This document shows positions 1 through 64,000 of a stretch of DNA of 64,000 nt, in pieces (within the stretch, counting starts at the first letter, position 1; every line of letters starts with the position of its first letter). Under the pieces are notes generated by a model. The model ran no database searches, was not told the origin of the DNA, and worked only from the letters and a program-made list of their open reading frames with translations. This stretch comes from Styela clava (lineage: Eukaryota > Chordata > Ascidiacea > Stolidobranchia > Styelidae). The stretch is from positions 6,377,001-6,441,000 of the forward strand of contig NC_135258.1 of the NCBI RefSeq assembly GCF_964204865.1, read 5' to 3'. Both the position numbers and the translations under genes were made by a program.

Positions 1-400
1 AAAAATTGAATAAATCAGAGATTGAATTCCTATTAATCCATATGTAACGTGTTATATTGTCTTATGATTCATATGTGCAATATGTTCACCTTGATTGACA
101 GCTGGAACGCTATTGTGAAACAGTGCAATTTAATACCCGAATCATAAAGGTTCCCGCACTCAATTATTGTAAATCGAATCCGAATCTGTGAATACAAAAA
201 AATCCTTTTTTTTTCAAACAACACAGTTCATACGATGCTTTTTCACCAATGGCACGATTGCCTTCTTTAAGTCCCTTATGTTGAACATTATAATCGGCAT
301 ATCACTCTCACATTGCTGCCAATACGTCATTGCGAGAGAGTGCTATTAAATATACCTGAACCCTGAACGTTTTATAGCACTTATATCTTGAATCGTTCCG
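1..400 (-). repeat. Inverted copy of the peptide-gene upstream block
   Basis: Read on the minus strand, this stretch matches blocks at 3520-3970, 30100-30400, 39700-40100 and 50400-50800, which run in plus orientation upstream of the styelin-like genes. Shared landmarks are the run 'aattgcactgtttcac', the run 'agctgtcaatca' and the phrase 'ggcaatcgtgccatt'. In units 3 and 4 this block lies about 1.7 kb 5' of the gene start. Here it points leftward, so a minus-strand gene copy would be expected roughly 1.3-2 kb beyond the left edge. No coding exon is visible inside the block. Confidence 0.8.
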
Positions 401-424
401 AATCCGACTTTCAATTCAGACACG

Positions 425-660
425 AATACAAAATTATTCTTTATTTTTAACCGTAGTATGGGAGACTTATATAATTGAAAATAAAAGTATTTGTTAGATT
501 TGATCTTTATCAACGTGTTTATCAACGTGTTTTTTGAATACTTTCGCCTTACTATCTGTTATTTGTAGCTTCTTGTTATCTAACTATTTTTGAGGTAGGA
601 CGTGAGACCTTGCCAAATTCTAAAAAGGGGGCGCGACTTAAAAAGTCTGAGAACCACTGT
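425..660. mobile_element. hAT-type MITE fragment (3' end)
   Basis: The right end reads ...gtctgagaaccactg, the complement of the hAT-like terminus CAGTGGTTCTCA. Interior motifs (the 'cgccttactatctgttattt' stretch, then a G-rich run near the end) match the outer ends of the 13.26 kb element at 3999-17258 and the MITE at 44693-44992. No left terminus is visible, so it looks truncated. Confidence 0.6.
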
Positions 661-709
661 TCTAAGGCCATGACTGTTCAATCCTACCAGAGAGCTTCTT
701 CTCTTTATT

Positions 710-1760
710 CTCCAGCTAAATGTCTATTCTACTAGAAATCTGTCTATATATGGAACTGATGCAAGATTTCATAAGTTTCATTTATTAAATCTCTTCTGGT
801 TTATATTTCTTGAGTGTCAAAGATATTGTTTCCTTAGACTTCAAAAATAATAATTATTAAACGAAAGATAAAAATCAATACCTGTCATAAATATAATTAT
901 CTTTTGTTTGAAAAAACCCTCAACACGATGATTATTGCATTCTTTGTTGCGTTGGAAGTGCGGCTACGACGACTAGATTCTGTGGCATTGCATATTGGTG
1001 ATTTTTTGCAGTTCCTGATTTTCATTGCGCCGCGAATAATAGAAGTTCAACAAAATTTTCTTGGACGTCTTCTGGCAACTTGGTACTGGGCTTTGTTTAG
1101 TTGGCGGTGAAAGGTCGTCATAATAAAAGCTCTCATTATTTCTATAATTATCGGAATCGATTCACCCGTGTGCGGCGGTGCTCCCGAAGTATGTTAACCA
1201 AGATGGCGGAGACCTGAACCTTGTATATGTACCAAGTTATGGTTAGGCCATAATTTTATTCCAGTTTTCCTTATTTTAGTTATATTACGATTTCGGGGAC
1301 TAGCCAAGTGACTCCCGTGGTATTTGTACCTGTAACTATGGCCTAACCCACGTTCCGGTGTCCGCCAACTTGGTTCAAATACTTCGGAGGTACCTGTGGA
1401 GTCATAAAAGCCATGGCAATAGCTGGACAATCAGAAGGCAGCTAGCTACTCTTTATCCGCAGACTGCATGTCTATTCGACTGAAAGTCTGGCTTAAGATT
1501 GACTTAACACACAATTTCACCATGCTTCAATATATTCAAATTTATTCTGGTTCAAATTTTTGTGATTGTACAAGATATTTTTTTAGTGGGTTTCAAAATT
1601 GATTGTTATACAGCAAAAGTGATAATTAAACGAATAAACATTAATGACTTCTGTAATTATCTTTCGTCTGACAAGTCTTCCCTCAACTCAATACTGGCCT
1701 TAGCGTGGTGATTGGCAAGCCACAAACAAGCTTCGGTGGTGGTCTATCTTGGCCAATATT
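710..1760. repeat. Two diverged copies of the leader-ORF block
   Basis: The stretches 720-910 and 1460-1760 resemble each other and also 36950-37250 and 47630-47930. They share 'gataattaaacgaat' and the segment around 'ggcaagccacaa', which in units 3 and 4 is the tail of a small minus-strand ORF with a signal-like start (37168-37362). The signal-like start itself is not recognisable here, so these are fragments. The MITE at 1177-1394 sits between them. Confidence 0.6.
1177..1394. mobile_element. MITE with GGTGCTCCCGAAGTATG-type inverted termini
   Basis: The left end is ggtgctcccgaagtatg followed by 'aaccaagatggcgga'. The right end carries its complement, 'tccgccaacttggtt' and then 'acttcggaggtacc'. 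No coding content. The same terminal pattern occurs at 41548-41658, 52225-52335 and 57994-58111. Confidence 0.7.
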
Positions 1761-1884
1761 CACATTACCCGATTCTACCCCATATATGATGGGCCCCATA
1801 GGAGTCCGTGAAAACCAAGAATACATGGGTTAGGCCTCCTTCATTTCATCGGCATATCAAATGTTTTTTTTTTATCACCTTGGC

Positions 1885-1945
1885 GGTACTCCCGTAGTAT
1901 GTGTACCAGGTTAGGGTTGGGCCATAATTTTATTCCGATTCAAAT
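1885..1945. mobile_element. Terminal fragment of MITE family A
   Basis: The sequence gtactcccgtagtatgtgta, then 'ccaggttagggttgggccataattttattccg', matches the inverted end of the roughly 200-bp MITE seen whole at 50165-50345. The rest is absent. Confidence 0.5.
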
Positions 1946-2189
1946 CACCGGGCGAAACGGCGGAATATTGAACGGAGCGACAAGAGCAAAAATCATTCCT
2001 TATTTTTACTAATGTGAGCGCCTTTTTAAACATAAACTTCCGGATTAAGATTTTATGCCTGATGGAGTAAAATCGTATTTTTGTCAAGGGTAACACTTAA
2101 TATGACTTTTAGGAGGAGGTCTGTTACACACCTCTGCCTTGAACTATCTGTGAAGTTATGGAATTAGCTTGAATGGCAATATTCATATC

Positions 2190-3998
2190 TGAATGACATT
2201 ATTTATGACTGAATTGTTCAAACCTCGCTGCCAAGTGTTTATGCAGAAAATTCGATTGGTTGATTGTATATTATTGCCTTTTCATCAAGCTTTGTTCGTT
2301 CTAATATTTAACGAACCAAAAATGTCACGCACCCTGTCAAACATGTCAAGTCAGCACAAATGCAAAATTTTGTATATACTATATATGATTTACCGAAAGT
2401 AGGTTTAATAAACATTTTCCTACTTTTATGCCGCCATGAGCCGGATTCACACTTACTGGCGCATGACAGATGTAATTGCTCTTTCCTGAATGTCTCAGTC
2501 ACAGTTAATACATGTTTCGTGTTGTATCTTAATTTATAAGCCAGTTTTCTCATTTAAGCTACTGGAAATCACATAATCGGAAATAATTCTGTACACCGCA
2601 TCCTGCCTAGCGTGTAATTAGTTCCGACAAAATAAAACAAGGAAAGATATATAGAAGAAGTCTCTACGATTCAAATCAAATACCACAATATATATTTTAT
2701 ATTAGACAGTAGATTAATTGGACAGAGAGTCTTTTCTCCTGTTTTTTTTTTCAAAATATATTAGTAGCGCAAAATGAAATGATTGAAGCTGAAGTTTCCT
2801 CAGAACAAACAATTTCCCTCTGGTGTAATTGAAGGCGCTCTAGAAGTAAATGTACCAATTACCAAAATGTAATTAATCTTGTTTGCCTACTTTTGCTGTG
2901 TGAAGGGACTGAAACCTATAGGCAGGGGGTATATTCACTTGGCTAACACAAGAAGTCCATGAAATCGTAATAGAACTAAAATAAGGAAAATCAGAATAAA
3001 ATCATGGCCTAACCCTAACCTACGGGAGTACTGATCAAAAGGAAACCAATTGTTCTCTCCGTTCTCTTGAGAATGCATTCATTCGCCCTTATTTACTATT
3101 GAAATGGATGCAAAATATAAAACGTTACGCGGTATATCCAATTTTCGAGACAATTATCTCTACCAATCAAGCAGAAACCGCAGAAGAATGACAAATTTAA
3201 AGTATCTTCATACCCTGCATCCTAACTAACGTGAAATAATTGTGACAGGTTCAAAAGTGGACAAATGATAGATAGAAGAATGCTTTGCGATTTAAATAAA
3301 ATACCAAAATATCTTTATTATATTGGACAATACATCAATTCATGAAACAGTCTTTATTCTTTTTTCAGATATATTACTAGTACAAAATAAAATGATTGAA
3401 TCTGAAGATCCCGACAAACAGAACAACGCGCTAAGAAAATCAAGATTTCGTCAATTGTTACCAGATGAGAATGATACACAGATGTAAAATATAAAAATTA
3501 TAATATATATATTTATTACAGATTACCATTAGAATTCAATTTGAAATAATTTGGGCGCTAAAACCTTTATGAGAATTATGGTATGAAATTGAACTGTCTC
3601 ACAATGGCGTATTGGCAAAGTTATATAAATATTATAATTTTTAACTTAAAGGACTCAAAGAAGGCAATCGTACCATTAGAGAAAGGGGCATCGTGTGAGT
3701 CAGCACAATTGTGTTGTTTTATAAAAATGAGTTTTTGGTATTCACAGATTAGGATTCGATTTGCAATAATTGAGTGCGTGCGAAAAATTTTAGGATTCAG
3801 GTATTAAATTGCACTGTTTCACTATAGCGTACTAGCTGTCAATCATGGTAAACACATTGCACATTGTACACATTGTATACCACGTTACATATGAATTATT
3901 GAGACTAATTCAATCTCTAATTAATTTGAATCTTATAATGAATGCAATGGAAATGAAATGTCGGGAATTGTGTTCAGTTGACAATACATTCAATAAAA
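2190..3998 (+). repeat. Array unit 1, left part (before the 13 kb insertion)
   Basis: This is the diverged counterpart of about 35860-40220 in unit 3 and 46560-50920 in unit 4, in the same order: the 'caccctgtcaaacatgt' segment, the 'tttaataaacatttt' segment, the 'ggaaagatatatagaa' segment, MITE family A, and the gene-upstream block ending 'gacaatacattcaataaaa'. The unit resumes at 17259. Units 3 and 4 hold the segment near 2560-3040 twice; unit 1 holds it once. Confidence 0.75.
2834..3031. mobile_element. MITE family A, unit 1 copy
   Basis: This is a roughly 200-bp non-coding element with imperfect inverted termini: ggcgctctagaagtaaatgt at the left, 'tacgggagtac' at the right. The body carries the conserved phrases 'gcctac', 'ggcagggggtatattcacttgg' (shortened or altered in some copies) and 'cctaaccctaacct'. 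Other copies lie near 35965-36180, 36646-36797, 38604-38800, 39455-39645 (reverse), 42005-42214, 46667-46860, 47329-47480, 49318-49515, 50165-50345 (reverse), 52684-52892 and 58190-58405. Confidence 0.7.
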
Positions 3999-4181
3999 CA
4001 GTGGTTCTCAAACGGTGAAACGCGTCCCAAAAGGGGGAGGGGGGGGGGCAATTTGTTAGATTCGAACCTTATTTATTTTTAAGACTTCATTTATTTCATA
4101 ATTTATGTTCCATCCAAGTTTTTTCAACGTGTTTTTTAAATAAAATATTTTCGCCTTACCATCTGTTATTTGTGGTGACAG

Positions 4182-4665
4182 CACATTTGAACCTACGTAC
4201 ATTTGAACCCGTACATCTGAACCCGTAATTTGAACCCAGGACAATTGCACCTGTATACTATTGCACCTATGGACATTTGCACCTACGGACATTTGAACCC
4301 ATACATTTCCACCCATGGATTTTAGCACCCGCGTATAGATTGAACCCGCGTACATTTGAACCCATGTACATTTGCACCCGCGGACATTTGAACCCGTGGA
4401 CGTTTGCACCCGCGTACATTTAAACCCATGTACATTTGCACCCGCGGACATTTGAACCCATGTACATTTGAACCCACGAACATTTGCACCCGCGGACATT
4501 TGAACCCACGTACATTTGAACCCGCGTACATTTGAACCTACATACATTTACACCCGCGTACTTTTACACCCGCGTACAATTGTACCCACAGACATTTGCA
4601 CTCATGAACATCTACACCCATGGGCATTTGCATTTACGGATATATGCGTCTTTACATATACACCC
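4182..4665. repeat. 16-bp minisatellite, left arm of the foldback-like element
   Basis: About 30 degenerate copies of a 16-bp unit of the form acatttgaacccgcgt, with variants (gcaccc, catgt, gcgga). Because 16 is not a multiple of three, any frame crossing the array cycles through a 48-bp (16-residue) pattern. That produces long spurious ORFs here, which are not genes. Confidence 0.9.
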
Positions 4666-4680
4666 TTATCCTTCCATGCT

Positions 4681-5110
4681 ATATACTATAGTATATAGGA
4701 TTGGAAGGTACACTTAGGATTCTTTCTCCAAATGCATACGTTGCGAAAACACCATGGAATTCTCGATTATATACTCGAAGGCTTTATTACAACTATTTTC
4801 TATATATTTAAATTATATTATATATTTATATTATACTCCGTCTGTCATTGTCATCGCAATTGTCGATATCATAAGACTCAATGGACAAAATGTTCCGCTG
4901 TAGAATGCGAGCCAAAATTGGGGAGTATGATTTGTGCTTTGAACGGTCGACGACTCTTGAAGAGCGCGAGCAAGGATTTTAATTGATGTGTTAGTTCGAT
5001 CCCGCGCAAAGTTTTTCCTCGCATCAATGCCCCAGACAATTCCAAACTGTTTCTTCAGGACTTTGCAGCTGCGAAGATGACAAGTCCCTTTGCGAAAATA
5101 AGTTGGAAAC
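4681..5110. other. Non-coding stretch between left arm and MULE gene
   Basis: AT-rich sequence with a short palindrome (tatactatagtata near 4682). It presumably holds the MULE promoter if the gene belongs to the element. No other gene is seen. Confidence 0.4.
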
Positions 5111-6241
5111 ATGGCGCCTACATTTTCCAAGACCACAAGAGGAAACGACTTACTGATTTACAAAGGCCACGAATATTGTAAGCGAAATGATCGGGTTTCA
5201 GATGCTACTCATTGGCGCTGCCGTCAGTTTAGGAAATTTCGATGTAAATCGACTGTTGTTACGATCGGTGAAAATGTAATAAAAGAACTAGGATATCACA
5301 GTCATTCTGGCGACAGCATTAAGACTGAAGTTGGGATCATCCGTGCAACATTAAAAGAAGCAGCATCAACACCATCAAATACATCGACAAGATATATTTT
5401 AGGTGAAGTATTGAATAATAGATCAACAGATGTACTAATGCGCTTGCCAGGCAAGTCGACTCTGGAGGCCAATATACGCAGAGTAAGGCGACAGAAAAAT
5501 TGTTCACGTACGAATCCTACAAGTGCAAGCTTTGATATTCCGAGCGAATATTTAGATATCATTTTGCATGACACTGACTCGGAGGATCGTCATCGGATAA
5601 TGGCCATTGGAGATCGATCACTACTTGCACATCTAGATAGTGACCCATATCTTGGCGACGGTACATTTGATGTGGTGCCCGATATTTTCTTCCAGTTGTA
5701 TACAATTCACTGTAAAGTGGGCGCATCCTATCCACCATGCGTATATTTCCTATTACGAGACAAGCGACAAGAAACATACGTTCAGATGTTGGAAGTGTTG
5801 AAAATCATTTTCCCAAATGCTAACCCCACGAAAATCACTGTTGATTTCGAAATTGCAGCTATCAATGCATTCCATGCACAATTTCCTCTGGCCGATTTTA
5901 AAGGATGTTATTTTCACCTGTCACAAGCTATAATTCGAAAAATTGGTTCTATCGGATTAAAAGAGAAGTTTGAATGTTTACCCTCTTTCAATCTGAAAAA
6001 TAGAAGTTTGGCAGCTCTGGCTTTTGTTCCCATTAACGAGGTTGCCGAAATCTTCACCTTGCTTTGCGACACCTTCGAAGATTCGCCCGAATGCAATCAA
6101 CTTTTGCAATATTTTGAATCTACCTACATTCGTGGACCTCAAGTGGGTTCACGTCCAAGAGAAGCAAGATTTCCCCCTCGATTGTGGAACTATGCCAAAG
6201 AGATTGAAATGATGCCTTCGGCCCCAAGAACAACAAACGCT

Positions 6242-8417
6242 AGGCTTGCACGTAATTGACAAAAATCAATTCCGTAATTACGGCAAAATCAATTACGTAA
6301 TGACCCCGTAATTGCAATATTTTTCCACGCATTTAAACCTATCATAACAACCAATTGAATCCACTTCTTTTCCGAAGGGGACATTGAAGTTGGGTTTTCA
6401 TATTCTTGGCAGTACTACACGCCGGCGGCAGATGTTAAATACAAATATCAAGGAGTGAGTTCAAATTAATTTTATTCTGATTTTTATCTTTTGTGTTAGC
6501 TTTGGTTTTCCTTTATCACCTTCGCAAATTACCCGTCCCATTTTTATGCGATCAATTTTATTTTATCATTACCGACACTGGTATACGGATATTTATGAAA
6601 ACGATAGTTTTTTAAAACCACCTTAGTACTGAATAAAAATTACGGGTTTCTAATTTATTAACCAACGAGGAGCGTATTCTCTCGTTTGATTATACTTGCG
6701 ATTTCCTCGCTACGAAGACTTGTTTTTGCAGCGTCTTCTGCATTATCCGACATTACTGCCTTGTTAGCATTTTATAATAATAAATATTGATGTCGACTTA
6801 TTGACGATATTCCGATTACCATGCTTCATTTTACATTTAATCATTTCGCGGACTGAATGTTTATAACATTATTTGCGATAAATTTAGATCAAATATTATT
6901 TATTTGAGTATAATTTGAACATGGAACATATATGATATGCCTTCTCCGAAAATACAAAGTTATATCGCAAAACAATTCATTTTGTGACATTTTTTTAACA
7001 CACTCGACATTTATTTGCTAACTCAAGTCGGCGATCCTATCGGCCAAGATTGACACAAGTTTGGCCGAGTGCCGGTGGTATTCAAGTCGACGATAAACCA
7101 AAATAAGTTGCCGCATTTGGTAAGACAGTTAATCATATATGGCCGAAATATTGAGAGGAATTGTGAAAAACATCATGAGCAAGGCCAAGTCAGGACTGAT
7201 ATATAACGATAAAACCGTTAACAGAACATCAAGATTTTGTAATAGAAAATGGATCTCGCACAGAATAAACACACTGGCTCATATTTGATTATATATGATA
7301 GCAGTTAAATTTTTAGCGGTCCGCGAGGAATCCGTCGTTTTGCTGTTTCTCTGCCGTCTCAATCGCTTTACCGATGCCGAGAAGACGAAGTTGCGTTGGT
7401 TCATTACGCAATCTCTCTTTTGTCGTCATATTTCTATTTGATAAGCGCGACATTAATTATCACGGCGAGGTATTGGCGCGAGTGATCAATCGCTCTTTTC
7501 GCTTATTTGGTTCCAATTCGTCGCGAAAGCTCTTCGTTAAATTTCACAAGATCGTCGTGTTGAAAGGTTATGGATATTTTCCTGTTTATACCCCAAGTCT
7601 GAAATAAAACAGCCAAAAACAGTATGATATTCCATGTTCATATATCAAGTGTTGATATTAACAATAAAGAATGGTTAGGCAATGCTAATCCATACTTGGT
7701 GGGGAATTCCCACTATTTAAACGCGTGACTATAAAATAGAAACGGAACATATATACCATAAGTAACGGAAAACTGGAACAAGTAAATAATAAATAAAAGT
7801 AAAATGGATACAAATGTTTGATAGACCATGTTTGAAAGATTGATCTCCTGCGTTCATTAGTCATTTCACCCGAAGAAGTTGAAACCGTGCGTGTTAGCGT
7901 CCATCGGTCTTAACACAATTCTTCCCCCTATCTACGGTTATTATGTACATTGGCCATGGCCATGCTAGATAAGATGCGAGAGAAGTTGAAACCAGGTGTG
8001 TTGGCGTCAATCGGTCTCAACGCAATTTTATCCCTTATCTACGGTTAAGTTACGGGAGAAGTTAAAACCAGGTGTGTTGGCGTCAAACGGCCCTACTCAA
8101 TTCTTCCCCCTTAACTACGTTAATAATTTACATTGGCCATGCCAGAGAAGTTGATAATAGGTTAGTAATTGGCAACGCGTCATGACTTCCTTCACCTACC
8201 TAACAAGAGAGAGAGAAGTGAGAAAAACGGCTGCAAATACCGGAACTCTAACTTCTTCTACTTGTTGAGCTTTCATTTTTCGCAATCGACGAAACTGACT
8301 GCTTTGAAGAAAGCTCGTTTCAATGCAATAATTACGACTTTACGTAATTCGTAACTTTCCTTCCGTAACTCCAAATAATTACGTAATTCCGTAAATCCGT
8401 AAATTACGTGCAAGCCT
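6242..8417. mobile_element. 2,176-bp TIR element inserted in the MULE gene
   Basis: The ends are a perfect 16-bp inverted repeat, AGGCTTGCACGTAATT and its complement. The 10 bases aacaaacgct occur on both sides (6232-6241 and 8418-8427). Removing the element and one copy of the 10-mer leaves the MULE frame continuous. Just inside both ends are clusters of short 'attacgtaatt'-like motifs, a usual pattern for transposase binding. The small ORF at 7374-7607 has no recognisable domain, so the element looks non-autonomous. A 9-10 bp duplication fits the Mutator group better than hAT. Confidence 0.85.
7873..8130. repeat. Three tandem repeats inside the TIR element
   Basis: Three imperfect units begin near 7873, 7979 and 8049. 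Each carries 'agaagttgaaacc' or a close variant, then 'gtgttggcgtcaa' and 'atctacggtta'. Unit length varies between about 70 and 105 bp. No coding role is seen. Confidence 0.7.
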
Positions 8418-8618
8418 AACAAACGCTGTAGAAGGATTTCACAACGCCTTACAAGGAATGTTCCGATGCAAACATCCGAGTATATGGGGTTTTCTGAATG
8501 GCCTACGAAATGACATTGCGGTCCACAAACTGACTGCGGCAAATGCTCATGTAGGAGTTACGGCCCACCAAAGATCAAAGTATGTACAACTTGCTGTTAG
8601 GTTGTCAGTTAAGTTTTT

Positions 8619-8867
8619 GGACACGTAGTGGACATAACGATCGTTTCAATATTATGTTGTTGTTGTTCTTGTTCTTGTTCTTGTTGTTCTTTGACACGTT
8701 TTTAAAAAGTCGCTTTTCTCTTCGAATACTGGACCAATTGCTTTGAAATTTTTAGTGGTTAAAGATAAAAATTTTCTCCAGAAGGCTATTACTTTTTTTT
8801 TTGCTATGACGTCATCAAAATTATGTGACTCTACGTGTCCATATATTTGAGCATAGCTCTCTTGTTT
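8619..8867. mobile_element. MITE family B, copy 1
   Basis: A 249-bp element with ggacacgtag at 8619 and its complement ctacgtgtcc at 8831-8840, followed by a shared tail that includes 'gagcatagctctcttgttt'. It interrupts the MULE gene. The same sequence, reversed, is at 12821-13090 inside the LINE. A decayed relative may lie near 24080-24190 ('attatgttgttgttg'). Confidence 0.75.
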
Positions 8868-9464
8868 CATATGGTACTGAAACCGACAGAGAGAGAGAGA
8901 GAATTTATTATTTCGTCAACCAGAAAACACATAATATTAAATATAATAATAACATAATAAGTGAAACAAAAGTTTTCGGTATGACTGGGAGGTAACGATA
9001 CGACCAGTTACGGTCATCTGAGTCAGTTACCACCCAATACAACACATGAATAAATACATAAATTGACACAGGTTCTTTTTTTTTAACTCTCAGTTTATAG
9101 AGAAATATTTACACTATTTACAAAACGAGGATAAATTTTGGATTCATCTAATCAGGGTTGGGAATTTATTGTGAAAAATGACACATTTATAACAGTAAAC
9201 ATAATGTGGTTTTTGTTTTAAGTTAATTTAATGGTAGAAAAAGAGGAGTGGATTTCCAAAATAGATACTTAATTCTAAATGAGCCTATATATGAGAATTA
9301 ATTAGTACATCATTTTAACACTATGAAAAAATAAAAAAAATAATACTACAATAGTACATAAATAGACATATGCAAATTTAAGCAGATATGATTTATTAAA
9401 GACAAAGATGAGACAGTTACAATAGTCCAAAAACCATTTCAAATCTTACAAAAATTCATAGTCT

Positions 9465-10025
9465 ACCCCAAACGAAAACTTTGGTAGTAGTAGTATAAGA
9501 AAATGGTTAAATTTATTAAGATATCGCATATCGATAAATTTTAATTACACTCACAGTTAATTAAATAATCCATAACAACCGCTTAACAGTAATTGACAAT
9601 GTAATTATATTGAGGAGCATCACATGAATTTAAAAAGTCACTTAGCGGAGCAGTTTTGGGTTACTAGGGTGGTATAACACCAGACCTAATGTTGTGCATA
9701 GATAGGATAGCAGAAAATGAATGGAAATGTTTGCAGAATGATAATGCATGAGATATATATAAAACAGTGGATTAATTTGGTTACTCCCAAACGTAAACTT
9801 TGGTGGTAGGGGTATCAAAAAATTGCCAAATTTAATAATTTATTGCAATATCGATAAATGTGATTAAATAAACCATAACAACCACATAATGGTAATTGAA
9901 ACAGTAATTATATAATATCAAACCTATTGTTGAGCATAGGTGGGATATCAGAAAATGATTAGAATTGTTTGCAGAATAATAAATGACAGGAATGAAATAT
10001 ACATAAAACGATGAATTAATTTGGC
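9465..10025 (-). repeat. Tandem duplication in the LINE 3' region
   Basis: The segments 9470-9780 and 9785-10025 are diverged direct copies. Both begin with 'caaacg.aaactttggt', continue through 'atatcgataaat' and 'cataacaacc', and end near 'gaattaatttgg' or 'gattaatttgg'. No coding potential is seen. The divergence suggests the duplication predates this insertion and belongs to the LINE subfamily. Confidence 0.65.
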
Positions 10026-10915
10026 AGGATAGACCAAGAATAATACATACAAGTACACTATAATCTAATTGTAGGGCCAAAAGAGGCCAGTTTCCAGCCA
10101 TTGTAGCATGAACCGCAATTAAGGAGTGGAGGAATATATTAGAATGTAGCAAGTGAGTTTTATGATTGGAGAATAAAGAATTTATAAAACAATTATATTA
10201 ATGCAATTAAACAAGTTATGAATATCAATTTTAGACAAACCATGAATTTTTGAATCGTCAAAAGTAAACTGGTTGTTATAATGAAATGGTATTGTGATTC
10301 ACATTCAACAGTGCATGCTTTTTTAACTATAACATATGAGATTTAATATGAAATTCTGATTACACTACACATCTAATTATTAAAATGAATTAGGAATACT
10401 GGATTGTATAATGAAATTCATTTAGGTTCTCACCTTCAGATTTACCCAGTTAGCCCAGGTCATTGACTACTGAAAAGCATAATAACCACATATTTAAAAA
10501 TTGCACATGTATGTGTACATATGTCTAAGCCACTATGTAAATATATATGATGCCGTACATGAAGAGCATGTAGCAAGTATTGATAAATCTTGAACCTTGG
10601 TTTGGAAAGAAGAATAGAGTGAATAAATATCACAAAATGCTACAAAAATGTATCCTACATAATTCCAAGATCTAGCTAGGTTTCAGAACATATTGACTTG
10701 CAATTTGTTAGCCATATAGTTGGACTATACAATGACACATACAGGGTGGCCCAAAAGTAGGTATACAGTTATTAAATTAATAACTATGAACTATCAGGCA
10801 CTAGTCATATGTGTAAATCCACTAAACCAATACATGGAGAACAAGTTAAAATAAGCATATTATACACATGTCCACATCAGTATCCCATTGAAATTGGAGG
10901 ACTTAAACTTTGCAT

Positions 10916-13900
10916 TTAATATTTGGATATGATGTATTTCATGAACTCAAATTTAAATTTTTTGTACGAGAATGTTTTTAGAATGTCTGGGATATCATTC
11001 CAAATTTTAGGGCCTATGAATTTGATAGAATTTTGAGCAAATTTTGAATTTGTTCGTGAAATAAAAAATGCTCCCTTAGAAGCGGAACGAGTACCATAAG
11101 AATGCACAGAACTACAATCACTAAAATACAAGTCAAAGGCCTCTGGCAACATACTATGCCTGAATTGAAACATTAATTTAGCAATTTCATAGATATAAAC
11201 ATCATTTAATTTTAGGAGGTTCATACGCTTGTAAATGGGGCTCATACTATGATGCAAAGGAGTATTGGTCATAACCCGAAGAGCTCTATTTTGTAATACA
11301 GTTATAGCATTAAGTCTAGTTTTATCAGCGGAACCCCATGCCACAATTCCATACTGTAAGTGCGAATAAAAGAGAGAAAAGTAAACAGTTCGCATGATTT
11401 TTTTAGGAATCAAATTTTTTATCCTTGTCATTATTCCTACAGACCTAGATAGTTTCAATTTCAGGGAGTTGATGTGTCGGTCCCATTTGAGCTTGTTATC
11501 TATGAATATTCCAAGGTATTTAACTGCGTCATGCACGTTTAGTCTAACACCACTTAGAGTAAAATCAGGACAATGTGGATACTTGATATTTTTATTATAA
11601 GGATGATTTATTAGTAGTACCTGTGTTTTCTCAGGATTTATAGTTAACTTATTAGATTTCATCCATTTAGAAATATTTTGTAAGTTTATTTTGACTAGAT
11701 TGGACAAATCAAAGATACTGGAAGATATTGACGTTATGCTTGTGTCATCAGCGAAAAGTTTGAATATTCCTGAACTACAATTAACTACATCATTTATATA
11801 AACAAGAAAAAGGGTTGGGCCGAGAACTGAGCCCTGGGGCACGCCAACAGAAACAAGTTCATGAGTTGATTCATTGGCAGAGACAGTGACAAATTGATTT
11901 CGACCGTGCAGGTAACTAGAAAATAGTTTACTCACAGTACCGCGGATCCCATAATGTTTCAATTTGCTTATAAGTATTTTGTGATCAACTGTGTCAAACG
12001 CCTTTTTTAAATCCAAAAATATACTACAGCCAACCAAACCCTTATCAACGATTTCATAATATTTACTAATTATATCTAAAATTGCATGTGTAGTCGAGTG
12101 ATGATTTCGAAAGCCAAATTGATCGCTATTAATAATAGAGTGTTTATTAAGGAAATTTTGGAGGCGACCAAGCATCAACTTTTCAAAAACAATAGAGAAG
12201 CATGAAAGTATAGAGATGGGTCGATAATTGGATACATTATTTTTTTTTCCAGATTTATAAACGGGAACAACTCTGGCAACCTTAAGATGATCTGGAAACA
12301 TACCAAAAGAAACAGAGTAATTGAAGAGTTTGCAGAGAACTGGACTAATTGTACTGCACAAAAGTTTCAGGAGATAAGCTGGAATATGGTCATACCCGGT
12401 TGCTTTGTTAGTTTTTAAAGACTTGATTATATTTACTACTTCATTCAATGAAGCATCTTCCATAAACATAGACAATTTGTTTGGAGCGCTCATGAATTTT
12501 AGATGCTCATTATTGCACACATCCTGAAAAGCCAAAGACAACGTTTGCCCAATCTGTGAAAAATACCTATTGAACATTCTTGATATTATGCCACTATCAT
12601 GAACTACTCCCCTGAATGCTGATCAATTAGTTTTTGAGGAACGTTATTGCTTGATTTAGAATTTATTAAGGAATTTATTGTGCTCCAAGTCTTTTTTGGA
12701 TCATTTATATCATTTTCAAAGCGCTTTGCAAAATATATCTCCTTAGCTTTCTTTTTCAAGTGGCACAATTTGTTGGCGTATTTCTTATAGTGCAGTTTTT
12801 GTTCAGATGATCCGTTAATAAAACAAGAGAGCTATGCTCAAATATATGGACACGTAGCGCCACCCAATGGCAATAATTTTGATCACGTCATAGCGAAAAA
12901 AAAAGTAATAGCCTTCTGGAGAAAAATTTTATCTTCAACCACTGAAAATTTCAAAGCAATTGGTCCAGTATTCGAAGAGAAAAGCGACTTTTTAAAAACG
13001 TGTCAAAGAACAAGAACAACAACAAGGACAACAAGAACAAGAACAACAACAACATAATATTGAAACGATCGTTATGTCCACTACGTGTCCAATGAGTCTT
13101 ATGCAATTTGTCTCTGACTTTAGTCGAACGCATAATGCCACTTGTTATCCAAGGTTTTTTCTCTAGATTACGTTCTTTTCTAGTAAGTTTTCTTAATGGT
13201 GCATGCTTATCACACACGTTTAGGACTTTAGAAATAAAATCGTTAAAACATGAATTGAAATTATCAGCATTAACATTAGAAAATGGATTAGAGTTAAAAA
13301 GATTTTGGGCGTCTTGAATAAAGTTAACATCAACAAAGTTTCTCATGTCACGTTTCATTTTTTGGTGAGAGTGGGAAGATGCATGACTAAGTTGAATCTG
13401 ACAAAAAATAGGGTAATGGTCTGTCATGCAATTTTGCCAAACAATAGAGGAAACACATTTTTCAGATATATTGCAATAAATATGATCTATTAAAGTAGCG
13501 GTTGAACTGGTTACTCGAGTCGGTTGGGTTATAACTGGAATTGTGGCGTGAGACATCAACATTTCAAGAAAACTTCTTGTAAATGTTGAGGAGCTTAACA
13601 AGTTAATATTAATATCACCTAATATAATAAATTTCTTTTTGTCAATTGCCAATTGGTACAGAGTATGGCTAAGCGCAGCCATAAAGTCAGATTCGCTGGA
13701 TCTTGGGTGTCGATACACCACACCAAGAACTATCGAAGAAAAATTTTCAAAGTGAATAGGTATTTCAACCCAGAGATCTTCGCATGCGTTAACATTCAGA
13801 GTATATTTATGCAACACTGAAGGATTTAGATGTGACCTAACATATAATCCAACTCCACCAGCTTGCGTTTTTGTTGGAGTATGTAAAAAATCATAACCTT

Positions 13901-14291
13901 GAATATCTACATTAACAATTGGGTCAGTTTTAAGTTTTGTTTCAGAGAGAGCTATTACAGTTGGGAATGAATTTAGATTAAGTACAATGTTGGACAATTC
14001 ATCTATATGCTTTTGTAGTGAGCGAATATTAAAATGAGCCAGAGTAAATTGATTTTTAGGTGCACCAGAACAGCCTAAGGTATCATATACATTGTCAAAA
14101 GTCTCGAACGACAAACATTGTTCAACATTTTCAAAGTTAAAATTAGATGTATCAAGTGGTTCTAATTTTTTGTCAAATACATAGGGGCAAGTATAAAATG
14201 GAAAAGTACATTTTAAACAAGTAGAGCAAAGACAATCACAGCTTGTAAGCAAATTATCAGAACAATTAAAGCAAAATCGCTGAGTAGCCAT
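10916..14291 (-). pseudogene. LINE ORF2: endonuclease plus reverse transcriptase
   Basis: The N-terminal part (14291 to about 13091) is an APE-type endonuclease: FNIRSL, the SETKL glutamate, GVVYRHP, GDININ and the DHYP motif are all present, after a Cys-rich start. A MITE at 12821-13090 interrupts the frame. The linker resumes at about 12820 and a one-base frameshift near 12612 separates it from the reverse transcriptase block (12577-10916, 553 codons). That block carries NYRPIS, the LDLKKAFDTVDH motif, GVPQGSVLGP and FADD as the catalytic pair, and then a C-terminal thumb region. The protein would nick target DNA and copy its own RNA there. The domain order fits the Jockey/CR1 group. With the MITE and frameshift it cannot make a full protein. 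Confidence 0.9.
12821..13090. mobile_element. MITE family B, copy 2, inside LINE ORF2
   Basis: A 270-bp element in reverse orientation to the copy at 8619-8867. It shares 'aaacaagagagctatgctc', ggacacgtag (12849) and ctacgtgtcc (13081). It splits the endonuclease-RT frame. No clean target duplication is visible. Confidence 0.75.
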
Positions 14292-14329
14292 TTTACTGAC
14301 CTAATATACAAAAGATATCAACAGACTAT

Positions 14330-15269
14330 TTAGGATAGTTTTTCAAGATCTGAGAGCTCTGATATTGGAATTCTGGGACTATCTTTAGATTTGCGCATGA
14401 AAATTTTGCCATTGGTTGTCCACAGCCTCTCATACATTTTAGATTTTTTCACCAGTCTTGAGTTATATAAAAGATTATTCCTAAAAGGTGTGAGATTTTC
14501 ATTTATGTAAAGTGAGACCATACCTGGTATACCAAAGTCCTTGATTTGAGAAGCACCAAACTTTTTAGCTATGAATTCATTTTTTTTATTTCTGTTAGTG
14601 AATCGAACAATGATCGGTCCAGTTTTAGAACTATCTCTCCTTGGAAGACGATGCGATACCGAAATGTCCAGTCTTTCCACAGTGATGCCCAGTTTTTTTC
14701 CCAATTTCTACAACTATGTTATCTGTGTTTTCGCCTTCCCTGAAGGGAATCCCATGAAATTCAATATTTTCCCTTCTCACGTACTGTGCAAGGTCCTCAA
14801 AATCATGGTCGAATCGGTGCTGGAGAGAATTAAACATACTTAGTAAGTATTCATTTTTGGCAGACAGATCCCTCACCACCTGGTCCAGCTTAACAATGTA
14901 ATCTTTCTGGATCTCAAACTCTGCATTAATAAACTCCTGGCTGGCTTTTACTGTGCAGAGATCAGTGGCAAGATTACAGTTTTTGAGACGCAAACCATCT
15001 AGTTCTTCAGTTACTTTTGAAAATTTCTCTACCAGCTGGTCACTTTAAAGAAACATAGCCTCCAATTTCTCAGTCATCTGCTGCGTGTTATTCAGGACTG
15101 ATTCATTAATATGAGTTGAAATCTTTTTGTCATGTTCACTTATTGAGTCATCTAGTAGGTCCCTTATGCTTTCTTCCACTATTGCTTTTATTTCTATTTT
15201 TAAATTTTTTGTAATTCGCGATTCCAACAACTCCATCTTTGTATTCAATTGATCAATTTTCCCCTCCAT
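14330..15269 (-). pseudogene. LINE ORF1 (RNA-binding protein), broken
   Basis: The first segment (15269-15045) is a predicted coiled coil rich in Lys, Glu and Leu. It ends at an in-frame stop (15047-15045), and the same frame then continues to about 14700. A frameshift near there moves coding to the 14704-14330 frame. The latter parts hold the RRM-like section (Arg-Arg-Glu-Asn at 'YVRRENIEFHGIP', later 'GPIIVRFTNR') and a C-terminal basic segment ending 'ISELSDLEKLS'. Coiled coil, RRM and basic tail are the layout of L1-type ORF1 proteins, which coat LINE RNA. It lies 38 bases upstream of ORF2. One nonsense and one frameshift make it inactive. Confidence 0.75.
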
Positions 15270-15399
15270 TTAATCAGATGAAATTATCAAGTAGTCTAAG
15301 TTAGTTTTAAGTATATACAAGAACCTGTGAAACCTTAATCAAAACAGCAATAGGTAAGCTGAGGTATCTCCACTCAATAGCTCAAAAGCAGTCTATTTG

Positions 15400-16580
15400 A
15401 TTTTGATTTTGATCGTGATATCGTAAAATTTCGTTTATCGTCATTATTTTGATTTGTTGTTTAACTATTGTATCATAATTGATAAATTCCTATTTTGTAA
15501 AACGTCCATAGCTCCCTTATCTCAAAATTGATCGCCCATTCGACACAAATTTGTGAGTGATAACTTTATTGAGATATTAAAATAAATGTAATCCGTAACC
15601 TATGACGTCGTTTGTAAATTGCAATATCATATTTAACAGACCCTATATGCTGTATATGTTCGATTTACTCTAAATAGTGTAAACAGCAAAAACCAATTTT
15701 GGCCACGATAATGATTTTAAAACTTCTTCACTTTCGAATATTCAACATATTTACATGACTTACGATTTCTATGTATAGTTTTGTTCTGACATTCTAATGA
15801 AACAATACTTCAATAAAACTGGCATTTGGCTATGAACATGTTGTTACAAAAATGGCATAGTTTCATTATCTTAATTTCATATTTTCTTAGAAACGAAGAA
15901 TCTGTGAGTTTATTTATTTATATACAGACAATAGTATTCAATTTATAGATTGATTTTAGGAAAATTGGCAAAACCTGATTTGAGACAACACTCATTTTCA
16001 ACAGTAAAGCGTGGTCGTGTATGCATACATATAACAATTTTGTAAACATGCTAGCAAGAAAACATGAAGTGGCCACAGAGCTCCCAAATCTCATGCTGGG
16101 CGGGATATCATAGTAGGCGTTTTCGGTGCAATAATTTCAGAACAAATTTATAGGAGTTGACCACTAAAAATATTACTGTAAAGCTAGTTTTAGTAAGACC
16201 CTCATTTAAGACTTCATTGGTCTGTGAGATATTTGTTCCGTATTAGCCCTGGTTTCAGGTATTTCAACGAAATACCGCTTTCTAGGTCATCGTCATTTTG
16301 GAGATCGCAGCTAACGAATGAGATAAGGTTTTACAAATGTCAATGTAAAAAAACAGCAAAAGAAAAAAGACCTTGGCAGAACAATGTTGTTTATATCGTT
16401 AAGAGACGTTTATCCCTCGGACTACAATGACACTCAAAAATGTTTGCTTCGTAGAAGCGGGTAAATGCATATACACCAAAACTAACTACAAGTGAAACAG
16501 TGTTGAAATTTAGAATATTGAGCTTGCGCCTGTAACATGAAAATTATTTGCGACTGGAAATTGCCGTTGGGGCAAACATT
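15400..16580. other. Non-coding stretch between LINE and right arm
   Basis: AT-rich sequence without a recognisable gene. I looked for the missing C-terminal part of the MULE transposase here, since it should lie between the LINE and the right arm, and did not find it. Confidence 0.4.
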
Positions 16581-16589
16581 TTTTGTGAA

Positions 16590-17146
16590 AATGTACGTGG
16601 GTTCAAATGTACGCGGGTTCAAATGTACGCGAGTTCAAATATAATATACGTTGGTTCAAATATACGCGGGTTCAAATGTCCGTGGGTTCAAATGTACGCG
16701 GGTTCAAATATACGTGGGTTCAAATATACGTGGGTTCAAATGTCCGTGGGTTCAAATGTACGCGGGTTCAAATATACGTGGGTTCAAATGTCTGTGGGTG
16801 GAAATATACATGGGTTCAAATGTCCGCGGGTGCAAATGTTCGTGGGTTCAAATGTCCGCGGGTGCAAATGTACATGGGTTCAAATGTACGCGGGTGCAAA
16901 CGTACACGGGTTCAAATGTCCGCGGGTGCAAATGTACATGGGTTCAAATGTACGCGGGTGCAAACGTACACGGGTTCGAATGTCCGCGGGTTCAATCTAT
17001 ATGCGGGTGCTAAAATCCATGGGTGGAAATGTATGGGTTCAAATGTCCGTAGGTGCAAATGTCCATAGGTGCAATAGTATACAGGTGCAATTGTTCTGGG
17101 TTCAAATTACGGGTTCAGATGTACGGGTTCAAATGTACGCGGGTTC
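16590..17146. repeat. 16-bp minisatellite, right arm of the foldback-like element
   Basis: About 35 degenerate copies of a unit such as acgcgggttcaaatgt, the reverse complement of the 4182-4665 array. The outermost variants ('cgggttcagatgtacgggtt', preceded by the 'caattgttctgggttc' variant) appear in mirrored order in the left arm. The two arms are therefore copies of one inverted sequence, not independently grown arrays. ORFs through it are artefacts. Confidence 0.9.
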
Positions 17147-17699
17147 AAAGATAATGGAACCGTTATTTGTAGCTTATTGTTAGGTAGGTATTTTTGAGGT
17201 AGGGCGCGAGACAAATTCTAAAAAAGGGGGCGCAGTTTAAAAAGTTTGAGAATCATTGCAATAAATAATATTGGCTGTAATGAGCGCATATACATAATAT
17301 AGAAAATACTGTATAAATAACTAGAACAACGTCTCCGCCCAGGGGAGGGTTATTCGCTGTAGTATTAAGCTACCAACAATTTTAAGATTTTTACTGTCAC
17401 TATAAACACACAATAAACTACTATAACTGCACAAAAGCGGAGGTGTGTCTTACGCATCCCACTAGCAATGAATTCTTTATTAAAAATTGAACAAATAAAG
17501 TAGTGTAATTCATAGGGACGGAGGAATTGGAAGTTTCAAAATCGAAAATGGGAGGAATTCAACAAAAAGGTTGGGAAATGCTGAACTAGAACAAACTTGT
17601 ACATTCTAGTATAACCTAGTTATAATATCCATCATGTCAGAAATGGTTGTATAAATGCAAAACATAGAATATCTTATAAAATTAGCTAAAAACAATGAT

Positions 17700-18160
17700 T
17701 CTCTCTCGTATAGTTGAAAGGAAACCAAAATGTCGGCAATTGTTCTCATATGGGAATGTATTCGTCCGTCTTTAAAAACTATTGAAATAAATACGCGGGT
17801 GCAAATATAAAAATTATTGAAGATTTAATAAATAAATCGAAATACTGAATGAGTTTTTTGATATAATAAACTATAATTATTTGAAAGGACTCCAAGCAGG
17901 ATATTGTGCCATTTGATAAGACATTTCCTGAATTGGCGGCCATTGTGGTCAATAGAAATCGATTCATTAAATCATACATGCATCATTATTAAAGTATTGT
18001 AATACTACAGATTTATTTACTATTTTCCACTATTGAATTCTTTGTTAATGAGCAGGATACTGAATATGCAGGTAGAAGATGTAAAGCCATGCTTTGGAGG
18101 CAGGACAACACAACACGCCGAAGAGCAACGACCTGTTTTAAAGAAACAAGGTATTTATTT
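17700..18160 (+). promoter_or_regulatory. Conserved upstream block of the peptide genes (possible 5' leader exon)
   Basis: All four genes are preceded by this block: also about 30430-30870, 40330-40785 and 51040-51460. It ends with a conserved segment ('aggacaacacaac', then 'gaaacaag' or 'gaaacgag') followed by 'gtattta'. The coding start is in turn preceded in all four by 'tttcag' (18760-18765 in copy 1). A spliced non-coding leader joining these two points is possible, but the donor is weak and the block is conserved as part of the whole unit, so this is a guess. Confidence 0.3.
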
Positions 18161-18790
18161 ATATTCATTCATCTGGCCAAAAGCTATGATTATTGGGATT
18201 AAAACCCAAGTTATATAATTTGTTGCGAATTTCGGGTCGGGCTCGGGCTTCAGATCTTAGCTCTAACTGTAGCCATTATTTTGCTGGATTCTTTTACTTC
18301 GCAATGTTTTACTGAGTTTTAAGTAACATGATTACGGATATAGGTTTATGATATATGATTTTTTGTTATCTTGTTCCGCACATTTATCAGAGCGCTTTCT
18401 ATTCGATATAATCTACCTTTGTAATATAGTTGGCCTGGGACACAAATCAAAAATATTACGACATTAACATTGCTAGCTCCTACAGCAAATATTTAGTCCC
18501 GCACCAACATTTTACCAAAGAAAGTTCGTTATATCGTACAAATATCAACGTGTCTCATTTTGCATTGATGGATTCCTGATCATTAAGCCTTAAGAGTTAT
18601 TATTATTCTCTTTATCATTAAGATTGATGACCGCCTGACCGTAACACTCCCTCATGTCTATACCAAACTAATTTATTATTTTTTATTATTACGATGACTG
18701 TTATTTTATTTCGGTTGATGAAGAAAAATAAAATCTCTGGCTCTCACTCTCTATTTATATACGTTTCAGAATAAACAAAATCTTCAAAGA
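18160..18790 (+). other. Upstream stretch of gene copy 1
   Basis: Non-coding and shared in part with 31000-31840 in unit 2 (for example 'cgcaccaacattttaac' and 'tctataccaaactaattta'). A 'tatttatata' sequence at about 18751 could be a TATA element if transcription starts near 18780; the alternative is that it is the pyrimidine-poor end of a leader intron. Confidence 0.35.
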
Positions 18791-18792
18791 AA

Positions 18793-21609
18793 ATGCGTAT
18801 GAAAGTTGCAGCTATTCTCTGTTTCGCATTTTTTTTCCTGCTGGTGGAGGAGACTCATGGTTGGGGGATCAGAAGACTTTTTGTAACACCAGGAAGGATA
18901 TTTAAGCAGTCTGCGAACTCCTACAAATACGTTAGAAATCGGTAAGTTTATTCTCACCGCTTCAATATACTCAATTTATCAAAACTGAACAGTTTTTTTG
19001 AACTTTGCGACTAATTTTTGATATTACAGTTTAATTTTTAAATTGTGTTAATCTTGTATAAAGTTTCTAGGATAAGATAGGTAGGTAACGTGTTGCATAC
19101 TCCGCCGTGGTACCACAAATGCCAACGCAGAAGACAAATACACAACACAAAAGTGTAAATACACTGGTATTTACTTTTCTATGTAGCAAGCGACGTTCAA
19201 ATTATATTCAAGCTCAAGTTATTTTCATTAATAATTTAAATGGAAAATTAGATGGATGAGTACTACAGTCTGATTTTCAGCATGCACAAGCGGGCCCTAT
19301 GAAATACTTTGATGGGCCGGATCAAGACCTCGGGCCATAATTTTTCCATCCGATTTAAGCGATCAAAAGAACAAAATTACTTGAATGTTTTGTCTCCTTT
19401 AAACCATAGGGGGGGGGGGGTAACATACGGCCCGCGACGAGATTTTGACCGACCCGCTGACTGTACATCAGTACATTATGTTATTACATTATTACACTTT
19501 TAGTACATTATGATAAATTCATTATGTGTTGTTTGGTCTCCATTTTTTGTAAAATTTAAACTTTACTTTAAACACGATTCATAATTTTCTTTCTTGCATT
19601 AGCTAACAAATATGTGATTAAGATAATGAATACTATTCATGTTATAATCCGGCCCACCGAGAACTTCATTTTCCCACAACCGCCCGCCTACTAGAGAAGT
19701 TGCCCACCCCTTCTTTAAACCGATGAACCCTTCATATAGTTTTTATTTCTTTGAATACTTACGACACTTTACTTTTATAGCCCAGGCAAGTATTATCGCA
19801 GAGGTTTATGGGACAACAAAGTAGAAATCAGTAAGCTGAGAGAGCTCAAAGAGAAGGTAATCTACTATAATTTGATTAAGATAAAGCTAGCGTTTTAAGA
19901 CTTTGGCATCGCAGGTTATACATCGCTGGTTCAAATCCCATGCCCATCACCGTAACCAGAGTGAAATAAATTGGGTATTCATTGCCGAAGCAGAAAGATC
20001 GCCATATTTTGAAGAAAGTTCTCAGATATCATTGACTACTTGTATAGAGCCTAGTTTGTAGCGAAATCCGAGAAAAAGTGTCCTTAAAAATCATAACAAA
20101 AATTCAAGTTTTCTTTTCTGAGGCGCGGTGGCGTTGCGACGTGTGCTAAGCGTTAGAATTACGCTCGCCACCGTACCTCTTATTACCATACGTCGTCGTA
20201 AGGTGGGTCGCGTAACCGGCGGTTGGTTGCGGCTTTCCTCCATCATTAAGTCCATGCTGAAAACAAATAGCTGGCTAACTAATCTCAACTAATCTGGTAC
20301 GCCAAACATTTAAGCCTTCTGATTGACTTTTCTCTCACGCTGGATATATAAATGCGTAAACCCTATTCTATTTGCATCGCCATTGTCGTATAAATTCTTC
20401 GCTTTACCACGAATGCCTGTGACGAAATATTATTGAAACAATCCTTCATGACTTGAACTTTTCGATATTAACTGATAAAGCAGAGTGTCGCCTAGTTAGT
20501 AGTCAATATTTAAATACTTAACTAGTGATTCGTCTCAGATACAAGTACTTGATAGCTGGGGAAGTCCTAACTCTTGCAGAAATCATCCCATGACGGCAAG
20601 TAGTACAGCAATCCTGTTGCACATATAATTATTAACGTTAAAAATTCGCGTAGAATAATCAAATGGCGATAGAAACCGCGTCCCCACCGTCCAGCACAAC
20701 ACGAGAATTGTGGAACCTGGTTCGTCTGTAGCTTTCAAATTTCAGCACAACATTATTTTTGTTCAGGACGAAGAAGCCTATAAGAACGCAATGTTTAAGA
20801 TTGCTAATGAAACTGCGGAAAAATCGGGAGATGGTAAAGCTCAGATTATGACGGAAATGTTGGATGAACTTGTCAGCATGCCAGACGGTAAGTTTGTATT
20901 CGATATAATTGTTATGAATGAGAAGAATTGATGTGTAAGATGTTAAAATGTCTGAAAATAGACCAGAACTCTCTGATTCGGTATTTAGTCAAGTCACTAT
21001 ATTTTACACGTTGTAAGTTCAAAGGTTTGATCATACTCCTATTTCTATCTGGACGCTTAATTAACCTAGAATGTTGCAACTTGCAAATATCACTGAATCG
21101 CGTGAAGAAACTTTAAATTATTTGAATAGCATTTGCAGGTTAGCCATTTTTTTTAAAGTTTGAAATATGGCGCCATTTTCTCATTATGAAGTCATTTCCC
21201 CACATTTTTCAAGATTAAATCAAAAGATGATATATATTACTAATACATCGTAGTGTTACTAACCTTCAATCGTCTGATCCCCAAGATCATTTTACATGGG
21301 TCACTTTCAAATGTTTTTTTTTTATCAACTATCAGGTCCTAGACATTCAGTCACGACTTTTTACAAGCGTATGCTAGGGTCTATCTGGCTATATAACTTT
21401 AACAAGATTCTGTCAAAAATATCCGATTCAATTTCTCTCTGTTATAACATACAGTATGAACGCCTTTTTTCTCTATTTTAGAGGAATTCAACCAATTCAT
21501 GACTGAACAAGAACTTGAACAAATTGCAGACTCTGACGAGCTGCTGTTAAGAATCAGTGAAAAGGAGTTTCCTGACGGACAGACCGACGAACCGACACCC
21601 AGTTATTAA
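18793..21609 (+). CDS. Styelin-like secreted cationic peptide precursor, copy 1
   Basis: Exons assembled by eye: 18793-18941, 19781-19856, 20767-20887 and 21482-21609, all with GT-AG introns. Their sum is 474 bases, giving 157 residues with no stop. Residues 1-22 are a signal peptide (MRMK, then a hydrophobic run rich in Phe and Leu, then VEETH). A basic core follows, starting GWGIRRLF and rich in Arg and Lys through exon 2. Exons 3 and 4 encode an acidic tail with many Asp and Glu, including PDEEFNQFM, ending TPSY. A polyadenylation signal AATAAA lies at 21654. Signal, cationic Gly-Trp core and anionic tail match tunicate styelin precursors as I recall them, so a membrane-active antimicrobial peptide made in blood cells is likely. 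Exon 2 is 21 bases shorter than in the other copies, in frame. Confidence 0.75.
19260..19710. mobile_element. Decayed hAT-type repeats in intron 1
   Basis: The stretch holds 'gatgggccggatc', 'acggcccgcgacgag' and 'ccggcccaccgagaac', the GC-rich terminal vocabulary of hAT MITEs. Part of it (19290-19390) aligns with 42930-43020 and 53610-53700 in introns of copies 3 and 4, so that element predates the gene duplications. Exact ends are unclear. Confidence 0.5.
19893..20010 (+). mobile_element. tRNA-derived SINE in intron 2 (copy 1)
   Basis: The sequence contains a B-box-like 'ggttcaaatcccatgccc' after a 'ggcatcgcaggtta' segment, then 'aattgggtattca'. Orthologous insertions lie at about 32575-32700, 43353-43480 and 54033-54160, always in intron 2, so the SINE was there before the gene array expanded. 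A related head is also near 36815-36890 and 47500-47580. Confidence 0.55.
20110..20420 (+). mobile_element. Second SINE in intron 2 (copy 1)
   Basis: The head reads 'ggcgttgcgacgtgtgctaa', then 'gcgttag' and 'cgctcgccaccg'. The body carries 'aaatagctggctaactaat' and ends near 'aaattcttcgctttacca'. Fuller copies lie at about 43575-43950 and 54255-54630, a body-only copy at 31205-31420, and a head-only copy at 61503-61605. The head resembles a tRNA, but no intact tRNA fold is claimed. Confidence 0.55.
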
Positions 21610-21653
21610 TTTTATGCTTCCGTTTTTTTTATTGTTTCACAAACATATTGCAG

Positions 21654-21659
21654 AATAAA
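21654..21659 (+). terminator. Poly(A) signal of gene copy 1
   Basis: AATAAA 45 bases after the stop codon, in a conserved 3' context ('aacatattgcagaataaa') that copy 2 shares at 34597. Confidence 0.6.
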
Positions 21660-21734
21660 AAAATAATAATAGAAGAAGCGCCACCATAAATTACAATTTT
21701 ATTTTATCTTTTCCTACCACAGTATTAGTCAAGA

Positions 21735-22027
21735 CAGTGGTTTCTAAAGTTAATTTACCGGGGTCAAAATTAGATGCGGGACAATATTTGCGGGCCGGGA
21801 CAGAGGAGCGCCGGCAAAGGGCAGATGGTACGCATTTTCAAGATACGGGTATAATTGAAATAATTCGAATATACACGTGCCTAAACTGTGGTAATTACGT
21901 GACAATCGGGGATACCTAGATCGATAAAAGGTGAAAAAATAAAGAGTTAAACTTTAAGTTCAGCGGGCCATATTATCTCTTTACGTGAGCCGTAATTGGC
22001 CCGCGGGTCGCGGTTTTGAAACCACCG
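21735..22027. mobile_element. hAT-type MITE downstream of gene copy 1
   Basis: Left end cagtggtttctaaag, right end ...ttttgaaaccaccg, with GC-rich 'ggcccgcgggtcgcgg' near the right end. The related element downstream of copy 2 is at 34670-34976, in the corresponding place, so it predates the split of units 1 and 2. The corresponding places in units 3 and 4 hold a different element. Confidence 0.6.
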
Positions 22028-22534
22028 ACCTGAACATAACGTCGTTCTAGGGACAGCTTGGAAGCGTGCTTAATAGGTGTTGGTTGAAATTTCTTAAGTA
22101 ACGAGTCAAATCTCGAACCCCAATACATTTACCAAACTTTAAGTTACTAAGTCGAGTTACCATTGTTCCAAGTCAAACCGTTGCTAACTCAATCTTTCGA
22201 GTTCTGAAGCAAGTATAAAATGCGAGGTTGCTGCCCTGGAATTCCGTGCCTGCCGAGACTGGGCTCTCATAAAAGTCCGCCACAAAGTCGTTGATAAAAA
22301 TGTGTAAAATCCCTGTTCTGTTTGTATATTATAATGTTCAGTCAAAAGCGACGTAATGACGATGAAATGGAATATACGAATCAAAATAAAACGATAAATA
22401 ACTCAACCTCAAGTAAGATTAAAGCTTCAGAAATCGGAAGAATCTTGCGATTGAGATATGTGCCATGCGGCCCGCTGGTCAGGGTTTGGACCACCCTGAA
22501 TTACATGTTGGTACACAATGTGTGCTTTTTCTGT

Positions 22535-22877
22535 CTAACTTCCAGCAGTTTTATTTTTCTTCCTAAATTTCATTTCGGTGAATTTCAGAGGTCGATTACT
22601 ATTCTTCCACGAGTACCAAGAAGCACTGGTATAGTCATGTATTTCAATGCTGTTACAAATTCCGTTCAGATTCGATTTACCACAGTTGTTGTACCACCAT
22701 GCTCCCCTGCGTTGTATTGCACATTTCCCCTCCAACCATTCGTCGTTATCAGAATATTTTGTTGTAAACTGCATGTTGTTAAGACTCTCAATACCGGCCA
22801 TGGAATCTTTCTTAGTTCCAGAATAACCTCCAATTGATAATCGATATTTGTCGCTGGCGGATGAAATAGAGAAAGTC
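22535..22877 (-). CDS. Fibrinogen-related protein, C-terminal exon (partial gene)
   Basis: On the minus strand an acceptor 'gttacag' at 22883-22878 opens a 343-base exon ending in a stop at 22535. The residues are those of the C-terminal half of a fibrinogen C domain: YRLSIGGYSG, then MQFTTKYSDNDEW, a CAIQRRGAWWYNNC segment with the usual Trp-Trp-Tyr and Cys, SNLNGI, and WYSWKNSNRPLKFTEMKFR. Such lectin-like proteins bind acetylated sugars on microbes in many invertebrates. The start is phase-shifted (one base completes a codon), so a preceding exon is required. It is probably the same gene as the exon at 24953-25049. A middle exon between them was not found by eye. It is flanked by peptide-gene units on both sides. 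Confidence 0.8.
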
Positions 22878-23598
22878 CTGTAACATGAAATAAATAGGAT
22901 ATACGCTGGTGTGCTTGGAAATGTTTTTGACTAATAAATTTATTTATAGGCTATCACCACCACTCCATGGTACAAATGTTAGTTTTTTCAAGTACGATCC
23001 TCAGCCGAGCCTTTTGCACCAAAGGTGTCTTATATTGATATCTGGCGATATGCGAGAAGCTTTCTATATTTTCGAATGATTGGAATCCTTTTTGTTTCGG
23101 CATTGCCTACGAATTTATTACACCTTGGGTGACGGCGTGGAATTGAACCCGAGTTGTGTATCTGCAATGCCAGCACAGTTAAGTCTATGCTGAACCCTTC
23201 TACAGCCGGAACGCCCATAGGTTTACTTTCCTATAGTTTTTAAATTTCGGTACTTATTGGGTCAATATCGCTCTTAGCTGTTTATCGACATAATGCCCTG
23301 ATATGAGAGAAGCGATAAAACCTTCCAGCCGTGACGCAAAGTGCGAATCGTATAGATAGCCTGGATTTCAAAATCACCTGTCAGACGTCTAAAAAATGTG
23401 ACTCAGCTCAGACAGGAAATACTCCTTTATAACGACTTATTATTGTTTTAACAAGTATTTTCAGTCATACTAACTATCCCTGACCATCCCTTGCGCTGTG
23501 TTGTTTTGATAAATATGATTTCGAATGCTCCATAGTTGGCAGAGGTATGGAGATTTTTTGTATGTAAAAAAAACGTAAAATTAATAGTAATTTTAACG

Positions 23599-23646
23599 CG
23601 TAAATGCGCGTATGAGATTGTTTACGCCGTTCTACGCGCATTTACG
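23599..23646. repeat. Perfect 14-bp inverted repeat
   Basis: cgtaaatgcgcgta at 23599-23612 is repeated as its complement at 23633-23646 with a 20-base spacer. It may be the core of an old palindromic MITE. No gene is nearby. Confidence 0.6.
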
Positions 23647-24512
23647 TCGAAAATATTTAATTTTTTTGCATTGGGGGTGGTCTGTGCAGTAATAATAAGA
23701 GCTGTGACGTCATCAGTATCGGTAATTTGACCTTAAACTTGACAATACTGTAAATACAATTGTGAATTTCAGAGTAATAATCATTTATGCTATAATAGTC
23801 GTTTTGGTATTGTTATTTTTTTCGAGGGGTGTGTTTTAAAGATATATTGCTGAATAGAACTCTAGCAGGCGCTTTTAAAAACCCATGGGTAAAGCTTTAG
23901 GGCTTAATGGTTGACATAAAAAAATAAGTTTAAAAATACCCATAAAATGGGCAGGGCTTGAGGCTTGTATTGGGTTCCGCTGGTAGGCACTCTCGTCTTG
24001 CTACTATATGACTTTACATATCATACTATATATATAATTATATTAATTGGACATGAAATAGACCTATAGATCGTTTTGGTATTATGTTGTTGTTGAACTT
24101 GATAACATTTTCCCTCTTGTTTTTCTTTATCAATTTCCTTGATTTTTCAGTAGTTATAGATTGTATTTTTATCTAGAAGGCTTTTCATTTTATTTAGGCC
24201 TGAATACTATATACATCCTATGAGATCTAATATTTTATTTAAACTTTCGCCATATTTTTATTTTTTATGAAAACACGGTTTTTAATCCACCAAGCTTGGC
24301 GACTGTTTTCGATTTGACGCGACGCTACGGAAAACTCGGAGATTAATTGATGTCGACAGGATAGGATATGATTTTCATATTCATCCAGTGGAAAGGAGAA
24401 CCTCTAAGACAATTTAATTATACTGAGAATACACGGTCTCTCGTCCTATTCCCAAGGTTTAGCACGCTTCGCAACACCGCTTTATTTTGGACCTCTTGGA
24501 CTTGTTACTTGC

Positions 24513-24556
24513 CTGCCTTCCTGCCTGTTTGCCTGTCTGTCTGTCTGTCTGACATT
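24513..24556 (+). repeat. CTGT/CCTG microsatellite
   Basis: Runs of 'cctgcctt', 'cctgtttg' and then four perfect 'ctgt' units. Simple-sequence repeat without a coding role. Confidence 0.7.
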
Positions 24557-24952
24557 CAGAAATATAGAGATAATGATACAATTTTACTGAGGAAGGGAAG
24601 TCGCGAGTAACCAAAGCTGGTTATCGAGCAGCGACACCCAAGGTTTCTAATTTCTAATTATATTATAGTTTCATTACCTAAATATAGTTGAAGCCAATAC
24701 AGGGCCAAGAAAATCACCCATAAATAATCCGACATAGTACATTTAAGACATCCTTTACCTTATAGTTTAGATAAACACACATGAAGGAAATTTACAGGCT
24801 GGTCCATGCGACATATTTTTCTTGCCCATCTTATCAAATAGCAGTTTATGCATGTCCCATCCCATGAGAATCCCATTTCCATGGACAAGCCTGGAAATGT
24901 CTCCTCATGGTTACAATTTATATCGAAGCTAAAAAGCGGGACCTAAACTTAC

Positions 24953-25049
24953 ACAACCAAAATTCTTTATCAGTTTCTCCGAATCCGTTCAAGTAATCTT
25001 CCCAGTTTCTTTCAAAGTCTACGAAGCCATCGAGTCTTCGCTGGAAAAC
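24953..25049 (-). CDS. Fibrinogen-related protein, internal exon
   Basis: The 97-base exon sits between an acceptor-like '...gtattttgaag' (minus strand, just above 25049) and a donor 'gtaagt' at 24952-24947. It encodes [20 protein letters not shown], then [12 protein letters not shown], the conserved N-terminal section of a fibrinogen C domain. It ends one base into a codon. The next coding exon at 22535-22877 begins one base before a codon boundary, so the two cannot join directly and an intervening exon of length 3n+4 is needed. Upstream exons with a signal peptide should lie above 25049. A hAT element begins only 50 bases away (25099-25837), and I see no upstream exon before unit 2 begins. 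The gene may be broken. Confidence 0.75.
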
Positions 25050-25098
25050 CTTCAAAATACACAAACTATTGTGAAAACTAAATGAGTTCGATCTAGAG

Positions 25099-25837
25099 CA
25101 GTGGTTCTCAACCGGGGGCCGGTGGCCCCCCAAGGGGGCCACGAAGCAGTTCAAGGGGGGCCACGACACAAGGCTAATAATTTATTATAAAACGACTTCG
25201 TTTGCATTCTTTTCATTTAAAAGAAAATTCCCCGTTCACCTCAGTTTTATTACTTCAGTCACTAGGTGTATTCACTTTTTTTCACGTTATAACTGCAGAA
25301 GCCTAATATGTAAATTCCCAATCCCCAAATGGAACGACAGTTATGTTGGTTTTGACTTCATTGATGACATGGCTGCCGATGTATGCTAACAAGTTTGCTT
25401 TGAAATCAAGCAAAGAAGATTTCGATTTTCTGGGTATTCCTTTGCGATTCTTACCTACTACTTAGTAAGAAAGCTTCTTCATTGCTAGTTCAATTTACCA
25501 CAACCTATCTGTGCGAATCTATTTTTTCTGATCTTGTTACCAACAAAGCAAAATCTAGTAACCGTCCTGATGTTGACAGTACAATCACCTGACTATATCA
25601 AAGGCGGTGCCTAATATAAGGAACCTAGTCAGACAGACCCAAGTGCAAGATTTCCAATGATCGTTCACTAATTTAAAAAGCATTGACTTTTTACCCATGG
25701 TATGTTTTTGCATTCTATAAAAGGTCGCAAATACATAATACAATCTAACACGTCAATTTTTTTAGAATGGCGAACAGGGGCGAGTGCAAAAAGCCTCCGG
25801 AAGGGGGCCACGAGCCGTAAAAGGTTGAGAACCATTG
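25099..25837. mobile_element. hAT element with transposase remnant
   Basis: Ends are CAGTGGTTCTCAACC and ...GGTTGAGAACCATTG. The 8 bases atctagag flank it exactly on both sides (25091-25098 and 25838-25845). Both ends carry the 'agggggccacga' motif. At about 25485-25590 a short frame reads TTYLCESIFSDLVTNKAKSS, the C-terminal dimerisation segment of ZBED-like hAT transposases. The rest of the enzyme is gone, so it is an internally deleted, non-autonomous derivative. Confidence 0.85.
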
Positions 25838-26814
25838 ATCTAGAGTTTGCTGAGGGTCAAGGTTTCAGTAAACAATTCAATGTCAATGTAGAAGTTTTCG
25901 TATTTATTACTCAAAATACCTCAATGTAAAATACCTAGCGTGAAATATATTCGAAAGAATTAAATATGGGAAGATAGATTGCATAAGTCTTTACAACTGA
26001 AACTAAATATTGCAATAGCTGTATCAGATAGTAGATCAATTCATGAAACGGTCTTTAATAATATTTTTTAAATATAAATTGATTGAATCTGAGGATTCAG
26101 GCAAACAAACAAACGCGCTAAGGAAATCAAGATGTCGTCAACGGTTATCACATAATAATGCATTCAGTTCAGAGATGTACCGATACCACTTTTGTCGCCG
26201 ATATCGATACCGATCCGATACCAGCTAAAAACGCCGATACCGATACGCCGATACTTCAAAAGAGCCGATATTACCGATATTCCGATACCGATACTATGTA
26301 ATTATTATTTAATTAGGGGTGCTGTGTATGGCAGACGGGTTAAAACAATGGTCTTTGAGCGTTGTTCATAGTACACATTATTTCAGATCGAAAAAAAATA
26401 TATATCACATAATATGAAATTAATGTTTGGTGTTTGCTCCAACTGATTGAGATACATTATACAGTAACGCTAGTAATCTCGGTGTTAAATTAGAACTCAT
26501 AAGCCGGGACGTCCAATTTGAATTTAATGTTAATATCGCGACTTTCGAATATCGTTATTCGTGTTTAAAAGAATATCGAATATCACCCACACATTCTAGA
26601 GCCGCCGTCCTACGTTCAAATTAAAAGCATTTTACAAATATTTTATTTCGTGGCTAATCGTAATCGTCGACGCAATAAGTCAAAGACAACATGAAAGAAT
26701 ATCAATTAGCACCGACAAAAAGAAGGCCTATCTATAACCGTCGAGGATGTTTTTTTACTTTACTAGTTTATAATATTTTACAATTGCTATCATATATTTT
26801 GAGACAGTCTAGGG

Positions 26815-29313
26815 CAGGGATGTCCAACCTGCGGCCCGTGGGCCGCATTGCGGCCCACTTAATGTTTGGATGCGGCCCACTAACGAATCATTAAAAAAAT
26901 TTTTTTTAGCAAATTTATGAAGTAATGAGCACGAGAGTCTTCAATTTAGTCAAAATATATTTATTGTAATTTAGTCAAAAAATACTTTATATTTAATAAA
27001 TAAAATAATTGTAGCGACCAAATTGAAACTCCCGTATGTATTTTTTCTCGCGCTCTGGTGCGCCGCCACCAGCTACTCGCCATGCCGTTCGCAAGTCTTT
27101 GTTCTCGACAGTGTTGTTTTGGCTGTGGCGGTGTGCAGACTATATCTCTCAAAAGTGCTTAATCATTTAAATTTTCTTTATTGTTGAAATAAATGCATTT
27201 TCAGTAAACTACGGCTCAGTACACCTATTAATGGTTAATTTCTTTTTCAGAGAACTATAATCTTAAGTAATGAAAATTTTATATTTATATGGCCATGGAA
27301 TCTATTACTAAAAAAAGGAAAATAGCAGAAGAAAAGAGGAAATTTAATATCCAATGGACGGAAAAATATTTTGTGACCGAGTTATTTGGCAATATAACAT
27401 GTCTTATATGTAATGATAAGATTAGCGTATGCAAGGAATACAATGTCAGACGTCATTATGTTTCGAAACATGAGTCAGAATATCAGACATTTAATGAAGA
27501 AAGAAGAAAAACGAAAATTGAAGAATTGACAAAGGCAATTAGCTCACAACAAGCTAATCTTCAAAAACATATTGTTAAAAGTGGAACATGTACAAAAGTT
27601 AGTTACCTTATAGCTGAGAAATTAGCTAAGAAAGGAAAACCTCTTATTGATGGAGAATTAATAAAAGAATGCATTGTTATTGCTTTTAATGAGTACTGTC
27701 CAGACAAGGTGAATTTAGTAAAGGAAGCATGTCTATCACATCAGACAATTGGCAGAAGAATTGATGACTTGGGTGATAATATTGAAGGCATACTGAAGGA
27801 CAAATTATCTGCATGCGTTCTTTACAGTTTAGCGTTGGATGAAAGTATTGACCAAAGTGATACTGCACAATTAGTTATTTTCATTAGAGGAATTGATGAA
27901 AATTTCAATATTATTGAAGAAATGTTGGACTTGTGTCACATAAAGGGCACAACAAGAGGCAAGGACATATATGAGATTGTTAATTTGTCATTAGATAAAT
28001 TCAATATTGATAGGAAAAACATTTATTCAATTACAACTGATGGTGCTCCTGCCCTGACTGGTCAACACAATGGTTTTAGTAGTTTATTTAAAGAATCTGT
28101 TGATCATGAGATTCTCAGTTACCATTGCTTGATACATCAACAACAATTATGTGCTCAAAAGCTAAATATGAAACATTTGATGACTGATCTTGTCAAGGCT
28201 GTTAATTTCATCAGATCACGGGGTTTAAATCATCGCGAATTTAAAGCATTCTTGGACGAAGTTGGCAGTGAATATGAAGACGTAGTATATTTCTCAAAAG
28301 TTAGATGGCTCAGTAAAGCAGCAACCTTAAAAAGATTTCAGTTATTGTTGCCTGAAATAAAAGTGTTCTTGGAAAAAAAGAAGCAAAATGTGGATTTTTT
28401 AGAAAATGAAGAATGGTTGAATGATTTATCTTTCTTTGTAGACATCACCGAAGTATTAGCTGAACTTAATTTGCATTTACAAGGAAAGGACCAATTATGT
28501 TCCTCAATGTTTGAGCGAATAACTAGTTTCACAAAGAAATTGGAACTTTTTATAGCACAGCTAAAAGCTGGTAAAATTGTACACTTCCGTAGTCTATCTG
28601 AAAGAGAAAAAAAGTTTTCTGTAAACTATGAAAAATATACTAAATTATGTGAGGATTTGCTTGGAGAGTTTACGATTAGATTTTCTGACCTTAGAAAGAT
28701 TGAAATTGAGTTAAAATTGTTTAGTGATCCATTTTCATTTGAATATGATAAAGCACCAGTGGAGTACCAACTTGAACTGGTTGAGCTGCAAAGTCGGGAA
28801 GGTTTAAAAACTTTTCACAGGGAGAACACACTTCCTTCATTTTATAAGAAATTGCATTCTCTCAAAAATGAATTCAATCAAATTCTAAATTTATCCAGAA
28901 AATTATTATGTATGTGGGGAAGTACATACTCTTGCGAGCAGTTTTTTTCAAGCATGAAAAACATTAAAACTGCAGAAAGAAACAGGTTGACTGATAGACA
29001 TTTAGCAAACATTCTTAGAATTAAGAATGCATCCTTCGATGCAAATATTGAAAACATTATGGCTGGAAGACAAAGTCAAAAGTCTCATTGATTTAATATT
29101 GATTAATTAAATTTAATGTGTTTTTTTATGTATAGCTACATATAAACATTACAATATTTACAACGTTGTAATAATGTAAATAAACTGTATTCACGTGGTT
29201 TTGTTTTATATTGTAATTTTTCCATTAAATTGTATTAAGAAGTGGTTTTGCGGCCCAGTTAAATATTTAAGTTTGCAATGCGGCCCATTGAATTAAAAGG
29301 TTGGACATCCCTG
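26815..29313 (+). mobile_element. Complete hAT transposon, 2.5 kb
   Basis: A perfect 16-bp inverted repeat, CAGGGATGTCCAACCT, forms the ends. The 8 bases gtctaggg lie on both sides (26807-26814 and 29314-29321). 'gcggccca' occurs near both ends. It contains one long uninterrupted transposase ORF and is nested in the outer hAT element. Perfect termini, perfect target duplication and an open ORF point to recent insertion. Confidence 0.92.
27289..29091 (+). CDS. hAT transposase, 600 residues, intact
   Basis: One open frame. Residues 38-61 form a BED-like zinc finger (Cys38, Cys41, His56, His61), which in this family binds the transposon ends. The RNase-H-like core follows with ALDESIDQSDTAQLVIFIRG, ITTDGAPALTGQ and SYHCLIHQQQLCAQ, and then VRWLSKAATLKRF. 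The C-terminal region (about residues 530-590) is the hAT dimerisation segment with STYSCEQFFSSMKNIK and NRLTDRHLANILRI. This layout is that of the hAT enzymes related to vertebrate GTF2IRD2 and ZBED-like proteins. The start is the first in-frame ATG; a second Met follows at residue 3. The product would cut and paste the 2.5 kb element by a DDE reaction in the nucleus. No stop or frameshift is visible, so it may be active. Confidence 0.92.
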   Translation: MAMESITKKRKIAEEKRKFNIQWTEKYFVTELFGNITCLICNDKISVCKEYNVRRHYVSKHESEYQTFNEERRKTKIEELTKAISSQQANLQKHIVKSGTCTKVSYLIAEKLAKKGKPLIDGELIKECIVIAFNEYCPDKVNLVKEACLSHQTIGRRIDDLGDNIEGILKDKLSACVLYSLALDESIDQSDTAQLVIFIRGIDENFNIIEEMLDLCHIKGTTRGKDIYEIVNLSLDKFNIDRKNIYSITTDGAPALTGQHNGFSSLFKESVDHEILSYHCLIHQQQLCAQKLNMKHLMTDLVKAVNFIRSRGLNHREFKAFLDEVGSEYEDVVYFSKVRWLSKAATLKRFQLLLPEIKVFLEKKKQNVDFLENEEWLNDLSFFVDITEVLAELNLHLQGKDQLCSSMFERITSFTKKLELFIAQLKAGKIVHFRSLSEREKKFSVNYEKYTKLCEDLLGEFTIRFSDLRKIEIELKLFSDPFSFEYDKAPVEYQLELVELQSREGLKTFHRENTLPSFYKKLHSLKNEFNQILNLSRKLLCMWGSTYSCEQFFSSMKNIKTAERNRLTDRHLANILRIKNASFDANIENIMAGRQSQKSH

Positions 29314-32300
29314 GTCTAGGGCTAGGCGGTCATGTCAATATGTATATCTATAAAGTAATTGTGTAGTTAAATAAAATTAAAATTAATACCTGCGTAGAGG
29401 AATAATTTTTGTTATGTGCTGTGTTGATACATTTCTTCATTATTACTATGTAATATTAAAATGGCAATATAAAAATTTGACAACGAAAATAGCCAAATTA
29501 GTTGAGCTAGTTTGGCTGATAAATAGTTAAAAACACGTGAATCCGATTCTTTCGCGGGGGTGGGGACATGTATGGCTCATAGCTCACGATCACTCTGGTT
29601 AAAAAATAAATTGAGAAGTAGTATTCCAACTAATCTTTTAAAACATTCTGAGCCATAGCAAAAAAGGTAAATATATCGGAAATATCGGCCCCAATCTACC
29701 CGATACCGATACATGGCCGATACCGAAAAAATGGCTGATTCCGATACCCGATACCGATACATCTCTAATTCAGTCTCCGCCATATTTACTATTAAAACAG
29801 ACACAGTTTGAAAATATGAAAATTATAATATAAATTAGAGATAACCATTGTTTGAGTGGAATTCCTGATTTAATACAATATGTTTTCAATTGAGAATACT
29901 TTAAGCATTCAATTATGGAGTGAATCTAATTTATTAATTGAAATGAAACCAGATGTCGGCAATTGTGTTCATGAGAATGCATTAAAATGACTCTATGAAT
30001 TTAAATTGTGGTATTTTAAAAAGAAACGGGAATCGCCACCACTGTGCTGTTTTAAATTTTTTTTTTTTGCAAAGATTAGGATTCGATTTGAAATAATTGA
30101 GCGCGGACACTTTTAGTATTCAGGTATTAAATTGCACTCACAAGGGCGTATTGGCAACAATTTGAGAGTGATATACCTATTATAATGTTTAACTGAAAGG
30201 ACTCAAAGAAGGCAATCGTGCCATTGGAGAAAAAAGCATCGTTTGAATCGGCACAATTGTTTTGTTTAAAAAAAAAAGATTTTTTATGTTCACAGTTTGG
30301 GATTTGATATGCAATAATTGAGTGCGTGCGGAAAAGTTTAGGATTCAGGTATTAAATTGCACTGCTTCACAATAGCGTACTAGCTGTCAATCATGGTAAA
30401 CACATTGCACATATAATTTGTATAACACTTTGTGTTTAATTGAAGGGAAACCAAGATGTCGGCAATTGTCTCATATGTTAATGCATTCATTCGCCTTTAT
30501 TCACTATTGAAATAGATACACAGATGAAAATATAAAAACTAATGAAGACTTAAAGAAAACGAAGTACAGAATAAGATTTTTGAAAAAATAAATTATAATC
30601 AATTAGAAGGGCTCTGAGAATGCTATTGTGCCATTTAATAAGATATTGCCTGAATTGGCGCCATTGTAGTCAATAGAATTAGAATCATACATACACCATT
30701 ATTGTAGTATTGTAATGTAGATATCATATTCACTATTGTCCACTATTAATTTATTTGTAAATGCGCAGGACATTGAAAACGCAGATGAAAGATATAACGT
30801 CACGCTTTGGAGGGCAAGACAACACAACAAGCCGAAAGAGAAGAACAACGGTTGAAAGAAACGAGGTATTTATATTCATTCATTTCCCACGAGCTATGGT
30901 CATTGGGATTTTTATCGTTTATTCTGTGCTCCTCATTTTAACTGTAGCCATTGCGTTGTTGGATCATTTTACTTCGTTTTACTGGATATAAGCGTATACT
31001 GATTCGGCGGTTTTGAGCATCGTGCTAAAATTAGAACATTTTCTAAATGGGTAGCCTATCACTAATCCTTTCTCCGCACGGAAAACTTCATTTTGGTTCG
31101 GTAATTGAAAACAAAAGCGATTTTTTGATAACGACGGGGGAAAGAATTAATAATGAAGAACAAGAAAAACACAATATCGATCAGTAGGTTTCAGTTTTAG
31201 TGAAGCATTGCGGGCCGGATTCAGGGTTGCCATAGGCATCTGAAACAAATAGCTGGCTAACTAATCCCATACCCGACACGGACTGGTAACCGGACGAGAT
31301 GCCGTGGTTCACCATATGATTGAGCCGTCTTGCCCGCTTTCCTCTTCCTCGGGATAAATATGTAAATCCTATCCTGTCCACTATGTGTGAGATTTTGCCT
31401 TGTTTCGTAACTTCTCCTCGAACAAGGCTCAGTGAAGCAATCATTTATTATAGCGCTTTCTGTTTGATATAATCTACCTTGTTATTAGAACTGGCATGAG
31501 GCACAAATCACAAATCTTACGACGTCAACATTGCTAGGTCTTACCAGCAAACATTAGCCCCGCACCAACATTTTAACAAAGCGAGATCGTTATATTGTAC
31601 AAATATCCACGCGTCTCATTTTGCATTGATAAATTCCTGATTATTATGCTTGAATGTTCTATTCATCATTGATATTGATGACCACCTGACCGTATCATTT
31701 CCGCATGTCTATACCAAACTAATTTATTACTTGTTACTATTTTTTATTATTACGATGACTGTTATTTTATTTTGGTTGTCGAAAAAAATAAAATCTCTTT
31801 CTTTATATATAATTAATTTGCTTACATTATAGGTTTCAGAATAAACATGCGCCTGAAAGCAACTATTCTCTTTTTTGCACTCTCTCTCCTATTGGTGGAG
31901 AAATCTCACGGTTGGGGGAGCAGAGGACTCCTTGGAACACCAGGAAGGGTTAATAGGGAGGCTGTGAACCTCTACAGAAAAATTAGGAAACATCCGTAAG
32001 TTTATTCTGACTGCTTATATATTCAATTTATAGAACTGAACAGTTTTTTACTTTGCGACTAATTTTTGAATATTACAGTTAAATTCTTAAATTTCATTTT
32101 GTGTAAAGTTATTACAATAAGATAGGTAACGTGTTTTAAACTCCGCCGTGGTATAAAATATGGCAACCCAGAAGACAAACACACAACTCCACGGTCTCGA
32201 CTGATAGCGTGTCCGATTAATTAAAGACTAAGATAAAATTTTGATGCTGAAATTTAAAAGATCAATATAAAAAAAAAAGTTTGCCTGAACGTTTGATTTT

Positions 32301-32574
32301 TGTTGTAAGCGTGGTCAAAAAAAAAAACACCTCCCACAGTGCGACAATTCGAATATCAATTTTCTCCGATGATTAGTTTTGTAACGAGTCAAATTTAATC
32401 TTTTCTTTAAATACTTACGACACTTTCATTTTATAGTTTGGGCAACTATGTAATTGAAAAGGGCAAAAAATATTTCTAACGTTTCTGGGACAACAAAGAA
32501 AAAATCAGTGAGCTGGGAGAGCTCAGAGAGAAGGTAATCCACTATAATTTGTTTAAAATAAAGCTAGTGGTTGT

Positions 32575-32700
32575 TAAAGTGTTGAGACTCAACTATATTG
32601 GCATCGCAGATTACACATCTCGGGTCCAAATCCCATGGCCCCCACTTTTACGGAAGGTGTAATAAATTAGGTATTCTATGCCTAACCAAAAAGATTGCCA
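32575..32700 (+). mobile_element. tRNA-derived SINE in intron 2 (copy 2)
   Basis: Orthologous to 19893-20010, with 'ggcatcgcagattacacatc' and then 'gggtccaaatcccatgg'. It is followed near 32745-32900 by part of the second SINE body ('ccgtggttcgctaaatgatt'). Confidence 0.5.
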
Positions 32701-33913
32701 TCCTTTCAAAAAAGTCCACAGATATCATTGACGACATCGACTAATAACAGGGCAAGATTCCGTGGTTCGCTAAATGATTAAGCCGTCTTATCGGCTTTCT
32801 TCTTACCCTGGACGAATAAATTCGTAAATCCCATCTTGTTTGCATCGCCATTGTTGTATAATTACTTTGCTTTACCATGAACAGTCGTGACGAAATAATA
32901 GAATATTGAAAAAATTCTACATGGCTCGAACTTTTTCGCTATCAACTGATAAAGCAGAGTGTTGAACAGCAACCTCCTGCCTATCGCCTAGTTTCAAGTC
33001 AATATTTGAATAGTTAACTAGGTATTCGTATTAGATACGTGCATTTGATGGTTAAGAAAATCGTAACTGTTACGCGAATCACTCCACGACGGCAAGAGGT
33101 ACGGCAATCCTGTCACACATAATTATGCCCGCGGAGTTTTCACGTTCAAACTAGCATAGGGTAATCAAAGGGCGATAGCAGGCGTGTTCCTACCGATGAG
33201 CACAACACGACAACTGTTGATCCTGCTTCGTTCTGTAGCAAATACCTTTCTCTTTGTTCAGGACGAAAAAGCCTACAAAAACGCAATGACCATGATCGCT
33301 GATGAAATTGCGGCAGAATCTGGAGATGGTGAAGCTCAGATTATGGTGGAAATGTTGAACGAACTTGCCAGCATGCCTGACGGTAAGTTTTCTAAACGAA
33401 ATGTTTGTTCTGAATAGGAAAGGAACTGACATGTAAAGTGCCACAGCGTTCGGAAATAAGCAAAATTTTTTCTCTGATTTTCTTTGTTAAAAATCAACAT
33501 TTATATTGAATGAGAGCTATGAATTAAAATGATCCAAACAAAGATTGTCATATGATAAAAATAAAATTCTAGCTATAGAAAACAGAAATTGAATGAAAAA
33601 TAAAAATATTACTAATAGAACGTATAAAATAGCGAATAGGGTGAACAAGCGTCGTATTATTGACCTGTAACTAACTATAATAGCGTTGTTTTTATTGATA
33701 ATTATTATTCTCGGATATCAGTGACTGTTTTTGCAGAGACTTGTACAGAGTAAATGACCCTCTGGAAAATTGTAAACATGGCATGTGTTCAGTACATACT
33801 TCGTTGGACCAGATAGTCTGATAGAAAAATTTTCTGATTTAACAGCGCGTGACAAGATCTTAAGATCTCAAGGATATCCAGTTCAATTTGTGGCTCTCTC
33901 CTATATCATAAAG

Positions 33914-34397
33914 CAGGAGTCGGCAACCTTTTGTCTCTCGCGGGCTAAAATTAAGGGTTGCAAGTCATTGGCGGGCCGCACATATTTTTAGAAAGTTGAA
34001 GACCGAACGGATGATACTTTTTATAATAAAAATCAAGCAGTGATACATCTCTCGAATAGAATATAGATTTATTTTCGCATTGCATCTCAAAAAATCCCAT
34101 TTGAATATTTTCGGCGCCATGAACCCTTTGCGCTTAGCATCAACTTTTCTGCGTTTTGTTGCCATTTGCTTAATTGTAATTAAATTATAGGCATATTAAA
34201 CGAGTAATTGTGAATTTTATATCTGTTAGAATATAATATAATTTAGACTACACGTGTATCACAATAAATTCTGTTACGTAAAGAATGTAATCTTCAAAAC
34301 AGTTGATTTGTTACTATAATTCAGTGAAGCGTCGCAGGCCGGATTATATTACCCCGCAGGCAATATCCGGCCCGCAGGCCGTAGGTTGCGATCCCTG
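33914..34397. mobile_element. hAT-type MITE in intron 3 of copy 2
   Basis: Left end caggagtcggcaacctttt, right end ...ggttgcgatccctg, with 'gcgggc' and 'ggcccgcaggcc' inside. Flanking 8-mers tcataaag and acataaac match at 6 of 8. A relative occurs at about 40990-41287 and 51670-51965, upstream of copies 3 and 4, so the two insertions are independent. Confidence 0.65.
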
Positions 34398-34596
34398 ACA
34401 TAAACGTCTTTTTTTTCTATTTCAGAGGAATTCAACCAATTCATGACTGAGCAAGAACTTGAACAAATTGCAGACTCTGACGAGCAGCTGTTAAGGATCA
34501 GTGAAAAGGAGTTTCCTGACGGACAGACCGACGAACCGACACCCAGTTTTTAATTTTATGCTTCCGTTTTTTTATTGTTTCCCAAACATATTGCAG

Positions 34597-34602
34597 AATA
34601 AA
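34597..34602 (+). terminator. Poly(A) signal of gene copy 2
   Basis: AATAAA 44 bases after the stop codon, in the same 3' context as copy 1. Confidence 0.55.
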
Positions 34603-34669
34603 AAAATAATAATAAAAGAAGAAAATTGCAATTGCATTTTATCTTTTATTACCACAGTATTATTCAAAA

Positions 34670-34976
34670 CAGTGGCTTCTAAAGTTAAATTACTGGTGGG
34701 CAAATGTAAAAGCGTGACAATATTCGCGGGCCGAGAGAGGGGAGCGCCGGCAAGGGGCCATTGCTTATACCGGTACATATTATCAAGATACAGGTATAAT
34801 TGAATTGTGTCAAATATACACGTGCTTAAACTGTGGTAATGACGTACGGTTAGGGATATCTAGATCGCTAAAAGGTAAAAGTATAAAGTGTAAACTATTT
34901 CACGTAAGTACGGCGGGCCCTATTGAATCGTTACGCGGCCCGAAATTGGCCGCGGGCCACGGTTTGGGACCCACTG
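34670..34976. mobile_element. hAT-type MITE downstream of copy 2
   Basis: Left end cagtggcttctaaag, right end ...ggtttgggacccactg. It occupies the position of the element at 21735-22027 downstream of copy 1 and aligns with it. Confidence 0.6.
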
Positions 34977-36374
34977 AACTAAACATAATGTCGTTTTAGA
35001 GACAGCATGGAGGTGTGTTTCACATGTGTTGGGTAAAAGTTCTGAACTAACGAGCCAAATCTTGATCCCTGATACTGAGTCGAGTTACTATTGTTTAATG
35101 TCAAACCGTTGCCGACTCTTTTGAGTTCTAAGTCAGTATAAAGTGCGAGGTTGCTAGCGTAGAACTGCGGTACCTGCCGAGACCGGCCCCTGTGAGGTCC
35201 TTGATGAAAACGCGTAAAATTCCGGTTTTTTGTATATTATAATGTTCAGTCAAAAACTTGTCCAGTTCATTTTGCTTTCGTCGTTACATCGTTTCCAAAA
35301 ATGTTTGAATCATCTTACATCCTAAGCTTATTACTTACAGCTTACAGGAAATTGAATTGGTCCGGAGTAGAACGTTACTAGAAATTCGTAGAAGTATAGT
35401 AGTTTGAGCGCAACTTTCTAGCAATTAAAATTTGAAATTATTGTTACTGCACTCGTTGCTGTAGGCTTCGTCGAGTATGGTAAATTACCAAAGTCAACAA
35501 CTTTATAAATGCATTGTGGTAATTTGTGTCCTAAAATATAACATCGCGTTATACATCCACGTCATTGGGCCTTGATGACGTATAGTATTCGTCCTTTAAT
35601 AGCATGTTATTTTGATTTGAAAGTCATTTTTTGATTTGTGCTGCTTTGAGACTTTGATTATTTTTCTGTCAGGTTCATCACATACATACCAATCACAAAT
35701 GGCCGTATTTAGCGGCCGTATTAAATATGTTCCCTATACTCTCCTGGCTTTCAATTATGCGTACCGATTTTTCAATAATATATAAATATTAATGTATATA
35801 CAATGTGTTTGAATGTGGATAGACTAATTCTCAAAAATTAAAGTCTTGAGAATGTTCTTGCTGAATTCGGCTTTTGCTTATGGCATGTCTTTGCCCAATA
35901 CAAACGTAAAAATTGGCGCGCACCCTGCCAAACATGTGAAGTCAACGCAAATGTAGAATTTTGATCGCTCCAGGAGTGTATGTATCAATATGAAGGGAGC
36001 TAATTTTGTTCGTCTACTATACATCACGTTAGGTGGTAAAGGGACTGATTACTATGGGCAGGGGGTATATTCACTTGGCTAATATAGACAGTCTCCGAAC
36101 TCATAATAAAACTAAAAAGGGAAAATCGGAATAAAATTAAAGCCTAACCTCAACCTGGTACACACACTACGGAAGTACCAAATTCTGTGTACAGGAGTGC
36201 AGGTTTAATAAATGTTTATCTACTTTTATGCGGTCAAAATCAAGATTCACACTTAACGGCGCACGACAGAAATAATGGATGTTTTCAGAATGCATTGGCC
36301 AGAGTTAATACATATCCGTGGTATATCTTTATTTATGAACCAGTTTCCTCATTTAAGCTACTGGGAATCACATA

Positions 36375-36810
36375 ATCGGAGAGTAATCGGAAATAATTCG
36401 GTAACCTACATCCTGCCTATTGCGTGTAACTAGTTCAACAGAATAAAACAATGGAAAGATATATAGGAGGAGTCTCTACGATGCAAATCAAATAACACAA
36501 TATATATTTTATATTAGACAGTAGATCAATTGGATACAGGGTCTTTTCTCCTGTTTTTTTTTTTGAAATATATTAGTAGCGCAAAATGAAATGATTAAAG
36601 CTGAAGTTTCCTTAGAACAAACAATTTCTCTATGGTGTAATTGAAGGCGCTCCAGAAGTAAATGTACCAATTACCAAAATGTAATTAATTTTTTTCGCCT
36701 ACTTTTGTTGTGTAAAGGGACGGAAGCATATGGGCAGGGGGTATATGACCTAAATTATGACCTAACCCTAACTTGTTACAAACACTATGGAGGTACCAAG
36801 TATTGTGCTT
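36375..36810 (+). repeat. Internal duplicate, first copy (unit 3)
   Basis: This segment, from 'taacctacatcctgcctat' through 'ggaaagatatata' to MITE family A, is repeated at 38337-38800. Unit 4 has the same pair (about 47055-47480 and 49060-49515); unit 1 has only one (2560-3040). The leader ORF and a hAT-like end lie between the two copies. Confidence 0.75.
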
Positions 36811-37167
36811 AACTGTGTTGCCATCGCGGATTTGAGATCTCGAGTTAAATCATATGCTCACCCACCTGTAAATGATCTTGTTAAAAGGTGTAACCACGTC
36901 GATTGAAAATTCCCTATTATTTATTTTACTAATAATCTGCTTCACACGTAAGCAACCCTCGCATATTTCCGTCCAACTGAAAGTCTGGCTAAAGATTGAC
37001 CACAAGATTTCAACATGTTTCTATATGTTTAAATTTATTCTGGTTCAAATTTTTTTGATTGTACAAGATATTTTTTCTGTGGGTTTCAAAAATGAATGGT
37101 ACAGTAGAAGTGATAATTAAACGAATACACATTAATGACTTCTATAATTATCTTTCTTCTGACAAGT

Positions 37168-37362
37168 TCATCCTCGACCCGATACTGGCCTTCGCGTGGT
37201 GGTTGGCAAGCCACAAGCAAGCTTCGGTGGTGGTTGGTTATTATCCAAAATCACCAATTCTACTTCTTTATAGTTCCCATCGTTCGCCGACACCATCATT
37301 ATTCTTGGTGAAATAACCAGAGTGAAGGCTGCAGTCAGAAGCAATACACTCCCCCAGTTCAT
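37168..37362 (-). CDS. Small ORF with signal-like N-terminus (unit 3)
   Basis: Sixty-four codons. The N-terminus MNWGSVLLLTAAFTLVIS is hydrophobic and would fit a signal peptide with cleavage after about residue 26. A short acidic, then Pro/Thr-rich part follows (with QPPPKLACGLPTTT). I do not recognise it. The unit 4 copy (47857-48045) keeps the frame with a few substitutions. An overlapping plus-strand frame (37059-37316) is also kept, so conservation may only reflect the recent duplication. A third homologous start lies at about 35270 but diverges six codons in. It could be the first exon of a secreted peptide gene reading leftward, but no second exon was identified. Confidence 0.3.
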   Translation of the reverse strand: MNWGSVLLLTAAFTLVISPRIMMVSANDGNYKEVELVILDNNQPPPKLACGLPTTTRRPVSGRG

Positions 37363-37667
37363 TCTGCTTTTCGTCGTAACTTCGTTTCCAGAAATACCTC
37401 AATAATATCACATTCAAAGCATATAACTTACAGCTTACAGAAAATTGAATCGGTCCGGAGTAGAACGTTACTAGAAATTCGTAGAATTATAGTATTTTGA
37501 GCGCATCTTTGTAGCAATTAATATTTGAAATTATGGGTATTGGGCTGTTTTCTAATGGCTTCGTTGTGAATATCAGATTAACAATACTAAACAACTGTAT
37601 AAATCATTGGTAATTTGTGTCCTAAAACCTAGCAATGCAATATACAGCCACGTGTGTGTGTGTAGTA

Positions 37668-38325
37668 CAGCGTTTCCCAACCTTTTTGGTCGCGGACTAT
37701 TTTCTTAACGGTGAAACCCTTTGCGGACTCAAGGTGCGTTTATTGCAACCGTATACTCTGTGTGAACAGGCAATAAAACCGAACACAACAGAATTTTAAC
37801 GAATTTCAACAATGGCCTTTTCTGTCGCACAATATTCAATCCATGACAACGACGAGAATTTAGGATGTATTCCTATTTTAACTTAATTGTGTTCATGATA
37901 ATTCGCGGTTGCGTCGAATTACGACAAGATGAAAGTATTACTTCTTTAAAATACAATGGCGATCTGTGAACATAATAATGTGAGAATATATTGTTCGATT
38001 ATACTTAGTTTTGATACATATTTTTGCGATCTTGCTAATTTGTTATCACCGTTAGAAAAATCCTACTATCTGCTATAAATTTTTAGAAAGTACAACTTGA
38101 TTTAGACTTATTAAAATATATTTGAAGTATATATATTAGTAAATCAAAAATACATATTCATCGCCATGGTTTATTATTAATTTCATTGTGAGCTTTTTAA
38201 TCTGCGGTTGTGTTGACGAAATAAAAGCAATACTACTCTGAAAATATGATGACAATCCGTGGACACAAAGATGCGTGGTAAAGTGCCCGATTATATAATC
38301 TGAGCTGTTCGTACAACACCTACGG
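37668..38325. mobile_element. hAT-like element, left end only
   Basis: Starts cagcgtttcccaaccttttt followed by 'ggtcgcggac', a typical hAT MITE end. The complementary right end is not found before the unit sequence resumes near 38330, so it is truncated or decayed. The duplicate begins at 48351 in unit 4. No transposase is visible. Confidence 0.5.
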
Positions 38326-38336
38326 CAATATTCGGA

Positions 38337-38800
38337 AAGTAATCGGGAATAATTCTGTAACCTACATCCTGCCTATAGCGTGTAACTAGTTCGACAGAAT
38401 AAAACAATGGAAAGATATATAGAAAGAGTCTCTACGATTCAAATCAAATACCACAATATATATTTTATATTAGACAGTAGATCAATTCATGAGAGGATCT
38501 TTTCTCCTGTTTTTTTTTTTACAAAATATATTAGTAGCGCAAAATGAAATGATTAAAGCTGAAGTTTTCTTAGAACAAACAATTTCTCTTTGGTGTAATT
38601 GAAGGCGCTCCAGAAATAAATGTACCAATTACCAAAATGTAATTGATTTTTTCGGCCTACTTTTGTTGTGTAAAGGGACGGAAGCATATGGGCAGGGATA
38701 TATTCACTTGGCTAACACAAGAAGTCCCCGAACTCGTAATAGAACTAAAATAAGGAAAATCGAAATAAAGTTATGGCCGAACCCTAACCTACCGGAGTAC
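38337..38800 (+). repeat. Internal duplicate, second copy (unit 3)
   Basis: Second copy of 36375-36810, ending in MITE family A (38604-38800). Sequence downstream (from 'ctgattaaaaggaaaccaat') continues as in unit 1 at 3032, so this copy marks the ancestral junction and the first copy plus the leader-ORF block were added. Confidence 0.65.
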
Positions 38801-39454
38801 TGATTAAAAGGAAACCAATTGTTCTTTTATGATAATACATTCATTCCCCATTATTTACTATTGAAATTGATGTAAAATAAAATAGGTTCCACGTATATCC
38901 AATTTATGGCCTAATTATCTCTGCCAAGCAAGCAGGAACCGCAGAATCGTGACAAATTTAAAATTCTCCAATATCCTGCATCCTATCTAGCGTGAAATAA
39001 TTTCGACAGGTTTAAAAGTTTACAAATGGTAGATAGAAGAAGTCTTTGCGATTCAAATCAAATAACACAATATCTATATTATATTAGACAGCAGATCAAT
39101 TGATGGAAGGGCCTTTATTTTTATTTTTTTCGAATATATATTACTAGTAAAAAATAAATTGATTGAATCTGAAAATTCCGGCAAACAAACCAACGCGCGC
39201 GCTCTGGTAGAGGGAAACCGAGATGTCGCCAATCACATGAGAATGCATTCATTCTCCTTCATATTCACTATTAAAACAGTTACACAGTTACAGATAACCA
39301 CTATTGGGGTGAACCCGATTTAATACAATATATTTAATTTAAAGTATACTCTCAGGCACTCAATTGTGAAAGGAATCAAAGGTAATTGAAATAAAAACAA
39401 GATGTCCGCAATTGTGTCCATGAGAATGCATTAAAATGACTCGAAGCACCTAAT

Positions 39455-39645
39455 TGGGTACTCCCTTAGTATGTGTACCAGTTTAGGGTTAGGTCATATT
39501 ATTATTCCGATTTTCTTATTTTAGTTCTAATACGAGTTCGTCCATAGGTTTCATTCCCTTTTAACACAACTTGATGTGAAATAGGTGAACAAAATTAGTT
39601 GCCTACATATTGGTATACATACTTCTGGAGCGACCTAAATTGTGC
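39455..39645. mobile_element. MITE family A, reverse orientation
   Basis: Begins gggtactcccttagtatgtg and ends near 'atacttctggagcg', the inverted ends of the family. The duplicate in unit 4 is 50165-50345. Unit 1 lacks it at the matching place (about 3480), so it was gained after unit 1 separated. Confidence 0.65.
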
Positions 39646-40989
39646 TATTTGAAAAAATAACGTGAATAGTCATCATTGTGCTGTTTTAAAAATGAGTTTT
39701 TTTTGTTACAGTTTGGGATTCGATTTGAAATAATTAAGCGCAGAAACTTTTAGGATTCGAATATTAAATTGCAATGTCTCACAATGACGTATTATCAGCA
39801 ATTTGTGAGTGATATAGGTATTATAATGTTTACCTGAAAGAACTCAAAGCAGGCAATCGTGCCATTAGAGAAAAAAGCATCGTGTGGATAGGTACAATTG
39901 TGTTGTTTTAATAAATGAGTTTTTTGTATTCACTGATCAAGATTCGATATGAAATAATTGAGTGCGGAAACGTTCAGGATTCAGGTATTCAATTGCATCG
40001 TTTCACAATAGCGTACTAGCTGTCAATCATGGTAAACATATTGTACATATATTACATTAATACAATTAATATATAATTACATTAATACACGTTACATATG
40101 AATTATTGAGACTAATTCAATCTCTGAAGAATTTGAATTGAAAAATGAATAAAATGAAAGTGAAATTGAAGATTCGAAAGTCGGAAATTGTGTTCAGATG
40201 ACAATACATTTAATAAATATTGTTGAGTGCACATACATATTATAAAAACTCTTCGATATATAACTAGAATAACGTCTCCTCCCCCATTTTTGGTCGACTA
40301 CCAAATTGTACGAGTATCGAGTCGTTCGACTACCGAGTTAATGTATAATTGAAAGGAAACCAAGATGTCGGCAATTGTTCTTATGTGAGATTCATGCGCC
40401 TTTATTCACTATTGAAATAGATACACAGATGCAAATTTAAAAATTAATGAAGATTTAATCGAAGAAAACAAAATACTAATAAGATTCTTGATGAATTAAA
40501 CTAAAATTATTTGAAAGGACTATAAGCAGGCTATTGTGCCATTTGATAAGACATTGTCTGAATTGGCGGGCATTGTGGTCAATAGAAATCCATTCATTAA
40601 ATCATACATGCATCATTATTGTGGCATTTTAATATAGATTTATTAACTATTGTCACTATTGATTTTGTCGTAAATGCGCAGGATACTGATCATGCAGGTA
40701 GAAGATATAAAGCCACACTTTGTAGGGCAGGACAACACAACAAGCCGAAGAGCAAAGACAAACTGTTTGAAAGAAACGAGGTATTTATTTTCATTTATTT
40801 GGTCAATAGCTATGATCATCGGGATTCGAAACTAGGTCATATAATCTGCGGCTTAACTGAGATTAAATAAGCGAGGTTGCTTCAAATTAGATTCATTCAA
40901 TTCTCTATGTTTCGCTGACTTTTGGCAAATAGTTCTTGTCCATCGGTATTCAAACTCAAGTCAAATAATCTGCGGTAAAATTGAGATTA

Positions 40990-41287
40990 ACTATTTTGTT
41001 ACTCGCGGGCCAAAATCAAGGGTTGCAAGTCTTGACGGGCCGAACATATTTTTTGAAAGTTGAAAACCGAACGGCTGAAGAAACTTCTTCATAAACACCA
41101 AGAAATGATACATCTCTCAAATAGAATAAAAATTTATTTCCTCATTGAATTTCATCTCAGATAATTCCATTTGACTATTTTCTGCGTGATTGAACACTTT
41201 GCACTCGTCATCAACGGGTTTCGCGGGCCGGATTATTTTACTTCGCGGGCCGGATCTAACCCGCGGGGCGTGGGTTGCCGACCCCTG
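40990..41287. mobile_element. hAT-type MITE upstream of copy 3
   Basis: Related to 33914-34397: 'tcgcgggccaaaatcaaggg' near the left and 'gtgggttgccgacccctg' at the right end. The left terminus is missing. The duplicate is about 51670-51965. Confidence 0.55.
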
Positions 41288-41547
41288 CTATAAGGAATTA
41301 TGTTAAATACTCGATCTTTCGAACTCTCTATTTTGTTGATTTTTAGTATCATGATTAAGGATGGATATTACACTCAAGTCGCTTTAACTCATCTAAAGAA
41401 TTTTGTCCAAACATGTGCGAATCAATATTCTACTGTTTTTTTATCGTTTATTTTTCCTTTCTCATTCTTCTGGTATTAACCGTGACCATTTATGAGCGCC
41501 TGATCGTATCAGTCCCTCCTGTCTATACAAAACTAATTTATTATTTT

Positions 41548-41658
41548 GGACCTCCTGAAGTATGCGCACCAAGATGGCGCACAACCTGAACTCAGGTTGT
41601 GTACCAGGTTAGGGTTCATGTTATGCGACATCTTGGTGGACATACCTCAGGAGTACCA
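41548..41658. mobile_element. Palindromic MITE upstream of copy 3
   Basis: A 111-bp element with ends ggacctcctgaagtatgcgc and ...'cctcaggagtacc'. 'caccaagatg' appears near both ends in inverted orientation. The duplicate is 52225-52335; relatives are 57994-58111 and 1177-1394. It is absent from copies 1 and 2. Confidence 0.7.
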
Positions 41659-41782
41659 TTATTTTTTATTATTACGATGACTGTTATTTTATTTTGGTTG
41701 ACGAAAAAAATAAAAATCTCTCTCTCTATGTGTTAATTTCCTTACATTATACGTTTCAGAAAACACAAAATCTTCAAAGAAA

Positions 41783-44700
41783 ATGCGTCTGAAAATTGCA
41801 GCTACCCTCTTTGTCGCGCTCTCTCTCCTACTGGTGGAGGAGTCTCATGGTTGGGGGGTCAGAAGACTCGTTCGACGAGTAGGAAGTATAGCTAGGAAGG
41901 CTGTGAAAGTCTATAAAAACGTTAGAAGGCATCCGTAAGTTTATCCTCACTGCTCCTATAAATATTTAGTTAATTACACTGAACATTTTATTACCTTTGC
42001 GAGCGCTCGCTCCAGAAGTGTGTGTTCCAATAAGGAGGTAACTAATTTTGTTCGCCTATTTTACATCAAATTGTGTAAAGAGGTTTGAAACCTAATGGTT
42101 TATTAATTTGGCTAACACAGACAGTCCCCGAACTCGTAACCGAACTGAAATAAGAAAAATTGGAATGAAATCATGGCCTAACGCTAACCTGGTACACACA
42201 ATACGGGAGTACCCCTTTGTGTATAATTTATAATATTATAAAATCTTGAATGTTTTAATTTTTTACAAAGTTTTTAGAATAAGATAGATAGTAACGTGTT
42301 TTATACTCCGCCGTGGTACAAAAAAATAGTAACACAGAGGATAAACACACAACTACAAGGAACAAATACTCCACTGATAGTGTGTTTATTCAAGACTATT
42401 CTTAAGATAAAAATAGAATTTGATGCCGACATTTTAAAGTCCAAGGGTGGGCATTTACTTTCCTAAGTCAGGGGTGTGCTGCGGCCCGCGGGCCAAATGC
42501 AGCCCGGAAGGAAAAATTGTGCGGCCCACGGAATAGTGCCAATTTTGAATGATGTGCCCACGAAACAAGTTATTAGTTTAGATAATTTGGTACGTGCGCA
42601 CAATTCCAATCTATTCGCATCGCAAAGCCTATACCAGTACCGGAGTGGCACCAGGTACTAACTCACCATTTCTGCAAAGCCCCCTAACAATGCCGTAAGA
42701 TCAATAACAAAAAGAAACAATTTTTGGTGCCTGCAACTACTAGAACGGCTATATTAAAAAAAAGCGCGGCCAGCGGTTTCACCCAGTTATTTGTATCCGG
42801 CCCTCCTGTAATAAAAGTTGCACACCTTTATTCTGAGTGGCAATGGACGTCCAAGTTATTTTCAAGCCAAAGTTATTTTCAACAGAAATTTATACGAATA
42901 AAAACTACAGTCTAAATTTGTAGCAAGCACAAGTGGGCCGGATGAAACACTTTGATGGGCTGGATCCGGCCCGCGGGCCTAATTTGTCCACCCGATTCAA
43001 ACGATAAAAGGAACAAATTTACTTGGACGTTTAGTTTTTGTTGGGTTTGTGGTAAAAATAAAAAACACCTTCCCCTCAGTGCGACGATATAAAATTCGAA
43101 TATCAAATTTTTTCAGACACTTGGTTTTAGGGATGCAAGGAGTCAAATTGAAAAAATAATGAAACCGACGAACCCTGTATATATTCTTCATTTATTTTAA
43201 AGCTTGGGCCACATTGCCATAGAAGCGGCCAAAAATTATGTTAAAAGTCGTTGGGACAACAAAGAAGAAATCAGTAGGCTGAGAGAGCTCAGAGAGAAGG
43301 TAATCTACTATATTAATCTGTTTTAGACAAAGCCAGCGGTTATTAAAGTGTCAAGACTTAACAGTTTCGGCATGGCCGGTTACACATCTCGTGTTCGAAT
43401 CCCATGCCCCTCACCTTAACCAGAATGTAATGAATTGGGTATTCAAGGCTGAACCAGAAAAATTGCCATTCTTTTAAAAAAGTCGTCAGATATCATTGAC
43501 TACTCGTAAAGAATCTCGTTTAAAGCAAAAGCACCAAATAAGCGTATGCGGATCATAGCAAAAATTCAAGTTTTCTATTTTGAGGCGCGACGGTGTGGCG
43601 CATCGTGCTAAGCGTTAGGAATACGCTCGCCATCGCACCTCTGATTATCATGCGTGAATGTGCGAAAGGATTCCTAAACTCTTTGCCGTCGTAAGGTGGT
43701 TCACCTAACCGCTGGTCGGTTACGGCTTCTTCCACCATCAAGTCCATACATCTAAAAACAAATAACTGGCTAACTAATTCCATACCCAATATTGACTGGT
43801 AACCGGTCGAGATGCCGTGGTTCGCCATATGATTAAGCCAACATTTCGGCATTTCTCTCACCCTGGACAACTAAATACGTAAATCTCATCCTATTTACAT
43901 CACCATTGTCGTATAAATACTTCGCTTCACCATGAATGCCCGTGACGAAATAATATTGGAACAATCCTACATGGCGAGAAATCTGTCGCTATTAACTGAT
44001 AATCTGAGTGTTGAATAACAATCTCCTGCCTATCGCCTAGTTACGAGTCAATATTTGAACAGTTAACTGGTTATTCGTCCTTAATATGTGTAGGCTACTT
44101 GATGGTTAAGAAAGTCGTAGCTGCTGCGTGAATCACCCCACGACAGCAATTCTGTCGCACAAATTATGCCCGCGGAATTTCAACCTTCTGACTTACGTAG
44201 AGCAATCAAATGTGGCGATAGCAAGCGTGTTCCTATCGCCAAGCACAACACCCCAACCTTTGACCCTGGTTCGTTCTGTGGCTTCCAAATTTCAGCACAA
44301 CTTTCTATTTGTTCAGGACGAAGAAGCCTATAAGAACGCAATGTCCATGATCGCTGATGAAATTGCGGCAGAATCTGGAGATGGTGAAGCTCAGATTATG
44401 GTGGAAATGTTGGACGAACTTGCCAGCATGCCTGACGGTAAGTCGCAGCCTTTAAAACTACCCTTTTTATCTTTTTATTTCATAATAAAAACGACAGATC
44501 TTAACAACGTCACAATGTTTCACTCAATAGTGTTGTTTTATTGCTAATTCACATCCCTGAATATTAGTGGTGCTTGCCTGTACAGGGCTTGTCCGGAGCG
44601 AAGGGCATTAATGAACGTCATTTTATAAAAAAAAAAATGAGAAACATGGCATTTGTTCAGTACATACTCCCGGTGGACTAGATAGTCTGATGCAGTGGTT

Positions 44701-45210
44701 CTCAAATTTTTTAGGCCCCGCCCCTTTTATAGAGTTTGTCAAGTCACGCGCACTACCTCAAAAATACCCAGATAACGATAATCTACAAATAACAGATAGT
44801 AAGGCGAAAGTATGTTTAGTTCAAAATCACGTTAAAAAAACATGAATGGAAAGAAAATAATAAAATAAACAAAAAGTTTTGAAATGTAAATATCCGAATT
44901 AGGTGGGGCAAGATAAAATCTGATAAGAATTTTTATTTTTAATTAGCTTCACGCCCTCTCAAAAAACTGCGCCGGCCGTTTGATAACCACTAATCTGATG
45001 GGAATATTTTCTGATTAACTGCACGTGACAAGATTTCGTGATTCTCTCCTATAACATACAGTATAAACGTCTTTTTCTTCTATTTCAGAGGAATTCAACC
45101 GATTCATGACTGAGCAAGAACTCGAACAAATTGCAGACTCTGATGAGCTGCTGTTATCATTTCAGTCAATTCCTGACGGACAGACCGACGAACCGACACC
45201 CAGTTATTAA
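41783..45210 (+). CDS. Styelin-like secreted cationic peptide precursor, copy 3
   Basis: Exons: 41783-41934, 43203-43299, 44317-44437 and 45089-45210, GT-AG throughout. They total 492 bases, 163 residues, no stop. Residues 1-22 are a signal peptide (MRLKIAATLFVALSLLLVEE). The core starts GWGVRRLVRRVGSIARKAVK and has about ten Arg or Lys and no acidic residue within its first 29 positions, with an amphipathic-helix spacing. Exon 2 adds a mixed helix ending LRELREK, a possible processing point. Exons 3 and 4 are strongly acidic and contain MPDEEFNRFM. Poly(A) signals are near 45269 and 45276. A membrane-active antimicrobial peptide released from an acidic prosegment is the likely role, by comparison with tunicate styelins recalled from memory. 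Confidence 0.8.
42005..42214. mobile_element. MITE family A in intron 1 of copy 3
   Basis: From 'gctcgctccagaagtgtgtg' to 'atacgggagtacccc'. The duplicate is 52684-52892 in copy 4. Intron 1 of copies 1 and 2 lacks it. Confidence 0.65.
42469..42830. mobile_element. hAT-type MITE in intron 1 of copy 3
   Basis: Left end caggggtgtgc followed by 'gcggcccgcgggcc', right end ...'aaaagttgcacaccttta'. Flanks tcctaagt and ttctgagt match at 6 of 8. Intron 1 of copy 1 reads across the site ('ttttctatgtagcaagc', near 19180), so it is an empty site. The copy 4 version (53145-53510) keeps 4 bases lost here. Confidence 0.7.
43353..43480 (+). mobile_element. tRNA-derived SINE in intron 2 (copy 3)
   Basis: Orthologous to 19893-20010; the B-box-like part reads 'gtgttcgaatcccatgcccc'. 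The copy 4 version is at about 54033-54160. Confidence 0.55.
43575..43950 (+). mobile_element. Second SINE in intron 2 (copy 3)
   Basis: Head 'gtgtggcgcatcgtgctaag', then 'gctcgccatcgcacctc'; body with 'aactggctaactaattcc' and 'gccgtggttcgccatatgat'. The copy 4 version is about 54255-54630. Long minus-strand ORFs here are shadows of this repeat. Confidence 0.6.
44693..44992. mobile_element. hAT-type MITE (300 bp) in intron 3 of copy 3
   Basis: Left end cagtggttctcaaa, right end ...'tttgataaccacta'. Flanks gtctgatg and atctgatg match at 7 of 8. Intron 3 of copy 2 has the empty site ('agatagtctgatagaaaaat', about 33812). The interior 'agatagtaaggcgaaag' links it to the ends of the 13.26 kb element. 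The duplicate is 55506-55807. Confidence 0.85.
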
Positions 45211-45268
45211 TTTTATGCTTCAGTTTTTTTATTGTTTCATACAGATATCGCAGATTTAAAAACAAAAA

Positions 45269-45281
45269 AATAAAAAATAAA
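45269..45281 (+). terminator. Poly(A) signals of gene copy 3
   Basis: Two AATAAA hexamers at 45269 and 45276, about 60 bases after the stop. Copy 4 has its pair at 56081 and 56087. Confidence 0.5.
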
Positions 45282-45359
45282 AGTGGCGCCATCGTAAATT
45301 GTAACTGTATTTTATCTTTTCTTGCTTGAGTATTAATCGAGATACCTTTAACACAAGGG

Positions 45360-45620
45360 GGTGCAAATGCGGATCAGACAGAAGTGGAAAATGTGCAGCC
45401 GCGAAGAAATGCTAATTTTGAGTGGTGTGCAGTGTGCATTGCGCAGCCCGAGAAACGAGATTTTAATTTAGTTAAATCTAGTAATTCCAATCCCTTTACG
45501 TTCAAAGCCCATGCCCGAGTTCAACGTAATATCTATGCTTATAACATGGGCCTTCAGTAATATAGATTGCACATTCCTACTTTAACAGAGCGTAAATTTA
45601 CCAAACTCTTAACCAGTGTT
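45360..45620. mobile_element. hAT-type MITE remnant downstream of copy 3
   Basis: The unit 4 version (56165-56470) begins 'aagggtgtgcaacctgcgcc' and continues 'gggggccaaatgcggatcag'. The unit 3 version has lost part of that start. No clear right terminus in either. Confidence 0.45.
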
Positions 45621-47856
45621 CCCCATAAGGAAATGTTACACTGAGAAAATGTTTGTTTTACTGAGCAAGAATATTCTAAAGTTGAGCAGAGTTTTTCATG
45701 ATTTACAAACTATGTGAAATATTACAACAGTCTAATATATTGTCGTACAAAGTAGGCTTCATATTTTACTTGAAAATGTGGATTGGACATTCTAACTAGG
45801 TGTTAGAAAATATAACGAGCCACGCTTCGAAAACGTAATGTTTCAAGTGAGCCAGAATGTGATTTTATTGCACAAATGGTCTGGTGTTACCGCGCAATGG
45901 CGCAGTTGCGAAAAGAAATATACGAGTCGGAATATAACGATAAATAACTCAACTTCAAGTAAGATTGAAGATTCAGATGTCAGGCAGAATCTTGCGTCTG
46001 AGATCTGTGACTTGTCGCAGTTAAAAGAAAAGTAGCGCCCATAATGTAAACCTGGTCAACGTGACGACACGGTCAATCACCTGGAGGCACAAAGTGAGAC
46101 GTCGATATACCCTTATAATTAATAGCAGATTTTGTATATATAATTGAAATATTTATTCTTGAACAAAATGAGTTCCATAAATATCAAAAATCGACCGATT
46201 TTTTTTTGCTGAAGGAAATTTTTGGTTGTTCGTTTTGTTGTTGGGTAAAAACTGGCCTACAGCGACAATAAATATTTAATTTAGTTAGCATTATCTCTTG
46301 TTTTCATTTTTTCAAATTTGTTTGTTGACTAGCTGAATTTTATTAAGCGGAAACCCCAGATATTATTCCGTGAAAACCAAGAATACATGAGTTTTGACCA
46401 GCTTCATTTTAGCGGCCGTATTAAATATGTTCCCTATACTCTCCTGGCTTTCAATTATGCGTCCCGATTTTTCAATAATATATAAATATTAATGTATATA
46501 CAATGTTTTTGAATGTGCATAGACTAATTCTCAAGAATTCAAGTCTTGAGAATGTTCTTGCTGAATTCGGCTTTTGCTTATGGCATGTCTTTGCCCAATT
46601 CAAATGTAAAAATAGGCGCGCACCCTGCCAAACATGTGAAGTCAACGCAAATGTAGAATTTTGATCGCTCCGGGAGTGTGTGTATCAATGTGAAGGGACC
46701 TAATTTTGTTCGCCTACTATACATCACGTTATGTGGTAAATGGACTGATTACTATGGGCAGGGGGTATCTTCACTCGGCTAACATAGACAGTCCCCGAAC
46801 TCGTAATATAACTAAAAAGGGAAAATCGGAATAAAATGGTACACACACTACGGAAGTACCGAATTCTGTGTACAGGAGTGCAGGTTTAATAAATGTTTAC
46901 CTACTTTTATGCGGTCATAAGCAAGATTCACACTTAACGGCGCACGACAGAAATAATGGATGTTTTCAGAATGCATTGGCCAGAGTTAATACATATCCGT
47001 GGTATATCTTTATTTATGAACCAGTTTCCTCATTTAAGCTACTGGGAATCACATAATCGGAGAGTAATCGGAAATTATTCTGTACCTACATCCTGCCTAT
47101 AGCGTGTAACTAGTTCGACAGAAGAAAACAATGGAAAGATATATAGAAGGAGTCTCTACGATTCAAATCAAATAACACAATATATATTTTATATTAGACA
47201 GTAGATTAATTGGACAGAGAGTCTTTTCTTCTGTTTTTTTTTTTTTTGAAATATATTAGTAGCGCAAAATGAAATGATTAAAGCTGAAGTTTCCTTAGAA
47301 CAAACAATTTCTCTATGGTGCAATTGAAGGCGCTCCAGAAGTAAATGTACCAATTACCAAAATGTAATTAATTTTGTTCGCCTACTTTTGTGGTGTAAAG
47401 GGACTGAAGCATATGGGCAGGGGGTATATGACCTAAATTATGACCTAACCCTAACTTGTTACAAACACTATGGAGGTACCAAGTATTGTGCTTAATTGTG
47501 TTGCCATCGCAGATTTGAGATCTCGAGTTAAATCATATGCTCACCCACCTGTAAATGATCTTGTTAAAAGGTGTAACCACGTCGATTGAAAATTCGTTAT
47601 TATTTATTTTACTAATAATTTGCTTCACACGTAAGCAACTCTCGCATTTTTCCGTCCAACTCAAAGTCTGGCTAAAGATTCACCACAAGATTTCAACATG
47701 TTTCTATATGTTTGAATTTATTCTGGTTCAAATTTTTTTGATTGTACAAGATATTTTTTCTGTGGGTTTCAAAAATGAATGGTACAGTAGAAGTGATAAT
47801 TAAACGAATACACATTAATGACTTCTATAATTATCTTTCTTCTGACAAGTTCATCC

Positions 47857-48045
47857 TCAACCCGATACTGGCCTTCGCGTGGTGGTTGGCAAGCCACAAG
47901 CAAGCTTCGGTGGTGGTTGGCTATTATCCAAAATCACCAATTCTACTTCTTTATAATTCCTATCGTTCGCCGACACCATCATTAGTCTTGGTGAAATAAC
48001 CAGAGTGAAGGCTGCAGTCAGAAGCAATACACTCCCCCAGTTCAT
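47857..48045 (-). CDS. Small ORF with signal-like N-terminus (unit 4)
   Basis: Unit 4 copy of the ORF at 37168-37362. Sixty-two codons, same MNWGSVLLLTAAFTLVIS start, with Ile to Leu, Gly to Arg and Asn to Ser changes and an earlier end. The three visible amino acid changes give no sign of protein constraint. No function is assigned and it may be non-coding. Confidence 0.28.
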   Translation of the reverse strand: MNWGSVLLLTAAFTLVISPRLMMVSANDRNYKEVELVILDNSQPPPKLACGLPTTTRRPVSG

Positions 48046-48350
48046 TCTGCTTTTCGTCGTAACTTCGTTTGTAGAAATACCTCAATAATATCACATTCAA
48101 AGCATATAACTTACAGCTTACAGGAAATTGAATCGGTCCGGAGTAGAACGTTACTAGAAATTCGTAGAATTATAGTATTTTGAGCGCAACCTTGTAGCAA
48201 TTACTATTTGAAATTATTGATATTGGGCTATTTTCTGATGGCTTCGTTGTGAATATCAAATTAACAATACTAAACAACTGTATAAATCATTGGTAATTTG
48301 TGTCCTAAAACCTAGCAATGCAATATACAGCCACGTGTGTGTGTGTAGTA

Positions 48351-49020
48351 CAGCGTTTCCCAACATTTTTTGGTCGCGGACTATTTTCTTAACGGTGAAA
48401 CCCTTTGCGGACTCAAGGTGCGTTTATTGCAACCGTATACTCTGTGTGAACAGGCAATAAAACCGAACACAACAGAATTTTAACGAATTTCAACAATGGC
48501 CTTTTCTGTCGCACAATATTCAATCCATGACAACGACGAGAATTTAAGATGTATTCCTATTTTAACTTAATTGTGTTCATGATAATTCGCGGTTGCGTCG
48601 AATTACGACAAGATGAAAGTATTACTTCTCCCAAAATACAATGGCAATCTGTGAACATAATAATGTGAGAATATATTGTCCGATTATACTTAGTTTTGAT
48701 ACATATTTTTGCGATCTTGCTAATTTGTTATCGCCGTTAGAAAAATCCTACTATCTGCTATAAATTTTTAGAAAGTTCAACTTGATTTAGACTTATTAAA
48801 ATATATTTAAAGTATATATATTAGTAAATCAAAAATACATATTCATCGCCATGGTTTATTATTAATTTTATTGTGATCATTTTAATCTGAGGTTGTGTTG
48901 ACGAAATAAAAGCAATACTACTCAGAAAATATGATGACAATCCGTGGACACAAAGATGCGTGGTAAAGTGCCCGATTATATATTTTTTTGATTCGTATTT
49001 TTGTGAATTCGTCAAATCTG
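48351..49020. mobile_element. hAT-like element, left end only (unit 4)
   Basis: Duplicate of 37668-38325, starting cagcgtttcccaac. It retains about 40 bases near 48980-49015 that unit 3 has lost. Confidence 0.5.
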
Positions 49021-52000
49021 AGCTGTTCGTACAACACCTACGGCAATAATCGGAAAGTAATCGGGAATAATTCTGTAACCTACATCCTGCCTATAGCGTG
49101 TAACTAGTTCGACAGAATAAAACAATGGAAAGATATATAGAAAGAGTCTCTACGATTCAAATCAAATACCACAATATATATTTTATATTAGACAGTAGAT
49201 CAATTCATGAGAGGATCTTTTCTCCTGTTTTTTTTTTCCAAAATATATTAGTAGCGCAAAATGAAATGATTAATGCTGAAGTTTCCTTAGAACAAACAAT
49301 TTCTCTCTGGAGTAATTGAAGGCGCTCCAGAAGTAAATGTACCAATTACCAAAATGTAATTAATTTTTTTCGCCTACTTTTGTTGGTAAAGGGACGGAAG
49401 CATATGGGCAGGGGTATATTCACTTGCTATCACAAGAAGTACCCGAACTCGTAATAGAACTAAAATAAGAAAAATCGAAATAAAATTATGGCCGAACCCT
49501 AACCTACCGGAGTACTGATTAAAAGGAAACCAATTGTTCTTTTATGATAATACATTCATTCGTCATTATTTACTATTGAAATTGATGTAAAATAAAATAG
49601 GTTCCACGTATATCCAATTTATGGACTAATTATCTCTGCCAAGCAAACAGGAACCGCAGAATCGTGACAAATTTATAATTCTTCAGTATCCTACATCCTA
49701 TCAAGCGTGAAATAATTTCGACAGGTTTAAAAGTTTACAAATGGTAGATAGAAGAAGTCTTTGAAATTCAAATCAAATAACACCTTATCTATATTATATT
49801 AGACAGCAGATCAATTGATGGAAGGACCTTTATTCTTTTTTTTCGAATATAAATTACTGGTACAAAATAAAATGATTGAATCAGAAATTCCGGAAAACAA
49901 AACAACGCGCTGTGGTATAAGGAAACCGAGATGTCGCCAATTGTTATCACATGAGAATGCATTCATTCTCCTCCATATTCACTATTAAAACAGTTACAAA
50001 GTTACAGATAACCATTATTATGTGTTACCCAATTTAACAAAATATATTTAATTAAAAGTATACTCTGAGGCACAATTGTGAAAGGAATTAAAGTTAATTG
50101 GAATAAAAACAAGATGTCGGCAATTGTGTCCATGAGAATGCATTGAAATGACTCGAAGCACCTAATTGGGTACTCCCTTAGTATGTGTACCAGTTTAGGG
50201 TTAGGTCATATTATTATTCCGATTTTCTTATTTTAGTTCTAATACGAGTTCGCCCATAGGTTTCATTCCCTTAACACAACTTGATGTAAAATAGGTGAAC
50301 AAAATTAGTTGCCTCCATATTGGTATACATACTTCTGGAGCGCCCTAAATTGTGCTATTTGAAAAAGCAACGTGAATTGCCATCATTGTGCTGTTTTAAA
50401 AATGAGTTGTTTTGTTACAGTTTGAAATTCGATTTGAAATAATTTAGCGCAGAAACCTTTAGGTTCTTCAGATATTAAATTGCACTGTTTCACAATGACG
50501 TATTATCAGCAATTTGTGGGTGATATAGATATTATAATGGTTAACTGAAAGAACTCAAAGCAGGCAATCGTGCCATTAGAGAAAAAAGCATCGTGTGAAT
50601 AGGTACAATTGTGTTGTTTTAAAAAATGAGTTATTTGTATTCACAGATCCGGATTCGATTGGAAATAATTGAGTGCGGAAACGTTCAGGATTCAGGTATT
50701 CAATTGCATCGTTTTACAATAGCGTACTAGCTGTCAATCATGGTGAACATATTGCACATATAATACATAAAACAATATATAACACGTTATATATGGATTA
50801 TTGCGACTAATTCAATCTCTGAATAATTTGAATTGAGGAATGAATGAAATGAAAGTGAAATTGAAGATTCGAAAGTCGGAAATTGTGTTCAGATGACAAT
50901 ACATTTAATAAATAATGTTGAGCGCACATACATATTATAAAACCTCTTCGATATATAACTAGAATAACGTCTCCTCCCCCATTTTTGGTCGACTACCAAA
51001 TTGTACGAGTATCGAGCCGTTCGACTACCGAGTTATCATTGTATAATTGGAAGAAAACCAAGATGTCGGCAATTGTTCTTATGTGAGAATGCATTCATGC
51101 GCCTTTTTTCACTATTGAAATAGATACACAGATGCAAATATAAAAATTAATACTAATAAGATTTTTGATGAATTAAACTAAAATTATTTGAAAGGACTAT
51201 AAGCAGGCTATTGTGCCCTTTGATAAGACATCGCCTGAATTGGCGGGCATTGTGGTCAATAGAAACCCATTCATTAAATCATACATGCATCATTATTGTA
51301 GCATTTTAATATAGATTTATTAACTATTGTCATTATTAATTTTGTCGTAAATGCGCAGGATACTGATCATACAGGTAGAAGATATAAAGCCACTCTTTGT
51401 AGGGCAGGACAACACAACAAGCCGAAGAGCAAAGGCAAACTGTTTGAAAGAAACGAGGTATTTATTTTCATTTATTTGGTCAATAGCTATGATCATCGGG
51501 ATTCGAAACTAGGTCATATAATCTGCGGCTTAACTGAGATTAAATAAGCGAGGTTGCTTCAAATTAAATTCATTCAATTCTCTATGTTTCACTGACTTTT
51601 GGCAAATAGGTCTTGTCCGTCGGTATTCGAACTCAAGTCAAATAATCTGCGGTAAAATTGAGATTAACTATTTTGTCACTCGCGGGCCAAAATTAAGGGT
51701 TGCAAGTCTTGACGGGCCGAACATATTTTTTGAAAGTTGAAAACCGAACGGCTGAAGAAACTTCTTCATAAACACCAAGAAATGATACATCTCTCAAATA
51801 GAATATAAATTTATTTCCTCATTGAATTTCATCTCAGATAATTCCATTTGACTATTTTCTGCGTGATTGAACACTTTGCACTTGTCATCAACGGGTTTCG
51901 CGGGCCGGATTATTTTACTTCGCGGGCCGGATCTGACCCGCGGGGCGTGGGTTGCCGACCCCTGCTATAAGGAATTATGTTAAATACTCGATCTTTCGAA

Positions 52001-52459
52001 CTCTCTATTTTGTTGATTTTTAGTATCATGATTAAGGATGGATATTACACTCAAGTCGCTTTAACTCATCTAAAGAATTTTGTCCAAACATGTGCGAATC
52101 AATATTCTACTGTTTTTTTATCGTTTATTTTTCCTTTCTTATTCTTCTGGCATTAACTGTGACCATTTATGAGCGCCTGATCGTATCAGTCCCTCCTGTC
52201 TATACAAAACTAATTTATTATTTTGGACCTCCTGAAGTATGCGCACCAAGATGGCCCACAACCTGAACTGAGGTTGTGTACCAGGTTAGGGTTCAGGTTA
52301 TGCGACATCTTGGTGGACATACCTCAGGAGTACCATTATTTTTTATTATTACGATGACTGTTATTTTATTTTGGTTGACGGAAAAAATAAAAATCTCTCT
52401 CTCTATGTGTTAATTTCCTTACATTATACGTTTCAGAAAAAACAAAATCTTCAAAGAAA

Positions 52460-55400
52460 ATGCGTCTGAAAATTGCAGCTACCCTCTTTGTCGCGCTCTC
52501 TCTCCTACTGGTGGAGGAGTCTCATGGTTGGGGGGTCAGAAGACTCGTTCGACGAGTAGGAAGTATAGCTAGGAAGGCTGTGAAAGTCTATAAAAACGTT
52601 AGAAGGCATCCGTAAGTTTATTCTCACTGCTCCTATAAATATTTAGTTAATTACACTGAACATTTTATTACCTTTGCGAGCGCTCGCTCCAGAAGTGTGT
52701 GTTCCAATAAGGAGGTAACTAATTTTGTTCGCCTATTTTACATCAAATTGTGTAAAGAGGTTTGAAACCTAATGGTTTATTAATTTGGCTAACACAGACA
52801 GTCCCCGAACTCGTAACAGAACTGAAATAAGAAAAATTGCAATGAAATTATGGCCTAACGCTAACCTGGTACACACAATACGGGAGTACCCCTTTGTGTA
52901 TAATTTATAATATTATAAAATCTTGAATGTTTTAATTTTTTACAAAGTTTTTAGAATAAGATAGATAGTAACGTGTTTTATACTCCGCCGTGGTACAAAA
53001 AATAGTAACACAGAGGATAAACACACAACTACAAGGAACAAATACTCCACTGATAGTGTGTTTATTCAAGACTATTTTTAAGATAAAAATAGAATTTGAT
53101 GCCGACATTTTAAAGTCCAAGGGTGGGCATTTACTTTCCTAAGTCAGGGGTGTGCAAACTGCGGCCCGCGGGCCAAATGCAGCCCGGAAGGAAAAATTCT
53201 GCGGCCCACAGAATAGTGCCAATTTTGAATGATGTGCCCACGAAACAAGTTATTAGTTTAGATAATTTGGTACGTGCGCACAATTCCAATCTATTCGCAT
53301 CGCAAAGCCTATACCAGTACCTGAGTGGCACCAGGTACTAACTCACCATTTCTGCAAAGCCCCCTAACAATGCCGTAAGATCAATAACAAAAAGAAACAA
53401 TTTTTGGTGCCTGCAACTACTAGAACGGCTATATTAAAAAAAAGCGCGGCCAGCGGTTTCACCTAGTTATTTGTATCCGGCCCTCCTGTAATAAAAGTTG
53501 CACACCTTTATTCTGAGTGGCAATGGACGTCCAAGTTATTTTCAAGCCAAAGTTATTTTCAACAGAAATTTATACGAATAAAAACTACAGTCTAAATTTG
53601 TAGCAAGCACAAGTGGGCCGGATGAAACACTTTGATGGGCTGGATCCGGCCCGCGGGCCTAATTTGTCCACCCGATTTAAACGATAAAAAGAACAAATTT
53701 GATTGGACGTTTAGTTTTTGTTGGGTTTGTGGTAAAAATAAAAAACACCTTCCCCTCAGTGCGACGATATAAAATTCGAATATCAAATTTTTTCAGACAC
53801 TTGGTTTTAGGGGTGCAAGGAGTCAAATTGAAAAAATAATGAAACCGACGAACCCTGTATATATTCTTCATTTATTTTAAAGCTTGGGCCACATTGCCAT
53901 AGAAGCGGCCAAAAATTATGTTAGAAGACGTTGGGACAACAAAGAAGAAATCAGTAGGCTGAGAGAGCTCAGAGAGAAGGTAATCTACTATATTAATCTG
54001 TTTTAGACAAAGCCAGCGGTTATTAAAGTGTCAAGACTTAACAGTTTCGGCATGGCCGGTTACACATCTCGTGTTCAAATCCCATGCCCCTCACCTTAAC
54101 CAGAATGTAATGAATTGGGTATTCAAGGCTGAACCAGAAAAATTGCCATTCTTTTAAAAAAGTCGTCAGATATCATTGACTACTCGTAAAGAATCTCGTT
54201 TAAAGCAAAAGCACTAAATAAGCGTATGCGGATCATAGCAAAAATTCAAGTTTTCTATTTTGAGGCGCGACGGTGTGGCGCATCGTGCTAAGCGTTAGGA
54301 ATACGCTCGCCATCGCACCTCTGATTATCATGCGTGAATGTGCGAAAGGATTCCTAAACTCTTTGCCGTCGTAAGGTGGTTCACCTAACCGCTGGTCGGT
54401 TACGGCTTCTTCCACCATCAAGTCCATACATCTAAAAACAAATAACTGGCTAACTAATTCCATACCCAATATTGACTGGTAACCGATCGAGATGCCGTGG
54501 TTCGCCATATGATTAAGCCAACATTTCGGCATTTCTCTCACCCTGGACAACTAAATACGTGAATCTCATCCTATTTACATCACCATTGTCGTATAAATAC
54601 TTCGCTTCACCATGAATGCCCGTGACGAAATAATATTGGAACAATCCTACATGGCGAGAAATCTGTCGCTATTAACTGATAATCTGAGTGTTGAATAACA
54701 ATCTCCTGCCTATCGCCTAGTTACGAGTCAATATTTCAACAGTTAACTGGTTATTCGTCCTCAATATGTGTAGGCTACTTGATGGTTAAGAAAGTCGTAG
54801 CTGCTGCGTGAATCACCCTACGACAGCAATTCGGTCGCACAAATTATGCCCGCGGAATTTCAACCTTCTATTTCACGTAGAGCAATCAAATGTGGCAATA
54901 GCAAGCGTGTTCCTATCGCCAAGCACAACACCCCAACCTTTGACCTTTAGTTGCAGTCTTTTAATATCTGTTAAATCTTCTTGTGGTTGCACAATCTTGC
55001 ATTATTTCGACAACATCTTGCCTTTTCCAGCGAGATCTTCAAATAGTTGTTCTAGCCAATGCCTCCTGCACTTTTGTGAGCGTGTCAACTCCATAGATGA
55101 ATTATAGGCTTTGACCTTTGACCTTTGACCTTTGACTTCCAAATTTCAGCACAACTTTCTTATTGTTCAGGACGAAGAAGCCTATAAAAACGCAATGTCC
55201 ATGATCGCTAATGAAATTGCGGCAGAATCTGGAGATGGTGAAGCTCAGATCATGATGGAAATGTTGGACGAACTTGCCAGCATGCCTGACGGTAAGTCGC
55301 GTGTTATGTGTTTTATAAAATAAACGATGGATCTTAACAACGTCACACTGTTTTACTCGAATAGTGTTGTTTTATTGCTAATTCACATCCCTGAATATCA

Positions 55401-56025
55401 GTGGTGCTTGCCTGTATAGGGCTTGATGAACGTCATTTTATAAAAAAAAATGAGAAACATGGCATTTGTTCAGTACATACTCCCGGTGGACTAGATAGTC
55501 TGACGCAGTGGTTCTCCAATTGTTTAGGCCCCGCCCCTTTTATAGAGTTTGTCAAGTCACGCGCACTACCTCAAAAATACCCAGCTAACGATAATCTACA
55601 AGTAACAGATAGTAAGGCGAAAGTATGTTTAGTTCAAAATCACGTTAAAAAAAAACATGAATGGAAAGAAAATAATAAAATAAACAAAAAGTTTTGAAAT
55701 GTAAATATCCGAATTAGGTGGGGCAAGATAAAATCTGATAAGTATTTTTATTTTTAATTAGCTTCACGCCCTCTCAAAAAACTGCGCCGGCCGTTTGATA
55801 ACCACTAATCTGATGGGAATATTTTCTGATTAACTGCACGTGACAAGATTTCGTGATTCTCTCCTATAACATACAGTATAAACGTCTTTTTCTTCTATTT
55901 CAGAGGAATTCAACCAATTCATGACTGAGCAAGAACTCGAACAAATTGCAGACTCTGATGAGCTGCTGTTATCAGTTCAGTCAATTCCTGACGGACAGAC
56001 CGACGAACCGACACCCAGTTATTAA
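52460..56025 (+). CDS. Styelin-like secreted cationic peptide precursor, copy 4
   Basis: Exons: 52460-52611, 53883-53979, 55171-55291 and 55904-56025. They total 492 bases, 163 residues, no stop. Exon 1 (signal plus the GWGVRRLVRR core) is identical to copy 3. The other exons differ at eight bases: six change the residue (Lys to Arg and Ser to Arg in exon 2, Asp to Asn and Val to Met in exon 3, Arg to Gln and Phe to Val in exon 4) and two are silent. The exon 2 changes raise the positive charge. Intron 2 carries a private insertion (54946-55135) ending just before the exon 3 acceptor region. Poly(A) signals are at 56081 and 56087. The role is inferred as for copy 3: a secreted antimicrobial peptide with an acidic prosegment. 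Confidence 0.8.
53145..53510. mobile_element. hAT-type MITE in intron 1 of copy 4
   Basis: Duplicate of 42469-42830, with the full left end caggggtgtgcaaactgcgg. It was inserted before units 3 and 4 split. Confidence 0.7.
54946..55135 (+). repeat. Copy 4-specific insertion in intron 2
   Basis: About 190 bases replace the short segment 'ctggttcgttctgtgg' found in copy 3. It ends in four tandem 7-bp units (ctttgac) that also occur just before the insertion point ('aacctttgacc'). It lies 35 bases upstream of the exon 3 acceptor. Origin not recognised. Confidence 0.7.
55506..55807. mobile_element. hAT-type MITE in intron 3 of copy 4
   Basis: Duplicate of 44693-44992, left end cagtggttctccaa. 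The right flank atctgatg is retained; the left flank reads gtctgacg. Confidence 0.8.
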
Positions 56026-56164
56026 TTTTATGCTTCAGTTTTTTCATTGTTTCATACAGATATCGCAGATTTGAAAAAAAAATAAAAATAAAAGTGGCGC
56101 CATCGTAAATTGTAACTGTATTTCATCTGTTCCTGCTAGAGTATTAATTGAGATACATTTAACA

Positions 56165-56470
56165 CAAGGGTGTGCAACCTGCGCCCGGGGGCCAAATGCG
56201 GATCAGAAGTGGAAAATGTGCAGCCGCGAAGAAATGCTAATTTTGAATGGTGTGCAGTGTGCATTGCGTGGCCCGCTAAACCAGTTTTTAATTTAGTTAA
56301 ATCTAGTAATTCCAATCCCTTTACGTTCAAAGCCCATGCCCGAGTTCAACGTAATATCTATGCTTATAACATGGGCCTTCAGTATTATAGATTGCACATT
56401 CCTACTTTAACAGAGCGTAAATTTACCAAACTCCTAACCAGTGTTACCTATAAGGAAATGTTTCACTGAG
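56165..56470. mobile_element. hAT-type MITE remnant downstream of copy 4
   Basis: Counterpart of 45360-45620, with a better kept left end. The 99-codon ORF across it is a by-product. Confidence 0.45.
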
Positions 56471-57168
56471 AAAATGTTTGTTTTACTGAGAAAGAATATT
56501 CTAAAGCTGAGCAGAGTTTTTCACGGTTTATAAACTATGTGAAATATTACAACAGTCTAATATATTGTCGAACAAAGTAGGCTACATATTTAACTTGAAA
56601 AAACGGATTGGGCATTCTAGCTAGGTGTTAGAAAATATAACGAGCCACGCTTCGAAAACGTAATGTTTCAAGTGAGCAAGAATGTGATTTTATTGCACAA
56701 ATGGTCTGGTGTTACCGCGCAGTGGCGAAAAGAAATATACGAGTCGAAATAAAACGATAAATAACTCAACTTCAAGTAAGATTGAAGATTCAGATGTCAG
56801 GCAGAATCTTGCGTCTGAAATCTGTGACTTGTGACACTTGTCGCAGTTAAAAGAAGAGTAGCGCACATAATGTAAACCTGGTCAACGTGACGACACGGTC
56901 AATCACCTGGAGACACAAAGTGAGACGTCGCTATACCCTTATAATTAATAGCAGATTTTGTATATATATATATATATATATAATTGAAATAATTATTCTT
57001 GAACAAAATGAGTTCAATAAATATCAAAAATCAACCGATTTTTTTTGATGAAGGAAATTTTTGGTTGTTCGTTTTATTGTTGGGTAAAAACTGGCCTACA
57101 GCGACAATAAATATTTAATTTAGTTAGAATTATCTCTTGTTTTCATTTTTTCGAATTTGTTTGTTGAC

Positions 57169-57990
57169 CTATTATTTAAATTTTGAACAACTCAACTGCC
57201 GGTAATGTTGTATTTGAGATTACTCTTTAGACTGTCAAGTATTTTGATCGTGAAGAATAACAAAATTCCCGGCATGCAAAGTTGATTTCGCCCGATTGCA
57301 TTTTCAGGAAGCGCTCGTCCTGCACTTGGCACGTAATCCAGACAGACCGAGATGGACAACAAAGTTCCTTTTTATCAGGGGTTCTGAGGGTTTCTTCGTT
57401 ACCGGAATGTCGTTGGAAATTTTCTTTTTCTTGCAATTTCGTTCTTATTTGTTGATTCAGACCGGCTGTTCTCTCCCACTTGGGGAGATAGACAATTTTT
57501 AGGAGGCGTGAAGTTAAATAAATATAAGAGTATGTGTTAGATTTGATCTTGTCCGCATTATTTTAGATATTTACATTTTAAAACTTTTCATTTATTTCTT
57601 TATTTACGTTCTATCCAACGTGTTTTTCGAATAAAACATAGTTTCGCCTTACTATCTTCTTCTCTTCTGTTGTTCATTCACGTTTAATAATAAATAAAGC
57701 AAAGAATCCAAACATAAAGTGGTGATTGAAAGCCTGAGCTAAAATATCAAAATGCTTCGGATACACAAAAAATATGAAACGAACGTTGCAAATAAAACGA
57801 TTGAAAAAGGAAAAACTTTCAAATACTGATCATGACTTTATGGAATCTTTATGTTGTTATCCACCACAAGGAAAGGGCGTTGAGCATCATCGATGCTATT
57901 TGTTTTTCTATTTCATGCAATTGCTTCCTTAATTCGTCCTAAAACAAAATTGGATGTCAGTTATCTCAGCAATATACCAAACATACTTTA
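57169..57990. other. Right flank of the array, no gene seen
   Basis: AT-rich sequence. The 57525-57670 stretch ('ttcgccttactatcttct', 'atccaacgtgtttttcgaa') resembles the interior of the CAGTGGTTCTCAA hAT family (4110-4160), a decayed copy without ends. Nothing else is recognised. Confidence 0.45.
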
Positions 57991-57993
57991 CTC

Positions 57994-58111
57994 GGCGCAT
58001 AGTATGTGAACATAGATTGTGCACCAAAATGGCGCACAATCTGAACATAGTATTGTACCTGGTTAGGATTCAGGCTTTGCGCCATCGTGGTGCACATACT
58101 TCCGTAGCGCC
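57994..58111. mobile_element. Palindromic MITE
   Basis: Ends ggcgcatagtatgtg and ...'catacttccgtagcgcc'; 'ccaaaatggcgca' is mirrored by 'gcgccatcgtgg'. Related to 41548-41658. Confidence 0.6.
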
Positions 58112-58189
58112 CTTTTCTCGGCGCGTCTAATTCATTTTTATACCACGCTGATTCCACGCCTTTCGTCCCGAACATGACTGTGGACATGA

Positions 58190-58405
58190 AGCCACCGAAG
58201 TCTGTGTACTAATATGAAGGTAACTAATTTTGTTCGCCTACTTTACATCAAGTAGTGTAAAGAGACTGAAACCTATGGGCGGGGGGATATTCACTTGGCT
58301 TACACAGACAGTTCGTAAACTCGTACGTGACAGTAATAGAACTAAAATAGGGAAAATCGGAAGAATATTAGGACCTAACCCTAACCTGGTACACACACTA
58401 CGAAT
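58190..58405. mobile_element. MITE family A copy
   Basis: Carries 'aactaattttgttcgcctac', 'cttggcttacacagacag' and 'cctaaccctaacctggtaca' in family order. The ends are slightly degraded. Confidence 0.6.
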
Positions 58406-58419
58406 AGGCTAGTGAGTAT

Positions 58420-59150
58420 TTCTCGGACACTTAATAAGCGGCGGATAATGCTGTTCTTCTATTTTTGATAATATTTCAAATATCGAGTATTGGCATTGGT
58501 TTGAGCGAACTTGTGAATAATGGAACGGGCATGCAAAGTTTTCTTTCCAATTTGTAATAAATTGTTTTTCATCGAAACGTCAATGCCCAATTTAAATGTA
58601 AGCCTCCAACCAATTTCTTTTACGCGGAAGCAGCAGGTCCTTGCATCAATGCAGCTCGTCTAGTGCCTGGTTGACTGCCGGTAAATAAGAAAGTTATTAA
58701 GATATACCAGTATTGCTGACGTAGTTTCCAACCATTTACCGCTACTTTGTTCAACAGGCCCATCAATCTTCGAACCGAGGCGTGCTATGTAAATAATAAA
58801 CTAATCTGTGCTCCGCTGCGAGAGAAATTTCAATCATGTAGCACTTTTTATTGCAAAACGACAAGATTTATAACATGAGAGCGCTTTTACAATAAGTGTT
58901 AGTTTTGGTGTAAAATTTCGACATCGATTTCCGACTTTGACCCGGTAATTTGTTTAGTTTTAACTATAATTTTCAGGCATCTATATACAGCACAGCTTTG
59001 ACTCAAATAGTATTGAATACGACAAACTTCTTGTTACAAATCTGAACCCCAATATGCTTTACTTACTCTTCAATTGCGTAGTCATTTCATTCTGGAAAAC
59101 AATGTAATATCGGATAAATGGATAAAATATAGACAAATAGTCGTAAATTG
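58420..59150. other. Stretch with no recognised feature
   Basis: No gene, repeat family or terminal inverted repeat recognised by eye on either strand. Confidence 0.35.
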
Positions 59151-59159
59151 GTTACAGTG

Positions 59160-59420
59160 TATAGTTATATTTGAAATTTAATATCTGCTCTCGAGTTTAT
59201 ACTGCATTCCGGAGAATATGCAGCGTATGGGTATACGGGCGTACATCGTATAGGTATATAATATTTAAAATTTAATTTTTGCCCTCGAGTTTATACTGCA
59301 TTCCGAAAAATATGCTGCGAATGGGTATACAGACGTAAAGCGTTACAGCGTATAGGTAATCAATATTTAAAATTTGATATTTGCCCTCGTGTTCATACTG
59401 CATTCTGAAGAATATGCCAC
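59160..59420. repeat. Short tandem repeats of about 115 bp
   Basis: Three imperfect units, each with 'tttatactgcattc' (the last as 'ttcatactgcattct'), then 'aatatgc', preceded by 'gccctcg.gtt'. The last unit begins the 656-bp duplication that follows. Confidence 0.7.
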
Positions 59421-60598
59421 ACCGACCGCTACCAATAAAATAACAGTGATCGAGCGTTTACCTATTTCTTTTATATACGTGTTTCCGTGGTTCGTATCCG
59501 AAAGTAATGATAATCCAAGTATGGGTTACCTCACAGGATGTCTGTACATGAGATGACAGCTATGTCCAAACTGGTTTATTGTCACAGAACATTGGTACCT
59601 GGCAACACTCTAAACAAAAATCAAAAATTACTGAAGAAATGATTCGGCATAAGTCATACGTCAAAATATTGACATAAGATATAATTTGTTTGTTATGAAA
59701 GCTGAACAGCGTAAGAAATATAATTATGTGAAACAAAAGATATATCGTTCTCATATATATTAGGTCAATGAACCATTGGCGAACGATATAAAATTTTGAC
59801 ACTGTTGTATACAAATACATTTCGATGTCCAATAAATAAGAACAAGACCTACTACTCTTATTTACAAGGAGCGGCCAAAGTAAGGCCGGAGAGTTAATAT
59901 TAACGAAACATCACAAGAGAGATGAGGATATACAAATAATATGAGTTTATACTGCATTCCGAAAAATATGCAGCGAATGGGTATACAGACGTAAAGCGTT
60001 ACAGCGTATAGGTAATCAATATTTCAAATTTGATATTTGCCCTCGTGTTCATACTGCATTCTGAAGAATATGCCACACCGACCGCTACCAATAAAATAAC
60101 AGTGATCGAGCGTTTACCTATTTCTTTTATATACGTGTTTCCGTGGTTCGTATCCGAAAGTAATGATAATCCAAGTATGGGTTACCTCACAGGATGTCTG
60201 TACATGAGATGACAGCTATGTCCAAACTGGTTTATTGTCACAGAACATTGGTACCTGGCAACACTCTAAACAAAAATCAAAAATTACTGAAGAAATGATT
60301 CGACATAAGTCATACGTTAAAATATTAACATAAGATATAATTTGTTTGTTATGAAAGCTGAACAGCGTAAGAAATATAATTATGTGAAACAAAAGATATA
60401 TCGCTCTCATATATATTAGGTCAATGAACCATTGGCGAACGATATAAAATGTTGACACTGTTGTATACAAATACATTTCGATGTCCAATAAATAAGAACA
60501 AGACCTACTACTCTTATTTACAAGGAGCGGCCAAAGTAAGGCCGGAGAGTTAATATTAACGAAACATCACAAGGGAGATGAGGATATACAAATAATAT
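59287..60598. repeat. Direct tandem duplication, 656-bp unit, two copies
   Basis: Unit A is 59287-59942, unit B 59943-60598, exactly 656 bases apart and differing at only a handful of positions. Each holds two overlapping ORFs (60 codons plus, 90 codons minus) with no recognised domain. Near identity suggests a recent event or an assembly artefact. Confidence 0.9.
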
Positions 60599-60599
60599 G

Positions 60600-61500
60600 A
60601 CTGTTTTATTGGATGTTTATATGGAATTAGGTGTGAATATGGTTCCAGTTCTCATTTATAATGATCTCATTCGTATATGGCATATTGGGGTAACATACAG
60701 CTGGTTTATGGTAGCTACGCAAGACATTTAGCCTATGCTGCTGATAAAGTGCAGTATTCAATTCTCGCTATGAATTAACAGATGTTTGTAGAAAAAGACC
60801 TTATCTACTGTGAGTTGGCCTCTTATCGTCAGTAGGACAATAAAATAAACCAATAGTTTCATTGCCTTCTTCATAAATTTTTACTATTTATAATAAACTG
60901 GAAACAAAGCACTAGTTAAGAATCGAAGAAAAGTAAAAACAAACGGATATATACATATATTACTTATCATTTTACAATCAGGTCAGTTCTAGTACGTTAT
61001 TTATATTAATTATAGCAATCTTTTCTGCATTCGTAGATTTCATTCTCCACGCGCAGAAAGGAGTTTTTACGCATAAAAGACAATGGGCGCCGAGGCTTGG
61101 TGGTTGGAGCGTGCTAGACTTAAATCCTTCCTGAATAATAGTTCCTTACACATCGTTAAATATCAGTGTCATGTTCAAGACGAAAGAAGTGAAATCAGCG
61201 TGATATAAAAATGAATTAGTAGAGTCATATAACATTCATTTCACGGGATGAACACTTGTCGTCCACTCCTATGCTGGCATTATTGATAGGTTGGTGACCT
61301 ACGAACACGGCTATAAACCCGGATATGACTCTGCCTTTTTGTGGTTGCAAACTTTCGGATGTTCATGTAAGGTTTATCAATTAAAGTCATAGATAGAAGT
61401 ACTTAGGAGGTTGTTAAATTCTTGTAGCTATTGGCTTACATTGTTTTTATTGCAAAGAAATCAAAACTACTGTTTTAGTTGATTTCAAATTGTGATCATT
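60600..61500. other. Stretch with no recognised gene
   Basis: AT-rich sequence with no feature recognised. The 3' LTR of the gypsy element on the right might be expected in or near here, but I could not identify one without its partner. Confidence 0.35.
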
Positions 61501-61502
61501 GC

Positions 61503-61605
61503 TTCGGCTCGGCGGTGTGGCGAATCGTGGCAAGCGATAGCAACACGCTCGCCACCGCACCTTTGATTACTTTGCGTGGGTTCACAGGTGCGAATCCCAT
61601 GGGGG
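61503..61605 (+). mobile_element. tRNA-like SINE head
   Basis: The sequence 'cggtgtggcgaatcgtggca' followed by 'cgctcgccaccgcacc' matches the head of the SINE at 43575-43950. A B-box-like 'ggtgcgaatcccatg' follows. The body is missing. It directly abuts the gypsy pol remnant. Confidence 0.55.
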
Positions 61606-61609
61606 ATAA

Positions 61610-64000
61610 TTATGTGTGAGAAGATTGCTGGACTCCTCGCCGCGGTAAGTGTAATAATATTTCTACCCTCGATTTCGGTTCTTGCTTGATCGGGGTCTTA
61701 GCTGGAATTTTCAAACTTCCCTCAGACTGATTGCTGCTGAGTGGCTGATCAGCAATCTCTGCTTTGTTGGCCGAGTTTGAATGTTCTCTAGTAGTTGGTG
61801 GTTTAGGTGAGTTCCATTTGAACACATTCTTCTCTCTTCCCATCAAAGGTGTTTCTGGTACTTTGTTCTCAACATTGGTTGTGGTGGAAGGTTCCACATA
61901 TGGTAAGGCTGGCAAGCTTTCACGCAAATGAATTCGGTCGCGTTTCACCTGATGTTGCTCATTTCGATGTTATATGAACGATCATTCTTCTTTGAGATCA
62001 CTTTCGCAGGAATCCCCATATCTTTTGCTTTATCAAACATTTTCACATCTTGTCCATTGTGAAAAGGCGGTAAACTTTTTGTGTGTTCATCAGCATATTG
62101 CTTTTGTACATCAGTACTATGTTTCACTCTGTATTTGTAGATTTGTGGAACAGTATTGTCTGAATGACAAGGCAATAATGTTGAAATTCGTCTTCCGAAC
62201 AGAAGTTCTGCTGGGCTTGGTAATACATTGTCAATCGGTGTTGCACGGACATTTAGAAGTGCTGCATCTGTATCTCCTCTGGATTTGATGCACTTTTTGA
62301 TAATGGGTTTAATATATTGAATTTGTCGTTCGATAAAACCATTGCTCTGTGGGTTTCTAGCTGTACTGGTTGTATGAGTCATTCCCCAGGCTTCACAAAA
62401 TTTATCATATTTGCTTAAAAAGCACGGTCCATTGTCTGTGACAATCTCTCTCACAGTTCCAAACATGGACAATATTTCTTTGGTTTTAGAAACCACATAT
62501 TCCGCTTTCATTGAATTTAATTCTTTTACAACAGGGTACCTGCTGTAGTAATCAGATATTATCAAGAAAATTCTACCTTGAATTTCGAACAAGTCTGAAC
62601 CAAGCTTGACCCATGGATGTGATGGTCGTTCATGCATAATCATTGGTTCTTTTGTTTGCTGTGGTTGTAGTTCTTGACAATATTCACATGACTTGCAAAT
62701 ATTTTCAATATCTTTGTATATTCTTGGCCAATATACGCAATCTCGTGCAAGTCTACGAGTTTTTTCGATACCTTGATGACCATGGTGCAATTGTTGTAGA
62801 ATTGTTAATCGGATATGTTCTGGAATAAGTACTTGCTTACCCTTAAATATTATTCCATTTTCAATAGCTAATTCATCTCTGAAGTTCCAAAAGTCTCTTA
62901 TTGCAATTGGTACTTCTTTTATCTCATCAGGCCATCCTTCATAAATCATCTGACTCAAAGATTTTAAAGCAGGATCACGAAGAGTTTCTTCCCTGATCTG
63001 AGCTTGTTTGTTGAAGGAAAAATTCAACATATCAATTTCCACATTTAAAGATTCGCATATGATAGTCTCTATTCGACTGTCTAGTTCAATGTCATCACTT
63101 TTATCAGTGTTTGGCAACCTTGATAGTGTATCTGCAAGTATCATCTCTTTACCTGGACGATATTTTACCACAAAATCATATCTTTGAATTTTTGTTATCA
63201 TCCTTTGCAGTCATGGTGGTGCAGAATGAATAGGCTTTTTAAAAATCATTTCCAACGGCTTATGGTCAGTTATTACAGTAAAATCTTTGCCATAAAGATA
63301 GTGGTGAAATCTCTGGATACCATGAACAACTGCTAATTATTCACGTTCAATATTGCAGTAACTAGATTGAGTATTTGACAAAGATTTGCTTGCAAATGCT
63401 ACAGCTCCATGCTTCTATACAAATGCTGCTCCAAGTCCTCTCATGGATCCATCAACTTTCAAATTCACTGGCAATTTCGGATCGTAGTATTGCAATCCAA
63501 AGTTAGACGCGACCATTTCTTTTACTTCATCAAATACTTTTTGATGGTCTCTGTCCCATTGAAACGAAATATCTTTCTTTAATAAGTCTCCGAGTATTTC
63601 AGATTTCTCAGATAAATTTGGCAAATGACATGCCAGAAATGTTGCCATTCCCATGAATTTTGTAGCTCTTGTTTATCTCGGGGCGTTGGCATTTTTATAA
63701 TGTCCTCCACTTTTTTAGGATCTGGCAAAACTCCTTTATCGGTGTATATTCCTCCGAAAAATGAAATTTTGTTTGTTTTGAACACACATTTTTGTGAATT
63801 CAACATAAGACCTTCTTTTCGTGCCACTTCCATGAAGTGCGATAGTCGTTTGTCATGTTCGGCCTCAGTTGAACCATGAATAACAATATCATCAGATATT
63901 CCAACACATCCTTCACATTGTTCAATTATTGCATCCATTCTTTTCTGGAAAAAATCTTGGCTTACATTCAAACCAAATGGTAGTCGAAGAAAGCAAAATC
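61610..64000 (-). pseudogene. Ty3/gypsy retrotransposon pol, 3' part, degenerate
   Basis: Reading leftward from the window edge: reverse transcriptase with the DDIV catalytic pair (63971-63579), a frameshift near 63655, RNase H (from about 63654) with in-frame stops at 63415-63417, 63337-63339 and 63211-63213, and integrase (63201-61945). The integrase has the His-His-Cys-Cys finger (HHGHQGIEKTRR, then CKSCEYC), and the core acids in SDLFE, TDNGPCF and SNGFIERQ. A frameshift at about 61950 separates a Pro/Ser-rich C-terminal tail (61948-61610). No envelope-like frame follows. gag, protease and the 5' LTR would lie beyond the right edge. The element type is a gypsy LTR retrotransposon. The stops and shifts mean it is inactive. 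Confidence 0.88.

Follow-up and report, generated by a model that had tools for sequence, protein, structure and literature searches.

Four plus-strand genes of Styela clava, each divided into short exons, raise the question of whether they encode styelin-like antimicrobial peptides, as a preliminary description of the locus had proposed, and of how their long acidic precursors relate to those of the styelins. Styelins are long-studied antimicrobial peptides of tunicate haemocytes that carry DOPA, bromotryptophan and other modifications, and tunicates are the sister group of the vertebrates. Within the open-licence literature searched, the cluster was not described in the titles and abstracts found, the five locus names were absent, four short styelin fragments gave no match and no publication was found that sets out the styelin gene family. 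The window analysed here is a stretch of 64,000 nucleotides (contig NC_135258.1, positions 6,377,001 to 6,441,000), and all coordinates without a contig label are positions within it.

Gene structure and extent of the family

The plus strand from 18793 to 56025 holds four genes with four coding exons apiece. Gene 1 (18793–21609) comprises exon 1 (18793–18941), which encodes the signal peptide and the first half of the predicted mature peptide, a second exon (19781–19856) that is 21 bases shorter than exon 2 of genes 2–4, and exons 3 (20767–20887) and 4 (21482–21609), which encode the acidic propiece, the latter with the stop codon. Gene 2 (31847–34553; exons 31847–31995, 32437–32533, 33262–33382 and 34426–34553) is interrupted by an in-frame TAA in exon 2 (32477–32479). 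The RefSeq model of this gene (LOC144427128; P0007, 104 residues) includes exons 3 and 4, and the protein encoded by exons 1 and 2 is absent from it. Gene 3 (41783–45210; exons 41783–41934, 43203–43299, 44317–44437 and 45089–45210) splices into a product that is identical, letter for letter, to the RefSeq 'uncharacterized protein' P0001. Gene 4 (52460–56025; exons 52460–52611, 53883–53979, 55171–55291 and 55904–56025) has an exon 1 with the same DNA sequence as that of gene 3. Genes 3 and 4 arose from a recent duplication, the two units of which (35708–46329, plus strand, and 46408–57168) are 95.5% identical over 8.6 kb and 91.1% identical over 2.1 kb.

All 12 introns have GT-AG boundaries and the four genes have identical intron phases, as first described, these being 2/0/1; the three open frames reported were likewise reproduced, with 157 residues for gene 1 and 163 residues each for genes 3 and 4. 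The array had been described as consisting of these four genes. All four are present, but the family is larger: the S. clava genome contains at least four further loci, including two minus-strand members directly upstream of the window, a frame-shifted copy at C10:6.25 Mb, for which the pieces recovered were from the first two exons only, and one gene on C19. A search for exon 1 of the C10:6.365 Mb member recovered no intact copy. Two distinct proteins bear the locus name LOC120339777 and may be alleles of one locus. Both of the outside members that were spliced also have phases 2/0/1, which are therefore common to six of six spliced family genes.

Organization of the precursor

The intact genes are predicted to encode a signal peptide of about 22–23 residues, then a strongly basic segment with (G)W at its start and, after this, an acidic propiece. 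Measurement of six members gave predicted lengths of 38–47 residues for the basic segment and 81–97 residues for the propiece; the net charge of the propiece (−16 to −21) stands against +10 to +15 for the basic segment. Exon 1 carries a predicted first helix, and exon 2 a Pro-Leu-Gly or Gly-Gly hinge followed by a predicted second helix. The latter had been taken for an extra helix. That it is an addition outside the peptide was set aside because exon 2 of the styelins and the mature part of botryllin hold the peptide's second half, and judged against these the exon 2 helix more likely completes the mature peptide, as its second half, here as well. The predicted mature peptide of gene 3 (residues 23–68; 41849–43254, plus strand) spans intron 1, with its C-terminal end placed by the alignment with botryllin.

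The computational test of helical amphipathicity that had been suggested gave 0.883 for the core of genes 3 and 4 (p 0.001 in 2000 shuffles). Exon 2 lies within the shuffled range in genes 1, 3 and 4, and so does helix 2 of gene 3 (p 0.22). For helix 1 in an 11-residue window, p was 0.041 in gene 3 and 0.22 in gene 1, and the core of botryllin itself gave 0.16. By eye, neither a conserved glycine for amidation nor a conserved cleavage motif was apparent, and a search of solved structures with the exon 1–2 residues of gene 1 returned chance matches only (best E 0.5).

Comparison with the styelins

A protein search for relatives, as had been suggested, returned only two named ones, the styelins and, by targeted search, botryllin. 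Genuine styelin genes lie on the same contig as the window, about 10 Mb away, and three of them were spliced into four coding exons with phases 2/0/0 and products of 80–81 residues. The styelin likeness originally claimed for the cluster is supported in the signal peptide and in introns 1 and 2, and less strongly in the acidic tail, but does not extend to Pfam membership or to the cores.

Both groups of genes have a related signal peptide followed by GW and four coding exons, and introns 1 and 2 are in phases 2 and 0 in 3/3 styelin and 6/6 cluster-family genes. The signal peptide and first core residues align with those of the styelins with an hhalign P of 9.2e-6, and in seven comparisons with one styelin signal the score was reached by 0 to 37 of 2000 shuffles. 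A more modest likeness lies in the acidic DEEF..FM tail, which ends in LLS-type residues, and here 0–42 of 2000 shuffles reached the score (21 comparisons). When the styelin-C propiece was compared with six family tails, the scores were 39–53 against 45 for the best of 1619 unrelated pieces; four tails scored above this value, one tied with it and one fell below. With only 4/6 tails beating the best unrelated piece, the tail likeness is too weak to serve as sole proof of homology.

The third intron is in phase 0 in the styelins and phase 1 in the cluster family, most of cluster exon 3 has no styelin counterpart, and the styelin core is Phe-rich with a KHK motif that is absent from genes 1–4. 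Comparison of the cores gave p<0.05 in two of 21 cases (lowest 0.025), the other 19 showing no likeness beyond shuffling. The scan against the Pfam Styelin family (PF17562) covered the products of genes 1 and 3 together with P0002–P0006. None of these seven reached the gathering cut-off of 27 bits, the best scoring 13.5; four gave a weak match, confined to the tail. A genome search with a 20-residue styelin A fragment taken from a review found no match, and a degenerate KHK DNA pattern gave eight matches, compared with 16 for the reversed control, which were taken as chance. Both searches missed the genes because an intron cuts the motif. The part of PMC8659048 consulted gives the styelin precursor as 22 + 31/32 + Gly + 26 residues, a layout that the window precursors, at 157–163 residues, do not fit. 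The cluster precursors are indeed about twice the length of the styelins, as the preliminary description noted, but this is not without precedent, since the botryllin precursor has 158 residues.

Comparison with botryllin and the clavanins

Botryllin (P0011), from Botryllus schlosseri, is described in the part of PMC9966394 consulted as a product of morula cells, the synthetic peptide acting on bacteria and yeast. It aligns with the cluster family over 132 columns (hhalign P 7.8e-9). For its propiece, none of 2000 shuffles reached the score obtained with any of eight family proteins, and the one alignment printed, with P0002, is gapless over 68 residues. In a second control, for which seven of 1626 reading-frame pieces were dropped for family motifs, the six of the eight family proteins that were included scored 69–96, and the best of the 1619 unrelated pieces scored 38. 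The same propiece gave no match to the three styelin propieces (921–1017 of 2000 shuffles reached the score).

The cores show the opposite pattern. The botryllin core is of the styelin-like KHK type, which those of the cluster are not, and it matches all three styelin cores at a score reached by none of 2000 shuffles; against the family cores nothing was found in seven of eight cases, P0003 being marginal (63 of 2000). An arginine run ahead of the mature part further distinguishes botryllin from the cluster, and like the proteins scanned above it falls under the PF17562 cut-off (16.9 bits). As judged by these alignments, botryllin bridges the two groups, with an acidic propiece like that of the cluster family and a core like that of the styelins.

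The clavanins are described in the part of PMC4904370 consulted as small antimicrobial peptides of S. clava haemocytes. They share their source species and an acidic stretch after the core with the cluster, but the clavanin core is histidine-rich and has 23 residues, with genes on C1, whereas the window cores are rich in Arg and Lys; no relation between the two was seen by reading the sequences.

Sequence variation and evolution of the family

The propiece is conserved and the core is changing faster. Pooled pN/pS is 1.27 for the exon 1 core, with an interval (0.78–2.32) that includes 1, and 0.52 for the propiece, the intervals for which are 0.35–1.17 for the exon 2–3 part (including 1) and 0.22–0.82 for exon 4 (excluding 1). 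The core value exceeded that of the propiece in 99.3% of 2000 codon bootstraps. Taken pair by pair, it was greater than 1 for 11 out of 14 pairs of genes (genes 3 and 4 treated separately, the 3–4 pair excluded and the broken gene 2 kept). The propiece value and the exact RefSeq match to gene 3 together place the gene set beyond chance.

These are probably host-defence genes of S. clava, encoding long-propiece secretory precursors of a cationic peptide of about 38–47 residues, with a cargo that has diverged or been exchanged on a conserved prepro frame. After the signal peptide, the basic segment from (G)W is outweighed by the acidic propiece, which would prevent the peptide from doing damage while stored in haemocyte granules, before its release by a protease to disrupt microbial membranes; the expression, cell type and processing site in this scheme, like the helices and the membrane and antimicrobial action, are those that we infer for the family. 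The long propiece may represent the older styelid form, the styelins having kept the old cargo and shortened the propiece, and the cluster family having kept the propiece while its cargo diverged or was exchanged. The cluster adds candidate strongly basic peptides and ties the styelin family to that of botryllin. With separate histories for propiece and cargo, the role of the long acidic propiece becomes directly testable.

More tentatively, and with some doubt on our part, the styelid precursor could be modular: one long acidic prepro frame, predating the Styela–Botryllus split, would have served two or more unrelated cationic cargoes, namely the helix shared by styelins and botryllin and, in the cluster, an arginine-rich helix-hinge-helix, and the styelins would combine the old cargo with a frame whose middle has been lost. 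If so, the cluster would be a cargo-swapping locus, for which frog skin-peptide precursors offer a parallel. Ordinary divergence competes only with cargo exchange in the host-defence reading above, fits the rest of that reading and has roughly an even chance of being correct: the core would derive, without any exchange, from the same styelin-type core, which diversifying or relaxed selection would have altered until the likeness was lost. The core pN/pS values, the initial GW and the intron 1 phase held in common with the styelins, the marginal match of the P0003 core to that of botryllin and the 2/21 styelin core comparisons with p<0.05 are all consistent with this. However, the styelin and botryllin cores are alike across genera (3/3) and seven of eight family cores have no match to that of botryllin; the change would therefore be limited to the cluster branch.

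It is unlikely that, instead of host-defence genes, the cluster consists mostly of decaying recent duplicates with little function. The TAA in gene 2, its RefSeq model without the exon 1–2 protein, the frame-shifted copy at C10:6.25 Mb and the C10:6.365 Mb member all point in that direction, but three of the four window genes and both spliced outside genes are open with consistent splice sites, and the pooled propiece pN/pS argues against general decay. Least probable is that these secreted peptides have some other job, for example in the tunic or in granule packaging, for although the basic and acidic halves could work jointly as a polyampholyte, the N-terminal part is basic, and amphipathic in genes 3 and 4, and the propiece is homologous to that of botryllin, an antimicrobial.

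Gene structures, duplication and related loci

The preliminary description proposed a tandem array of four genes, and this was borne out by reading and splicing the window (C10:6377001-6441000), with the splices rechecked: there are four plus-strand genes (gene 1, 18793-21609; gene 2, 31847-34553; gene 3, 41783-45210; gene 4, 52460-56025), each with four coding exons. All 12 introns have GT-AG sites and the phases are 2/0/1 in all four genes. After splicing, genes 1, 3 and 4 encode open precursors of 157, 163 and 163 residues, respectively, as had been described. Gene 2 has a TAA (32477-32479) in exon 2, near the end of the segment encoding the predicted mature peptide, and is taken to be a broken gene. 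Given the position of the TAA, the first open stretch would consist of the signal and the basic peptide without the acidic propiece, and gene 2 could possibly still yield such a propiece-less product.

Genes 3 and 4 are products of a recent duplication and have identical exon 1 DNA. The duplicated unit spans ~10.7 kb, with 95.5% identity across 8.6 kb and 91.1% across a further 2.1 kb. Both have a C-terminal extension of ~14 residues (45166-45210 and 55981-56025), and the extension in genes 1 and 2 is two residues longer. Intron 2 of gene 4 contains a stretch of ~170 bases (54945-55114), with TGACCTT repeats near its end, that gene 3 lacks.

A protein search returned seven proteins at E <= 1, every one of them named Styela clava. 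Spliced gene 3 has an exact counterpart in P0001 (LOC120339777, 'uncharacterized protein'), and P0007 (LOC144427128, 104 residues) has a different start followed by the protein of gene 2 exons 3-4. The gene 1 protein was absent from the hits of this search and of a further one; gene 4 shares 96% with gene 3, and its protein may be the other one in the P0001 cluster. The relatives P0002-P0006 lack the C-terminal extension of the window genes and end after SHQ, SDH or SNH. P0002 has the same locus name as P0001 and a strongly different core, and the two may be either alleles or different copies. The family is already partly in RefSeq, with no function assigned.

A search of the S. clava genome itself (376.6 Mb) with gene 4 gave 28 matches. 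Two minus-strand members lie just upstream of the window, at C10:6.365 Mb and C10:6.373 Mb. The latter splices exactly to P0005 and a gene on C19 splices exactly to P0003, both with the same phases as the window genes. The agreement of the 6.365 Mb member with P0006 varies by exon, from 100% in exon 4 through 95% in exon 3 to 66% in exon 2; an intact exon 1 was looked for at this locus and was not found. A further match at C10:6.25 Mb consists of exon 1 and exon 2 pieces in shifted frames. A weak match on C6 (E 7.45) was dropped.

Comparison with styelins and botryllin

The Pfam Styelin profile (PF17562) gave nine matches in the S. clava genome, eight above the cut-off, which fall in three genes at C10:16.31-16.34 Mb; among 14 control genomes, matches were found in two and above the cut-off in none. 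Spliced, the three styelin genes encode precursors of 80-81 residues in four coding exons with phases 2/0/0, and two of them correspond exactly to the RefSeq entries styelin-C and styelin-C-like. Seven proteins of the window family, including those of genes 1 and 3, were scanned, and none reached the cut-off. Four of them matched weakly, and then only in the tail (best E 0.096). The signal and first core residues of the family match those of styelins by profile (P 9.2e-6), and in 21 comparisons of styelin with family tails the score was reached by 0-42 of 2000 shuffles. However, only four of six family tails scored above the best of 1619 unrelated reading-frame pieces against styelin-C, with one tie and one below. 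For the cores, p < 0.05 was obtained in only two of 21 comparisons (0.025 and 0.029). The described array consists of real genes, and the proposed likeness to styelins pointed to the right neighbourhood. By the tests applied these are not styelins.

The first clue to a link with botryllin, an antimicrobial peptide of Botryllus schlosseri, came from epitopes printed in the botryllin paper (PMC9966394). Each printed epitope was compared with eight family rows and the styelins using 20000 shuffles. The core epitope fits the styelins (29, 11 and 261 shuffles) but none of the eight family rows (at least 3017). Conversely, the propiece epitope fits five of the eight family rows (59-307), two less well (1060 and 1116) and P0006 not at all (4436), and it fits no styelin (at least 9932). 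The third printed epitope fits neither family (at least 10115, except for values of 1697-10827 among the styelins and the family, none significant).

The full botryllin record was compared next. Its propiece scored above all 2000 shuffles in all eight family proteins, and one such alignment runs for 68 residues without a gap; against styelins its score was reached by 921-1017 of 2000 shuffles. Its core behaves in the opposite way: the score was reached by none of 2000 shuffles against all three styelins, and by 63 to 1753 against the eight family cores. By profile, the family matches botryllin over 132 columns (P 7.8e-9), whereas the styelins match it over 26 core columns only (P 2.8e-7). Botryllin itself also stays under the Pfam Styelin cut-off, with 16.9 bits that come from the core only.

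The long propiece is common to Botryllus and the Styela family, and the styelin-type cargo is found both in Botryllus and in the styelins of Styela. The simplest account, drawn from two species and with gene conversion possible, is that the common ancestor of Styela and Botryllus had a long precursor with styelin-type cargo, that the middle of the propiece was lost in the styelin line, and that the cargo diverged or was exchanged in the line of the window family. The family forms a sister branch whose propiece is of botryllin type and whose core is new.

Predicted mature peptide

Signal cleavage usually follows a small-residue rule. The S-x-G before W in the family agrees with this rule, and the mature peptide could begin with either W or GW. 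In gene 3, alignment with botryllin would place the beginning of the mature peptide at (G)W and its end at the W that precedes DNKEEI (~46 residues, charge ~+12), followed by a predicted propiece of 95 residues with a charge of ~-21. Until proteolysis takes place, the basic peptide is probably neutralised by the acidic propiece, both along the secretory route and within the granule.

The botryllin paper (PMC9966394) gives a precursor of 158 residues and a mature peptide of 37. It reports expression in morula cells and, for the peptide made by synthesis, activity against both bacteria and yeast, with Escherichia coli the least sensitive (MIC 50 ug/mL). If the 37 residues are counted from GWFKK, the mature part ends directly before DSDKEL. 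By analogy with botryllin and the styelins, we infer that processing, cell type and killing may be similar in the family.

Helical amphipathicity, which the preliminary description proposed to test by computation, was calculated for helix 1. This helix is amphipathic in genes 3 and 4 (0.883, p 0.001, 18-residue window; p 0.041 for gene 3 with an 11-residue window) and in P0002, P0003 and P0005 (p <= 0.010), and more weakly so in gene 1 (p 0.03 and 0.22). As the botryllin core gives only p 0.16 by the same measure, the measure is not decisive.

Selection

Pooled pN/pS was calculated from ten pairs of five genes (genes 1, 2 and 3 and two outside members), with gene 2 included despite its stop. 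The value for the exon 1 core was 1.27 (bootstrap 0.78-2.32), not significantly above 1, followed by 0.96 (0.49-2.22) for the remainder of the predicted mature peptide, 0.62 (0.35-1.17) for the propiece portion encoded by exons 2-3, 0.52 (0.30-1.02) for the signal and 0.42 (0.22-0.82) for propiece exon 4. For the propiece taken as a whole the value was 0.52, and 99.3% of 2000 codon bootstraps put the exon 1 core above it. In 14 non-independent pairs, with genes 3 and 4 taken separately and the 3-4 pair omitted, pN/pS was above 1 in 11 for the core and below 1 in 13 for exon 3 and in 13 for exon 4.

Other features of the window

Minus-strand exons lie between genes 1 and 2 (22520-25060). The last of them carries a fibrinogen C-terminal domain (Pfam Fibrinogen_C, E 5.5e-21) that perhaps belongs to an immune lectin of the ficolin type; an exon before it (24940-25060) was read by eye only. 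The same interval holds a hAT-type transposase frame (27289-29091), open for 600 residues, with zf-C2H2_12 and Dimer_Tnp_hAT domains. Both duplication units carry a short minus-strand frame (37101-37400, 64 residues; 47781-48080, 62 or more) with a signal-like beginning, MNWGSVLLLTAAF, and no Pfam match (best E 0.091). Other mobile elements are a transposase frame of MULE type that includes a FLYWCH zinc finger (5111-6259), a minus-strand LINE-like pair of endonuclease and reverse transcriptase frames (10916-14291) and a minus-strand retroelement fragment with an integrase frame (61945-63201). Tandem repeats form two related arrays (4178-4632 and 16585-17149) that are oppositely oriented, up to 88% alike, and have open frames in several phases. 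A recent head-to-tail duplication of 658 bases (59287-59944 and 59943-60600) is 98.8% identical.
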